Shown one piece after another: positions 1 through 64,000 of a stretch of DNA of 64,000 nt (positions are counted from its first letter, which is position 1; every line of letters starts with the position of its first letter). A model generated the notes under the pieces. It ran no database searches, was not told the DNA's origin, and worked only from the letters and a program-made list of their open reading frames with translations. This stretch comes from Pachyseris speciosa (taxonomy: Eukaryota > Cnidaria > Anthozoa > Scleractinia > Pachyseridae), in contig JAEMWC010000258.1 in the NCBI GenBank assembly GCA_016490735.1, forward strand, positions 732,501-796,500, in the 5' to 3' direction. A program made the position numbers and the translations under genes.

Positions 1-565
1 TTGTTGCAAAACCGAAAATGTTGGCTTTGAACGCCCATTGACAACACCAAAAATAAGCAACTTTGCCTTGAAGTTTTTCAGACAAAAATATCTTTTGAAG
101 CTAAAATTCTACGTTGGCAGTAAACTTCGACTCCACTTCTTGAAATATGTTCCACTTTTACCTTCTCACTTGTTTTGCGCGACGCGGATAACGCTTTTGA
201 TTTCACTTGCACTCACTGGTCTGTAATGTTTGCTTTTGTGACCTAAAGGAATTCTGGGAAGGTCTTGGATAGCGGGCGCAAGACAGTCCGCCAATTTTCA
301 TTTCAGATATTTTTTAGAACCGTGTCGAGCCACCCGGTCCTGTTGGCAAAGTATTTCACCGATTGCATTATTTACAAGTCAAAACTCGCCAAAATTGCAA
401 TGCAAGGTCCCGGAATCCACTCACAAAACGACTAAAGACACAATTTTCTCACCTCTGTTTTCTTTCAAAGGATTGCCTCTGCCAATCAACCCAGCTTTAT
501 GATGCCAGGCAGGGGGGCTTCTGAGGTAGAAAATGGCTCGAAAAACACACTTATAAATCAAATAA
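1..565 (-). repeat. Dispersed TTTATAAG repeat, copy 1 (inverted)
   Basis: Read on the minus strand, this stretch matches 32511-33120 along nearly its whole length. Both begin TTTATAAGTGTG, share a middle segment with 'catcataaagct', then 'tcgagccacccggtcctgt', and continue past 'cccagaattccttt' into 'agtggagtcgaagttt'. The copy runs off the left window edge, so its far end is unknown. No ORF is conserved between copies. A third, shorter copy lies at 39379-39740, at the edge of the tRNA array. The TTTATAAG start and an internal CACTTATAAA resemble inverted ends of a roughly 300-bp core. Transposon class is not assignable by eye. Confidence 0.75.
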
Positions 566-1591
566 GCAACGAATTGTAGCTGCAGTGTTCGTTTAGAAAT
601 AAACGACAGCTAACGTGACAAGCGTGACAACAAAGATAGAGCCTTCGGTGTTGTGGACCAGTGAAATCGCCGTGGTAACCCCTTATATGGAAGAGCGAGG
701 TCGTCTTGACCTCCTACCCTTAGGAAATTGCAAGAAACGTGCAAAAAGAAACGTGCAAAAAATCGCATTGAGGGGGTTAATCTCGGTTTCTGCTTGAGTA
801 TCGGAGGCGGCGAACATGGCAGAGCAACTGAGAGACTTTGCTCAATTTAACGGACACCTGGAACTTTCTCTGGTGTTACATACTTAGCGATATTAAACTA
901 CGGAAACCCAAACAACAGGCATTGATATCTAATTATTTTTCTTCTTAGGACAAATGGGTTTAAAACACAAGACTCAAAAGATTAGGACTATGCTGTAATA
1001 TATATATACACCGGCCGCATAAACTTGCGGTTACTGTTTTGTTAGTCCCTTCTATGTTCTATTTTTCTCAAACCATTTTATTGTTGCAGTTACTATTAAT
1101 CGAGTAAGTGATTTTGTGAGCACTTTTATGCATAAGCTGTACACTACGTTATTAACTGTGGTATAAAATGGCATTTTCACTGTGTTCTGACCTAATCCCG
1201 GCCGCTGAGTCACGCTGGACGAACGCTTGAACCGATCGATACAAATTCAAAAAGACGCTCTTAATAGACTCTTCCACGCATTCTTTAGTCTTTTGACATA
1301 GATTTTGAAGCGAAAATCTATCCATGTTGCTAAAAAGAGCAACTCAAAATTACTAAAATAGCCAAATCTGCAAGTCGTATAGTCTAAAATTGCAAAGTTT
1401 TAATAGTTTGAAAAGTCAGGAAAGTTGCCCCCAGCTTTATAATCAAACATCTTTAACATTTCCCAGATTCATAGTACTATATATTCCCTATTTTTGCAAC
1501 ACAAGACTAACGATCTTGACGATTTTACTGACTTTGAGGAGCTCTTTGCAGCCGTGCCGATAGATATTCTCTAGCTGGCCAATATACAAAG
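566..1591. other. No feature recognised
   Basis: AT-rich DNA with only short ORFs lacking motifs. I see no tRNA, convincing exon or obvious repeat structure here, apart from a short (TA)n run near 1000. Confidence 0.5.
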
Positions 1592-1781
1592 TAGCCTGCG
1601 TAACAAGCGTTCCCGTTCGAACAGATTTTACTGTCGTGTTCTAGCCACACGAAAATTTGGGCGAGAGCAAACAAATGAAAGAACCCCCTCCCCCGTCCTC
1701 CATTTTTTGTTCTCGTCCCAATTTTTGAGCGGCCAGAATGTGGAAACTTCGCTCGAACGGGAACGCTTGCTACGAAGGCTA
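1592..1781. mobile_element. MITE with about 29-bp terminal inverted repeats
   Basis: The left end 'tagcctgcgtaacaagcg' continues through 'ttcccgttcga'. The reverse complement of the right end matches it at all but two positions over about 29 bases. The interior has no coding potential. Short length, paired termini and no ORF fit a non-autonomous DNA transposon. No clear target-site duplication was found. Confidence 0.75.
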
Positions 1782-2063
1782 TCAAGATAAAAAACATAGA
1801 AGGGTTTATGAATACGGAACATTTCATGTAACTTAGCTCAAGGCTAAATGTTCCAAGTTTGAACCTTTTTCCTGACTCTAACGATCTTTTAAAGTTACAA
1901 AAACTCGCGTGAAGCCGTGTTCTAAATCCTTAGTGGTGATACAAAAAATACAGGCTAATCAAATTAAAATACAGTATTTACCTTGGCTCGACGCCAAACA
2001 AACAGCCAAAAAGCAGTGCTTTTCGCATTGTCCTCGTTTTTAGAGCTGTTTTCAGCTCCTCTG

Positions 2064-2278
2064 TTAGGCCTGGTTTTCACTAGCGAGGCAAGCATAAGCA
2101 CAAGCATAAGTAGCTTATGCCAAGTGAAAACGAACACTACGCAAGCGAACGCAAGCATAAGCGCAAGCATAAGGAAATTTTGATCCATGCGCTTGTGCTT
2201 GCGCTTATCCTTATGCTTGCGTTAAGCCCGTTAAATAAATCCTATTCTGCTTGCGTCGCTAGTGAAAACCAGGCTTTA
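2064..2278. mobile_element. MITE with TTA target duplication (Harbinger-like size class)
   Basis: The inverted ends read GCCTGGTTTTCACTAGCGA at 2068 and as the reverse complement ending at 2275. TTA flanks both ends at 2064-2066 and 2276-2278. The interior is rich in 'caagcataagc' subrepeats in both orientations. A 3-bp TTA duplication is typical of PIF/Harbinger insertions; assignment to that superfamily is inference from the duplication only. Confidence 0.75.
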
Positions 2279-2454
2279 GTTGCTGTTGTGGTTGCGAAAG
2301 GAAACCTCCTCAAAACGCCAGCTATTGTTTTTTGTTTTCACAATTTTAAAGCCGCTCGGCAAAATTACCGCGAACTTGTTGCTATGGATCCAGCTACGAT
2401 TTGATTGGCTACTCCAAATTTTTGTTGTTTCTAAACCAATCAAAATGCATTTGT

Positions 2455-2599
2455 AATAGCTCACTTCGGAAAAGACTACGACTGAGTTGTCGCACAAGCG
2501 ATTGTGGGACTGCTTGGGGGACCCGTATTGCGTCCCCCAAACAATCCCACAATCCTTTACGCGGCACTCTCCACCCAGTCTTTTCCAAAGTGAGCTATT
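2455..2599. mobile_element. Short MITE or foldback element
   Basis: The left end 'aatagctcacttcggaaaag' pairs with the right end 'cttttccaaagtgagctatt', with one mismatch. A second inverted pair lies inside ('gattgtgggactg' against 'caatcccacaatc'), so most of the element could fold into one hairpin. It has no ORF. Confidence 0.7.
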
Positions 2600-3866
2600 G
2601 CACTGTGTTAAAACTTTTGCACTGATGTTACACGTTTTTTTACTGGGCTATAGCAAAACTGCACTGCTTTTTAAGCGTGTATGTTATTGCTGACACTACA
2701 GCTTCTCACCCACCTCTGTAAGCTGTAACCGACCGGGGCAGGAGCCTGGGCTCCTGACCGGGGGTAAAGCTTCCCACCCGGCAAACTGATTGATGTTATT
2801 TCGTCCCTGAGTAGCCACGCGCTTTCACACTCATCAACTCGACAAAGTTCACTTGACACCACTGTCCTGCGCGATTACTGCGCAAGCTCTAGGAATAGAG
2901 GCCATTCAGTCGGCCGTATATTGGAGATGAGTGATAGTTGCAATAAGTTGAGGAGGACAGATGGCCGTCCTCCAATCCGAGTGGCATAACGCAACGATCT
3001 GAAAAGTGGGATAACGGCAAAAGGGGTTATAGTTAAGAAATAGTACAGCGTCAGAAAAAAGTACAGGACTTCTCTGAGTTAAAGTTTCAGACGGCTTTAT
3101 TGCGATTGAGGACAAATACTGCATGACGAACACATTGTGAAATACTGGTGAGGAAACACCAATATTAACTTCCGGTAGTAGGGAAATCTCCATAACCACC
3201 CTTAATCGCGATCCTATCCGTTACAGAAAAGTCAGGAATCAGAAGGGTTGGTGGGATTTTGTCCTTGTTACCACTGCACATTTTTATATGCTGATTTGCA
3301 CTGCATCGTTCCCTACATTTCGACTGTGTACAACAGTCTTGCTCAGGGTGAATGGCTCTTACAAGCGCTACACCCAATTTGACTAAAAGTGCGGTTTACA
3401 AATATACAAACGTAAGCGCTAACAACTTTACCGGTAGCAAAAAGCACACAATACAAACACAAACGTTAAAACAATTTTAGCGGTAACAAAAAGCGCGTGC
3501 ACTAGAAAAACCTAACATCAAATTTTAATTTCGCCCGCGAACTTTCTGGTGGAAAGAGAAAATACCTGAAATGTGTTTGGAGGATGAAGTAAAAAAGAGA
3601 ATAAGGAAAAATTAGGAAGATGAGATCGGAAACAATGGAGCTGTGAATGAACCAATCCCTGTTAGAAAAAGCAGACAAGTTTGGGAAAGCCAATTGTGTG
3701 GGGTTAAGGTGATGGTACACGAGTGGTTAGGACCCAGGACTCTCAAAGGGATCTCTTTTCATGACGTCAATGTATTTCTCCCACGTTAATGATAATCCTC
3801 CGCATTTGATTCATGAGATACAGACAAAAGCCTATGACGTCACCGGCGTTGATGTATTCCTTCGCA
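2600..3866. other. No gene recognised
   Basis: Only short unsupported ORFs occur. Nothing resembles a domain, tRNA or splice-linked exon pair. Some segments look repeat-like (for example 'aaaaagcgcgtgc' near 3490), but I cannot tie them to a family. Confidence 0.45.
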
Positions 3867-3867
3867 C

Positions 3868-4039
3868 GATAATTAGCCTCTTTTGCAGCTGTTGTTTCTG
3901 TCGGTCCTATTCTCCCTCCCCACGAACGTCTGCTGAACCAATGGGAATGGAAAGTCCGGCTCGGTTCAGCAGACGTTGGTGGAGAGGGAGAACAGGACCG
4001 ACACAAACAGCGGCAGCGCAGGAGGCTACGCGCTAATGA
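3868..4039. mobile_element. Foldback element
   Basis: Two arms of roughly 70 bases pair. The left arm includes 'ctgtcggtcctattctccct' and 'acgtctgctgaacc'. The right arm includes 'ggttcagcagacgt' and 'agggagaacaggaccgaca'. The loop is about 30 bases. Short antiparallel ORFs across it are by-products of the inverted arms. Confidence 0.75.
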
Positions 4040-4152
4040 GATCCCTTCACAAAAAACAGGAAACCGTGTTGCCTACTATACTACTGAGCTGGCGACCTTT
4101 GGTTTAGGAACTAAAAGTACAAGTAATGTCCCTTGATGTATTTCATTCGTCT

Positions 4153-4373
4153 CATGGTCATAAAACTGAATATGTGAATAATCATCGCAGTTATGAACAC
4201 TACTAAACAGGTAGCGAAAGTAAAGCCTTTAAAACATTCATTATTTCAGGCTTTATTTTCACTACTGCTTAAGTAGTGTTCATAACTGTGATGATCATTC
4301 ACATATTCATTCTTTAATCCACAATTCAAATATATGAATTTCATATATTCATTCTCACATGGTCATAAAACTG
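4153..4373. mobile_element. Foldback element flanked by a perfect 16-bp direct repeat
   Basis: The 16-mer CATGGTCATAAAACTG occurs at 4153-4168 and again at 4358-4373, bracketing a 189-bp insert. The insert has an inverted pair ('cgcagttatgaacactact' against 'agtagtgttcataactgtg') and a tail containing 'ttcaaatatatgaa' and 'catatattcattc'. The tail motif recurs near 16165-16230, 24285-24345 and 26400-26455. A 16-bp duplication is long for cut-and-paste transposons and more like LINE-driven insertion. Confidence 0.75.
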
Positions 4374-4731
4374 TTAACAAGGAACGAACGAGGTAGATGC
4401 TGCGTCAGATCAATCGCACATTAGATCAATATTGCATCCAAATAATGCCCTTGTATTTTCGTGATCACTAGATGTTTGAGTTTTGTGGCGCCAGTATGAA
4501 AAGAGACTACTACTTCAATCTTTAGTTTCTTAGTCCATGTTAGTTGACTTTCATGCACCTGTGAATGATTTCATGCACCTGTTGGCTGTTACCAAACAAT
4601 TTTGATCGTGATACAGATCGTTTCCGAGATCTTTCGAGTCACTTGTTTACAAGCGTCGCCGAAACGGAAACTAATAACCTAGACGATGATTGCCTTTTTT
4701 CTGACAAGTTAGTTTGCTAATCTCTTCATTT

Positions 4732-4955
4732 CTTTACTCAAGTCTGCCAGCCGACTACCAACTTAGTCCGTGGTCTGAGTAGAGTGCTTGTACAACTCCA
4801 TGTGCCGTCTCTGGGACTCAGTAAAGCGATCGGCACAAAATACTATCCGAAGAGCGAGCAGGAAGATGCACTTCTGCTTTCCGAAAACACGAGCATTCCT
4901 GGAGCTGAGCTGTTTGAACGGCGGAAGCTTTTAAATTGAGAAGTTTCTCCGCCAG
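4732..4955 (+). pseudogene. Relic of the TSP1/EGF-like exon (copy Z)
   Basis: Nucleotides here track the intact exon at about 9255-9475. Shared stretches include 'agtgcttgtacaactcc', 'gtctctgggactcagt' and 'gagctgagctgtttgaa'. The alignment needs several indels, and the TSP1 cysteine and tryptophan spacing is lost. No matching membrane exon or signal peptide was found nearby. This is the oldest-looking copy of the locally duplicated family. Confidence 0.75.
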
Positions 4956-5117
4956 AGGAACTATGACCAAAAAACTGAATGGCGAGGCGAGACCTAGAGG
5001 GCAACGGTTGAATAAGGGACCTCAAATATCCCAGGAATAGTATTCTCACATAACAACTACAAATTTCACAAATTCTCAATCAGAAACACACCTCATAAGT
5101 GTGTGCTCTATTTAATC

Positions 5118-5152
5118 AGCATCAAAATCAGCATCAGCATCAGCATCAAAGA
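5118..5152. repeat. CAGCAT microsatellite
   Basis: About five imperfect to perfect units of CAGCAT. A 144-codon ORF begins just upstream and contains the resulting His/Gln run, but it has no recognisable domain and its downstream part is homologous to non-coding DNA in copy C. Confidence 0.6.
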
Positions 5153-6082
5153 CAACAAAGGTGCCCAGTGACCAAAAGAAAGGAAAAACAGAAAGCCAAA
5201 AGCCAAGCGTCTTGTTGTGTTCAGAAAGTCAAAAGCCAGGTAAAGTTTAAGAAAACGCGCAACAGTTTATATACACCAAACATTCAATGCCCACTAAACA
5301 AGTCTTCACGCGAAGGTCCGTTTAATTTGGTTTTGTTTTTCCACGCTTTTCGACTGGGTATAAAAATACACACACTACTTTTCCAATCACATATTATCAG
5401 TCTCAATCCAGAGGGAACCCTAAACACATTTCATCACGCTTATAGTTTAAGGCACACGAAGAGAAAAGACATTACAATCAGGTTATATCGTATAGCAAAC
5501 AGATCTGTACTCTCAGCCCCAGTGGGAAACTGAATCAAACCTCTATGGCACAATTGTGACCATAATTTGGGGTAAAAAAAAAGTTCTATGAACGATTGTT
5601 GCAGTCCTCCTGTCATTCACGTCACTCTTCGGCTGTGTTACAAACAGGTACGTTTGCCCCAACAGAGAACATTAAGTTCGAGCTTTTCAACTACCTTGAG
5701 TCAAAAAAATAGTATAGGACCATAACTACTGCACTGAGAAGGATTAAAAACGATCTTTTTGCTTTCACAGAGGATCTTTTTTCAGTTCGCTCAAACTTGT
5801 AGATGGTCTCTAAGCTTTATTCGTTTGCAATGGGTAAGAATATAAACATTTCTTTCAAAACCGAAAACGTTGGGAAGTTCAGTCAGCTGACACCGTGGAC
5901 CAAATTTGCACTCAGTCTTATAAAGAGAAAGGAGTCGGCACCAACGAATTAAGTCAATTAAATGTTCAGAGGCTTCGCTGGTAAGCCTGTGCTATAACAC
6001 TTTTCATGAAAATGCTTTTAATAGGAGAAAGTACTCCTGTGGTGCAACTGAAAGTTCCAATCCGGTTTGCCACAAGCATGAA

Positions 6083-6927
6083 TCAACATGGTGAATTGGC
6101 CCAGGCACATCCAGGGTATGGAGGAGGCGGAGTAGAAGGCCTTATCGGTTCAACGGACGATTTTTCCTTTTTTAGCAGCCAGTATAAGAAGTACAGCAGC
6201 GCGCAAAAGAAAAGAAATCCCCCGGAGCATGAGCCCCCAATGACAACTCCACTTGAATTTGTTGCATAGCTGGGATAGTCATAACCGACTTCCTCGGGAA
6301 CAATAATTCGTCCTTGCAAAGAAAAGTAAAGATGATGAATTTAAGTTAAAATTCACTGAAGAGTGGTCCTTAAATTCTCTAAGCATGCCTAACTGATTTA
6401 TTCATATAATCTGATCTTAACTATTGGGAAGTTCCTTAGAGGAACAAAATAAGAGGAAATAAGTTGTCTCGCTGGGTTCTAGATATGCGGTGGAAAATCT
6501 GGCTGCTTCTAGACTAAGCGATGGTATATTCAGTAGCATATAAACATACTTTTTAAAAGTAAGTGTAAACACGAAGTTGTCATCTTAACGAAAGTTTGTA
6601 ATCCGGTTAGCGAGAAACGGTAAAAAAATTGATTTTCTAGAGCAGTTTATGAATAATAAAATACTGTCCGTGGAACTTACCCCTTGAAGTTACAGATTTA
6701 TAGTATTCAGCAAAACAAACACTGCTTCGTCCACAAGAACCATGCAAATTAGAACTTCCGTTTAGAAATATATGTGGCGGTTGTTTGTTCTTAAATCCAT
6801 CGAGGTGAAAATGCTGTGGCTGCCGCTCATGACACGATAAACAATCTTCGTTCAAACTCGAACCATACGAAGCTTGCAAGGCATCAGAGGATCCGACAAT
6901 CGCGAGAAAAATTGCAAGGAGAAACAT
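6083..6927 (-). CDS. Small single-pass membrane protein with PPPPY tail (2 exons)
   Basis: Exon 1 is 6927-6681 and exon 2 is 6312-6083 on the minus strand. The donor is G|GTAAGT and the acceptor is TTTGCAAG preceded by a pyrimidine tract; both are phase 1, giving 158 codons. Residues 1-18 form a signal peptide (MFLLAIFLAIVGSSDALQ). The ectodomain has Cys29, Cys32, Cys65 and Cys71 and possible N-glycosylation at Asn56 and Asn101. A membrane helix spans about 113-129, followed by KKEK and a tail with PPPPY at 144-148, a PPxY motif of the kind bound by WW domains. Signal peptide, short Cys-bearing ectodomain, one helix and a PPxY tail resemble the Shisa/CYYR1/WBP1-like adaptors, but the paired cysteines of Shisa are not evident, so the family is tentative. 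Broken copies lie at 13388-13600 and 17799-18027. Confidence 0.7.
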
Positions 6928-7662
6928 TGTTTTCTCAAAAGAAGCAAGTTTGCGTCGGCTTTCTTCTGCTTTCAGGAATGAGGAAGTTAAACTGATGCTT
7001 GAGTGACATTCAGTAATTACAAGTAAGTGAAGACGGGTTGGGAGGGGAGGTGGCGTCAGTTGTCAATCTACTTAACCGTTCGTAGTGAGATACGCTTGGA
7101 TTGTCCTCATGTTTAATATTCACATGGATACAACAACAGTTGCTAATAAGACAAAAAGTTTAAAACGTGCTGTCACTTTCTTATCCGATAACAAACCCTC
7201 TAAAAAAATATCGTAAAGGAACGCACGGACTAGTCTTGATCATTAAGTTTCTCAAGATGATTCGTGCTTCGGACACGGTGATAAGAAGAACTTTGACCTT
7301 TTGATATGTGATGGAATGGAAATTATGATGTATTTGTTCCTTTTCTAGGAAAAGAAGGATATGGTAGAAAACCTTTTCATCTCATTATTGCTATAGTTTA
7401 ATTGATATTAACGGTCCATGAGCAACTGGTATGAGTTTTGATGGAACGACGAAGAAAACATTTCATCAGTATGAAGCATTTGAATGTGGTCTTTGTGTTT
7501 TAAACGCATGGATTTGACTGAATAACGTCAATTAGTATATACTAAACCAGTGGATAGCATTGAAGGCGCGCTCCAACTGGCTAGTCAAACTCCGAATATC
7601 CTTTGCTATTTACCTCCGAGCAACTCGCGAGTTTCGTGTTCCCTCGTGTGAATTTCGAAGAA

Positions 7663-8075
7663 ATGGCGTCCCCGTTTGCATCCGTGACAAGCGAAGAAAT
7701 CATCCAAATTAACGACGACGCGGTCCCTGAAAACACAAAGAAAGCAACTAAATTTGGTTTGCCGTGTTTAAAGGTGATGGTTTATGTTTTTAAACCGGAG
7801 TTTATCGATAAAAAACCAATGAGAAAGGTTTTGTTTACAAATGCAAATTAATCTTGCGTAACCTCACTTGTTCACTTGAAAACCGAAGTTGAATGATATT
7901 TTTTACAGAATGGTTTCAAATACAGAGAGAGTTTGCAACTCCATTTGAAGAAATGTCACCACCAGAACTAAACAAATGTCTTCAGAAATTTTATCTGTCA
8001 GCGAGAAAACGGGCGGCTTGTTGTTTCAGTCCTTTGCGCGCGGGAAAATATTGCAATCGTTGCTGGAATATATGA
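7663..8075 (+). pseudogene. Crypton/DUF3504-like N-terminal fragment, frameshifted
   Basis: An ATG with fair context (GAAGAAATGG) opens exon 1 (7663-7773), ending at AAAG|GTGATG. A good acceptor, TTTTTTACAG, precedes exon 2 at 7909. Exon 2 encodes EWFQIQREFATPF then SPPELNKCLQKFYLSARK, which I recognise as the helical N-terminal segment common in cnidarian proteins related to Crypton tyrosine recombinases (DUF3504, QRICH1/ZMYM-like). Exon 1 ends phase 0 but exon 2 is read in phase 1. The last codons of exon 1 read LPCLK where the family expects an aromatic-rich helix, which fits loss of one base near 7770. The family resemblance stops at SARK and a stop follows at 8075. The catalytic recombinase domain is absent. 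It lies only in copy A, between the two family genes. Confidence 0.5.
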
Positions 8076-8127
8076 ATTAAAATCAATTTTTTGTGGTTTT
8101 TTATCTCACTGTTTTAGTATACACTAA

Positions 8128-8236
8128 AACAACTATTCACCTCAGTGTCGGTGGCTAACGGTGGATATTTACCTCGCCGCTTCACGGCTCGGTAAATATC
8201 CACCACTAGCCACCTCCACTTGGGTGAATAGTTGTT
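8128..8236. mobile_element. Near-palindromic foldback element
   Basis: 'aacaactattcacc' at the left is the exact complement of 'ggtgaatagttgtt' at the right. A second arm pair ('gtggatatttacc' against 'ggtaaatatccac') lies inside, with a loop of about 17 bases. A separate short palindrome, GTTTTAGTATACACTAAAAC, adjoins the left end. Confidence 0.75.
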
Positions 8237-8809
8237 AACTGTATAGCTAATTACGTTTGCCTGTTGATCAGTCAGTATGTATGCACAATGCTTTACAGTT
8301 GTTTGCTTTCAAACCTTCAGGCAAATATTTTATCCTTAAATTAGAAACTAGAGAAAAATCTGCCATTCAAACTTGTTCACTTTCACCAATTGCTCAAGTC
8401 TCATTGTTCAGTTTCCATGGAATAACGGAAATCTTGTGATAAAATTGCTCAAGTCTCATTGTTCAGTTTCTACGAAATAACGGAAATCTTGTGACAAGAA
8501 AGTGGGTTTGTTTCCTCATTATTGGCCTGGTCTTACAAACGGGCTACTCAGTATCTTCGAAGCAAAATTTTTCTTTGCTTTTAAAGGCCTTGTAGACGTC
8601 TATTTAATTAGCCTATTACAAAACTGTTCTATGGCCACCACGTAGGAGACTAATAACGCATGCGAAATTAACTTTTCGCATCGTTAAGTTTTACGTTGAA
8701 CCAAATTATCTTAAAAGTCATTAATCTTCCCTTGAAGCATTCAAAGATTTCTGTGTCGGATCACAAACCAATTACGAGTGACTAAGATCTATTTCTAACA
8801 CAAACAGTC

Positions 8810-9010
8810 AAACTCGCCATAGGTAATATTTCTTGAGTCTTAAGGTAGCCAACTAACAATGCTAAAATTCACTTTAATTAAGAGTGTTGTTTACACACTC
8901 AGGTCCTACATCAATGCCTTTAAACCAGTTGCCCTTGGAAACGCCTTTAGAACCGTATACACCAGGAAGTGATCGAAGACAAGTCCTATCAAAGACAAAC
9001 AGTAATTATA
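8810..9010 (+). promoter_or_regulatory. 5' flank / leader of the TSP1-EGF gene
   Basis: This stretch is conserved upstream of the ATG in copy A and in the broken copy B (about 15430-15655), including 'ttaaaycagttrcc' and 'aggaagtgatc' blocks. It probably holds the promoter or 5' UTR. No definite TATA box is placed. A GTG at 8969 extends the frame upstream, but ATG at 9011 is preferred: purine at -3, G at +4, and a clean signal peptide directly after. Confidence 0.35.
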
Positions 9011-10465
9011 ATGGCCGTGGTGAAGACCGCGATTTTCGTTTTGCTAGTCTATTCTGTTGCTTTTCAACATGCTGACGCCTGGCAAAGACGACGACGACGA
9101 CGCTGCACCCCACACGCTTGTGAAATTAGTCAATGGTCTTCTTGGAGCCCGTGCAGTGTAGACAAGTGCGGACAACAGGGATCTCAACACCGAAGCAGAA
9201 CAGAAGTCTCCTCTCCTTCTTGTGGCGGAACAGCGTGCCCTGACTTAGATGAATCACGTTTGTGTTACTCAACTACACGAGTCGATTGCCAACTCAGCTT
9301 GTGGTCTGTTTGGAGTACTTGTACGACTCCGTGTGGCGTCTCTGGAACTCAGTCAAGCAGTCGCCACAGGATTATCATCGAACAGTGTGGAGGAACGTGT
9401 ACATCTACATTTCGAAAAACTCGAGCATGTCCGAAGCTGAGCTGTTTGAATGGAGGAACCTTAGAAGATAAGACGTGCTTCTGCAAAAAGGGTTATTCCG
9501 GGGTCTGCTGCGAGAAAGGTCAGTAATTATCTCTTGGTTGTTTTTTACATTTTGAAACCGTCTCAGCACTCAAGCATTTTTTAGTCAGGATTGTGTTGTG
9601 TCTGACGACTCTTGGTTTTAGGATAAATTACATGCACTAAGAGAAAATTTCGGGATTTTTTTATCACTGCAAAGCCAAGTTTTCATAACAAACCTAACAA
9701 GTGGAACAAGTCTTTCAAAAAAGAAACTGATCGGTATGGCCAGCCAGAAAGCACCCTAAGTTAAATTTTGAAGCACCAGTATTAGAGATAGATAAATGAC
9801 AGTGCTTTAATAAATCTATCTTGCTATCTTAGCCCTCATTCTCGTTAGACCACTTTAATAGACTCCTTGCTCCAGTGGACTATAAAGAAACAGTTTGCAA
9901 TTGGTTCGGTGGGATAGAACTCGTTTCCGAAAACATCCGATTCAGTCAGAAGTTTGGCAAAAATGAGAATAACCGAGACAGTGTTACCTCTCCACTACTG
10001 TCTGCGAGGAGGATTTAGATAATTTACTTGTTTAATTTTGAACGACTAGTAGATTTATACTACAGAAATTAAATAGATACATATATGCAGTAATCTTCTT
10101 AGAAATATGGTGGGGGAAATAAAAACATCTTAAAGTTTTCGATAGCATTAGAAATTCAACTAAGAGTTAAACATAGTTTAAAGGGAAAACAAACGTACCT
10201 TGAGCCTATTAATATACGGCGCCGTATACGTATGTTAATTGACATACGGTGTGTTTGGTCTTTCTTGGCAGAAAAAAGTTCAGGAAAGGTCGTTACCATC
10301 TCATTGTGTACCACCTTCACCATTTTATTAGTCACCGTGATTTCCGGTATTGTTGTCTATAAAAAATGCCTAAAGAAGGATCAAATACAGCCATTACAGC
10401 CTACAGGCTACATTTTCTACAGGCGGAAAATCGTCGTAAGAGGAAAGGAAGACCCGACGCCTTGA
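9011..10465 (+). CDS. Type I membrane protein with two TSP1 modules and an EGF-like module (2 exons)
   Basis: Exon 1 is 9011-9518 and exon 2 is 10272-10465. The donor AAAG|GTCAGT and acceptor TTTCTTGGCAG are both phase 1, giving 233 residues. Residues 1-23 are a signal peptide (MAVVKTAIFVLLVYS...ADA), then six arginines (26-31), a possible proprotein-convertase site. TSP1 module 1 starts about residue 38 (W42, W45, C48, C53). Module 2 starts about 95 (W98, W101, C104, C108). An EGF-like segment with CLNGG and GYSG covers about 140-168. A membrane helix lies at about 176-199, followed by KKC and a basic tail of about 30 residues. Such proteins act at the cell surface in adhesion or ligand binding; the specific partner is unknown. 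The gene lies downstream of the divergent PPPPY-protein gene. It is the only intact member among at least four copies here. Confidence 0.8.
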
Positions 10466-10553
10466 CAACATTATGCTTCTGAAACAGCTGATGATTGTTC
10501 AGCCTAGTAGTTAAATCGTAATATTAGAACTAAAACGTATTATTATTTGTCTC

Positions 10554-10800
10554 AAGATGAGATAAAAGATCGCTACGTCTCTGACTGTATGCCTACTGCA
10601 TGCTGCTCTTAATCAGGCGAAGAGGTTGACTAGTGACGAATCACCCGGTATCAAATTGCATCACACTGGATGGTTGCGATTGGTGCGCATTGATCCGCTA
10701 TATCAGTTTCTCGATCGACTGAATAATGAGGATCGAAAGGCACCAATCACATTGCGATACAAATGATGAAGCGCAACCAGTCGACCTTATAGTCTGATAA
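10554..10800. repeat. Decayed inverted-repeat element 3' of the TSP1 gene (copy A)
   Basis: It contains 'gattggtgc' and 'gcaccaatc' as an inner inverted pair and 'gaggttgact' with 'agtcgacctta' as an outer pair. The better-preserved counterpart is at 22914-23188, at the same place downstream of the copy C membrane exon. The insertion therefore probably predates the duplication. Confidence 0.6.
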
Positions 10801-10918
10801 CACATTTTATTACTATAACCATCATCCCTCCAGCTGTTAGCACTGGTTTGCGTTTCATTCACTTTAAGTGAATGAAATTCAAGCATATAAAAGACATTAT
10901 TATTCATTTCCTTCCACA

Positions 10919-11292
10919 GGCGCCCCAAACTCATGGTGAGTACCGTATCACGCAATATAAACAAGATGGCTGCAAATTATAAGGATTTGAATGGGAATCC
11001 CGGTAATCGGTTCCAGTTGATAGATCATAAGAAAAATTTCTCAATAAAAAAGCCTTACTGAGTGGAAACACAGGAAGCACATAAATCGCTCAAATCGCGA
11101 TAGATCGGTTAAATAACCACACAGATAGCAAGCAACGCACCTTGGATGTAAGGTAAGGTTTTTTGTATCGAGAAATGTTTCGTATATCTATCAACTAGAA
11201 CCGATTACCGGGATTCCCATACAGATCCTTATAATTTGCAGCCATCTTGTTTATATTGCGCGATACGGTACTCACAATGAGCTTGGGGCGCC
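10919..11292. mobile_element. Large foldback element (374 bp)
   Basis: The arms are about 110 bases each. GGCGCCCCAAACTCATGGTG at the left pairs with 'caatgagcttggggcgcc' at the right, and the pairing continues through 'caagatggctgcaaattata' and 'cccggtaatcggtt'. The roughly 150-bp centre has no ORF of note. Confidence 0.85.
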
Positions 11293-11508
11293 TCTGTTCC
11301 TTCTAGCTAAAATAAATGTTGAGCTATGATCATACCTGAGACGTGCTTTTAATCATGGGTTCAATATTATTTACAGTCATGCAACTTGTGTATATTAAAC
11401 AGTAAAACAGAAGAAAAAAGGGTTGGAAGGTTTTGGAGTTTTTCTCGTCATTTCAATTTCTCGGGGTGTGGCAAAGTATTAGATTAGTTCCTCAGCTAAA
11501 ATTATAAT

Positions 11509-12056
11509 AAGGATACCTCACAAATTAATGTGATCAAGTAAGCTGAAGCCACACAAAAGGCACTAAGACCACAAGGTCGCGGCATTACCCCTTAAATCTA
11601 CCAAAGCAAAGATTGAGCCTAAGCATTAGCAGCCATTGCCTGGTTTCATTCCGTGAGGTACTGAGTCGAGTGCGGACGTTCGCGGACAAATTCAAAAAAA
11701 CAAACAAACATGGCGCCCGCTGTTGCGAAGGAAAAGGTGTCCTCATCACGAGCTTATTGTTTCAAAAACAAAATGAGGCACAACTCTAGTGCCAATTCGT
11801 GACGGACGTCAAGTGTTTTGTAATTTGTCCGCCAAAGTCCGCACTCGACCCAGTAGCTCACGGTATGAAACTGGGCAATGGACAGCTGTTTCGGCCTTTT
11901 TAGGCCTCATCAGCATGGCTTAGCTAATGCTCAGGCTCAAGTACCCACATATCAATAAAAGAGGCAATGAAAACGTAAAGCTTGTGTAAAGCTTAAACGA
12001 AAAGCTTAACGTAGTATCCTTGTCACTCCAGCCACATCCCGCAAGCTTTACGTTTA
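11509..12056. repeat. Dispersed composite repeat, copy 1
   Basis: Recurrent blocks include 'cacaaattaatgtgatcaag', 'ttaccccttaaatctacc', 'attgagcctaagcattagc', 'gacagctgtttcggcctt' and 'gtggctggagtgac' (here inverted near 12020-12040). The blocks recur at 12888-13235 and 13648-14050 in mixed orientation. This copy is split by a MITE at 11637-11877. No protein is encoded. Confidence 0.7.
11637..11877. mobile_element. MITE inserted in the composite repeat (empty site available)
   Basis: Ends read TGCCTGGTTTCAT and ATGAAACTGGGCA, with further pairing through 'gagtcgagtgcggac' and 'gtccgcactcgac'. The uninterrupted repeat at about 12915-12935 reads 'agccatggacagctgt'. Here the same sequence is split as 'agccat'-element-'atggacagctgt', so AT appears to be the 2-bp target duplication. 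This defines the insertion boundaries to the base. Confidence 0.8.
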
Positions 12057-12222
12057 AAATTATAATAAGTTGTGTAGTCATTGCGTGTTTTGCTGTTGGT
12101 TCAAATTTCCTGGAATTGGCTGATTTACCATTTTAAGTAGGTTTAAAATAAATATCCCTCGAATTTTCTTCGTTAAGTAGCGCAGATCAAACTTTGTTTT
12201 CTCCTATTAAGCAACCTAACCA

Positions 12223-12600
12223 CCGACCGGTTAGCTCAATTGGTAGAGCCCCCGACTACCGTCGCGGATTCAAACCCCGGCCAGGCCAACACTCAGGTTC
12301 TTTAAATAATTGAGCAGAAAGTGCTGGCTTTGTGATGGGGATCTGCAAATGGTTAGACTTTTTAGTCTACTTGGATAAGGACGATAAAACGTTGGCCCCC
12401 TCTCACAACTCTTCATAATAGATTCTGTGGGACGTTTAAGAACCCACACACTGTTCGAAAAGAGTAGGGGACGTAGTTCCCCGTGTGGTGGTCTATCTCT
12501 CGTCTGAAGGATGGGTTGGTAAATGCTCGGAGATATTAGCTACATAAGCTACTCTAAAATCCGAGGGTAAATAAGTTATATGTATTTATGTATTAAGCTA
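12223..12600 (+). mobile_element. tRNA-headed SINE
   Basis: The head 'ccgaccggttagctcaatt' continues with GGTAGAGC (A-box like) and GGATTCAAACCCC (B-box like). The body 'gataaggacgataaaacg', 'cacaactcttcataat' and 'ctgtgggacgtttaagaacc' is shared with the inverted copy at 20860-21149. It ends in an AT-rich tail. The cloverleaf is imperfect, so it is a retroposon, not a working tRNA gene. The A and B boxes would act as an internal Pol III promoter. Confidence 0.8.
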
Positions 12601-12887
12601 TATGTATTTACTGTCAGTGTGACGGCGAAGGGTGGTCAACCACATGTCAATGCAAACACAGAATAAACAGTGAATGTTTTTGTTTGTTAATAAGAGAGTT
12701 CTGTCGCTAAAGCCAATAAACAGTGTAATAAGTGAAACTGTGTTGGTCTGCCTCAGTCTCTGCGGGATCTAACCGCGTTGTAATACATTACAATAACACG
12801 CAAGGGATCAATAAATTAAATTCTTCATTGAAATTCGTGCGTCTTCTCCAAGCTTTAATCCAAGTTTAAGCTGCAATCCTAGCTATA

Positions 12888-13235
12888 TACCGTTCTACCT
12901 TGAGCCCAAGCATTAGCAGCCATGGACAGCTGTCTCGGCCTTCTTAGGCCTCATCAGCATGGCATAGCTAATGCTCAGGCTCAAGTACTCAGGCTCAAGT
13001 ACCCACATATCAATAAAAAAAACTTAAAGCTTGTGGGATGTGGCTGGAGTGACAAGGATACTTCACAAATTAATGTGATCAAGTAAGCTGAAGCCACTCA
13101 AAAGGCACTAAGGCCACAAGGTAGCGAGCATTACCCCTTAAATCTACCAAAGCAAAGATTGAGCCCAAGCATTAGTAGCCATGGACACTTTTGAGTGGCT
13201 TCAGCTTACTTGATCACATTAATTTGTGAAGTATA
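12888..13235. repeat. Dispersed composite repeat, copy 2
   Basis: This copy carries the uninterrupted 'agcagccatggacagctg' junction that shows where the MITE inserted in copy 1. It also has 'ctcaagtactcaggctcaag' as a small internal duplication. Its right end holds an inverted pair: 'aattaatgtgatcaagtaag' near 13070 and 'cttacttgatcacattaatt' near 13210. Confidence 0.7.
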
Positions 13236-13387
13236 CTTGTTGTTGTTGTTTTGCAGCGGTACTTCCAAACTCCCCCTGATTTAAAAATTGTACGGAACAC
13301 GATTCGAAGACGCCATCTGGCTCGTCTTATGGTTAGACGTTTAGAGTTGCAATGAAACTCGCAATAATTATTGCACAAACAAACCGG

Positions 13388-13600
13388 CCTTTAGTCCTAC
13401 CCTTTAAAGTCTCAGATTAAGAGTATACAGCAAGACAAACACTGCTAAGCCCAAGAGAGCCATAAAAATTGGAGCTTTCCTTTAGAAATATGTGTGCCGG
13501 TTGCTAGTTTTAAATTCAATCGATGTAGAAATGCTGTGGGAACAGCTCTTGACATGATGAACATTTTACACAATTTAATGAGTAGAGACGGCTCGGGAGA
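13388..13600 (-). pseudogene. Broken exon 1 of the PPPPY-protein gene (copy B)
   Basis: On the minus strand this aligns to about 6690-6850 of the intact gene. Shared stretches (plus strand) include 'cagcaaracaaacactgct', 'tttagaaatatrtgtg' and 'gaaaatgctgtgg' with small changes. In the homologous frame a stop falls within the exon ('tatttctaaagg'). The signal-peptide segment is replaced by unrelated sequence. It cannot make the protein. Confidence 0.65.
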
Positions 13601-13647
13601 GATGGTGGAGTCGTTTGTTACTGTACTCAACTGACCATAGTTAGAAA

Positions 13648-14050
13648 GATACCTCACAATTAATGTGATCTTGTAAGCTGAAGCCACTCGTTGGGCACTA
13701 AGACCACATGGTAGCGGGCATTACCTCTTAAATCATCTACCAAATGAAAGATTGAGTCCAAGCATTAGCAGATATGGAGAGCTGTTACGGCCTCATTAGG
13801 CTTCATCAGCATGGCACAGCTAATGTTCAGGCTCAAGTACCAAATAAAACAAGCAGTGAAAATGTAAAGCTTGTGGGATGTGGCTGGAGTGACCAGGATA
13901 CCTCACAAATTAATGTAATCTGGTAGATTTAAGGGGTAATGCCCGCTACCATGTGGCCTTATTGCCCAAACCCAAAGAGTGGCGTCAGCTTGCCAGATCA
14001 CATTAATTTGTTAGGCATCCTTGTCACTGCAGCCACATCCCACAAGCTTT
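13648..14050. repeat. Dispersed composite repeat, copy 3
   Basis: It shares 'cacaattaatgtgatc', 'cattacctcttaaatc', 'gtggctggagtgacc' and an inverted 'gccacatcccacaagctt' with copies 1 and 2. It lies inside copy B just after the broken exon 1, so it inserted after, or helped break, that copy. Confidence 0.65.
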
Positions 14051-15659
14051 ACATTTTCACTGTCCATAGTCAGATACACTAAGATTGCCTTCATCTCTAA
14101 AACCCTGAACATTGCAAAAACAGCTGAACATACGGACGAAGAGGATAAACCTTCTGCGACTTTCTTACTCGATAGAAAACACTCTCAGACCCGTTTTCAT
14201 ATGTGATGGAATTGAAATTGTGTCGACGTTGTTCTCTTTCTAGGAAAACAAGGATATTTTTTAAAAAAAACCCTTACAGCTCATTATCGTTATTAATAGT
14301 TTAATTAACAATTATTGGAACAGGTTGAGCATGATAGCGGGAACTATGATGGCCGAGGCCATGATAAAACTTAAAATTAAAACTTTGACTGAACGTAGAC
14401 CCGTTTTAGTAAAATATTTTTCAATACAATTCCAGAAAAGCTTCAGTGAAACAGACGCGTTTCTTGCTTGTGTAAAACTGTTCTCTGCAAAATGACGATA
14501 CTTCCGCATGTATAAAACCTAACGTTCTGCAACTGGTATAGGATTTAATGGTATTCCGAAACCAATTGTGGAATTGCACACATTTTAGGTATCCTAAAAC
14601 AGTTATTACATTCAGATAGTTTTAGAAGCAACAGTTATTTACGGTCTGTCACCTTTGTCTGTAAGTATGGAGTAAAGAAAACAACGACAGCGGTAATTAG
14701 CTGCTTGTTTTAAGCCAATCAAAATTGAGATAGTGACACCAAAGCATAATAATTGATGTTTACGGTCCGTCAGCCATCCGGTAAAGTGATAAGAGTTTGA
14801 ACCATCTGACTGTGCTGACTGAATAACATTCAATGAAGAATAACTACAATAAGTAAATACAATGCTTTATAGTTGTTTTGCATTATGGATCTCTTTCATA
14901 TGCTTTCTTCTTAAATTAGATTCTAGACTGAAATTTGCCATTCAAGCATGCTCAAGACCTTGACCTGAATAAAATCCCCATAAGTCTCATTGTTAAGTTT
15001 CTAAGAAATGAAGGAAATCTTTAATTTGACTGATAACAAAAAGTGGGTTTGTTTACTCATTATTGGCCTCATTTCTAAGAAAGAGCTTAATTTGCTTCTT
15101 CGAGGCAAACTTCACTTTTGCTCAAAAGTCATGTAGTCATTCTAGTTTAGAGTGAAGAATAATGCGCTATTCCCAGCAACCCACTGGCAAATACAAAGAG
15201 TCGCCCATTGACATTTTTGCATAATTAACGGTGAATAACTAATAAGCCTCTCACACAACGGCGTCACGTAGGAGGCTCGCAAATTGGCTGATCATTGGTT
15301 TTGTTATTACTTCAGCCAAAATATTTAGAAAAGCATTAATCTTTGGAATCACGCACGTACTTCCTCGTGATTCACACACTATAGCTAATTCCATGTGATT
15401 AAGATCCTTTCTAACACAAAAAAGTTAAACTTGCCATAGGTGAGATTTATCGCGTCTCCAATTAACCAACTAAAAGAGCTAAAATCCACTATAGGAGTGT
15501 TTTTTTCTACACACGTCAGCCCCTGTTTAATTTCACCGCTTTTAAATCAGTTACCTTAGGAAACAAGGCTAGCCTTTGTTACGTTAACACCTGTCTTCAG
15601 AAGTACAGACAAGGAAGTGATCAAACACAAGCCGTCAGTATCAAGTGACAACCACCAAT

Positions 15660-15722
15660 GACTGTGGTTAGGATGTGTTGTTTTTAAAAACGCTGACACC
15701 TGTGTCGAGTATGCCGCCGCCG
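15660..15722 (+). pseudogene. 5' fragment of a TSP1-gene exon 1 (copy B)
   Basis: Upstream sequence and the start region follow copy A (A 8969-9100). The ATG of 'accaccaatgactgtgg' corresponds to the ATG at 9011. The frame meets a stop in 'gtttttaaaaacgc', although 'aacgctgacacctgt' still matches the end of the signal-peptide coding region of A. It then dissolves into a CCG/CA repeat with no TSP1 sequence after it. Confidence 0.6.
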
Positions 15723-15723
15723 C

Positions 15724-15732
15724 CGCCACGCA

Positions 15733-15767
<35 letters not shown>
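15724..15767. repeat. (CA)n microsatellite
   Basis: A run of about 20 CA units, with minor interruptions at its left. It sits exactly where copy B homology ends, so it marks the rearrangement breakpoint. Confidence 0.9.
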
Positions 15768-15770
15768 CAA

Positions 15771-15891
15771 ATGAAGAATGATCCTCGCAGAAGAAAAGAA
15801 GAGAGGGGTCCTGAAGAAGTCCTGAATTTTTTTCAGGCTTCTTTTCGCAATTGCATAAATTGCGATCACAACTGCGAGGATCATTCTTCAT
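15771..15891. mobile_element. Foldback element with perfect 20-bp arms
   Basis: ATGAAGAATGATCCTCGCAG at 15771-15790 is exactly complementary to 15872-15891. The centre also has a 'cctgaa'-'ttcagg' hairpin and 'gcaattgcataaattgc'. Together with the CA run it lies between copies B and C. Confidence 0.75.
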
Positions 15892-16629
15892 TTGATTTCA
15901 TTTCCGCAGTTCATGCATGATTTATTTCATATATCATTCACACACACACAACAGTTTCAGTGTATGCATCTACAATTCAATGACCACTAAACCAGTCTTC
16001 AAGTTGTGAGACTCCATTTAATTAGTTTGATTTTGCTCTTCCACGATTTTCTACTGGCTATAAAATACTCACTACTTTCACAATCAAGCGAATCAGTCTA
16101 AATCTAGAAGGAATCGTGAACACATTTTAATTTCCGCTCTTGTAGCTAATGGACACGAAGAGAATAGCCATAATATTCATTCTTTAATCCGTAGTTCAAA
16201 TATATGAAAATCACATATTCATTATCACAAAAATATCTGTTTTGGCAAATCCAGTGGGCAACTGATTCAAATCTCTATGGGTCAATTTTGGCCATAATTT
16301 GGGGCAAAAAAGCTAAAGAGTTCTGATAAAGAGTGCTGCAGTCTTTCCGACACTAACTTTTCTCGCCGTTTGTCTACGTTTAGAGCTTCAAAACTAGTTC
16401 CCTCCAAAAACCTATAGGTCGGACCATAGCTACCTCACCAAGAAGGATTAAACCCACTCTTTTTTCCTCACAGAGGATCTTTTTCTCGGTCGGCAAAAGG
16501 GTTCGATGCTCTCAAAGCTTCATTTTGATTGCAATGAGTAAAAATACAAACGCTTCTTTCAAAACTGACAACGTTGGGGTCAAGTTCATTCAGCTCACAC
16601 CGTGGAGCAAATTTGCACCTAGTTTATTT

Positions 16630-16818
16630 AACAAATAAAAAAGCCTTAACCGTGCTTTGTTCTGTTATAAGGCACGCAAGGAAGTGACGAGAGCACGAAA
16701 GAAGTAGGAAGAAGCAAGAGCCGTAGGCGAGTGCTTTTAACTACTTCTTGAGTGCTCTCGTCACTTCCTTGCGTGCCTTATAACAGAACAAAGCACGGTT
16801 AAGGCTTTTTTATTTGTT
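16630..16818. mobile_element. Long-arm foldback element
   Basis: Arms of about 67 bases appear perfectly complementary, extending to about 78 bases with two mismatches. They run from 'acaaataaaaaagccttaac' to its complement at 16798-16817. The loop is about 32 bases. Perfect arms suggest recent insertion or ongoing arm conversion. Confidence 0.85.
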
Positions 16819-17357
16819 TTATAATATAGTTTTTCCCATATTTGTAGCTAAATTCGTTTCAATTTGTGAGAAAACTGAGCAAATTTTATTCTCAGCTTGC
16901 GCGCGCGGAAATGGCGTCAGTGATCGTACATATTGCGTCAACACTGTGTCTCGTTGTAAAAATTATTTTTAACTGGCGGTTAAAACCGTTCAGGTAAAAC
17001 AAGCATCACTTAGAATTCGTGTCGTCTGTTCTGTTTTAAGAGTGTACTATATTAATCGAGAAGTTTATTTTTTTAATTGTGAAAAATGCCAGATTTGTAA
17101 TGATTTTGAATCTGCACGCGCAGACAAATGGCGTCATCCGCGTGCTTTGTACTCTCATAAGGCACGCTCGATTTCAATGAAAAGATGCACCAGCTATATT
17201 ATAATATATTATAAAGAGAAAGTGGTCAGCAGTAACCGGATTTAAGTCAACTAAGTGCACCGAGGATTCGCTGGTAAGCTTGTGCTATAAAAACCCCGGC
17301 CAAAGGAGAGCGAGAGTCGATGAGAGTTGACCGTTCGCTCTCGTTTGGCCTGGAACT

Positions 17358-17442
17358 CTCATGCGCTCTCGGCTACTCTCGTCAACTCTCGGCTACTCTC
17401 GGCTACTCTCGGCTACTCTCGGCTACTCTCGTCAACTCTCGA
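17358..17442. repeat. CTCTCGGCTA minisatellite
   Basis: About seven units of a 10-bp motif (CTCTCGGCTA, variant CTCTCGTCAA). Flanking 'gagagttgac' blocks in the same region suggest a broader GAGAGT/ACTCTC repeat. It is inserted within copy C. Confidence 0.85.
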
Positions 17443-17798
17443 GAGCTCTCATCGGATTTGAACCTGCTCAAATTTTCCATGAGAGTTGACAAGCGTTTTA
17501 CCTCGTTTGGCCTGCGTGAGAGGGGTGGATCGAGAGTTTCTTGGTCAGCAGTGACCGTTTTGTTGCTGCGGGCTCAGTTTTTATAGCTGGCCGTGAAAAA
17601 CAACATGACGAATTCGTTGGGAAACGAATAATTCTCATCATATCTGGGTGACTTGCAGTGTCTTCAACTCGCAACTCTGCGACTAGTTTGGCTCTCGTTT
17701 GGCCGGGGCTTAAGACTTTTCATTAAAACGCATTTAGAAGAAGAAAGTCCCTTTTTGGTGAAACTGACAGTTCCCATCCGGTTTTCTACAAGCATGAG

Positions 17799-18027
17799 TC
17801 AACAGGCACATTCGTGGTATCGAGGAGGCGCAGGACAAGGAGGAAGAGGAGGATTTCCGGTGTAGCGGACGAATTAATCAATTTTGAGAAGACGGTATAA
17901 GAAGTACATTGCACCGCCACACAGAATAAAAATCCTCCGGTGCATAAGTCCTCAATGATAACTCCAGTTGAATTTTTTACAAAGTTGCGATATTCATCAG
18001 CAACTTCCTGAGGATCAAGGACTAGTC
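17799..18027 (-). pseudogene. Frameshifted exon 2 of the PPPPY-protein gene (copy C)
   Basis: A good acceptor (TTTTCTTTATTAG) precedes a segment encoding DPQEVADEYRNF, then NSTGV and CTGGFLF, matching residues 88-118 of the intact protein. Two extra bases inside the membrane-helix coding region shift the frame. The proline-rich tail and the stop (17799-17801) are found only in the shifted frame, with PPLPP in place of PPPPY. No matching exon 1 is found upstream on this strand. It is a decayed copy. Confidence 0.7.
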
Positions 18028-18409
18028 CTAATAAAGAAAAGCAAAGGTGGTGAATTTTAGAATTCTCTGAGGAGTGGCCCTTACGGTTCTCTCAGCATGT
18101 TTAACTGACTTATTCTTATAATCTGATCTTAACTAAGGGGAAGTTCCTTGGAGGAAATATATGGATGACAGTCGTTTAAGTTGTCTCGCTGGATTTTAGA
18201 TATGCGGAGGAAAGACAATCTTCTTCTATTTAAGCGATGGTATATTCAGTAGCATATATACACACTTTTAATCTACATCAAGTTAAAATTTTATACATTT
18301 GTATAAGCCTTAAGTTGTCATCTTAAGGTAGGAAACTAGATGATTAAGGTATGAAACGGGGGTCTATTATACTCTGGCTGTCTAGCGGTTTAAGCCTATT
18401 TTGAGTGTC

Positions 18410-19010
18410 GGTTCGCGCGAACATGCGTATGTTTTTTTTTTTTTGGCCTTTTTACGGTCAAGAAATTATCGTGCGATTGCAGGAAATCATAACTTTATTT
18501 CGTGGTTTTCGGTTTGCTCGTGTTTGGTGGCAGTCATTCAAAAAGAGTTAATAGGCTCAAAAGATAGTCAGAAGACTGAACAGTCGCTTTAGTTTCCTTC
18601 AAGACTGGTTTCTCCTCTCCACCAAGATAGCGCGGAAGTTTGCCGCAATTTCTGGTTGTCTCCCCTGCCTTGTGGGGAGGTAATTTGACCCAAGGCCAGG
18701 CTTCAAAGTAACCAGACAGAGCACGTGGAAAGATGGCGGCCGAGTTGGCGGCCGATAATATGGTCGAAATAATCAAATGCGTTGCCCTTTTTATAAGCTT
18801 GGGGCAGCGCCAAAAGATTTTATTCGAAAAGAAAACTTTAGAATGAAGCTGCCTCGTCCCATACAAAATTGCAGCCGCTAATAGAGCTACCAACCTCGAA
18901 TCCAGGCTATCTCTCTCTTTTCCCTTGTCGTCGAGAGAGAGACCCTGGTTGGACCTGATCACGTGACCAGTAAAAACAACAATACCGCAGAGAGGGTGGG
19001 TCGTCAATTG
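18410..19010. other. No gene accepted
   Basis: A 37-codon ORF starts ATGGCGGCCGAG at 18733 and ends at 18846. A long minus-strand ORF overlaps it. 'ctcgaatccaggctatctct' and 'agagagagaccctggttgg' form a partial inverted pair near 18895-18945. I see no domain and no splice-linked partner. Confidence 0.35.
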
Positions 19011-19506
19011 TCACAGTAACAGTTTCTTGACTTTGCCATCGCTTTCTACCGTCAAATTTTTTTACCACTAAGATTTTGGATGGTCACGTGATCAGGACGA
19101 GGGTTTCCTCAAATGTTTACAGCCACCTACATTGACCCAAAAGGTCACAGAAGATCAAGTTTAACCCTTTCTGTTCAGCTGTATTACGGTGAACTGTTCT
19201 GACCGGGTTTCATTGACTGTGGCTTTCCTAGTTCTATGGGTATAATACAAGCTGAAATTTCCCGCTGGTTGTTTTGATCGTAAGCCGTAGACAGCGTTTT
19301 ATAGGTAACTGAATGGAATAAGAAACAAGATGCTCTATGAGCGTTTACTCGGGATACTTTTGTGCTGCAGAAGCCGGACGCACGCTTTCTGATTCTCGAA
19401 AAGTATCCGGCTAGTGGTTTGCTTTTGGGTTCACATACGGCGTTTTTGTTCACGTACGAGCAAAGCTCGTTAAACTGTTTTGAGAGTTGCCATACATATT
19501 CGTTGT

Positions 19507-19850
19507 CAGGTGTGAGGGGGGGAGGGGAGGAGGGCAAGGGTATTTTCGTGACGCCGTGATTCGGTTTTTTTGTGCTCTGTGAATCGTGATTTGATAAAAA
19601 ACTGTTCCGTGAATCGTGATTGAATTGTATTCCGCGAGACGTGAAATTCAAACGTCCTTGGCTGTGATTCGTGAATAGATAAGAAATAAATCGTGAATGT
19701 CTAAAGTTGAGTTCGTAGCTGAATTTTCACTGCATTGTGATCAGATTTTTTCCGTGACCTTAGTGATTTTAACACTTGAGTCGTGATTCGTGAAATCGAA
19801 AATTTACTATCGTGACTTCGTGACAAGACCCCCCCCCCCCTCATTGCCCC
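19507..19850. repeat. G-rich/C-rich bounded TCGTGAAT repeat
   Basis: A 'gtgaggggggg' left edge and a C-run 'ccccccccc...cccccctcagc' right edge form complementary ends. Between them 'gtgaatcgtgatt' and 'cgtgattcgtga' recur about ten times with drift. It is probably a degenerate satellite-bearing non-autonomous element. Confidence 0.6.
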
Positions 19851-20435
19851 CCTCAGCTGTCGTTGTTTACTTCTAAATTAAGTGGCAACATCTGGAGTTT
19901 ACTTTGGCTCTCTCAAAACATTTTTCTCTGTGCTAAGCTTGAAACATTCGCATAGACACTTCTCTTAACATATTGGTTATTCAAAATTCGAAAACACAAG
20001 GCGAATCGTTTCTGTGTATGTGACATGTTTCTCAGAAGCAATCCAGATGTCGCGCATTGTCAAAAAAAAACTCGAAATTCAAACTGCTCTATTTTCAAAA
20101 CAAAGCGTGTTGCTTTTCTGAAAACAGGCCGGCAGGCATATCCTTAAAACGTCATTTACCCGATAAAGGTAAAAAATCTAAATGTTTAATTTTAGTTTTT
20201 TCCTGACGTCACGTGAAAACCAAAAATTCGCAAACTTATCTCTGAATATAGAACTGTCACATCGATCGAGTTGACATATGGCAGAACCACAGTAGATTTA
20301 ATTCCAGTTCAGGTTCTTTAGTGGTTGTTCGTCCCTTGGTTTTCGTAAGATTTTTTACAAACGAAAACGGATAACCGTTGGAAACAAGGACCGACGAGAG
20401 GTGTTTCTTTCATGAGAGATAAATAATGGTTTTGT
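19851..20435. other. No gene recognised
   Basis: AT-rich sequence upstream of the copy C TSP1 exon. It does not align with copy A's leader by eye, so copy C lost its promoter, signal peptide and first TSP1 module. A short inverted pair, 'gtcccttggttttcgt' and 'acgaaaacgg', lies near 20332-20372. Confidence 0.45.
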
Positions 20436-20859
20436 TACGCCCTGACTTGGACGAAACACGCTTGTGTTACTCAACTAAACGAGTCGATTGCCAACTGAGC
20501 TCGTGGTCCGTTTGGAGTGTTTGTACGACTCAATGTGGCGTTTCTGGAACTCAGTCAAGCAGTCGCCACAGGATTATCACAGAACAGTGTGGAGGAACAT
20601 GTACGTCTACATTTCGAGAAACACGAGAATGTCCTGAGATGAGCTGTTTGAATGGAGGAAGCTTAGAAGATAAGACGTGCTTCTGCAAGAAGGACTATTC
20701 CGGAGACTGCTGCAGAAAAGTAATTATCTTTTGGTTATTTGTATTTTGGTCAACTATTGCACATGTTTCCCTTCTACATCTACATCTACACCTACATGAT
20801 TTCAGCACTCGGCAAAGTCCCATTGACTTATGGCTGTTATGCGTGTGGCCTCATACACC

Positions 20860-21149
20860 ATAAGCCTTTTTGGGATATCATGCTAAGCCGCCCACTTGCT
20901 GAATGGAACAGGTCAGCACTAGGGGTGGTCACAGCCAGAGTTTTGTTACGTCCCTTGTGGTTCTTTTACGTCCCACAGAATCAGAGAATTATGAAGAGTT
21001 GTGAGACGGGGCCTACGGTTTATCGTCCTTATCCGAGAAGACTAGAAAGTCTAACCGTTTGTAGATGAGTGTTGGTCCGGCCGGGGTTTTGAACCCGCGA
21101 CCTCCCGCACGGTAGTCCAGTGCTCTACCACTGAGCTAACCGGTCGGCG
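20860..21149 (-). mobile_element. tRNA-headed SINE, inverted copy
   Basis: Reading the minus strand from 21149: 'ccgaccggttagctcagtgg' then TAGAGC (A box), 'gcgggttcaaaacccc' (B box), then 'gataaggacgataaacc', 'cacaactcttcataat' and 'ctgtgggacgtaaaagaacc', as in the SINE at 12223. The head is better preserved here. It lies in the intron-equivalent of copy C. The right limit of the body is approximate. Confidence 0.8.
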
Positions 21150-21866
21150 GTTACGACTCATGGTTGTAGAATTAAGTTAAACCACGAAAAAATTCTCTCT
21201 CAGATAGCACTGACGGAACCTGCGTCGTAACAGACGTAATAGTCACTGTGGTATTGTAATACTGTAATGCCCTTGGAAAAAGGAAAGGAAATATCATCCG
21301 AAAAAAAGGAAATATCACCCAAAATATTCTTGGTCTGAAAACTAAGGGAGCTTTCCGTTTGTCAGAATTGGTCGGCCCGACTAGACATTTGTGAATGTTT
21401 ATGGGATATATTCTTATGGAATATATACTTTTGGAATAATGTTTATCACTCAGTTATCGATTTCCTAATGAGCCATTGAGAAGTCGAGCAAACCCTTCAA
21501 AATTGTACATTACTTGCACCTAGAGAAGCACGAGACGTAAACGAGTACATCTCGCACTCCTTTAGTGTTCTTAAAATTCTCAAGTGCTCATATTACTTGA
21601 CAATGTACGAAGAACAAGTTTTTCAAATCCTTTAGAAAAATGTCCCGGACATTGCGTGAGGTTTGATACCAGACGTGGTGACATTTGATCACACTATAAT
21701 CCCCATATTTCTGTAAATGTCAATTGAATCATTGAATCACGTATTGTTTTACTGTTTTTACCACATTTTCTTTGAAACATCTCCAAAGATTGGCGCGGGC
21801 ACACGGCTTGTGACTTACCCTGCGTGCATTATCTCCATAATGCACGCGCTTGACGTAGGCGTTTGG

Positions 21867-21966
21867 CAGTGTGTGTGTACTCTGATAGCCTGCGGCTCGT
21901 AGCGTACTTCTTTGTTCTTACCACGTTTTGACGTCTTCCGTGCGTTATCAGAGTACACACACACTG
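21867..21966. repeat. Inverted repeat with perfect 21-bp arms
   Basis: CAGTGTGTGTGTACTCTGAT plus A at 21867-21887 is complementary to 21946-21966, with a 58-base spacer. A separate short palindrome, GCGTGCATTAT-ctcc-ATAATGCACGC, sits just upstream at about 21821-21846. Confidence 0.8.
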
Positions 21967-22523
21967 ACATCTGTTTGTTTTATACATTGTTTTATCACTT
22001 TATTCGGCTCATGACGTCATTCGTGTGTCTATACTTTAATCAAAAACTCATCCACACTAATCAAAACGCGAGGTTTACATTGTCCATTTATATATAATGC
22101 CCTCGATTCTACTAATCAACTGACGCGCGCAATTCTCTGAACATTTTAGGATGGGTATCATTATTCAACACATTGTGACACCGTCCAAATAAGGTCATGG
22201 CGTTCTCAATATTCGTATATCCTGCGATATACGTAATTTCGAGTGTTGGAGAGAAAAGTGGCGGCTCTTCCAGCTTTTCTGGACTTAAACTCAATAATTG
22301 TGCTTTGTCATCATTGTGTTGAATAATGAGACAATTATCCTGCTCAACAGCTGCGGAATTTCACCTGAATTTAGCCAACTCGGCCTACGGCCTCATTGGC
22401 TAAGTACCAGGCGATATTCCGCCCTATTTCGTAGAATAATTATTAAATATAAGCACCTGAGAATTTTGGAGAAAAGCACTCGAGATGTGGTAGAAAGTAC
22501 TGTAGCTTGTGTTCTTTATCCAG

Positions 22524-22550
22524 CCCCTCCTCACCCCCCCCCCCCCCACC
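22524..22550. repeat. Poly-C tract
   Basis: A run of about 14 C within a C-rich stretch, 'cctcctcacccc...cacctcctcaccc'. It could form non-B DNA; no function is inferred. Confidence 0.8.
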
Positions 22551-22913
22551 TCCTCACCCGTGCTTATATAACTCAACAATGTTTTCGACGAGGTTTATAT
22601 TTCTTTAATTATATACCGTGTTTGCATGTTAATTTACATACTGTGTATTTGTCTTCTTTGGCAGAAGAAACATAATCGGTTGTATATTCGGAGGGATTGG
22701 AGGGATCAGCATTATCGCTATTGTTGCTTTAGTCTGTATAAAACACCATAATAATAATAGTAATCAAACAGGACCCTCACAACGGTGATATGCAAAAGGC
22801 AGACCTTACACGCCAACAGCATTATGCCCGTGAAACAGTTAGTTATCATCATTCGTGGTAGTTATACAGTAATAATTCGGTAGTACTAAAACGTATTGTC
22901 GTTTGTCTCAAGA

Positions 22914-23188
22914 TGACACACTGGATGAGATAGAAGGTCACGACGTTTCGACTGCATACTGCTACACTGGCACCAAATGACGAGGTTGACTGGTTTTTCG
23001 TTGCCATTAGTTTGCATCACGGTGGTTGGCTGTGATTGGTGCGTTTCTCGACCGAATGATGAGGATCCAAACGCACCAATCACTGTCAGCCACTAAGACA
23101 CAAAGGTAACTCGTAACCCGACCAGTTGACCTCATCGCCTGTAGATGACCATCAGTAAGCAGTCGAAACGTCGCTATGTTATGTGTCA
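22914..23188. mobile_element. Foldback element 3' of copy C
   Basis: Nested arms pair: 'cgacgtttcgactgc' with 'gcagtcgaaacgtcg', 'gaggttgactggt' with 'accagttgacctc', and 'gtgattggtgcgttt' with 'aaacgcaccaatcac'. The termini are TGACACA and TGTGTCA. The diverged counterpart in copy A is at 10554-10800. Confidence 0.75.
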
Positions 23189-24280
23189 ACTGATTACATC
23201 GTGAATTTTATGACGGCTGTTAAATTTGAACTCGTCATTGAAATCGCGTCATGGGCCGCCTACTCTGACCTACTCTGAAAGTTTCAGTAATTCATTCCAC
23301 AGAAAATAAAGCAACTTATTTTACCCGACTGTGAAACCCGTGGTTCCTGCGTAATTGAAAATTTAGTGTAACTCCTTTAAGACCTCCAAAGTGAACATCA
23401 ATAAATGGTAATACCATAAAGGAGACAGACACACTAACGATAAAAAGAACTGGAACTGGAGAAAAGACCGCAGCATTTCTTTAACTAATCATTGACAAAG
23501 CGCCTTTCATTGAAAACTGCGCATGTCTTAGTCTTTGTCCTAATTTTTTGTTATTTTAAGGATTTTTTTGTTCGTCGGCCAAGAACTTCGCAGATAAATG
23601 CTAAAATAGGATAACTACGCAATAAAAACTTTTTGCCAGTAGTTCCAACAACACAGGCATCGAGAAAAATATGCAACCGTTTTAGCTAAGAATCCTGTTT
23701 TCCCAAGTGAAGTTACATAGGACGAGACAAGGAATTAAAATCAAAGGAAAATAAAGAAAACTAACCGAAAACTTAGCTCAAAAGACTGCTCTGCAGTTAG
23801 CTGCATTACGCGGTTCTATATAAACGACGTATAAACACAGAGAAGATTTGTGAGCAAAAGTAGGTGACTATTCGTCTTTTTGGAGAATAACCAAGCCTTT
23901 TGTTCCATTACTGACGCTTCATCGTTCCCTGACCGGGCACACGAGTTAACATAAGAAAAAGTTGGACCTGACTCACGCGCATGATTAGCCAATCAAATTC
24001 AAGGATTTAGGATACAGCCCCGCTGAGATACATCAGAAAAAAAACTTTAATTTGTTCTCTGTTCGGTGGTATAGAGTGTTACATCAGTTGCTTGGCTAAA
24101 AAAATAATGTTCGAGTTGTGTGATTTTTGTGCGTTTTGTTATTGGCCAAGGGCATTTTAATTTTTAATTGCCCTTGGTTTTGGCTTTAAAAATTTCTTGG
24201 AATCAGTGACTAGTTTTCCATTTTATACATGTTTGAATGCAACATAATCTATCTTTTGTTTTGAATGTTTTCGTCATTGT
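23189..24280. other. No feature recognised
   Basis: About 1.1 kb of AT-rich DNA without a supported ORF, tRNA or repeat that I can tie to another place in the window. Confidence 0.5.
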
Positions 24281-24284
24281 TGAA

Positions 24285-24345
24285 ATTCACTCATTAATCC
24301 GCAGTTCAAATATATGATTTTCGCATATATACTTACATATTCATC
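24285..24345. repeat. Fragment of the 'ttcaaatatatga' element tail
   Basis: 'cattaatccgcagttcaaat' followed by 'atatgattttcgcatat' matches the tail of the insert at 4169-4357. Another fragment with the opposite flank is at 26372-26460. Confidence 0.65.
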
Positions 24346-24429
24346 ACTGAAGGGCTTATTACGAACCAACAAAATTACCAGCTCCAAGTTGGCTTTAATT
24401 ATTAGTTTAGTTGTTAAAGTACCGCACCG

Positions 24430-24600
24430 GTATCGCAGGGACAATCTAATTTTCCCGGGTCGCGTGTCGCGGTCGCGGGTAAATTATCGCGGCTCTCGGG
24501 TAAATTGTCGTGGGTCGCGGGCAAATTGTCGCGGGTTGCTGGTAAATTTTCTCGGGTAGCGGATAAATTGTCGCGGGTGAGAAACTAGTAATTAGAGTGC
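24430..24600. repeat. Short GGGTAAATTGTCGCG subrepeats
   Basis: Several 15-17 bp units of the type 'cgcgggtaaattgtcg' run head to tail, forming the core of the larger 211-bp repeat. Complementary units ('cccgcgacaatttacc') lie at 26236-26290. Confidence 0.75.
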
Positions 24601-25111
24601 TCGTCTAATCTCTTGCTTGCTTGAACGTGCTCGTGGCATGTGGAAGTAACGGAGATAGAAGCTAAACTTGAGCTGTATTTTTAAACAGTGTAAATTATCG
24701 CGGCTCTCGGGTAAATTGTCGTGGGTCGCGGGCAAATTGTCGCGGGTTGCTGGTAAATTTTCTCGGGTAGCGGATAAATTGTCGCGGGTGAGAAACTAGT
24801 AATTAGAGTGCTCGTCTAATCTCTTGCTTGCTTGAACGTGCTCGTGGCATGTGGAAGTAACGGAGATAGAAGCTAAACTTGAGCTGTATTTTTAAACAGT
24901 GTAAATTATCGCGGCTCTCGGGTAAATTGTCGTGGGTCGCGGGCAAATTGTCGCGGGTTGCTGGTAAATTTTCTCGGGTAGCGGATAAATTGTCGCGGGT
25001 GAGAAACTAGTAATTAGAGTGCTCGTCTAATCTCTTGCTTGCTTGAACGTGCTCGGGGCATGTGGAAGTAACGGAGATAGAAGCTAAACTTGAGCTGTAT
25101 TTTTAAACAGC
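24480..25111. repeat. Tandem repeat, 3 x 211 bp
   Basis: Three nearly identical units start with 'taaattatcgcggctctcgg' at 24480, 24691 and 24902. Each contains the short GC-rich subrepeats, then 'gagaaactagtaattagag', 'cttgcttgcttgaacgtgct' and 'gagctgtatttttaaacag'. One difference is visible: 'gctcgtggcatg' in units 1-2 against 'gctcggggcatg' in unit 3. No coding content. Confidence 0.9.
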
Positions 25112-26227
25112 TTATTCCTATCTCAAAAAGTGTAACAAAGTACCTAAAATAATTGAGTAGGTAAAACTTCAAAGACCAGCGTGCACTACAACAAAAGGTT
25201 ATGTGGTATGGTGGGTGAAGTTTGAGTGAGATTTTAAGGACTTTGAAGAAGGGATGGAAATAGGGTAAAAATGTTAAGTACCGGTTAGTTATAAGATTAC
25301 TGTAATCCTTCGGGGACAAACTTTTCAAAATTTGAGTTTTGCGCTGTTTTTTCAATGTTGCTATTGGCTAAAGAAAATTTACAAAATGGGTAAACGAAGA
25401 CGAGAAAAGCAAAAAATATTGGCTTTTTGGAGCAGTTAATAAATGGGCGAAACTTCACTTGGTGATTTCGAATTGCATATTTTGTTTGCATCAACATTCA
25501 AACCGATTTCCAGACGTTAGTTCACCAAACGTATTCCTTCCGATAGTAACCAAACGAACACTCCGTCTGAGCGTCGAATTAACTTTCCCGCGATTGAGTG
25601 AGTTTGGTTGTCACTTATCCTCTTCCGAGAGTTCCTCAGTTGTCCTCTATTGGTCGGCGGTATTACAGCTTTGGCACCACGCACCACCAATGAGTTGTGA
25701 AAACTGAGCAAACCTTTGGAGGCCAAAAACTCGGGATTTATTTTTGCGTGTATTTCCTCCAGTCGAACAATTAAGATTTTAACGGAATTTAGCGAAAATG
25801 TTCCTCACACGTTACCGCACCAAATTGTACGAGGCTTTTACAAATTCGAAATATTTTTTCCCGTGGCGTCCAAGCGCGTGAAACGCATAGAAAAAATTAT
25901 ATTGGCCAACTTGACAATGGATTTTCTCAGGAGCCAATCGGAATACCGTAAACGCCTCACACAACTTGTTAGCCTATTTTGTCCTGAGTGATATAGTCCA
26001 GTTTTGTTTGGATGTCCGTAGTAACGCAAGGGCTAGTAATTCGGCTGAGCAAACATTGTTTCAACGCTTGCACACAGTTGCGATTTTCCCTGAAGGTCTA
26101 CAGTAACTTCAATGAGCTTGTCGCATTCTGCGAAACTATATTATACCGGGTGATAACCTTTTGTTTATACAAAATTAACTGACGTCTAAGACTGATCCTG
26201 AACAAATTAATCAGTCTTCTACACACA
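25112..26227. other. No gene accepted between inverted GC-rich repeats
   Basis: Several ORFs of 60-113 codons occur on both strands but show no domain or codon continuity. The block is bounded by GC-rich units in opposite orientation (24430-25111 and 26228-26325), so it may be the inside of a larger element. No transposase motif was recognised. Confidence 0.4.
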
Positions 26228-26325
26228 CAGACTTACCCGCGACAATTCACCCGCGACCCGCGACAATTTACCCGCGATCCGCGACCCGCGACCCACGAAA
26301 ATTAGACACTCCCGTATCGCGGAGG
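26228..26325. repeat. Inverted copy of the GC-rich subrepeats
   Basis: 'acccgcgacaattcacccgc' continues with 'gacccgcgacaatttacc' and 'gcgacccacgaaaattag'. These are complements of the units near 24450-24520, including the flank 'ctaattttcccgggtcgcg'. Confidence 0.75.
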
Positions 26326-26371
26326 TAATGGATTCAACTCTCGTACAAGCCTTAGTTACCTTTTTTGGCAT

Positions 26372-26460
26372 TATTTCAGTAGTGCTCATAACTGCGACGA
26401 TCATTCACATCTTCATTTGTTAATTCGCACTTCAAATATATGATTTTCATATATTCAGAC
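26372..26460. repeat. Fragment of the 'ttcaaatatatga' foldback family
   Basis: 'cagtagtgctcataactgcg' followed by 'acgatcattcacat' and 'ttcaaatatatgattttc' matches the right half of the element at 4153-4373, including part of its inverted arm. Confidence 0.7.
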
Positions 26461-26719
26461 TCTTATGTTGTAATTTTAGTTGGGCTGAGCAAACGTTGTT
26501 TTCATCTGTATTTCAATTTGCATCAAGGTTAAAGCAATAGACCTTTTTAGCTTGTAGATTTTGTTTTCGCAATGAAGACCATGTGATCTTCCCGAAGGGA
26601 TTTGCCTTTTGTCTTTTCATAAAATTATGCCTACATAAGCACGTCAAGTTAACTATGATCATAAATTCAGAGCAATTTGAGAATTAACGATAATCGTAAA
26701 TTCAGAGAGGAGACCGGGC

Positions 26720-29130
26720 GTGATGTAGAACGTTTATGCGAATAGAGTGGGCCTACCAAGCGCTATTCAGTTGCTGTTCAACCAAAAAAGCGGGTGCTGC
26801 CATTTTATTTAACGATAAATTTTGCTTTCAAGTTACCGCCACGCATGTTGACCCCGAGGGCCGTTTCCTTGTTTATGATTGGTCAACCAGTGGTAAGTGC
26901 TTCACACTCGTGAACATTTACGCACCGAATAATGATAATCCAAATTTATTTATTAATGTATCCGAACAATTGAAAAATTTTAATGGTGATGAAATAATTT
27001 TTGGCGGCCGGGTGACTTCAATCTTGTTCTTGATATTGTAAAGATAAGAAAGGCGGCCTTGCCCGAACTCATCAAAAAGCACGAGATGTTGTCTGCGAAC
27101 TCTGTGAGCATCTAGACGTGACAGATGTGTGGCGGGCTATGAATCCTGACCAAGATAGATACACGTGGAAACAAAAAAAATCCCTGAAATTCAGGGTAGC
27201 CAGTAATGCATTTTTTGCCGATGTAATACCTGGCTATAAAACTGATCATTCAATGATCGCTTTACAAATTTCAGTGTACTCCAACTGGGCGAGCGGTAAA
27301 TGTTTTTTGAAACTAAATACTTCTTTCCTTTCTGAGATTGAATCTATAAAGCGCATTAAATTAGCTATTCAACGAACGAAAGATGAATACGCTGGTGATA
27401 TTTCAGTATCTCCCAGCCTGTTATGGGAAATGGTCAAACTGAAAGTGAGGGAAGAATCTCTAAAATACGGGGCGAGAACAAAAAAAAAAAGGAAATCATA
27501 AGGATAGAAGTGGAGATTGAGAAGCAGTGACAATCTCCGAATTGGTAGTAAATCTCAGTAACGCTAATGTTAAGGAAAATGAAAGGGCTGAATTATGGAC
27601 AGACGGCTCGAGACCAAAAGTCGTGAACTGGAAGAAATAATTGAATACCGAACAAAAGGGGCAATCTTGAGATCCAAATCCCAATGGTATAATGAAGGTG
27701 GAAAGAACACCAAATATTTTCTTAATCTTGAAAAACGCCATTGCAAGCAAGGAACAATAACGCAGCTTAAAACAAGCGACACGACCTACGAGGATACAGA
27801 CAAGGAAATTTTAGAAGAGAATGTGAATCTTTCTATAAGAATCTGTACACCTCAACAATTAATGCGCACAACTCTGCAGACACTGTTTTTTTCACTCAGG
27901 CAACTGGAAAATGCCTTTCAAATGAGGAAACTGACAGCTGCGAATGGCTGCTAAACACTGAAGAATGTCTTGTTGCCCTTAAAAGTATGGCAAATGGGAA
28001 ATCTCCGGGCTCGGATGGCTTCCCCGCAGAATTCTACAAAGTTTTTAGGAGGGATCTGGCAACCTTATTAATTGACGCGTTAAATTTTTCATATGAATTT
28101 GGAGAGCTTTCGGCTTTTCAAAAGCGAGGAATAATCTAGTTCTTTCCCAAGAAAGAGGCAGACCTAAATCTGTTAAAAAATTGGAGACCCATCTTGCCTT
28201 CAAATTACGATTATAAGCTGGCAACTAAAACCAATGCAAATCATATAAAAGTGGTTCTTTCCAATATTATTTCAAATGATCAATCTGGTTTTATAAAGGG
28301 AAGATTTATTTTAAAAAAAACATCCGATTAATTGACAGCGCCATTAATTAAGTACACGGCATCCAAAAATATCCCAGGCCTCCTCCTCTTTATTGATTTC
28401 GAAAAGGCTTTTGACACCTTAGAGTGGCTTTTTATCGACAAAACTGTTATCCAATTTGGTTTCGGCCCCTCACTTCAAAAGCGGTTTCATGTCTTTTATC
28501 GCAACATTGAAACTAAGTGTATTAAACAACGGCTGGGAAAGCGACCCTTTCGCGCCTACACGAGGCGTTCGCCAGGGCTGCCCTCTTTCGCCATATCTGT
28601 TCATTCTCAGTTCGGCAGAGGTTTTAGCAGACGCCATACGCAAGAAAAAAGAAATTAGAGGTCTTTCTGTGGATAACAACGATATTAAACTGAGGCAATA
28701 CGCAGATGGCACAACCTTGATTTTAGATGGTTCTGAGCAATCACTTTATCAGCCCTAGCGCCTCTAGACACTTTCAGCTACGCCTCGGGCCTCAGACTCG
28801 ATAGCAAAAAGACGGAAGCGCTCTGGATTGGTTCCAGTGCTGATAGAGATTTTAAGCTCTGCCCCGAAAAAGACTTCAAATGGCCAAAGAAAAAGGTAAA
28901 AGCTCTTGGGATTGGTTTTCAACGAACCCAGATGAAAGCACTGCTTTAAATTACAAGGATAAGCTGCTGTGGAGAAAGTTAGAGGAATACTGAGCTCTTG
29001 GAGGTTTCGGAGACTTTACGGTTTTAAAAAGTCTAGTGGCTTCCCAACTTGTGTTTTATGAAGCTGTGAGGTCCTTAACATATGCAAAATATGCTTTGTT
29101 TAAATTATCTTTCACCAAGTTGCTAAACTT
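26720..29130 (+). pseudogene. Decayed L1/Tx1-like non-LTR retrotransposon
   Basis: Reading across frames gives an endonuclease segment (AGAAILFND, VNIYAPN, then a frame break at the conserved GGDFN, near 27003), TDVWR and TWKQ blocks, a linker with SKSQWYNEGGKNTKYF, and reverse-transcriptase blocks LFIDFEKAFDTLEW (about 28388), RGVRQGCPLSPYLFIL (about 28560) and YADG (28699-28710). The YADG replaces the YADD catalytic pair with Asp-Gly. Several frameshifts and stops break it, and no 3' tail was found. Block order and wording fit the L1/Tx1 group common in cnidarians. It is dead. Confidence 0.85.
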
Positions 29131-32100
29131 TTTATAGCTTGATCCCCTGAGAATTTCGCTTTCTTCCAGAGCCTTCGCTTCTTGTGCAGAAGTTTCTTCA
29201 ACTCTGAGTTAAGCCAGGCACATCGCGTCGATGTTTAATCAGTTTCTTCCGAATATTTCGTTCTACATCCTGGAAAACTAAAGTCCTCTATGCTTCCCAC
29301 ACCTAGTCCACAGAACTCATTGATTAGATCGTATCCCATGGGATATTTACAGGTCAGCCGAACGATTAGTTCTTGTCTCTTATTAGCCACACTCCTGGCA
29401 TAGCGTTCAGGTTTCCCAAGGACGATAGCAATAAGTACGCTTCTAGTAGACTCTTTCTTCAAACTCTGAGAAAAAGTCGTCCTAGCGCGGAGATCCTCCT
29501 TATGAAATCTTTCTCAAAGATCCCAGCTGCCGAGAAGCGAGAATCGGGAACCACATACGGGCGTGCAACATGGCGTAGGTTTATTTCACTGATATGGTTT
29601 AAAATGCCACGTAGGTATTGTCCCTTTCCTTGATTTCATCTTTTACCATGTTAAAGGAGAATTAGAATTATTAATGATAATGGGGAAAATGTGTGTAAAA
29701 CGTTTATTTCATGTGATGCACTCACCTTGTTTTTCATCTGATGGACTGTGCCAAGGTTCTTGTGCTCCAAAGCACTAAAAACCATCAGCACCTTTTGTTT
29801 CCGTCAGCTCCATCCCTACGAAATTTACTTAGGTTAGTCAGCTAGGATTCTTTTTGTTTGTTTGTTTGTTTTTTGCTTGTTTTATCACTGAAATTTTGAC
29901 TTTTATTTATTAACAACTACCATCACAAAACGGAAGGAGATGCAACGATAAGCCAAAGCCGGGGCATATATGGCAAAGGTCAACTGTGCGAGAGTTACAA
30001 ACCAAGATGTGCAGAATAGGCTGAAGTGACAGAAACAAAAGTCATAATTAGATACAACTATGAGGTGAATTACACAGAAATAACTAAAAAAAATAAGTGA
30101 AATAAATATAAAACAAGCCATCGAAGTATATATAGTAGATTGAGGTAGACATACGTGCAAAAATGAATGAAGATTTACTATTGATTAAATTAGTAAATAG
30201 AAGTATAGGATCAAGAGATGGATAGGCGGTGTTTTATTAAAAGAGAGAATGAAGAAAAGAAAGAATACCTTACATTGTTAAAAAAGGTTAGTTATGGTCA
30301 CGTGATGTAAGATGTGTAAGAGGTCTGAAAAAAACAGTTGTTAAAAAAACTATTTAGAATACAAAAGAAAGCACTCACATAGCTGCTAGGGTAGGCTATT
30401 TGTTTTAAAGTGTTGTCAGGTGTTTGAAGCACATTTGCATGGGATGTCGGAACTGGGCGTCACAGGTAATATCCCGTCTTTGACATCTCTTCCAGCTAGA
30501 TGGGCGGTGTAGTTGCACGGAAGTTAATATTTGGGCACCAAGATTTCATTTACCCAAACTGGTTTTGTCTGAAAAACCTGAAAAGGGACTGTATGAATCC
30601 ACGAAGAAAGTGCTTGACAGCAGTGGCAGAAATGGCTGGCAAGCATGGACATGGTTAAAGACAAAATGCACCTCCGCAATCATGAGGGCAACTGGTGCAC
30701 GGCTTATTGCAATCCATAGGATTGTAAGGACCTGGATGGTGTAAGTGATATATTTATTAATTTCTAGACATTCACATAACTGCGTGTATTTGCTACACAT
30801 TTGGTATTTGAGATGGACTTATATAGTGGAAGTCATGGAGATGTGCATGTGTGTTTAAAGCTGTAGTATTTTTAGGAAATGCTTGAGGTCAATAAAGAAG
30901 CCTGTTTATAAACTACAGAGCAGCTAATATGGCCGTACATAATAGAAAAAGTGATATTGTATTCATGAATGGTTATATTAATGCAAAGGGTCAAATGTTG
31001 ATACCTACGTAGTTGCTGGAACGACCTCCGTAAAATGGAATTTGGAAAGTTCTCTTTTGGATTTTAATTCAGCAGTCATTGATCAGAAGGGTTTGTAAAT
31101 GTGTTTCCCTGTAACCATGATGGCATCAGAGAGAACGGAAAGGTCTATCAATGTTACTGCCATTAGAAGACAAACAGGCGAGTTGGATGGTTGTCTTACG
31201 AATTCATGATTGTAGAACGAGGCAATGCATATATTCAGCTTCGCAATGGCGTTTCAAATATTTTGCTTCCAACTGAAGAGCCCTGTTTACACATTAGACT
31301 GAAGGTAATATAACTAAGCTCAAATAATCCAAGTTTCCTTTGAAAACTCCATAGATCAGTGGATTTTTTGTGAGGGAGGACTATTTCACGCGATCACATC
31401 ATGGAACATACTAGTCACATGATCAGATTTTCATTCACAAATTCGGTTCGATTTCGAGGAAATATGGGAGAGTTGGGTACTAGGTACGCCTCGTTGGAGT
31501 CTACATAGAGTATACTTTGGTTCTTGTGACATTTCAAAATGGCGTCTATCTCTGAGGTGCTTCCCGTGTTGAATATGAAGTTAACCTTTATCTAATTCAG
31601 CGATGAAGGAAAATGTGGAAAATTGCAATAAGAGTTGAAGTTCATCCTCTGCGCAATGCTGGTTTGTGGTTTATTAGTCGTAAGAGAACTACAGCTGACT
31701 GGGTGCAGTGGCCGTTTCCTTGTTGCAAATTTTGCTTTATGGATGAGAACTACGAGAGGACAATGCCACATTTTCGTTTATACTTCTATTCACACTTCTT
31801 TAGCAAATAACATTGGTATGTACAACGATTTCTAGAATGTTTGTAAACTTCATATTTAAGGATATTTGCATGACCATCAGGGCTGTTTAAAGCCATTCTT
31901 TAAGTTTTAGAATGAAGTTAATAACTTAGCTCAAATAATTCAAGTTTCATTTGAAACTCCCATTAATCAGGGGATTTATAGTGAGGGAGGAATGTTCCAA
32001 GATACCATTGATCACAAAATTATGCTTATAGAACCAGGCATCGCATATATGTGGCTTCTGTAGCTTGATCGTTACTTGGTGCTGTTGACAGCCATCTTTT

Positions 32101-32510
32101 TTAGGACAGTTTGTCATTTTAGCAATTCGCCTAAACCACCACTCACGCTTGATGCTTGCATAATGTGACAATACATATTTGTAGCTTAGTTACTTGGCGC
32201 GACAATTTCCCTTTTTCACCATGTGCAAAATCCATCTGACCCATAATTCCATGCTTGTTGAACCGGGAATTACGTATATGTAGCCTTGTTACTTAGTGAT
32301 GTCAACTCTTTCTTGTCCGCTGCTTTTGACCTTTTTTTTTTTGGCAATTCTCGAGCGTTGGAAGTCAAGTCCATGTCATTATTCCATATAAGAGGTTACC
32401 ATCGAGATTTTGCTGGTCCACAAAACCGAAGGCTCTGTCTTTCCTGTCACACTTGTCACGCCAGCTGTCGCTTGTTTTAAGCGATCAAATGCAGCTCACA
32501 ATTCGGTAGG
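29131..32510. other. Gene-poor stretch with weak internal duplications
   Basis: No supported gene. Two related blocks occur: 31310-31400 and 31915-32000 share 'agctcaaataatycaagttt' and 'gtgagggaggaa'. Three diverged 'gaaccaggcatcgcatata'-type blocks are at 31210, 32035 and 32255. A (TTTG)n run is at about 29860. A possible short secreted exon near 31656-31815 is listed as a finding, not as a gene. Confidence 0.45.
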
Positions 32511-33120
32511 TATTTGATTTATAAGTGTGTTACTCGAGCCACTTTTCACCTTAGAAGCCCCCTGCCTGGCATCATAAAGCTGGATTGGTGGGTAGAGGCA
32601 ATCCTCTGGGAGAAAACAGAGGTGAGAAGCAATTTCACACAAAGTGGGCCGCCAAAATTGCTCGATCGACTTATGGTGATTTGCGAAGTGAAGTTGTGTT
32701 CCTGGCCGTTCTTTGAGTGGATTCCGCGACCTGGCATGACAATTATGGCGAGTTTTGACTTGTCAATAATGCAATCGGTGCAATATTTTGTCAACAGGAC
32801 CGGGTGGCTCGACACTTATAAAAAATATATGAAATGGAAATTGGCAGTCTTCCGTGCTGCTGTTAGGCAAGAAAATCCCAGAATTCCTTTGGTTCACAAA
32901 CGTGAAAATTACAGACCGTGAGAGCAACTGAAATCAAATAGCGTTAACCACGTGGCGCTAAAGAAGTGAGCAGAAAAAGTGGAACAAATTGCAAGAAGTG
33001 GAGTCGAAGTTTGCTGGCCATGTAAACTTTTAACTTTAATAGGAATTTTTGAGTTAAAAACTTCAAGACAAAGTTGCGTGAATTTTGGTGTTGTCCGAGG
33101 GCGATTATGGGTTTCAAAGA
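32511..33120 (+). repeat. Dispersed TTTATAAG repeat, copy 2
   Basis: It starts 'gatttataagtgtgttac' and matches the inverted copy at 1-565 over at least 550 bases. It has the internal 'ggctcgacacttataaaaaa' block that also occurs in every unit of the tRNA array. The ORF across its left half is not shared with the other copies. Confidence 0.8.
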
Positions 33121-35407
33121 GAATAAACAGTCATATTAAGTGAAAATAATGAGTTTCGGTCAGTTTCCAGGGTGATGAAATCTGAAAAAGTTAATATATA
33201 AATTTCGCCACGCCTAAAAGCGGAGCTCCAAAAGCATTCTTTTTCTACTAGCATTTACATATAGTCTGCTCGTCACATCACCCATCTGACCTCACTCAAG
33301 CTACAGACCCAATGCTGTAAAAAATAGTATGGAAAGGTGATCTGAGCCAGTGGCACAGTGGATTTGGATCCCCCGCAGATTTGCACTCTCCAGTCCAGAT
33401 CTGCTTGTGGATCAGATTTGAACCCCTAGTCCAGAACTGCTAGCAGATATGAACACCCCTTTTACGGATTTGGACCCCCCATCCCTCCTAAAAACAAGTG
33501 TTCTATTGATTAAGATAATAAGAATTCCTTTGCAAATTGAGTTTGGATATGTTAAAACAAAATAAAAATATCGACGTAGGTTTTTTTTAAAATAATCTTT
33601 AATATCTTGTGTAAAAAAGAACCTGCAACGCTAGTCTACATCTATAAATTTTTAAAACAAAACACTTCTTAACATCTTAGAGCAATACCTAAGGACATGT
33701 CTGTTTCCCTGTTCAACTGTAAGCTTTTCATTTATGGTTTAGAGCCACTAGAAATTGGCGGAGAAGCCTCATGGTGATTGCCTCTCTGAATCAGTATCAC
33801 ATCAGATATGTAGTGATTCAGATCATCACTTCATAATGAACGCAATTTCAATTATCCACAGCCTCCCATGAGACAGTCGGAAATCAGAAATTGTGTATCC
33901 TCAGGATATATGTATGCCTCAAAATAATTATGAAAGAAAGATACATGGAAATCAATAAAAATATTTAGATGATATGAAAAAGACCAAGATATTTTTGATC
34001 AATTAGTTCTTGACCTTACTATCACAAAAAAACTGCTTGCTAACATTAAGCTCATCAATCAATGCACCGACAGTGTTTTCAAAATCAACTCCAGCTGCTC
34101 TTCTGGCCAGCCAAGTGCAAGACCAAGCAACTTGATAATAAAATATTGGGCATTTGGTTGATACCACTCACAATGTAGTATGAGGAATTAAGGTAATGAT
34201 TCATCAAAGCAAAAGTGCTGGAAATCCGTGTTAGCCATCTTAACTTGATTTTCTATTTTGCAAGAAAGATAAGGACTAGTCTCACATTTCTCCATGTACA
34301 TGTGAAATTGCACAACATACTTCATCAAACATCACAAATCCCATTAAACATTAATGCCAAATGTCATCCAAACATTCCACAAGATTGGTGTGACCAGCTA
34401 CTAATAAAATTAATTGAAAGACAGTATGTAGGAGAAGTAAGTCCAAAGGATGTGTACATTGATGAGAAAGAGCTTACTTCAAGTTTAATTTTAAGTTTTA
34501 AGTTTAATAATACTATGTCATGCCAATACAACTAAGTTGATACAAAACAAAAAAAGTGCATGACTGGAGAATAATTGGGAGAAACTAAATTCCCATACAA
34601 AAAATATTATCTAATATTACACATTCTAAAAACTAAGGGGTGAAATTTAAACGTGGCCCAAAACTAACCTAATCAACTTAAACCGAATACTTGTCTCTTA
34701 CAAGTCACCCCTGATTTGAGATTGACACTAAAAATTAAGAAGTAAAACTGAAATACAATCCAAAGCTAACGTAATTAAATTACATACTTGTCACGCACAA
34801 GCTACATCTGATTTAAAATTGACACAAATAATGTAATAGATAGGACTTAAAACTGCTTAAGGAAGGTGCATGCATGATGTTCGATGGAACACCATTCCAG
34901 TCTGTTATGTAGCGATTAAAAAAAAAAGCTGAAGGCCATATATATATTTAGCCAGGCCAAGCCTACAATCGGAGCCGCACACTCTCACCGAGCAACTTCG
35001 CATGCCTTATTTGGGCCAGTTTAATTTGTGTCCAAAACAATTGAGCAGCAGGGAAAACGAAGGGTTTTCGATAGCAAATGTTTGCGAAAAAAACTAGACA
35101 GACATTCTTGAGTCCAAACTACTTTCAGATGAAAGCGTAAAGGAATTTAAAGCGGATCAAAAAACAAAACAAAACAAAAACACTACAAGCGAACAAATTA
35201 CGATGCAAGTGTTTGCTCGAAGAAGGAAAGGTAGAGAAATTAAACAAGACTAGCTAGTAATAAAAATAGTTTATACTGATTAAGCTAGAAAAATCGGTAT
35301 TTATTTTGACATAAATGCCCCTAGAAAAGAGTAAAGCTGTTAGGAGAGTAAGCGTAAAGAGTAAGAGTAAAGCTGTTACCCTAGAAAAGGGTAAAGCTGT
35401 TAGGGGT
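33121..35407. other. No gene recognised
   Basis: Mostly AT-rich. A stretch at 33360-33480 repeats 'gatttggatccccc', 'gatctgcttgtggatcag' and 'gatttggaccccc'-like phrases. 'gggtaaagctgttagg'-like phrases repeat at 35330-35405, just upstream of the LINE fragment. Confidence 0.45.
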
Positions 35408-36056
35408 TCACTTGTCCGATAACTTAACATGGAACGAGCATGTCACCCATATTGTAAAGAAAGGGAGTAAGCGGTTATATGCAATACGCGCCCTTAAGAA
35501 GTGCAGACTAACTGATAGGCAGCTTATTCTTGTCTATTGTAGTATCATCAGGTCTGTTTTAGAGTATGCGAGTCCCGCTTGGGCTGGCCTCACGCAATAC
35601 TTAAGCGATCAAATAGAATCAATACAGAAGAGGGCGCTAAAAATTATTTTTCCTTCTCTGTGCTATGAGGACGCGCTTAAGAAATCAGGCTTAACCTTGC
35701 TGCGCCAGAGGAGGGAGGATGCGTGCATAACATTTCTCAAGCGAAGTTACTCTTCTTCCGACCTGCTACGAAGCTTAGTGCCGCGAGTTGTGCATACAAG
35801 ACCGTATGCCCTTAGAACAGGAGAATCGGTTTCTGTGCCTGCCTCCGCAAGAACTAACAGATTTGGAAATTTTTGCACCATCAAATACCAGAATCACGTT
35901 TAAAATAGCGAAATGTGATAGGTCTTAACATTAATAGTTATATCTACGTGTCATAATTCCGAGGTATTTGTATGTAATTAATGTATTTGTATGTAATTAA
36001 TTAATGACCCGCCTTGTAATTCAGCTTATGCTGCAAAAAGGTTGAATAAACGATCA

Positions 36057-36090
<34 letters not shown>
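35408..36090 (+). pseudogene. 5'-truncated LINE 3' end with (ATT)n tail
   Basis: A 160-codon open frame runs from about 35412 to 35903: DNLTWNEHVTHIVKKGSKRL, then LILVYCSIIRSVLEYASPAW and IESIQKRALKIIFPS. This is the post-reverse-transcriptase C-terminal region of Jockey/CR1-group non-LTR elements. A 3' flank follows, ending in an (ATT)n tract at about 36057-36090, as often seen at tails of such elements. The 5' part with the catalytic domain is missing. Start of homology is approximate. Confidence 0.8.
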
Positions 36091-37860
36091 AAACTGATCG
36101 TTTACAGCAGTCAACAGGAATTGACCACGGTTCAGAAACAACAGAACAACAAACATATTACGAGAAAACAAAGCACAATATGAATAATATTTCTTCGAAG
36201 ATTCTTGGAGAAGGTGCAAAATTGGACAAGTAACAAAAATATCTTGCATTAAGCTAGAAAAATTGCTTAGCAATTTTGACATAAATGTCCGTAGAAAGAC
36301 AAAAAAGAGGTCTACACCTGATCGTTCGGAGCAGTCATCAGGAATCACTGAGGCAGCAATCACTCGAACGCGAGAGAGCTGAGTGATAGAGCCATTTCCC
36401 ACAAAATCTTTCCTTGGCTGACACAAAACACTAAAGTGCTTTGATAGTTTTACTGTTACTTCCCATGTATTCCAAAGAACCTTCTTTAATTAATGATTCT
36501 CAGTGGCAAAACATCATCCAGTTAACGAAGAAAGCGCTTGACAAACCACACGAGCATTTCTCTCGCAGACCCGTCCACTATAAAATTTATCAAAGCCAGC
36601 CAGCCAGTCAACCCATTTCGCTGTTTTTAACATCCAAACGCTGATTCTTACCGGTTCAAACAAATCAAGACGACATGTTTATAGACGGCGAAACTTAATT
36701 GTTGTTTACAGGTCGCTTTCGACGAAGATCTCTAAAAGTTTTTTCAAATGACGAGTGAAGCGCACTGGTTTTTGACATTTTTGACAGCATTTTGATAACT
36801 TTATTTCAGATTTTGAGACGTGCACATGCACATGCATTTGATCGGCTTTTTTCTTACTCGAGCTTGAGTTTCCGCCTTTAATCCTTAATTTTACGAGGAC
36901 TCATTGCGATTACATGTTAATAAGATAAGGGCAAACGTTTCTTAACGCTGTTGAGGCACCAAAACCAACAAACAATTCAACTACTTCTTTGCGTCCAAAA
37001 CGAGTACAGATGAATGTTATTTATATCCATTCGAGAGAAAAATACAAGTTTCATTTCTGAACAAAAGTAACAACGATTAAATCAAATGTTAAGCTTCTAT
37101 TTATTTAATTTACCTCACTGTCCTGCGCTGTGTTGTGTTGTAGATGTTTCTACCACTTCAAAATCCGTTAGCTTCAGTAAAGTAAAAACAAGCATCCGCA
37201 AAAATAGCAAACGGTTTGTCCAAACAAAGAGCTTCTTCCATAGAGTTTGAGCTACTCGTACCTCCCATTAATACTGGTGTTAAACTGTTAAGTGACCTTT
37301 CTTGGTGAGATGCAAGATGCCGCGGTAAAATGAAAGCCCTTGAAGCGTTTAATTATACTGTTTCCAACCACAAAATCGATCGATCCAAGTTTAAAGCTTT
37401 TCCTGAGAAAAATCTTTCGCTCTTCCTTTCATCGCTTGAAAATTCACCTTCCGGAGTATCTTTTGACAAGTTCTTGATTTTGATGCTTTTTACGTGAAGT
37501 TAAAGACAAACTTCGATCGAAGAAGATGGAGTTGTTTTGCTCAAAATGAAGAAAGCAACTGAATGTGAAATCACGAGCCGCAGAAGGCGCGCGAAAAATT
37601 TAAAAGCTTCGATTTCGTTTGGGTGTCCCACACCTGGCTTGAGCCTGCGATCAAATCGAAAGCAAGTACCTGGTCAGCGGTCAACTTCAAAAAAAAAAAA
37701 CAGCTGATCTCGATGAGTTCTTAACTTGAGCCTACGATATGGTCACGTGACACTCGTCAGCGTATACCTTGTTTTGACAGGTGTCAATTGGCTATAAGAT
37801 GGATGTCCAGTATCAAAGACGCACGCTGTAGACTAGCTGGTCAGCTGGGCCAGGTGGAGT
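36091..37860. other. No gene recognised
   Basis: No supported ORF. Blocks on the two sides of the LINE fragment resemble each other: 'attaagctagaaaaat' and 'ttttgacataaatg' at 35280-35320 and again at 36249-36295, and 'ctgatcgttyrcagcagtc' at 36095 and 36321. The flanking DNA may therefore be part of a repeated element. Confidence 0.45.
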
Positions 37861-37864
37861 ATGG

Positions 37865-37945
37865 CAGCCATGTTGGATTATTATGATTATTATTAGGATA
37901 TTATTAATTATTGTGCGACTCCGTCGTCGTCGTCGTCGTGCGTAC
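37865..37945. repeat. ATT and CGT trinucleotide microsatellites
   Basis: An interrupted (ATT)n tract is followed by 'ccgtcgtcgtcgtcgtcgtg' at about 37920-37940. Confidence 0.85.
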
Positions 37946-37975
37946 GCGCCCACGAGCAATACCGCTAGCCATTTT

Positions 37976-38007
<32 letters not shown>

Positions 38008-38149
38008 AGGTATGGTGCTCTGCTATCATTTTGCAATAAAAATGCGCTTCATTTTAACCATAGTCCAGCATTTGGGAAAGTTGCAGGTTTTCAAAGCATT
38101 GGTCCATATGGACCAATAATTTACAGAGCCGGACAAGAATGAGTTAAAA

Positions 38150-38800
38150 GTCATCTTTGAAAACCAACTGTTTTCATTTTCACCATATTCGCCACTTTCC
38201 AAGGGGCCTCTCTTGTCTTCTCTTTGCATTTGCCTTCAAGTCGCTGGCGATATTGACTTACCAACGGGCCCCTTTTCCAAGTTGCTGGCAGTTTTGACGA
38301 ATTTGCCATTTTCACAATATTCGCCAAAATCATCAAACTCGCCGCTTAGCAAGGGACCCCTCTTCTAAGTCGCTGGCGATTTTGACGAATTTGCCATTTG
38401 CGCCAAATTCGTCAAATTCAACACTTTTCAAGGGGCCCCTCTTGCCTTCTCGTTTGCATTTCACTCCAAGTCGCTGGAGATATTGACTTAACAAGGGGCC
38501 CCTCTTCCAAGTTGCTGGCGATTTTAACAAATTTGCTATTTTTGCCACATTCGCCAAATTCGTCAAATTCGCCGCTTGGCAAGTCGCTGGCAATTTCGAC
38601 GAATCTGTCATTTCCGCCATATTCCCCAAATTTGTTAAATTCGCCACTTAGCAAGGAGTCCCTCTTCTCCTCTTCTAAGTCGCTGGCGATTTCGACAAAT
38701 TTGTCATTTTCGCCAAATTCGAAAGATTCCCCACATTCCCTTAGTGTTCCCTTATTTTCCAAGCTATTGGCAAAATTTCGTCAAATTTGCCATTTTCGTC
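38150..38800. repeat. Degenerate minisatellite (TCGCTGGCGATTTTGACG)
   Basis: Recurrent phrases 'agtcgctggcgattttgacg', 'aatttgccattttcgcc' and 'aaggggcccctcttc' occur at irregular steps of roughly 40-110 bases, at about 38232, 38281, 38362, 38472, 38509, 38583 and 38679. Long ORFs on both strands across it are products of the repeat, with no domain. Confidence 0.8.
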
Positions 38801-39378
38801 GTTGCGTACATTTCTGGATATAAGTGCCCTGAGTAGCAAACGTTACAACTCGTGTGGGGCGAACAAAGGTCACCTGATACTAATGGAGAAAGGTCCTATA
38901 TAGTATAGTCCAGAACCCACTCGTGTGCCGACCAGGCCCTGATGTACCTGCCGTAGTTTTGGGCGCGGTTTAGATCCCAGTTGAAAGAAGCCCTAGATGT
39001 TTCTTGCATCGGACGCCTTGAAAAGACAACAACCATGGAAACTTAAAAACATAATTAAAAAACAAAAGCTTTCTATAGGATTTTGGGATTTTTCAGACTT
39101 TATAATTCAACAACACAAACTGTGCAATGGGGACTGCATATTGAGGACTGCGGGCTGCGGACTGCTGACTACGCAGTGAGTTTAACCCTTTAAGTGGCAA
39201 ATTTCCTTAAGCCTTTCAGCAATTTTCTTGACGCAGATAATAAAAAACGATTGAATATCTACCTTGAAACATATGCTGCTCAAGAATACCTATTACTCAA
39301 GATTTATAAGACATCACTAATTTCAACCATTCTTGTTTTGCTCCCAACGGTAACTAGTTTTACTAGGTAAGTACCAGG
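38801..39378. other. No gene recognised
   Basis: Spacer between the minisatellite and the dispersed repeat bordering the tRNA array. 'ggactgcatattgaggactg' continues with 'cgggctgcggactgctgac', a short degenerate GGACTG run near 39130. Confidence 0.45.
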
Positions 39379-39740
39379 TTTATAAGTAAGTTATCGAGCC
39401 ATTTTCCACTACAGAAGCTCCCAGGCTAGCATCATAAAGCTAGAATGGAGAGTAGAGGCAAACCTCTGAAGGAACCCAGAAGTGAGAGATAATCTCAAAG
39501 CGAATGGAACGCCAAAATGGCACCAAACGACTGAATTTATTTCTCTGGCCGTTCTGTAAATGGATTCTAGGGACTAACGAGGCAACTTTGGGAACATTTG
39601 ACTTGCAAAGAACACAACGGGTAGCATATTTTACCAGTTGGTCCCTATGGTTCGACACTTATAAAAAAAAACTCCAGCAAATGAAGATGGCGTGACTTCC
39701 ATTTCGCCGTGGTATCCAAATTACCCAGAATGCAATTGGG
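39379..39740 (+). repeat. Dispersed TTTATAAG repeat, copy 3, at the left edge of the tRNA array
   Basis: It begins 'tttataagtaagttatcgag', with 'catcataaagct', 'tctggccgttctgtaaatgg' and 'gttcgacacttataaaa' in the order seen at 32511-32830. From 39601 onward it is identical to the array units. Before 39601 it differs from the corresponding 40-base stretch in each unit. The array boundary therefore falls inside this repeat. Confidence 0.8.
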
Positions 39741-39935
39741 GCGCCAAAGAGGAAAGCAGAGTCTTTCAAAAGTGGCTCAAGTCAAATGGCTGATTGCTCG
39801 ACTCGATATAGGCGTGAGAGGCAAAAGTGAAGATAAATGCTTAGTCATTTGCTTCAAAGTGTTTTACAATTTAAATCTAAACCGGGTTAGTGAAGGAAAA
39901 GAGAATGGTTAAAACGCTAAGTAGGATAACGAGTT

Positions 39936-40008
39936 GCCCGGTTAGCTCAGTCGGTAGAGCATCAGACTTTTAATCTGAGGGTCATGGGTTCAAGTCCCAT
40001 ATCGGGCG
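39936..40008 (+). tRNA. tRNA-Lys-TTT: tRNA-Lys(TTT), unit 1
   Basis: Seventy-three nt, starting GCCCGGTTAGCTCAG. The acceptor stem GCCCGGT pairs with ATCGGGC, discriminator G. The anticodon loop ACTTTTAAT carries anticodon TTT. The T arm has GGTTCAAGTCC, an exact B-box match, and the A box is TAGCTCAGTCGG. It closely matches the standard animal tRNA-Lys(TTT), differing mainly in the T stem. No intron. Pol III terminators TTTT (40022-40025) and TTTTT (40029-40033) follow. It reads AAA (and AAG by wobble) in cytosolic translation. Confidence 0.97.
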
Positions 40009-40021
40009 ACAAAAGTCTGTA

Positions 40022-40033
40022 TTTTGACTTTTT
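40022..40033 (+). terminator. Pol III terminators of tRNA-Lys (unit 1 shown)
   Basis: TTTT and then TTTTT lie 14 and 21 bases after the tRNA-Lys 3' end. The same pair follows every tRNA-Lys in the array, so the two tRNAs of a unit are probably separate transcripts. The 385-bp spacer also argues against a shared precursor. Confidence 0.8.
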
Positions 40034-40393
40034 GGTGACATGGTTTGATTTCCAACGTAAAAAGAAAAAGACATCTTAGAAAGCAGATCGATCAAATAAT
40101 CCCAGGAATAAACTCCAAGAAAAAAACAGGCGATCTTAAGAAGTGGCACCCTTAAATCCTAGATTTGATAACAGCTTGATGAGGAAACCCGCTAGTACTC
40201 ACGGCTTTCCAATGGCAAGATAAATATCTGTATCACTTTAATCACTCGTTTCCTTAGGCAAGACCTAAAATTCAAATTCAAATTACGTACAATTAGTTCG
40301 CGTTTCATCCATGGCAATGCAAGAAATATCTTTTTAGTACTGAAGAGGGACATGATAAAAATAATAGTTGCCTTTATTCTGTAGCTGTAAGGT

Positions 40394-40479
40394 GCCTCGT
40401 TAGCGCAGTAGGCAGCGCGTCAGTCTCATAATCCAAAGTAGAAATCTGAAGGTCGTGAGTTCGATCCTCACACGGGGCA
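40394..40479 (+). tRNA. tRNA-Met-CAT: Elongator tRNA-Met(CAT) with 13-nt intron, unit 1
   Basis: Eighty-six nt unspliced, 73 nt mature. The acceptor GCCTCGT pairs with ACGGGGC, discriminator A. The A box is TAGCGCAGTAGG and the B box GAGTTCGATCC. T-loop TTCGATC and lack of initiator features make it the elongator form. Anticodon CAT is at 40427-40429, followed by A37. The intron ATCCAAAGTAGAA at 40431-40443 sits at the canonical 37/38 site, and removal restores a normal anticodon stem. A six-T terminator is at 40482-40487. The gene is 385 bp downstream of the tRNA-Lys and on the same strand. Confidence 0.95.
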
Positions 40480-40481
40480 CA

Positions 40482-40487
40482 TTTTTT
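40482..40487 (+). terminator. Pol III terminator of tRNA-Met (unit 1 shown)
   Basis: Six T begin three bases after the tRNA-Met 3' end and are repeated in every unit, giving a very short 3' trailer. Confidence 0.85.
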
Positions 40488-40868
40488 AACCTTTCTTTCA
40501 CCAATTGCATGCTCAGCAATTTTGGCGAGATTTAACTTGCAAAGAACACAACGGGTAGCATATTTTACCAGTTGGTCCCTATGGTTCGACACTTATAAAA
40601 AAAACTCCAGCAAATGAAGATGGCGTGACTTCCATTTCGCCGTGGTATCCAAATTACCCAGAATGCAATTGGGGCGCCAAAGAGGAAAGCAGAGTCTTTC
40701 AAAAGTGGCTCAAGTCAAATGGCTGATTGCTCGACTCGATATAGGCGTGAGAGGCAAAAGTGAAGATAAATGCTTAGTCATTTGCTTCAAAGTGTTTTAC
40801 AATTTAAATCTAAACCGGGTTAGTGAAGGAAAAGAGAATGGTTAAAACGCTAAGTAGGATAACGAGTT

Positions 40869-40941
40869 GCCCGGTTAGCTCAGTCGGTAGAGCATCAGAC
40901 TTTTAATCTGAGGGTCATGGGTTCAAGTCCCATATCGGGCG
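40869..40941 (+). tRNA. tRNA-Lys-TTT: tRNA-Lys(TTT), unit 2
   Basis: Reads the same as the unit 1 gene. Confidence 0.97.
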
Positions 40942-41326
40942 ACAAAAGTCTGTATTTTGACTTTTTGGTGACATGGTTTGATTTCCAACGTAAAAAGAAA
41001 AAGACATCTTAGAAAGCAGATCGATCAAATAATCCCAGGAATAAACTCCAAGAAAAAAACAGGCGATCTTAAGAAGTGGCACCCTTAAATCCTAGATTTG
41101 ATAACAGCTTGATGAGGAAACCCGCTAGTACTCACGGCTTTCCAATGGCAAGATAAATATCTGTATCACTTTAATCACTCGTTTCCTTAGGCAAGACCTA
41201 AAATTCAAATTCAAATTACGTACAATTAGTTCGCGTTTCATCCATGGCAATGCAAGAAATATCTTTTTAGTACTGAAGAGGGACATGATAAAAATAATAG
41301 TTGCCTTTATTCTGTAGCTGTAAGGT

Positions 41327-41412
41327 GCCTCGTTAGCGCAGTAGGCAGCGCGTCAGTCTCATAATCCAAAGTAGAAATCTGAAGGTCGTGAGTTCGATCC
41401 TCACACGGGGCA
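41327..41412 (+). tRNA. tRNA-Met-CAT: tRNA-Met(CAT) with intron, unit 2
   Basis: Same 86-nt sequence as unit 1; intron at 41364-41376. Confidence 0.95.
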
Positions 41413-41801
41413 CATTTTTTAACCTTTCTTTCACCAATTGCATGCTCAGCAATTTTGGCGAGATTTAACTTGCAAAGAACACAACGGGTAGCATATTTTA
41501 CCAGTTGGTCCCTATGGTTCGACACTTATAAAAAAAACTCCAGCAAATGAAGATGGCGTGACTTCCATTTCGCCGTGGTATCCAAATTACCCAGAATGCA
41601 ATTGGGGCGCCAAAGAGGAAAGCAGAGTCTTTCAAAAGTGGCTCAAGTCAAATGGCTGATTGCTCGACTCGATATAGGCGTGAGAGGCAAAAGTGAAGAT
41701 AAATGCTTAGTCATTTGCTTCAAAGTGTTTTACAATTTAAATCTAAACCGGGTTAGTGAAGGAAAAGAGAATGGTTAAAACGCTAAGTAGGATAACGAGT
41801 T

Positions 41802-41874
41802 GCCCGGTTAGCTCAGTCGGTAGAGCATCAGACTTTTAATCTGAGGGTCATGGGTTCAAGTCCCATATCGGGCG
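41802..41874 (+). tRNA. tRNA-Lys-TTT: tRNA-Lys(TTT), unit 3
   Basis: Same as unit 1. This is the last unit with A in the spacer motif 'ccaggaataaac'. Confidence 0.97.
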
Positions 41875-42259
41875 ACAAAAGTCTGTATTTTGACTTTTTG
41901 GTGACATGGTTTGATTTCCAACGTAAAAAGAAAAAGACATCTTAGAAAGCAGATCGATCAAATAATCCCAGGAATAAACTCCAAGAAAAAAACAGGCGAT
42001 CTTAAGAAGTGGCACCCTTAAATCCTAGATTTGATAACAGCTTGATGAGGAAACCCGCTAGTACTCACGGCTTTCCAATGGCAAGATAAATATCTGTATC
42101 ACTTTAATCACTCGTTTCCTTAGGCAAGACCTAAAATTCAAATTCAAATTACGTACAATTAGTTCGCGTTTCATCCATGGCAATGCAAGAAATATCTTTT
42201 TAGTACTGAAGAGGGACATGATAAAAATAATAGTTGCCTTTATTCTGTAGCTGTAAGGT

Positions 42260-42345
42260 GCCTCGTTAGCGCAGTAGGCAGCGCGTCAGTCTCATAATCC
42301 AAAGTAGAAATCTGAAGGTCGTGAGTTCGATCCTCACACGGGGCA
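42260..42345 (+). tRNA. tRNA-Met-CAT: tRNA-Met(CAT) with intron, unit 3
   Basis: Same as unit 1; intron at 42297-42309. Confidence 0.95.
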
Positions 42346-42734
42346 CATTTTTTAACCTTTCTTTCACCAATTGCATGCTCAGCAATTTTGGCGAGATTTA
42401 ACTTGCAAAGAACACAACGGGTAGCATATTTTACCAGTTGGTCCCTATGGTTCGACACTTATAAAAAAAACTCCAGCAAATGAAGATGGCGTGACTTCCA
42501 TTTCGCCGTGGTATCCAAATTACCCAGAATGCAATTGGGGCGCCAAAGAGGAAAGCAGAGTCTTTCAAAAGTGGCTCAAGTCAAATGGCTGATTGCTCGA
42601 CTCGATATAGGCGTGAGAGGCAAAAGTGAAGATAAATGCTTAGTCATTTGCTTCAAAGTGTTTTACAATTTAAATCTAAACCGGGTTAGTGAAGGAAAAG
42701 AGAATGGTTAAAACGCTAAGTAGGATAACGAGTT

Positions 42735-42807
42735 GCCCGGTTAGCTCAGTCGGTAGAGCATCAGACTTTTAATCTGAGGGTCATGGGTTCAAGTCCCATA
42801 TCGGGCG
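42735..42807 (+). tRNA. tRNA-Lys-TTT: tRNA-Lys(TTT), unit 4
   Basis: Gene unchanged. The downstream spacer has the G variant at 42907 and one A fewer in the poly-A run near 42920. Confidence 0.97.
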
Positions 42808-43191
42808 ACAAAAGTCTGTATTTTGACTTTTTGGTGACATGGTTTGATTTCCAACGTAAAAAGAAAAAGACATCTTAGAAAGCAGATCGATCAAATAATC
42901 CCAGGAGTAAACTCCAAGAAAAAACAGGCGATCTTAAGAAGTGGCACCCTTAAATCCTAGATTTGATAACAGCTTGATGAGGAAACCCGCTAGTACTCAC
43001 GGCTTTCCAATGGCAAGATAAATATCTGTATCACTTTAATCACTCGTTTCCTTAGGCAAGACCTAAAATTCAAATTCAAATTACGTACAATTAGTTCGCG
43101 TTTCATCCATGGCAATGCAAGAAATATCTTTTTAGTACTGAAGAGGGACATGATAAAAATAATAGTTGCCTTTATTCTGTAGCTGTAAGGT

Positions 43192-43277
43192 GCCTCGTTA
43201 GCGCAGTAGGCAGCGCGTCAGTCTCATAATCCAAAGTAGAAATCTGAAGGTCGTGAGTTCGATCCTCACACGGGGCA
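43192..43277 (+). tRNA. tRNA-Met-CAT: tRNA-Met(CAT) with intron, unit 4
   Basis: Same as unit 1; intron at 43229-43241. Confidence 0.95.
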
Positions 43278-43666
43278 CATTTTTTAACCTTTCTTTCACC
43301 AATTGCATGCTCAGCAATTTTGGCGAGATTTAACTTGCAAAGAACACAACGGGTAGCATATTTTACCAGTTGGTCCCTATGGTTCGACACTTATAAAAAA
43401 AACTCCAGCAAATGAAGATGGCGTGACTTCCATTTCGCCGTGGTATCCAAATTACCCAGAATGCAATTGGGGCGCCAAAGAGGAAAGCAGAGTCTTTCAA
43501 AAGTGGCTCAAGTCAAATGGCTGATTGCTCGACTCGATATAGGCGTGAGAGGCAAAAGTGAAGATAAATGCTTAGTCATTTGCTTCAAAGTGTTTTACAA
43601 TTTAAATCTAAACCGGGTTAGTGAAGGAAAAGAGAATGGTTAAAACGCTAAGTAGGATAACGAGTT

Positions 43667-43739
43667 GCCCGGTTAGCTCAGTCGGTAGAGCATCAGACTT
43701 TTAATCTGAGGGTCATGGGTTCAAGTCCCATATCGGGCG
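43667..43739 (+). tRNA. tRNA-Lys-TTT: tRNA-Lys(TTT), unit 5
   Basis: Same as unit 1. Confidence 0.97.
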
Positions 43740-44124
43740 ACAAAAGTCTGTATTTTGACTTTTTGGTGACATGGTTTGATTTCCAACGTAAAAAGAAAAA
43801 GACATCTTAGAAAGCAGATCGATCAAATAATCCCAGGAGTAAACTCCAAGAAAAAAACAGGCGATCTTAAGAAGTGGCACCCTTAAATCCTAGATTTGAT
43901 AACAGCTTGATGAGGAAACCCGCTAGTACTCACGGCTTTCCAATGGCAAGATAAATATCTGTATCACTTTAATCACTCGTTTCCTTAGGCAAGACCTAAA
44001 ATTCAAATTCAAATTACGTACAATTAGTTCGCGTTTCATCCATGGCAATGCAAGAAATATCTTTTTAGTACTGAAGAGGGACATGATAAAAATAATAGTT
44101 GCCTTTATTCTGTAGCTGTAAGGT

Positions 44125-44210
44125 GCCTCGTTAGCGCAGTAGGCAGCGCGTCAGTCTCATAATCCAAAGTAGAAATCTGAAGGTCGTGAGTTCGATCCTC
44201 ACACGGGGCA
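44125..44210 (+). tRNA. tRNA-Met-CAT: tRNA-Met(CAT) with intron, unit 5
   Basis: Same as unit 1; intron at 44162-44174. Confidence 0.95.
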
Positions 44211-44600
44211 CATTTTTTAACCTTTCTTTCACCAATTGCATGCTCAGCAATTTTGGCGAGATTTAACTTGCAAAGAACACAACGGGTAGCATATTTTACC
44301 AGTTGGTCCCTATGGTTCGACACTTATAAAAAAAACTCCAGCAAATGAAGATGGCGTGACTTCCATTTCGCCGTGGTATCCAAATTACCCAGAATGCAAT
44401 TGGGGCGCCAAAGAGGAAAGCAGAGTCTTTCAAAAGTGGCTCAAGTCAAATGGCTGATTGCTCGACTCGATATAGGCGTGAGAGGCAAAAGTGAAGATAA
44501 ATGCTTAGTCATTTGCTTCAAAGTGTTTTACAATTTAAATCTAAACCGGGTTAGTGAAGGAAAAGAGAATGGTTAAAAACGCTAAGTAGGATAACGAGTT

Positions 44601-44673
44601 GCCCGGTTAGCTCAGTCGGTAGAGCATCAGACTTTTAATCTGAGGGTCATGGGTTCAAGTCCCATATCGGGCG
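44601..44673 (+). tRNA. tRNA-Lys-TTT: tRNA-Lys(TTT), unit 6
   Basis: Gene unchanged. One extra A lies in 'ggttaaaaacgc' about 22 bases upstream. Confidence 0.97.
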
Positions 44674-45058
44674 ACAAAAGTCTGTATTTTGACTTTTTGG
44701 TGACATGGTTTGATTTCCAACGTAAAAAGAAAAAGACATCTTAGAAAGCAGATCGATCAAATAATCCCAGGAGTAAACTCCAAGAAAAAAACAGGCGATC
44801 TTAAGAAGTGGCACCCTTAAATCCTAGATTTGATAACAGCTTGATGAGGAAACCCGCTAGTACTCACGGCTTTCCAATGGCAAGATAAATATCTGTATCA
44901 CTTTAATCACTCGTTTCCTTAGGCAAGACCTAAAATTCAAATTCAAATTACGTACAATTAGTTCGCGTTTCATCCATGGCAATGCAAGAAATATCTTTTT
45001 AGTACTGAAGAGGGACATGATAAAAATAATAGTTGCCTTTATTCTGTAGCTGTAAGGT

Positions 45059-45144
45059 GCCTCGTTAGCGCAGTAGGCAGCGCGTCAGTCTCATAATCCA
45101 AAGTAGAAATCTGAAGGTCGTGAGTTCGATCCTCACACGGGGCA
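45059..45144 (+). tRNA. tRNA-Met-CAT: tRNA-Met(CAT) with intron, unit 6
   Basis: Same as unit 1; intron at 45096-45108. The next repeat fragment has seven A instead of eight in ATAAAA. Confidence 0.95.
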
Positions 45145-45532
45145 CATTTTTTAACCTTTCTTTCACCAATTGCATGCTCAGCAATTTTGGCGAGATTTAA
45201 CTTGCAAAGAACACAACGGGTAGCATATTTTACCAGTTGGTCCCTATGGTTCGACACTTATAAAAAAACTCCAGCAAATGAAGATGGCGTGACTTCCATT
45301 TCGCCGTGGTATCCAAATTACCCAGAATGCAATTGGGGCGCCAAAGAGGAAAGCAGAGTCTTTCAAAAGTGGCTCAAGTCAAATGGCTGATTGCTCGACT
45401 CGATATAGGCGTGAGAGGCAAAAGTGAAGATAAATGCTTAGTCATTTGCTTCAAAGTGTTTTACAATTTAAATCTAAACCGGGTTAGTGAAGGAAAAGAG
45501 AATGGTTAAAACGCTAAGTAGGATAACGAGTT

Positions 45533-45605
45533 GCCCGGTTAGCTCAGTCGGTAGAGCATCAGACTTTTAATCTGAGGGTCATGGGTTCAAGTCCCATATC
45601 GGGCG
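45533..45605 (+). tRNA. tRNA-Lys-TTT: tRNA-Lys(TTT), unit 7
   Basis: Gene unchanged. The downstream spacer has an extra A in 'attcaaaattcaaa' near 45870. Confidence 0.97.
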
Positions 45606-45991
45606 ACAAAAGTCTGTATTTTGACTTTTTGGTGACATGGTTTGATTTCCAACGTAAAAAGAAAAAGACATCTTAGAAAGCAGATCGATCAAATAATCCC
45701 AGGAGTAAACTCCAAGAAAAAAACAGGCGATCTTAAGAAGTGGCACCCTTAAATCCTAGATTTGATAACAGCTTGATGAGGAAACCCGCTAGTACTCACG
45801 GCTTTCCAATGGCAAGATAAATATCTGTATCACTTTAATCACTCGTTTCCTTAGGCAAGACCTAAAATTCAAAATTCAAATTACGTACAATTAGTTCGCG
45901 TTTCATCCATGGCAATGCAAGAAATATCTTTTTAGTACTGAAGAGGGACATGATAAAAATAATAGTTGCCTTTATTCTGTAGCTGTAAGGT

Positions 45992-46077
45992 GCCTCGTTA
46001 GCGCAGTAGGCAGCGCGTCAGTCTCATAATCCAAAGTAGAAATCTGAAGGTCGTGAGTTCGATCCTCACACGGGGCA
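45992..46077 (+). tRNA. tRNA-Met-CAT: tRNA-Met(CAT) with intron, unit 7
   Basis: Same as unit 1; intron at 46029-46041. Confidence 0.95.
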
Positions 46078-46466
46078 CATTTTTTAACCTTTCTTTCACC
46101 AATTGCATGCTCAGCAATTTTGGCGAGATTTAACTTGCAAAGAACACAACGGGTAGCATATTTTACCAGTTGGTCCCTATGGTTCGACACTTATAAAAAA
46201 AACTCCAGCAAATGAAGATGGCGTGACTTCCATTTCGCCGTGGTATCCAAATTACCCAGAATGCAATTGGGGCGCCAAAGAGGAAAGCAGAGTCTTTCAA
46301 AAGTGGCTCAAGTCAAATGGCTGATTGCTCGACTCGATATAGGCGTGAGAGGCAAAAGTGAAGATAAATGCTTAGTCATTTGCTTCAAAGTGTTTTACAA
46401 TTTAAATCTAAACCGGGTTAGTGAAGGAAAAGAGAATGGTTAAAACGCTAAGTAGGATAACGAGTT

Positions 46467-46539
46467 GCCCGGTTAGCTCAGTCGGTAGAGCATCAGACTT
46501 TTAATCTGAGGGTCATGGGTTCAAGTCCCATATCGGGCG
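46467..46539 (+). tRNA. tRNA-Lys-TTT: tRNA-Lys(TTT), unit 8
   Basis: Same as unit 1. Confidence 0.97.
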
Positions 46540-46924
46540 ACAAAAGTCTGTATTTTGACTTTTTGGTGACATGGTTTGATTTCCAACGTAAAAAGAAAAA
46601 GACATCTTAGAAAGCAGATCGATCAAATAATCCCAGGAGTAAACTCCAAGAAAAAAACAGGCGATCTTAAGAAGTGGCACCCTTAAATCCTAGATTTGAT
46701 AACAGCTTGATGAGGAAACCCGCTAGTACTCACGGCTTTCCAATGGCAAGATAAATATCTGTATCACTTTAATCACTCGTTTCCTTAGGCAAGACCTAAA
46801 ATTCAAATTCAAATTACGTACAATTAGTTCGCGTTTCATCCATGGCAATGCAAGAAATATCTTTTTAGTACTGAAGAGGGACATGATAAAAATAATAGTT
46901 GCCTTTATTCTGTAGCTGTAAGGT

Positions 46925-47010
46925 GCCTCGTTAGCGCAGTAGGCAGCGCGTCAGTCTCATAATCCAAAGTAGAAATCTGAAGGTCGTGAGTTCGATCCTC
47001 ACACGGGGCA
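46925..47010 (+). tRNA. tRNA-Met-CAT: tRNA-Met(CAT) with intron, unit 8
   Basis: Same as unit 1; intron at 46962-46974. Confidence 0.95.
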
Positions 47011-47399
47011 CATTTTTTAACCTTTCTTTCACCAATTGCATGCTCAGCAATTTTGGCGAGATTTAACTTGCAAAGAACACAACGGGTAGCATATTTTACC
47101 AGTTGGTCCCTATGGTTCGACACTTATAAAAAAAACTCCAGCAAATGAAGATGGCGTGACTTCCATTTCGCCGTGGTATCCAAATTACCCAGAATGCAAT
47201 TGGGGCGCCAAAGAGGAAAGCAGAGTCTTTCAAAAGTGGCTCAAGTCAAATGGCTGATTGCTCGACTCGATATAGGCGTGAGAGGCAAAAGTGAAGATAA
47301 ATGCTTAGTCATTTGCTTCAAAGTGTTTTACAATTTAAATCTAAACCGGGTTAGTGAAGGAAAAGAGAATGGTTAAAACGCTAAGTAGGATAACGAGTT

Positions 47400-47472
47400 G
47401 CCCGGTTAGCTCAGTCGGTAGAGCATCAGACTTTTAATCTGAGGGTCATGGGTTCAAGTCCCATATCGGGCG
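47400..47472 (+). tRNA. tRNA-Lys-TTT: tRNA-Lys(TTT), unit 9
   Basis: Same as unit 1. Confidence 0.97.
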
Positions 47473-47857
47473 ACAAAAGTCTGTATTTTGACTTTTTGGT
47501 GACATGGTTTGATTTCCAACGTAAAAAGAAAAAGACATCTTAGAAAGCAGATCGATCAAATAATCCCAGGAGTAAACTCCAAGAAAAAAACAGGCGATCT
47601 TAAGAAGTGGCACCCTTAAATCCTAGATTTGATAACAGCTTGATGAGGAAACCCGCTAGTACTCACGGCTTTCCAATGGCAAGATAAATATCTGTATCAC
47701 TTTAATCACTCGTTTCCTTAGGCAAGACCTAAAATTCAAATTCAAATTACGTACAATTAGTTCGCGTTTCATCCATGGCAATGCAAGAAATATCTTTTTA
47801 GTACTGAAGAGGGACATGATAAAAATAATAGTTGCCTTTATTCTGTAGCTGTAAGGT

Positions 47858-47943
47858 GCCTCGTTAGCGCAGTAGGCAGCGCGTCAGTCTCATAATCCAA
47901 AGTAGAAATCTGAAGGTCGTGAGTTCGATCCTCACACGGGGCA
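47858..47943 (+). tRNA. tRNA-Met-CAT: tRNA-Met(CAT) with intron, unit 9
   Basis: Same as unit 1; intron at 47895-47907. Confidence 0.95.
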
Positions 47944-48332
47944 CATTTTTTAACCTTTCTTTCACCAATTGCATGCTCAGCAATTTTGGCGAGATTTAAC
48001 TTGCAAAGAACACAACGGGTAGCATATTTTACCAGTTGGTCCCTATGGTTCGACACTTATAAAAAAAACTCCAGCAAATGAAGATGGCGTGACTTCCATT
48101 TCGCCGTGGTATCCAAATTACCCAGAATGCAATTGGGGCGCCAAAGAGGAAAGCAGAGTCTTTCAAAAGTGGCTCAAGTCAAATGGCTGATTGCTCGACT
48201 CGATATAGGCGTGAGAGGCAAAAGTGAAGATAAATGCTTAGTCATTTGCTTCAAAGTGTTTTACAATTTAAATCTAAACCGGGTTAGTGAAGGAAAAGAG
48301 AATGGTTAAAACGCTAAGTAGGATAACGAGTT

Positions 48333-48405
48333 GCCCGGTTAGCTCAGTCGGTAGAGCATCAGACTTTTAATCTGAGGGTCATGGGTTCAAGTCCCATATC
48401 GGGCG
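48333..48405 (+). tRNA. tRNA-Lys-TTT: tRNA-Lys(TTT), unit 10
   Basis: Gene unchanged. The spacer after it lacks 20 bp in total, near 48658-48690. Confidence 0.97.
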
Positions 48406-48770
48406 ACAAAAGTCTGTATTTTGACTTTTTGGTGACATGGTTTGATTTCCAACGTAAAAAGAAAAAGACATCTTAGAAAGCAGATCGATCAAATAATCCC
48501 AGGAGTAAACTCCAAGAAAAAAACAGGCGATCTTAAGAAGTGGCACCCTTAAATCCTAGATTTGATAACAGCTTGATGAGGAAACCCGCTAGTACTCACG
48601 GCTTTCCAATGGCAAGATAAATATCTGTATCACTTTAATCACTCGTTTCCTTAGGCAAGCAAATTACGTACAATTAGTTCGTTTTCCATGGCAATGCAAG
48701 AAATATCTTTTTAGTACTGAAGAGGGACATGATAAAAATAATAGTTGCCTTTATTCTGTAGCTGTAAGGT

Positions 48771-48856
48771 GCCTCGTTAGCGCAGTAGGCAGCGCGTCAG
48801 TCTCATAATCCAAAGTAGAAATCTGAAGGTCGTGAGTTCGATCCTCACACGGGGCA
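48771..48856 (+). tRNA. tRNA-Met-CAT: tRNA-Met(CAT) with intron, unit 10
   Basis: Gene unchanged; intron at 48808-48820. It lies 365 bp after its tRNA-Lys instead of 385. Confidence 0.95.
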
Positions 48857-49245
48857 CATTTTTTAACCTTTCTTTCACCAATTGCATGCTCAGCAATTTT
48901 GGCGAGATTTAACTTGCAAAGAACACAACGGGTAGCATATTTTACCAGTTGGTCCCTATGGTTCGACACTTATAAAAAAAACTCCAGCAAATGAAGATGG
49001 CGTGACTTCCATTTCGCCGTGGTATCCAAATTACCCAGAATGCAATTGGGGCGCCAAAGAGGAAAGCAGAGTCTTTCAAAAGTGGCTCAAGTCAAATGGC
49101 TGATTGCTCGACTCGATATAGGCGTGAGAGGCAAAAGTGAAGATAAATGCTTAGTCATTTGCTTCAAAGTGTTTTACAATTTAAATCTAAACCGGGTTAG
49201 TGAAGGAAAAGAGAATGGTTAAAACGCTAAGTAGGATAACGAGTT

Positions 49246-49318
49246 GCCCGGTTAGCTCAGTCGGTAGAGCATCAGACTTTTAATCTGAGGGTCATGGGTT
49301 CAAGTCCCATATCGGGCG
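49246..49318 (+). tRNA. tRNA-Lys-TTT: tRNA-Lys(TTT), unit 11
   Basis: Same as unit 1. Confidence 0.97.
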
Positions 49319-49703
49319 ACAAAAGTCTGTATTTTGACTTTTTGGTGACATGGTTTGATTTCCAACGTAAAAAGAAAAAGACATCTTAGAAAGCAGATCG
49401 ATCAAATAATCCCAGGAGTAAACTCCAAGAAAAAAACAGGCGATCTTAAGAAGTGGCACCCTTAAATCCTAGATTTGATAACAGCTTGATGAGGAAACCC
49501 GCTAGTACTCACGGCTTTCCAATGGCAAGATAAATATCTGTATCACTTTAATCACTCGTTTCCTTAGGCAAGACCTAAAATTCAAATTCAAATTACGTAC
49601 AATTAGTTCGCGTTTCATCCATGGCAATGCAAGAAATATCTTTTTAGTACTGAAGAGGGACATGATAAAAATAATAGTTGCCTTTATTCTGTAGCTGTAA
49701 GGT

Positions 49704-49789
49704 GCCTCGTTAGCGCAGTAGGCAGCGCGTCAGTCTCATAATCCAAAGTAGAAATCTGAAGGTCGTGAGTTCGATCCTCACACGGGGCA
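49704..49789 (+). tRNA. tRNA-Met-CAT: tRNA-Met(CAT) with intron, unit 11
   Basis: Same as unit 1. Confidence 0.95.
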
Positions 49790-50178
49790 CATTTTTTAAC
49801 CTTTCTTTCACCAATTGCATGCTCAGCAATTTTGGCGAGATTTAACTTGCAAAGAACACAACGGGTAGCATATTTTACCAGTTGGTCCCTATGGTTCGAC
49901 ACTTATAAAAAAAACTCCAGCAAATGAAGATGGCGTGACTTCCATTTCGCCGTGGTATCCAAATTACCCAGAATGCAATTGGGGCGCCAAAGAGGAAAGC
50001 AGAGTCTTTCAAAAGTGGCTCAAGTCAAATGGCTGATTGCTCGACTCGATATAGGCGTGAGAGGCAAAAGTGAAGATAAATGCTTAGTCATTTGCTTCAA
50101 AGTGTTTTACAATTTAAATCTAAACCGGGTTAGTGAAGGAAAAGAGAATGGTTAAAACGCTAAGTAGGATAACGAGTT

Positions 50179-50251
50179 GCCCGGTTAGCTCAGTCGGTAG
50201 AGCATCAGACTTTTAATCTGAGGGTCATGGGTTCAAGTCCCATATCGGGCG
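50179..50251 (+). tRNA. tRNA-Lys-TTT: tRNA-Lys(TTT), unit 12
   Basis: Same as unit 1. Confidence 0.97.
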
Positions 50252-50636
50252 ACAAAAGTCTGTATTTTGACTTTTTGGTGACATGGTTTGATTTCCAACG
50301 TAAAAAGAAAAAGACATCTTAGAAAGCAGATCGATCAAATAATCCCAGGAGTAAACTCCAAGAAAAAAACAGGCGATCTTAAGAAGTGGCACCCTTAAAT
50401 CCTAGATTTGATAACAGCTTGATGAGGAAACCCGCTAGTACTCACGGCTTTCCAATGGCAAGATAAATATCTGTATCACTTTAATCACTCGTTTCCTTAG
50501 GCAAGACCTAAAATTCAAATTCAAATTACGTACAATTAGTTCGCGTTTCATCCATGGCAATGCAAGAAATATCTTTTTAGTACTGAAGAGGGACATGATA
50601 AAAATAATAGTTGCCTTTATTCTGTAGCTGTAAGGT

Positions 50637-50722
50637 GCCTCGTTAGCGCAGTAGGCAGCGCGTCAGTCTCATAATCCAAAGTAGAAATCTGAAGGTCGTG
50701 AGTTCGATCCTCACACGGGGCA
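50637..50722 (+). tRNA. tRNA-Met-CAT: tRNA-Met(CAT) with intron, unit 12
   Basis: Same as unit 1. Confidence 0.95.
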
Positions 50723-51111
50723 CATTTTTTAACCTTTCTTTCACCAATTGCATGCTCAGCAATTTTGGCGAGATTTAACTTGCAAAGAACACAACGGGTA
50801 GCATATTTTACCAGTTGGTCCCTATGGTTCGACACTTATAAAAAAAACTCCAGCAAATGAAGATGGCGTGACTTCCATTTCGCCGTGGTATCCAAATTAC
50901 CCAGAATGCAATTGGGGCGCCAAAGAGGAAAGCAGAGTCTTTCAAAAGTGGCTCAAGTCAAATGGCTGATTGCTCGACTCGATATAGGCGTGAGAGGCAA
51001 AAGTGAAGATAAATGCTTAGTCATTTGCTTCAAAGTGTTTTACAATTTAAATCTAAACCGGGTTAGTGAAGGAAAAGAGAATGGTTAAAACGCTAAGTAG
51101 GATAACGAGTT

Positions 51112-51184
51112 GCCCGGTTAGCTCAGTCGGTAGAGCATCAGACTTTTAATCTGAGGGTCATGGGTTCAAGTCCCATATCGGGCG
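51112..51184 (+). tRNA. tRNA-Lys-TTT: tRNA-Lys(TTT), unit 13
   Basis: Same as unit 1. Confidence 0.97.
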
Positions 51185-51569
51185 ACAAAAGTCTGTATTT
51201 TGACTTTTTGGTGACATGGTTTGATTTCCAACGTAAAAAGAAAAAGACATCTTAGAAAGCAGATCGATCAAATAATCCCAGGAGTAAACTCCAAGAAAAA
51301 AACAGGCGATCTTAAGAAGTGGCACCCTTAAATCCTAGATTTGATAACAGCTTGATGAGGAAACCCGCTAGTACTCACGGCTTTCCAATGGCAAGATAAA
51401 TATCTGTATCACTTTAATCACTCGTTTCCTTAGGCAAGACCTAAAATTCAAATTCAAATTACGTACAATTAGTTCGCGTTTCATCCATGGCAATGCAAGA
51501 AATATCTTTTTAGTACTGAAGAGGGACATGATAAAAATAATAGTTGCCTTTATTCTGTAGCTGTAAGGT

Positions 51570-51655
51570 GCCTCGTTAGCGCAGTAGGCAGCGCGTCAGT
51601 CTCATAATCCAAAGTAGAAATCTGAAGGTCGTGAGTTCGATCCTCACACGGGGCA
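51570..51655 (+). tRNA. tRNA-Met-CAT: tRNA-Met(CAT) with intron, unit 13
   Basis: Same as unit 1. Confidence 0.95.
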
Positions 51656-52044
51656 CATTTTTTAACCTTTCTTTCACCAATTGCATGCTCAGCAATTTTG
51701 GCGAGATTTAACTTGCAAAGAACACAACGGGTAGCATATTTTACCAGTTGGTCCCTATGGTTCGACACTTATAAAAAAAACTCCAGCAAATGAAGATGGC
51801 GTGACTTCCATTTCGCCGTGGTATCCAAATTACCCAGAATGCAATTGGGGCGCCAAAGAGGAAAGCAGAGTCTTTCAAAAGTGGCTCAAGTCAAATGGCT
51901 GATTGCTCGACTCGATATAGGCGTGAGAGGCAAAAGTGAAGATAAATGCTTAGTCATTTGCTTCAAAGTGTTTTACAATTTAAATCTAAACCGGGTTAGT
52001 GAAGGAAAAGAGAATGGTTAAAACGCTAAGTAGGATAACGAGTT

Positions 52045-52117
52045 GCCCGGTTAGCTCAGTCGGTAGAGCATCAGACTTTTAATCTGAGGGTCATGGGTTC
52101 AAGTCCCATATCGGGCG
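52045..52117 (+). tRNA. tRNA-Lys-TTT: tRNA-Lys(TTT), unit 14
   Basis: Same as unit 1. Confidence 0.97.
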
Positions 52118-52502
52118 ACAAAAGTCTGTATTTTGACTTTTTGGTGACATGGTTTGATTTCCAACGTAAAAAGAAAAAGACATCTTAGAAAGCAGATCGA
52201 TCAAATAATCCCAGGAGTAAACTCCAAGAAAAAAACAGGCGATCTTAAGAAGTGGCACCCTTAAATCCTAGATTTGATAACAGCTTGATGAGGAAACCCG
52301 CTAGTACTCACGGCTTTCCAATGGCAAGATAAATATCTGTATCACTTTAATCACTCGTTTCCTTAGGCAAGACCTAAAATTCAAATTCAAATTACGTACA
52401 ATTAGTTCGCGTTTCATCCATGGCAATGCAAGAAATATCTTTTTAGTACTGAAGAGGGACATGATAAAAATAATAGTTGCCTTTATTCTGTAGCTGTAAG
52501 GT

Positions 52503-52588
52503 GCCTCGTTAGCGCAGTAGGCAGCGCGTCAGTCTCATAATCCAAAGTAGAAATCTGAAGGTCGTGAGTTCGATCCTCACACGGGGCA
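52503..52588 (+). tRNA. tRNA-Met-CAT: tRNA-Met(CAT) with intron, unit 14
   Basis: Same as unit 1. Confidence 0.95.
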
Positions 52589-52977
52589 CATTTTTTAACC
52601 TTTCTTTCACCAATTGCATGCTCAGCAATTTTGGCGAGATTTAACTTGCAAAGAACACAACGGGTAGCATATTTTACCAGTTGGTCCCTATGGTTCGACA
52701 CTTATAAAAAAAACTCCAGCAAATGAAGATGGCGTGACTTCCATTTCGCCGTGGTATCCAAATTACCCAGAATGCAATTGGGGCGCCAAAGAGGAAAGCA
52801 GAGTCTTTCAAAAGTGGCTCAAGTCAAATGGCTGATTGCTCGACTCGATATAGGCGTGAGAGGCAAAAGTGAAGATAAATGCTTAGTCATTTGCTTCAAA
52901 GTGTTTTACAATTTAAATCTAAACCGGGTTAGTGAAGGAAAAGAGAATGGTTAAAACGCTAAGTAGGATAACGAGTT

Positions 52978-53050
52978 GCCCGGTTAGCTCAGTCGGTAGA
53001 GCATCAGACTTTTAATCTGAGGGTCATGGGTTCAAGTCCCATATCGGGCG
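52978..53050 (+). tRNA. tRNA-Lys-TTT: tRNA-Lys(TTT), unit 15
   Basis: Same as unit 1. Confidence 0.97.
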
Positions 53051-53435
53051 ACAAAAGTCTGTATTTTGACTTTTTGGTGACATGGTTTGATTTCCAACGT
53101 AAAAAGAAAAAGACATCTTAGAAAGCAGATCGATCAAATAATCCCAGGAGTAAACTCCAAGAAAAAAACAGGCGATCTTAAGAAGTGGCACCCTTAAATC
53201 CTAGATTTGATAACAGCTTGATGAGGAAACCCGCTAGTACTCACGGCTTTCCAATGGCAAGATAAATATCTGTATCACTTTAATCACTCGTTTCCTTAGG
53301 CAAGACCTAAAATTCAAATTCAAATTACGTACAATTAGTTCGCGTTTCATCCATGGCAATGCAAGAAATATCTTTTTAGTACTGAAGAGGGACATGATAA
53401 AAATAATAGTTGCCTTTATTCTGTAGCTGTAAGGT

Positions 53436-53521
53436 GCCTCGTTAGCGCAGTAGGCAGCGCGTCAGTCTCATAATCCAAAGTAGAAATCTGAAGGTCGTGA
53501 GTTCGATCCTCACACGGGGCA
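53436..53521 (+). tRNA. tRNA-Met-CAT: tRNA-Met(CAT) with intron, unit 15
   Basis: Same as unit 1. Confidence 0.95.
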
Positions 53522-53910
53522 CATTTTTTAACCTTTCTTTCACCAATTGCATGCTCAGCAATTTTGGCGAGATTTAACTTGCAAAGAACACAACGGGTAG
53601 CATATTTTACCAGTTGGTCCCTATGGTTCGACACTTATAAAAAAAACTCCAGCAAATGAAGATGGCGTGACTTCCATTTCGCCGTGGTATCCAAATTACC
53701 CAGAATGCAATTGGGGCGCCAAAGAGGAAAGCAGAGTCTTTCAAAAGTGGCTCAAGTCAAATGGCTGATTGCTCGACTCGATATAGGCGTGAGAGGCAAA
53801 AGTGAAGATAAATGCTTAGTCATTTGCTTCAAAGTGTTTTACAATTTAAATCTAAACCGGGTTAGTGAAGGAAAAGAGAATGGTTAAAACGCTAAGTAGG
53901 ATAACGAGTT

Positions 53911-53983
53911 GCCCGGTTAGCTCAGTCGGTAGAGCATCAGACTTTTAATCTGAGGGTCATGGGTTCAAGTCCCATATCGGGCG
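53911..53983 (+). tRNA. tRNA-Lys-TTT: tRNA-Lys(TTT), unit 16
   Basis: Same as unit 1. Confidence 0.97.
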
Positions 53984-54368
53984 ACAAAAGTCTGTATTTT
54001 GACTTTTTGGTGACATGGTTTGATTTCCAACGTAAAAAGAAAAAGACATCTTAGAAAGCAGATCGATCAAATAATCCCAGGAGTAAACTCCAAGAAAAAA
54101 ACAGGCGATCTTAAGAAGTGGCACCCTTAAATCCTAGATTTGATAACAGCTTGATGAGGAAACCCGCTAGTACTCACGGCTTTCCAATGGCAAGATAAAT
54201 ATCTGTATCACTTTAATCACTCGTTTCCTTAGGCAAGACCTAAAATTCAAATTCAAATTACGTACAATTAGTTCGCGTTTCATCCATGGCAATGCAAGAA
54301 ATATCTTTTTAGTACTGAAGAGGGACATGATAAAAATAATAGTTGCCTTTATTCTGTAGCTGTAAGGT

Positions 54369-54454
54369 GCCTCGTTAGCGCAGTAGGCAGCGCGTCAGTC
54401 TCATAATCCAAAGTAGAAATCTGAAGGTCGTGAGTTCGATCCTCACACGGGGCA
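54369..54454 (+). tRNA. tRNA-Met-CAT: tRNA-Met(CAT) with intron, unit 16
   Basis: Same as unit 1. Confidence 0.95.
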
Positions 54455-54843
54455 CATTTTTTAACCTTTCTTTCACCAATTGCATGCTCAGCAATTTTGG
54501 CGAGATTTAACTTGCAAAGAACACAACGGGTAGCATATTTTACCAGTTGGTCCCTATGGTTCGACACTTATAAAAAAAACTCCAGCAAATGAAGATGGCG
54601 TGACTTCCATTTCGCCGTGGTATCCAAATTACCCAGAATGCAATTGGGGCGCCAAAGAGGAAAGCAGAGTCTTTCAAAAGTGGCTCAAGTCAAATGGCTG
54701 ATTGCTCGACTCGATATAGGCGTGAGAGGCAAAAGTGAAGATAAATGCTTAGTCATTTGCTTCAAAGTGTTTTACAATTTAAATCTAAACCGGGTTAGTG
54801 AAGGAAAAGAGAATGGTTAAAACGCTAAGTAGGATAACGAGTT

Positions 54844-54916
54844 GCCCGGTTAGCTCAGTCGGTAGAGCATCAGACTTTTAATCTGAGGGTCATGGGTTCA
54901 AGTCCCATATCGGGCG
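54844..54916 (+). tRNA. tRNA-Lys-TTT: tRNA-Lys(TTT), unit 17
   Basis: Same as unit 1. Confidence 0.97.
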
Positions 54917-55301
54917 ACAAAAGTCTGTATTTTGACTTTTTGGTGACATGGTTTGATTTCCAACGTAAAAAGAAAAAGACATCTTAGAAAGCAGATCGAT
55001 CAAATAATCCCAGGAGTAAACTCCAAGAAAAAAACAGGCGATCTTAAGAAGTGGCACCCTTAAATCCTAGATTTGATAACAGCTTGATGAGGAAACCCGC
55101 TAGTACTCACGGCTTTCCAATGGCAAGATAAATATCTGTATCACTTTAATCACTCGTTTCCTTAGGCAAGACCTAAAATTCAAATTCAAATTACGTACAA
55201 TTAGTTCGCGTTTCATCCATGGCAATGCAAGAAATATCTTTTTAGTACTGAAGAGGGACATGATAAAAATAATAGTTGCCTTTATTCTGTAGCTGTAAGG
55301 T

Positions 55302-55387
55302 GCCTCGTTAGCGCAGTAGGCAGCGCGTCAGTCTCATAATCCAAAGTAGAAATCTGAAGGTCGTGAGTTCGATCCTCACACGGGGCA
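55302..55387 (+). tRNA. tRNA-Met-CAT: tRNA-Met(CAT) with intron, unit 17
   Basis: Same as unit 1. Confidence 0.95.
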
Positions 55388-55776
55388 CATTTTTTAACCT
55401 TTCTTTCACCAATTGCATGCTCAGCAATTTTGGCGAGATTTAACTTGCAAAGAACACAACGGGTAGCATATTTTACCAGTTGGTCCCTATGGTTCGACAC
55501 TTATAAAAAAAACTCCAGCAAATGAAGATGGCGTGACTTCCATTTCGCCGTGGTATCCAAATTACCCAGAATGCAATTGGGGCGCCAAAGAGGAAAGCAG
55601 AGTCTTTCAAAAGTGGCTCAAGTCAAATGGCTGATTGCTCGACTCGATATAGGCGTGAGAGGCAAAAGTGAAGATAAATGCTTAGTCATTTGCTTCAAAG
55701 TGTTTTACAATTTAAATCTAAACCGGGTTAGTGAAGGAAAAGAGAATGGTTAAAACGCTAAGTAGGATAACGAGTT

Positions 55777-55849
55777 GCCCGGTTAGCTCAGTCGGTAGAG
55801 CATCAGACTTTTAATCTGAGGGTCATGGGTTCAAGTCCCATATCGGGCG
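55777..55849 (+). tRNA. tRNA-Lys-TTT: tRNA-Lys(TTT), unit 18
   Basis: Same as unit 1. Confidence 0.97.
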
Positions 55850-56234
55850 ACAAAAGTCTGTATTTTGACTTTTTGGTGACATGGTTTGATTTCCAACGTA
55901 AAAAGAAAAAGACATCTTAGAAAGCAGATCGATCAAATAATCCCAGGAGTAAACTCCAAGAAAAAAACAGGCGATCTTAAGAAGTGGCACCCTTAAATCC
56001 TAGATTTGATAACAGCTTGATGAGGAAACCCGCTAGTACTCACGGCTTTCCAATGGCAAGATAAATATCTGTATCACTTTAATCACTCGTTTCCTTAGGC
56101 AAGACCTAAAATTCAAATTCAAATTACGTACAATTAGTTCGCGTTTCATCCATGGCAATGCAAGAAATATCTTTTTAGTACTGAAGAGGGACATGATAAA
56201 AATAATAGTTGCCTTTATTCTGTAGCTGTAAGGT

Positions 56235-56320
56235 GCCTCGTTAGCGCAGTAGGCAGCGCGTCAGTCTCATAATCCAAAGTAGAAATCTGAAGGTCGTGAG
56301 TTCGATCCTCACACGGGGCA
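56235..56320 (+). tRNA. tRNA-Met-CAT: tRNA-Met(CAT) with intron, unit 18
   Basis: Same as unit 1. Confidence 0.95.
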
Positions 56321-56709
56321 CATTTTTTAACCTTTCTTTCACCAATTGCATGCTCAGCAATTTTGGCGAGATTTAACTTGCAAAGAACACAACGGGTAGC
56401 ATATTTTACCAGTTGGTCCCTATGGTTCGACACTTATAAAAAAAACTCCAGCAAATGAAGATGGCGTGACTTCCATTTCGCCGTGGTATCCAAATTACCC
56501 AGAATGCAATTGGGGCGCCAAAGAGGAAAGCAGAGTCTTTCAAAAGTGGCTCAAGTCAAATGGCTGATTGCTCGACTCGATATAGGCGTGAGAGGCAAAA
56601 GTGAAGATAAATGCTTAGTCATTTGCTTCAAAGTGTTTTACAATTTAAATCTAAACCGGGTTAGTGAAGGAAAAGAGAATGGTTAAAACGCTAAGTAGGA
56701 TAACGAGTT

Positions 56710-56782
56710 GCCCGGTTAGCTCAGTCGGTAGAGCATCAGACTTTTAATCTGAGGGTCATGGGTTCAAGTCCCATATCGGGCG
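56710..56782 (+). tRNA. tRNA-Lys-TTT: tRNA-Lys(TTT), unit 19
   Basis: Same as unit 1. Confidence 0.97.
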
Positions 56783-57167
56783 ACAAAAGTCTGTATTTTG
56801 ACTTTTTGGTGACATGGTTTGATTTCCAACGTAAAAAGAAAAAGACATCTTAGAAAGCAGATCGATCAAATAATCCCAGGAGTAAACTCCAAGAAAAAAA
56901 CAGGCGATCTTAAGAAGTGGCACCCTTAAATCCTAGATTTGATAACAGCTTGATGAGGAAACCCGCTAGTACTCACGGCTTTCCAATGGCAAGATAAATA
57001 TCTGTATCACTTTAATCACTCGTTTCCTTAGGCAAGACCTAAAATTCAAATTCAAATTACGTACAATTAGTTCGCGTTTCATCCATGGCAATGCAAGAAA
57101 TATCTTTTTAGTACTGAAGAGGGACATGATAAAAATAATAGTTGCCTTTATTCTGTAGCTGTAAGGT

Positions 57168-57253
57168 GCCTCGTTAGCGCAGTAGGCAGCGCGTCAGTCT
57201 CATAATCCAAAGTAGAAATCTGAAGGTCGTGAGTTCGATCCTCACACGGGGCA
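57168..57253 (+). tRNA. tRNA-Met-CAT: tRNA-Met(CAT) with intron, unit 19
   Basis: Same as unit 1. Confidence 0.95.
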
Positions 57254-57642
57254 CATTTTTTAACCTTTCTTTCACCAATTGCATGCTCAGCAATTTTGGC
57301 GAGATTTAACTTGCAAAGAACACAACGGGTAGCATATTTTACCAGTTGGTCCCTATGGTTCGACACTTATAAAAAAAACTCCAGCAAATGAAGATGGCGT
57401 GACTTCCATTTCGCCGTGGTATCCAAATTACCCAGAATGCAATTGGGGCGCCAAAGAGGAAAGCAGAGTCTTTCAAAAGTGGCTCAAGTCAAATGGCTGA
57501 TTGCTCGACTCGATATAGGCGTGAGAGGCAAAAGTGAAGATAAATGCTTAGTCATTTGCTTCAAAGTGTTTTACAATTTAAATCTAAACCGGGTTAGTGA
57601 AGGAAAAGAGAATGGTTAAAACGCTAAGTAGGATAACGAGTT

Positions 57643-57715
57643 GCCCGGTTAGCTCAGTCGGTAGAGCATCAGACTTTTAATCTGAGGGTCATGGGTTCAA
57701 GTCCCATATCGGGCG
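57643..57715 (+). tRNA. tRNA-Lys-TTT: tRNA-Lys(TTT), unit 20
   Basis: Same as unit 1. Confidence 0.97.
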
Positions 57716-58100
57716 ACAAAAGTCTGTATTTTGACTTTTTGGTGACATGGTTTGATTTCCAACGTAAAAAGAAAAAGACATCTTAGAAAGCAGATCGATC
57801 AAATAATCCCAGGAGTAAACTCCAAGAAAAAAACAGGCGATCTTAAGAAGTGGCACCCTTAAATCCTAGATTTGATAACAGCTTGATGAGGAAACCCGCT
57901 AGTACTCACGGCTTTCCAATGGCAAGATAAATATCTGTATCACTTTAATCACTCGTTTCCTTAGGCAAGACCTAAAATTCAAATTCAAATTACGTACAAT
58001 TAGTTCGCGTTTCATCCATGGCAATGCAAGAAATATCTTTTTAGTACTGAAGAGGGACATGATAAAAATAATAGTTGCCTTTATTCTGTAGCTGTAAGGT

Positions 58101-58186
58101 GCCTCGTTAGCGCAGTAGGCAGCGCGTCAGTCTCATAATCCAAAGTAGAAATCTGAAGGTCGTGAGTTCGATCCTCACACGGGGCA
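58101..58186 (+). tRNA. tRNA-Met-CAT: tRNA-Met(CAT) with intron, unit 20
   Basis: Same as unit 1. Confidence 0.95.
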
Positions 58187-58575
58187 CATTTTTTAACCTT
58201 TCTTTCACCAATTGCATGCTCAGCAATTTTGGCGAGATTTAACTTGCAAAGAACACAACGGGTAGCATATTTTACCAGTTGGTCCCTATGGTTCGACACT
58301 TATAAAAAAAACTCCAGCAAATGAAGATGGCGTGACTTCCATTTCGCCGTGGTATCCAAATTACCCAGAATGCAATTGGGGCGCCAAAGAGGAAAGCAGA
58401 GTCTTTCAAAAGTGGCTCAAGTCAAATGGCTGATTGCTCGACTCGATATAGGCGTGAGAGGCAAAAGTGAAGATAAATGCTTAGTCATTTGCTTCAAAGT
58501 GTTTTACAATTTAAATCTAAACCGGGTTAGTGAAGGAAAAGAGAATGGTTAAAACGCTAAGTAGGATAACGAGTT

Positions 58576-58648
58576 GCCCGGTTAGCTCAGTCGGTAGAGC
58601 ATCAGACTTTTAATCTGAGGGTCATGGGTTCAAGTCCCATATCGGGCG
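58576..58648 (+). tRNA. tRNA-Lys-TTT: tRNA-Lys(TTT), unit 21
   Basis: Same as unit 1. Confidence 0.97.
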
Positions 58649-59033
58649 ACAAAAGTCTGTATTTTGACTTTTTGGTGACATGGTTTGATTTCCAACGTAA
58701 AAAGAAAAAGACATCTTAGAAAGCAGATCGATCAAATAATCCCAGGAGTAAACTCCAAGAAAAAAACAGGCGATCTTAAGAAGTGGCACCCTTAAATCCT
58801 AGATTTGATAACAGCTTGATGAGGAAACCCGCTAGTACTCACGGCTTTCCAATGGCAAGATAAATATCTGTATCACTTTAATCACTCGTTTCCTTAGGCA
58901 AGACCTAAAATTCAAATTCAAATTACGTACAATTAGTTCGCGTTTCATCCATGGCAATGCAAGAAATATCTTTTTAGTACTGAAGAGGGACATGATAAAA
59001 ATAATAGTTGCCTTTATTCTGTAGCTGTAAGGT

Positions 59034-59119
59034 GCCTCGTTAGCGCAGTAGGCAGCGCGTCAGTCTCATAATCCAAAGTAGAAATCTGAAGGTCGTGAGT
59101 TCGATCCTCACACGGGGCA
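59034..59119 (+). tRNA. tRNA-Met-CAT: tRNA-Met(CAT) with intron, unit 21
   Basis: Same as unit 1. Confidence 0.95.
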
Positions 59120-59508
59120 CATTTTTTAACCTTTCTTTCACCAATTGCATGCTCAGCAATTTTGGCGAGATTTAACTTGCAAAGAACACAACGGGTAGCA
59201 TATTTTACCAGTTGGTCCCTATGGTTCGACACTTATAAAAAAAACTCCAGCAAATGAAGATGGCGTGACTTCCATTTCGCCGTGGTATCCAAATTACCCA
59301 GAATGCAATTGGGGCGCCAAAGAGGAAAGCAGAGTCTTTCAAAAGTGGCTCAAGTCAAATGGCTGATTGCTCGACTCGATATAGGCGTGAGAGGCAAAAG
59401 TGAAGATAAATGCTTAGTCATTTGCTTCAAAGTGTTTTACAATTTAAATCTAAACCGGGTTAGTGAAGGAAAAGAGAATGGTTAAAACGCTAAGTAGGAT
59501 AACGAGTT

Positions 59509-59581
59509 GCCCGGTTAGCTCAGTCGGTAGAGCATCAGACTTTTAATCTGAGGGTCATGGGTTCAAGTCCCATATCGGGCG
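59509..59581 (+). tRNA. tRNA-Lys-TTT: tRNA-Lys(TTT), unit 22
   Basis: Same as unit 1. Confidence 0.97.
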
Positions 59582-59966
59582 ACAAAAGTCTGTATTTTGA
59601 CTTTTTGGTGACATGGTTTGATTTCCAACGTAAAAAGAAAAAGACATCTTAGAAAGCAGATCGATCAAATAATCCCAGGAGTAAACTCCAAGAAAAAAAC
59701 AGGCGATCTTAAGAAGTGGCACCCTTAAATCCTAGATTTGATAACAGCTTGATGAGGAAACCCGCTAGTACTCACGGCTTTCCAATGGCAAGATAAATAT
59801 CTGTATCACTTTAATCACTCGTTTCCTTAGGCAAGACCTAAAATTCAAATTCAAATTACGTACAATTAGTTCGCGTTTCATCCATGGCAATGCAAGAAAT
59901 ATCTTTTTAGTACTGAAGAGGGACATGATAAAAATAATAGTTGCCTTTATTCTGTAGCTGTAAGGT

Positions 59967-60052
59967 GCCTCGTTAGCGCAGTAGGCAGCGCGTCAGTCTC
60001 ATAATCCAAAGTAGAAATCTGAAGGTCGTGAGTTCGATCCTCACACGGGGCA
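59967..60052 (+). tRNA. tRNA-Met-CAT: tRNA-Met(CAT) with intron, unit 22
   Basis: Same as unit 1. Confidence 0.95.
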
Positions 60053-60441
60053 CATTTTTTAACCTTTCTTTCACCAATTGCATGCTCAGCAATTTTGGCG
60101 AGATTTAACTTGCAAAGAACACAACGGGTAGCATATTTTACCAGTTGGTCCCTATGGTTCGACACTTATAAAAAAAACTCCAGCAAATGAAGATGGCGTG
60201 ACTTCCATTTCGCCGTGGTATCCAAATTACCCAGAATGCAATTGGGGCGCCAAAGAGGAAAGCAGAGTCTTTCAAAAGTGGCTCAAGTCAAATGGCTGAT
60301 TGCTCGACTCGATATAGGCGTGAGAGGCAAAAGTGAAGATAAATGCTTAGTCATTTGCTTCAAAGTGTTTTACAATTTAAATCTAAACCGGGTTAGTGAA
60401 GGAAAAGAGAATGGTTAAAACGCTAAGTAGGATAACGAGTT

Positions 60442-60514
60442 GCCCGGTTAGCTCAGTCGGTAGAGCATCAGACTTTTAATCTGAGGGTCATGGGTTCAAG
60501 TCCCATATCGGGCG
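60442..60514 (+). tRNA. tRNA-Lys-TTT: tRNA-Lys(TTT), unit 23
   Basis: Same as unit 1. Confidence 0.97.
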
Positions 60515-60899
60515 ACAAAAGTCTGTATTTTGACTTTTTGGTGACATGGTTTGATTTCCAACGTAAAAAGAAAAAGACATCTTAGAAAGCAGATCGATCA
60601 AATAATCCCAGGAGTAAACTCCAAGAAAAAAACAGGCGATCTTAAGAAGTGGCACCCTTAAATCCTAGATTTGATAACAGCTTGATGAGGAAACCCGCTA
60701 GTACTCACGGCTTTCCAATGGCAAGATAAATATCTGTATCACTTTAATCACTCGTTTCCTTAGGCAAGACCTAAAATTCAAATTCAAATTACGTACAATT
60801 AGTTCGCGTTTCATCCATGGCAATGCAAGAAATATCTTTTTAGTACTGAAGAGGGACATGATAAAAATAATAGTTGCCTTTATTCTGTAGCTGTAAGGT

Positions 60900-60985
60900 G
60901 CCTCGTTAGCGCAGTAGGCAGCGCGTCAGTCTCATAATCCAAAGTAGAAATCTGAAGGTCGTGAGTTCGATCCTCACACGGGGCA
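60900..60985 (+). tRNA. tRNA-Met-CAT: tRNA-Met(CAT) with intron, unit 23
   Basis: Same as unit 1. Confidence 0.95.
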
Positions 60986-61374
60986 CATTTTTTAACCTTT
61001 CTTTCACCAATTGCATGCTCAGCAATTTTGGCGAGATTTAACTTGCAAAGAACACAACGGGTAGCATATTTTACCAGTTGGTCCCTATGGTTCGACACTT
61101 ATAAAAAAAACTCCAGCAAATGAAGATGGCGTGACTTCCATTTCGCCGTGGTATCCAAATTACCCAGAATGCAATTGGGGCGCCAAAGAGGAAAGCAGAG
61201 TCTTTCAAAAGTGGCTCAAGTCAAATGGCTGATTGCTCGACTCGATATAGGCGTGAGAGGCAAAAGTGAAGATAAATGCTTAGTCATTTGCTTCAAAGTG
61301 TTTTACAATTTAAATCTAAACCGGGTTAGTGAAGGAAAAGAGAATGGTTAAAACGCTAAGTAGGATAACGAGTT

Positions 61375-61447
61375 GCCCGGTTAGCTCAGTCGGTAGAGCA
61401 TCAGACTTTTAATCTGAGGGTCATGGGTTCAAGTCCCATATCGGGCG
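61375..61447 (+). tRNA. tRNA-Lys-TTT: tRNA-Lys(TTT), unit 24
   Basis: Same as unit 1. Confidence 0.97.
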
Positions 61448-61832
61448 ACAAAAGTCTGTATTTTGACTTTTTGGTGACATGGTTTGATTTCCAACGTAAA
61501 AAGAAAAAGACATCTTAGAAAGCAGATCGATCAAATAATCCCAGGAGTAAACTCCAAGAAAAAAACAGGCGATCTTAAGAAGTGGCACCCTTAAATCCTA
61601 GATTTGATAACAGCTTGATGAGGAAACCCGCTAGTACTCACGGCTTTCCAATGGCAAGATAAATATCTGTATCACTTTAATCACTCGTTTCCTTAGGCAA
61701 GACCTAAAATTCAAATTCAAATTACGTACAATTAGTTCGCGTTTCATCCATGGCAATGCAAGAAATATCTTTTTAGTACTGAAGAGGGACATGATAAAAA
61801 TAATAGTTGCCTTTATTCTGTAGCTGTAAGGT

Positions 61833-61918
61833 GCCTCGTTAGCGCAGTAGGCAGCGCGTCAGTCTCATAATCCAAAGTAGAAATCTGAAGGTCGTGAGTT
61901 CGATCCTCACACGGGGCA
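61833..61918 (+). tRNA. tRNA-Met-CAT: tRNA-Met(CAT) with intron, unit 24
   Basis: Same as unit 1. Confidence 0.95.
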
Positions 61919-62307
61919 CATTTTTTAACCTTTCTTTCACCAATTGCATGCTCAGCAATTTTGGCGAGATTTAACTTGCAAAGAACACAACGGGTAGCAT
62001 ATTTTACCAGTTGGTCCCTATGGTTCGACACTTATAAAAAAAACTCCAGCAAATGAAGATGGCGTGACTTCCATTTCGCCGTGGTATCCAAATTACCCAG
62101 AATGCAATTGGGGCGCCAAAGAGGAAAGCAGAGTCTTTCAAAAGTGGCTCAAGTCAAATGGCTGATTGCTCGACTCGATATAGGCGTGAGAGGCAAAAGT
62201 GAAGATAAATGCTTAGTCATTTGCTTCAAAGTGTTTTACAATTTAAATCTAAACCGGGTTAGTGAAGGAAAAGAGAATGGTTAAAACGCTAAGTAGGATA
62301 ACGAGTT

Positions 62308-62380
62308 GCCCGGTTAGCTCAGTCGGTAGAGCATCAGACTTTTAATCTGAGGGTCATGGGTTCAAGTCCCATATCGGGCG
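62308..62380 (+). tRNA. tRNA-Lys-TTT: tRNA-Lys(TTT), unit 25
   Basis: Same as unit 1. Confidence 0.97.
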
Positions 62381-62765
62381 ACAAAAGTCTGTATTTTGAC
62401 TTTTTGGTGACATGGTTTGATTTCCAACGTAAAAAGAAAAAGACATCTTAGAAAGCAGATCGATCAAATAATCCCAGGAGTAAACTCCAAGAAAAAAACA
62501 GGCGATCTTAAGAAGTGGCACCCTTAAATCCTAGATTTGATAACAGCTTGATGAGGAAACCCGCTAGTACTCACGGCTTTCCAATGGCAAGATAAATATC
62601 TGTATCACTTTAATCACTCGTTTCCTTAGGCAAGACCTAAAATTCAAATTCAAATTACGTACAATTAGTTCGCGTTTCATCCATGGCAATGCAAGAAATA
62701 TCTTTTTAGTACTGAAGAGGGACATGATAAAAATAATAGTTGCCTTTATTCTGTAGCTGTAAGGT

Positions 62766-62851
62766 GCCTCGTTAGCGCAGTAGGCAGCGCGTCAGTCTCA
62801 TAATCCAAAGTAGAAATCTGAAGGTCGTGAGTTCGATCCTCACACGGGGCA
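62766..62851 (+). tRNA. tRNA-Met-CAT: tRNA-Met(CAT) with intron, unit 25
   Basis: Same as unit 1. Confidence 0.95.
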
Positions 62852-63240
62852 CATTTTTTAACCTTTCTTTCACCAATTGCATGCTCAGCAATTTTGGCGA
62901 GATTTAACTTGCAAAGAACACAACGGGTAGCATATTTTACCAGTTGGTCCCTATGGTTCGACACTTATAAAAAAAACTCCAGCAAATGAAGATGGCGTGA
63001 CTTCCATTTCGCCGTGGTATCCAAATTACCCAGAATGCAATTGGGGCGCCAAAGAGGAAAGCAGAGTCTTTCAAAAGTGGCTCAAGTCAAATGGCTGATT
63101 GCTCGACTCGATATAGGCGTGAGAGGCAAAAGTGAAGATAAATGCTTAGTCATTTGCTTCAAAGTGTTTTACAATTTAAATCTAAACCGGGTTAGTGAAG
63201 GAAAAGAGAATGGTTAAAACGCTAAGTAGGATAACGAGTT

Positions 63241-63313
63241 GCCCGGTTAGCTCAGTCGGTAGAGCATCAGACTTTTAATCTGAGGGTCATGGGTTCAAGT
63301 CCCATATCGGGCG
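63241..63313 (+). tRNA. tRNA-Lys-TTT: tRNA-Lys(TTT), unit 26
   Basis: Same as unit 1. Confidence 0.97.
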
Positions 63314-63698
63314 ACAAAAGTCTGTATTTTGACTTTTTGGTGACATGGTTTGATTTCCAACGTAAAAAGAAAAAGACATCTTAGAAAGCAGATCGATCAA
63401 ATAATCCCAGGAGTAAACTCCAAGAAAAAAACAGGCGATCTTAAGAAGTGGCACCCTTAAATCCTAGATTTGATAACAGCTTGATGAGGAAACCCGCTAG
63501 TACTCACGGCTTTCCAATGGCAAGATAAATATCTGTATCACTTTAATCACTCGTTTCCTTAGGCAAGACCTAAAATTCAAATTCAAATTACGTACAATTA
63601 GTTCGCGTTTCATCCATGGCAATGCAAGAAATATCTTTTTAGTACTGAAGAGGGACATGATAAAAATAATAGTTGCCTTTATTCTGTAGCTGTAAGGT

Positions 63699-63784
63699 GC
63701 CTCGTTAGCGCAGTAGGCAGCGCGTCAGTCTCATAATCCAAAGTAGAAATCTGAAGGTCGTGAGTTCGATCCTCACACGGGGCA
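63699..63784 (+). tRNA. tRNA-Met-CAT: tRNA-Met(CAT) with intron, unit 26
   Basis: Same as unit 1; the last complete tRNA gene in the window. Confidence 0.95.
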
Positions 63785-64000
63785 CATTTTTTAACCTTTC
63801 TTTCACCAATTGCATGCTCAGCAATTTTGGCGAGATTTAACTTGCAAAGAACACAACGGGTAGCATATTTTACCAGTTGGTCCCTATGGTTCGACACTTA
63901 TAAAAAAAACTCCAGCAAATGAAGATGGCGTGACTTCCATTTCGCCGTGGTATCCAAATTACCCAGAATGCAATTGGGGCGCCAAAGAGGAAAGCAGAGT

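What the first reader, a model, noticed from the sequence alone, without database searches (positions are those of the whole stretch)
39601..64000. Array of at least 26 units pairing tRNA-Lys(TTT) with intron-bearing tRNA-Met(CAT)
Fifty-two tRNA genes in 24.2 kb, two isoacceptors per unit in fixed order and orientation, with spacers as conserved as the genes. Large tRNA clusters are known in several animals, but I do not recall a described Lys/Met tandem satellite of this type. Possible roles: raising dosage of two translation tRNAs, supplying tRNA fragments, or acting as a Pol III-bound chromatin domain. It may also be a neutral satellite that happens to carry tRNAs. The array continues beyond the window, so its true size is unknown.
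Basis: partly seen in the sequence, partly recalled or inferred. Interest (0 to 1): 0.85.

Follow-up and report, generated by a model that had tools for sequence, protein, structure and literature searches.

The report
Coral tRNA-Lys/tRNA-Met gene array
A stony coral's genome assembly carries at least 42 head-to-tail copies of a 933-base unit holding one lysine and one methionine tRNA gene, a real but known kind of repeat whose birth and decay can be partly read at its edges.

Summary
The window holds 26 tRNA-Lys(TTT) and 26 tRNA-Met(CAT) genes in units of about 933 bp. It lies in a 983.7-Mb, 2368-contig assembly, which matches Pachyseris speciosa by size and contig count. In window coordinates the array runs at least 40.4 kb, from 39582 to 80000, where held sequence turns to N. 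It has 42 exact Lys genes and 38 exact Met genes. Both genes look competent: full acceptor and T stems, A and B boxes, and in Met a 13-nt intron at 37/38 with the A-I pair. Thirty of 41 complete units are identical; variants sit only near the two ends. Each unit carries a truncated copy of a dispersed repeat whose 5' end is present at the array's left end. The junction looks like recombination between two copies of that repeat. Two related loci, one with a single Lys gene and one with about two decayed units, suggest how it arose. Tandem tRNA arrays with conserved spacers are published for Hydractinia, and tRNA arrays for Nematostella. This is a new member of that kind; function is untested.

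The parts
39366..39720 (+). Left-end copy of a dispersed repeat (family about 650-830 bp in nine comparisons), with its 5' end; the array's first partial unit begins inside it at about 39582
   Evidence: blastn/nhmmer to window 32505-32825 and 557-285; to repeat copy L013 at 80% over 501 bp, window 39366-39848; alignment with 10 genomic copies
39582..64000 (+). Tandem array inside the window: partial first unit, 25 complete units (Lys to Lys, mostly 933 bp), and unit 26 cut by the window end. It continues to window coordinate 80000 = G000:C258:812500
39936..40008 (+). tRNA-Lys(TTT) gene, first of 26 identical copies in the window (then about every 933 bp to 63241-63313)
   Evidence: ARAGORN, Rfam RF00005 74.6 bits, 7/7 acceptor and 5/5 T-stem pairs, A box TAGCTCAGTCGG, B box GGTTCAAGTCC
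40394..40479 (+). tRNA-Met(CAT) gene with 13-nt intron, first of 26 identical copies in the window (last 63699-63784)
   Evidence: ARAGORN, Rfam 54.1 bits, intron at 37/38 with C32-G(-3) A-I pair
40022..40033 (+). Pol III terminator-like T4 and T5 runs 3' of Lys (unit positions 88 and 95)
   Evidence: T-run scan of the unit
40482..40487 (+). Pol III terminator-like T6 run just 3' of Met (unit position 548)
   Evidence: T-run scan of the unit
40516..40781 (+). Truncated dispersed-repeat piece inside the unit (unit positions 582-847); its start, 582-604, marks the proposed recombination junction
   Evidence: 36 listed matches of about this stretch at 84-88% elsewhere in the genome, with 39 of 812 first-look candidates scored; 23/23 to the majority of 10 copies at 582-604, against 18/23 for the left flank
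48333..49245 (+). Unit 10, the shortest unit (913 bp): 20 bp missing in the Lys-to-Met spacer

Best explanation
It is a recently amplified tandem array of two Pol III genes in a stony coral. Shown: at least 42 units on one contig of the assembly, exact Lys genes in 42 of 42, exact Met genes in units 1-38, near-perfect identity inside and variants only near the ends. Shown: two related loci share stretches of the left flank; one has a single Lys gene and no Met in the matching stretch, the other about two decayed units. Inferred: a Met gene came to lie beside Lys; a copy of a dispersed repeat lay upstream of Lys and another downstream of Met; recombination between them gave the first tandem duplication; unequal exchange and gene conversion then expanded and homogenised it. 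Inferred, and less sure (about even odds): the genes are transcribed by Pol III from their internal A and B boxes and add to the tRNA-Lys(UUU) and elongator tRNA-Met pools, perhaps only from some units. The confidence given is for the array and its amplification and homogenisation, not for transcription.
For: Genes and unit identity. Gene competence: stems, A and B boxes, A-I pair, terminator-like T runs. Extent to 80000. Edge pattern: units 8, 9 and 11-38 identical; units 1-7, 10 and 39-42 variant. Junction: unit 582-604 is 23/23 to the majority of 10 repeat copies, the left flank 18/23, yet unit and flank agree at 329/329 aligned bases from 605 on (one A-run length difference set aside); in C830 the same comparison gives 22/23 and 19/23. 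Related loci: C830 shares stretches of window 34439-39934 at 93-97%; C1133 shares stretches of 33192-39934 at 85-91%, with Lys 73/73 and no Met in the matching stretch. Lys 73/73 in C1133 where the matched spacer is about 85% identical suggests constraint on Lys, unless conversion kept it (0.85^73 is about 7e-6, my arithmetic).
Against: No expression, Pol III binding or read-depth data. Inside the array genes and spacers are equally invariant, so selection on the genes is not shown there (P about 0.33 for six events, my arithmetic; 0.27 for seven as run). The two Met copies in C830 (one whole, one cut) are altered at about the spacer's rate. The junction result rests on 23 positions; a flank that simply diverged after duplication would also give 5 differences, though then 0 changes against the majority in the unit would be less expected. 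Twenty-eight identical units in a row (units 11-38, 26 kb) may be longer than the reads, so copy number could be wrong. The genome search scored 39 of 812 candidates, so other related loci may have been missed.
Confidence: 0.75

Rival explanations
1. A neutral satellite: unequal exchange amplified a stretch that happens to hold two tRNA genes, most or all copies are silent, and copy number drifts without effect on translation. (This and the next two are about function and can hold together with the amplification account.)
For: Spacers are as invariant as genes. In C830 both Met copies are altered, and the last four Met genes of the array are altered (three by inserts plus substitutions, one by substitutions alone) and persist. 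In Arabidopsis a comparable tandem tRNA array is silent in most tissues (PMC12308677, abstract and passages).
Against: The sequence that was homogenised is the competent one for both genes. Lys stays 73/73 in C1133 while the matched spacer is about 85% identical.
Confidence: 0.4
2. A dosage device: selection favoured many copies of tRNA-Lys(UUU) and elongator tRNA-Met, as in other multi-copy Pol III gene arrays.
For: 42 of 42 Lys and 38 of 42 Met genes are exact. Hydractinia has arrays of tRNAs for all 20 amino acids, as expected if array form is a general way of holding RNA genes.
Against: Why Lys and Met would be limiting is unexplained. Genome-wide Lys and Met gene numbers could not be obtained (searches unanswered). 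[quoted passage not shown]
Confidence: 0.3
3. An assembly artefact: one or a few real units were multiplied by the assembler.
For: 28 consecutive identical units; single-A length changes look like sequencing error; 5 of 7 Met changes in units 39-42 are A:T to C:G, which may be polishing error (my count).
Against: A substitution shared by units 1-3, a 20-bp deletion in unit 10, inserts in units 39, 40 and 42 with insert-free unit 41 between them. A second locus shows two units with the same junction. For Hydractinia a second assembly also shows arrays.
Confidence: 0.1
4. A chromatin element: the array acts as an insulator or Pol III-bound domain, as proposed for the human 1q23.3 tRNA repeat.
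For: tRNA genes can act as barriers; the human array binds CTCF and lies at a domain boundary (PMC4041453, abstract and passages).
Against: Nothing held here tests it. The unit is AT-rich (GC 0.40) with CpG near the flank level (0.87 against 0.91 observed/expected), unlike the GC-rich human unit.
Confidence: 0.1

Closest known systems
RNA-gene tandem arrays of Hydractinia and Nematostella (PMC11067881, section 14 and passages read; PMC2888827, passages read)
   Same: [quoted passage not shown] tRNA arrays also found in Nematostella, whose clusters are mostly of mixed tRNA pairs and include some of fifty or more genes
   Different: A stony coral, while the Hydractinia authors found no RNA arrays in cnidarian genomes other than Nematostella; a Lys/Met pair; a visible junction in a dispersed repeat
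Entamoeba tRNA gene arrays (PMC2652664, abstract and passages read)
   Same: Tandem units, many with more than one tRNA gene, thought to be homogenised by concerted evolution; the authors propose that a new gene first joins one unit
   Different: In E. histolytica almost all tRNA genes are arrayed and make up over 10% of the genome; in two species short tandem repeats lie between genes
Arabidopsis SYY cluster (PMC12308677, abstract and passages read)
   Same: Tandem units of two tRNA kinds, one with introns, a homogeneous core and more variable edges
   Different: Ser-Tyr-Tyr units with pseudogenes; silenced in most tissues and active in root-tip cells; no such data here
Human 1q23.3 tRNA VNTR (PMC4041453, abstract and passages read)
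   Same: Tandem array of a unit with several tRNA genes, 9-43 copies per allele
   Different: 7.3-kb GC-rich unit with five tRNA genes and CTCF sites
Xenopus laevis 3.18-kb tDNA repeat (recalled; not seen in the listing) and Bombyx silk-gland tRNA-Ala cluster (from a passage of PMC12308677)
   Same: Tandemly repeated animal tRNA genes
   Different: Other gene content; not compared by sequence

Membership tests
Cnidarian-type RNA-gene tandem array (PMC11067881) | Tens or more nearly identical, evenly spaced tRNA copies | tested here: met
   42 Lys genes; of 41 distances 34 are 933, four are 932 or 934, one 913, two 1318-1319
[quoted passage not shown]
   30 of 41 complete units identical, spacers included; spacers are about 386 and 388 bp in the standard unit
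Cnidarian-type RNA-gene tandem array (PMC11067881) | Not an assembly artefact (seen in a second assembly or species) | not testable with these tools
   One assembly held and no reads; a second locus with the same junction exists
Functional nuclear tRNA genes | Cloverleaf, A and B boxes, terminator | tested here: met
Functional nuclear tRNA genes | Intron at 37/38 with A-I pair (Met) | tested here: met
   13-nt intron, C32-G(-3); canonical position and A-I pair as in PMC4090602 (listing; passages)
Functional nuclear tRNA genes | Transcription and maturation | not testable with these tools
   No RNA data
SYY-like silenced, tissue-specific tDNA cluster | Methylated and silent except in certain cells | not testable with these tools
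   No methylation or expression data
Human-type CTCF-bound tRNA macrosatellite | GC-rich, CpG-rich unit | tested here: not met
   GC 0.40, CpG observed/expected 0.87 in the unit and 0.91 in the flank
tRNA-derived SINE satellite | Degenerate tRNA-like head fused to an unrelated body with a tail | tested here: not met
   Complete, competent tRNA genes; a SINE-like pair does occur elsewhere in the window

The most novel reading that the evidence does not exclude
The array is a conditional tRNA supply, silent in most cells and switched on in a secretory cell type of the coral, like the SYY cluster, with a copy number that differs between closely related Pachyseris lineages and shifts Lys(AAA) and Met decoding. 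In that reading the homogeneous core is kept intact by selection and the decayed edges are silent spare units.
Probability: 0.07. Interest if true: 0.75.

Novelty: new member of a known kind. Interest (0 to 1): 0.38.

Why it matters
Tandem tRNA arrays are known, but their start is seldom visible. Here three related loci in one genome (one Lys gene; about two decayed Lys/Met units; at least 42 units) and a junction inside a dispersed repeat give a testable account of birth, spread and decay at the edges. It also adds a stony coral to a group in which one published survey reported RNA arrays only in Hydractinia and Nematostella.

Tried and rejected
Other RNA genes in the unit: an Rfam search at relaxed threshold over 1944 bases gave only tRNA above gathering score; the weak hits (Plastid-ycf2, RMST_1, SNORD93, bxd_6) are far below theirs. 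Protein coding in the unit: the longest stop-free stretch in six frames of a trimer is 75 codons. Lys and Met halves as copies of one another: only short matches, such as 20 bp between the two anticodon regions. Related sequence in viral contigs: two exact-pattern scans for intron-bearing Met found nothing. The dispersed repeat as a known protein-coding element: no Pfam hit for the ORF at 32481-32921, which lies in one copy, and none of 3 candidate homologues reached E 0.001, so its class is unknown. C830 as the other haplotype of C258 rather than a duplicate: not settled; it shares stretches of window 34439-39934 at 93-97% and then stops, apart from one 346-bp match at 80%, and the table row in PMC10267220 lists 2.0-3.6% duplicated BUSCOs for this species. 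Genome-wide counts of Lys and Met genes: not obtained. Against the reading or awkward: Met in C830 is not conserved better than its spacer; the Met changes at the right end are oddly concentrated (see Noticed in passing); the three insert copies differ from one another more than the units around them do, which could mean polishing error.
Full report
WHAT IS THERE. ARAGORN (bacterial code setting) reports 52 tRNA genes on the + strand between 39935 and 63785, Lys(ttt) and an unnamed gene with anticodon 'ca' in strict alternation. Rfam's tRNA model matches all 52, Lys at 74.6 bits and the other at 54.1, with a gathering score of 29. The second gene was resolved by hand: leaving out a 13-nt intron gives a 73-nt tRNA with anticodon CAT; the intron lies between positions 37 and 38, and C32 can pair with the third intron base from the 3' site. 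From memory, the mature sequence is close to vertebrate elongator tRNA-Met, and Lys to vertebrate tRNA-Lys(UUU). Both have 7/7 acceptor and 5/5 T-stem pairs and recognisable A and B boxes. T runs follow both genes: T6 two bases after Met, T4 and T5 after Lys.

HOW REGULAR. In the window 26 of 26 Lys and 26 of 26 Met genes are identical, and 17 of 25 complete units are identical throughout. No ARAGORN gene lies in window 1-39934, and two lie in 16 other stretches totalling 93.5 kb of the same genome.

WHERE IT IS FROM. Of 78 hits to a thrombospondin-domain protein at 9011-9523, those that carry an organism name are stony corals (Orbicella, Oculina, Pocillopora). The genome search, when it answered, placed the window at G000:C258:732501-796500 in an assembly of 983,672,442 bases in 2368 contigs. 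A table row in PMC10267220 (one passage read; column heads not seen) lists Pachyseris speciosa with 984.4 and 2368. I take that as the species; it is an inference from two numbers.

TRUE SIZE. Adjacent sequence continues the array to window coordinate 80000; from 80001 the held sequence reads N. That gives at least 40.4 kb, 42 exact Lys genes and 38 exact Met genes. Thirty of 41 complete units are identical. The others are units 1-7 and 10 on the left and 39-41 on the right; unit 42 is cut by the N run and also variant. On the left: one substitution shared by units 1-3, one single-A length change in each of units 4-7, and a 20-bp deletion in unit 10. On the right: inserts of about 380 bp in the Met intron of units 39, 40 and 42, with one to four further changes in each of these units, and three substitutions in the Met gene of unit 41. 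For the 25 window units, six events that all fall in the first ten have P about 0.004. This is the pattern expected when exchange homogenises the middle and leaves the edges behind.

CAN SELECTION BE SEEN. Inside the array, no. Genes are 17% of the unit; with six events, none in a gene has P about 0.33 (my arithmetic; one search ran it for seven and gave 0.27). Between loci, partly: Lys is 73/73 in C1133 while matched spacer is about 85% identical, and 73/73 in two of three C830 copies (72/73 in the third); the two Met copies in C830, one whole and one cut, carry changes at about the spacer's rate. So Lys looks constrained, or kept by conversion, and Met in C830 does not.

HOW IT BEGAN. The unit contains, at 582-847, part of a dispersed repeat with 36 other listed matches of about this stretch at 84-88% identity; only 39 of 812 first-look candidates were scored, so the true number is larger. 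Ten copies were fetched: nine comparisons with L013 give matches of about 650-830 bp, eight of which start at the same 5' point. The left end of the array lies in a copy that has that 5' end (39366 onward), while the copies inside units start abruptly at about 582. At 582-604 the unit equals the majority of the ten copies at 23/23 positions and the left flank at 18/23; from 605 on, unit and left flank agree at 329 of 329 aligned bases, apart from one A-run length difference. In C830 the same comparison gives 22/23 and 19/23, and 317 of 326. I read this as recombination between an older copy upstream of Lys and a younger, 5'-truncated copy downstream of Met, which made the first tandem duplication before C258 and C830 separated. 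The alternative, that the flank diverged after a simple duplication, is less likely but the test rests on 23 positions. That the breakpoint lies inside the repeat holds either way.

A SERIES OF LOCI. C830 shares stretches of window 34439-39934 at 93-97%, with gaps on both sides, the largest an extra 7.4 kb in C830; it has one complete unit, partial units and an inverted piece, with three Lys genes and altered Met copies. C1133 shares stretches of window 33192-39934 at 85-91% (and one more at 77%), has one Lys gene, and its match to the unit ends about 25 bp before the Met gene. The order one Lys, then a Lys/Met pair, then an array is an inference; loss of Met in C1133 is possible, and other related loci may have been missed. 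C830 could be the other haplotype; then the array would differ from about two to at least 42 units between haplotypes.

WHAT IT DOES. Best-supported: competent genes of two tRNAs, multiplied by recombination, perhaps transcribed in part. Dosage, neutral satellite and chromatin roles remain open; nothing held here measures RNA, Pol III or copy number. The insert-bearing Met units at the right end show that damaged units are tolerated.

WHAT IS KNOWN. [quoted passage not shown] PMC2652664 (abstract and passages), PMC4041453 (abstract and passages) and PMC12308677 (abstract and passages) give the Entamoeba, human and Arabidopsis cases. Coral papers report many tRNAs: 6951 in Astrangia (PMC12005167, passages), 3144 in Lophelia (PMC10022433, passages), and in PMC11370458 (table passage) 23,498, 20,541 and 395 tRNA-class repeats in three species, which I take in the order Siderastrea, Dendrogyra, Colpophyllia from genome size. 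Supplementary tables were not available, so a Lys/Met array may already be listed somewhere. Verdict: new member of a known kind, with an unusually readable origin.

Noticed in passing
L010:1866-2262, 3186-3582, 5437-5832 (window coordinates 75866-79832): Inserts of about 380 bp in the Met intron of units 39, 40 and 42, with a T-rich tract, a GATGTA-repeat tail and a reading frame that resembles the C-terminus of a CR1/L2-type retrotransposon protein (my reading, no database search). Three of the last four units carry it; unit 41 between them does not.
   Followed up: partly
Met genes of units 39-42 (window coordinates about 75826-79875): By my count, insert differences set aside, 7 of 10 independent changes in these units fall in the 86-bp Met gene (binomial P about 5e-6, grouping chosen after seeing the data); 5 of the 7 are A:T to C:G. 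Lys in the same units has none. Polishing error, conversion from another Met gene or a mutation hotspot could explain it.
   Followed up: partly
window 12217-12444 (+) and 20959-21153 (-): Two copies of a SINE-like sequence whose head matches the A-box region of tRNA-Lys (95.8% over 24 bp and 84% over 31 bp) and has a B-box-like motif.
   Followed up: partly
window 11875-11919 (-): Type I hammerhead ribozyme just above Rfam's gathering score (34.7 against 34), amid short repeats at 11509-14057.
   Followed up: no
window 8951-9526, 20423-20863, 4734-4964: Three related stretches. The first codes for thrombospondin type 1 domains above Pfam's cut-off, the second matches below it, the third was not tested. 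Relatives in stony corals.
   Followed up: no
window 24479-25110: A 211-bp tandem repeat of three copies, 99% alike, with 21-bp repeats inside it.
   Followed up: no
L011:8847-8921 (-) and L012:8125-8198 (+): A tRNA-Thr(agt) gene lies about 2.3 and 3.2 kb from the nearest Lys gene in the two related loci; the two match at 79% over 108 bp, little more than the gene. None was found in the window, L010 or L026.
   Followed up: no
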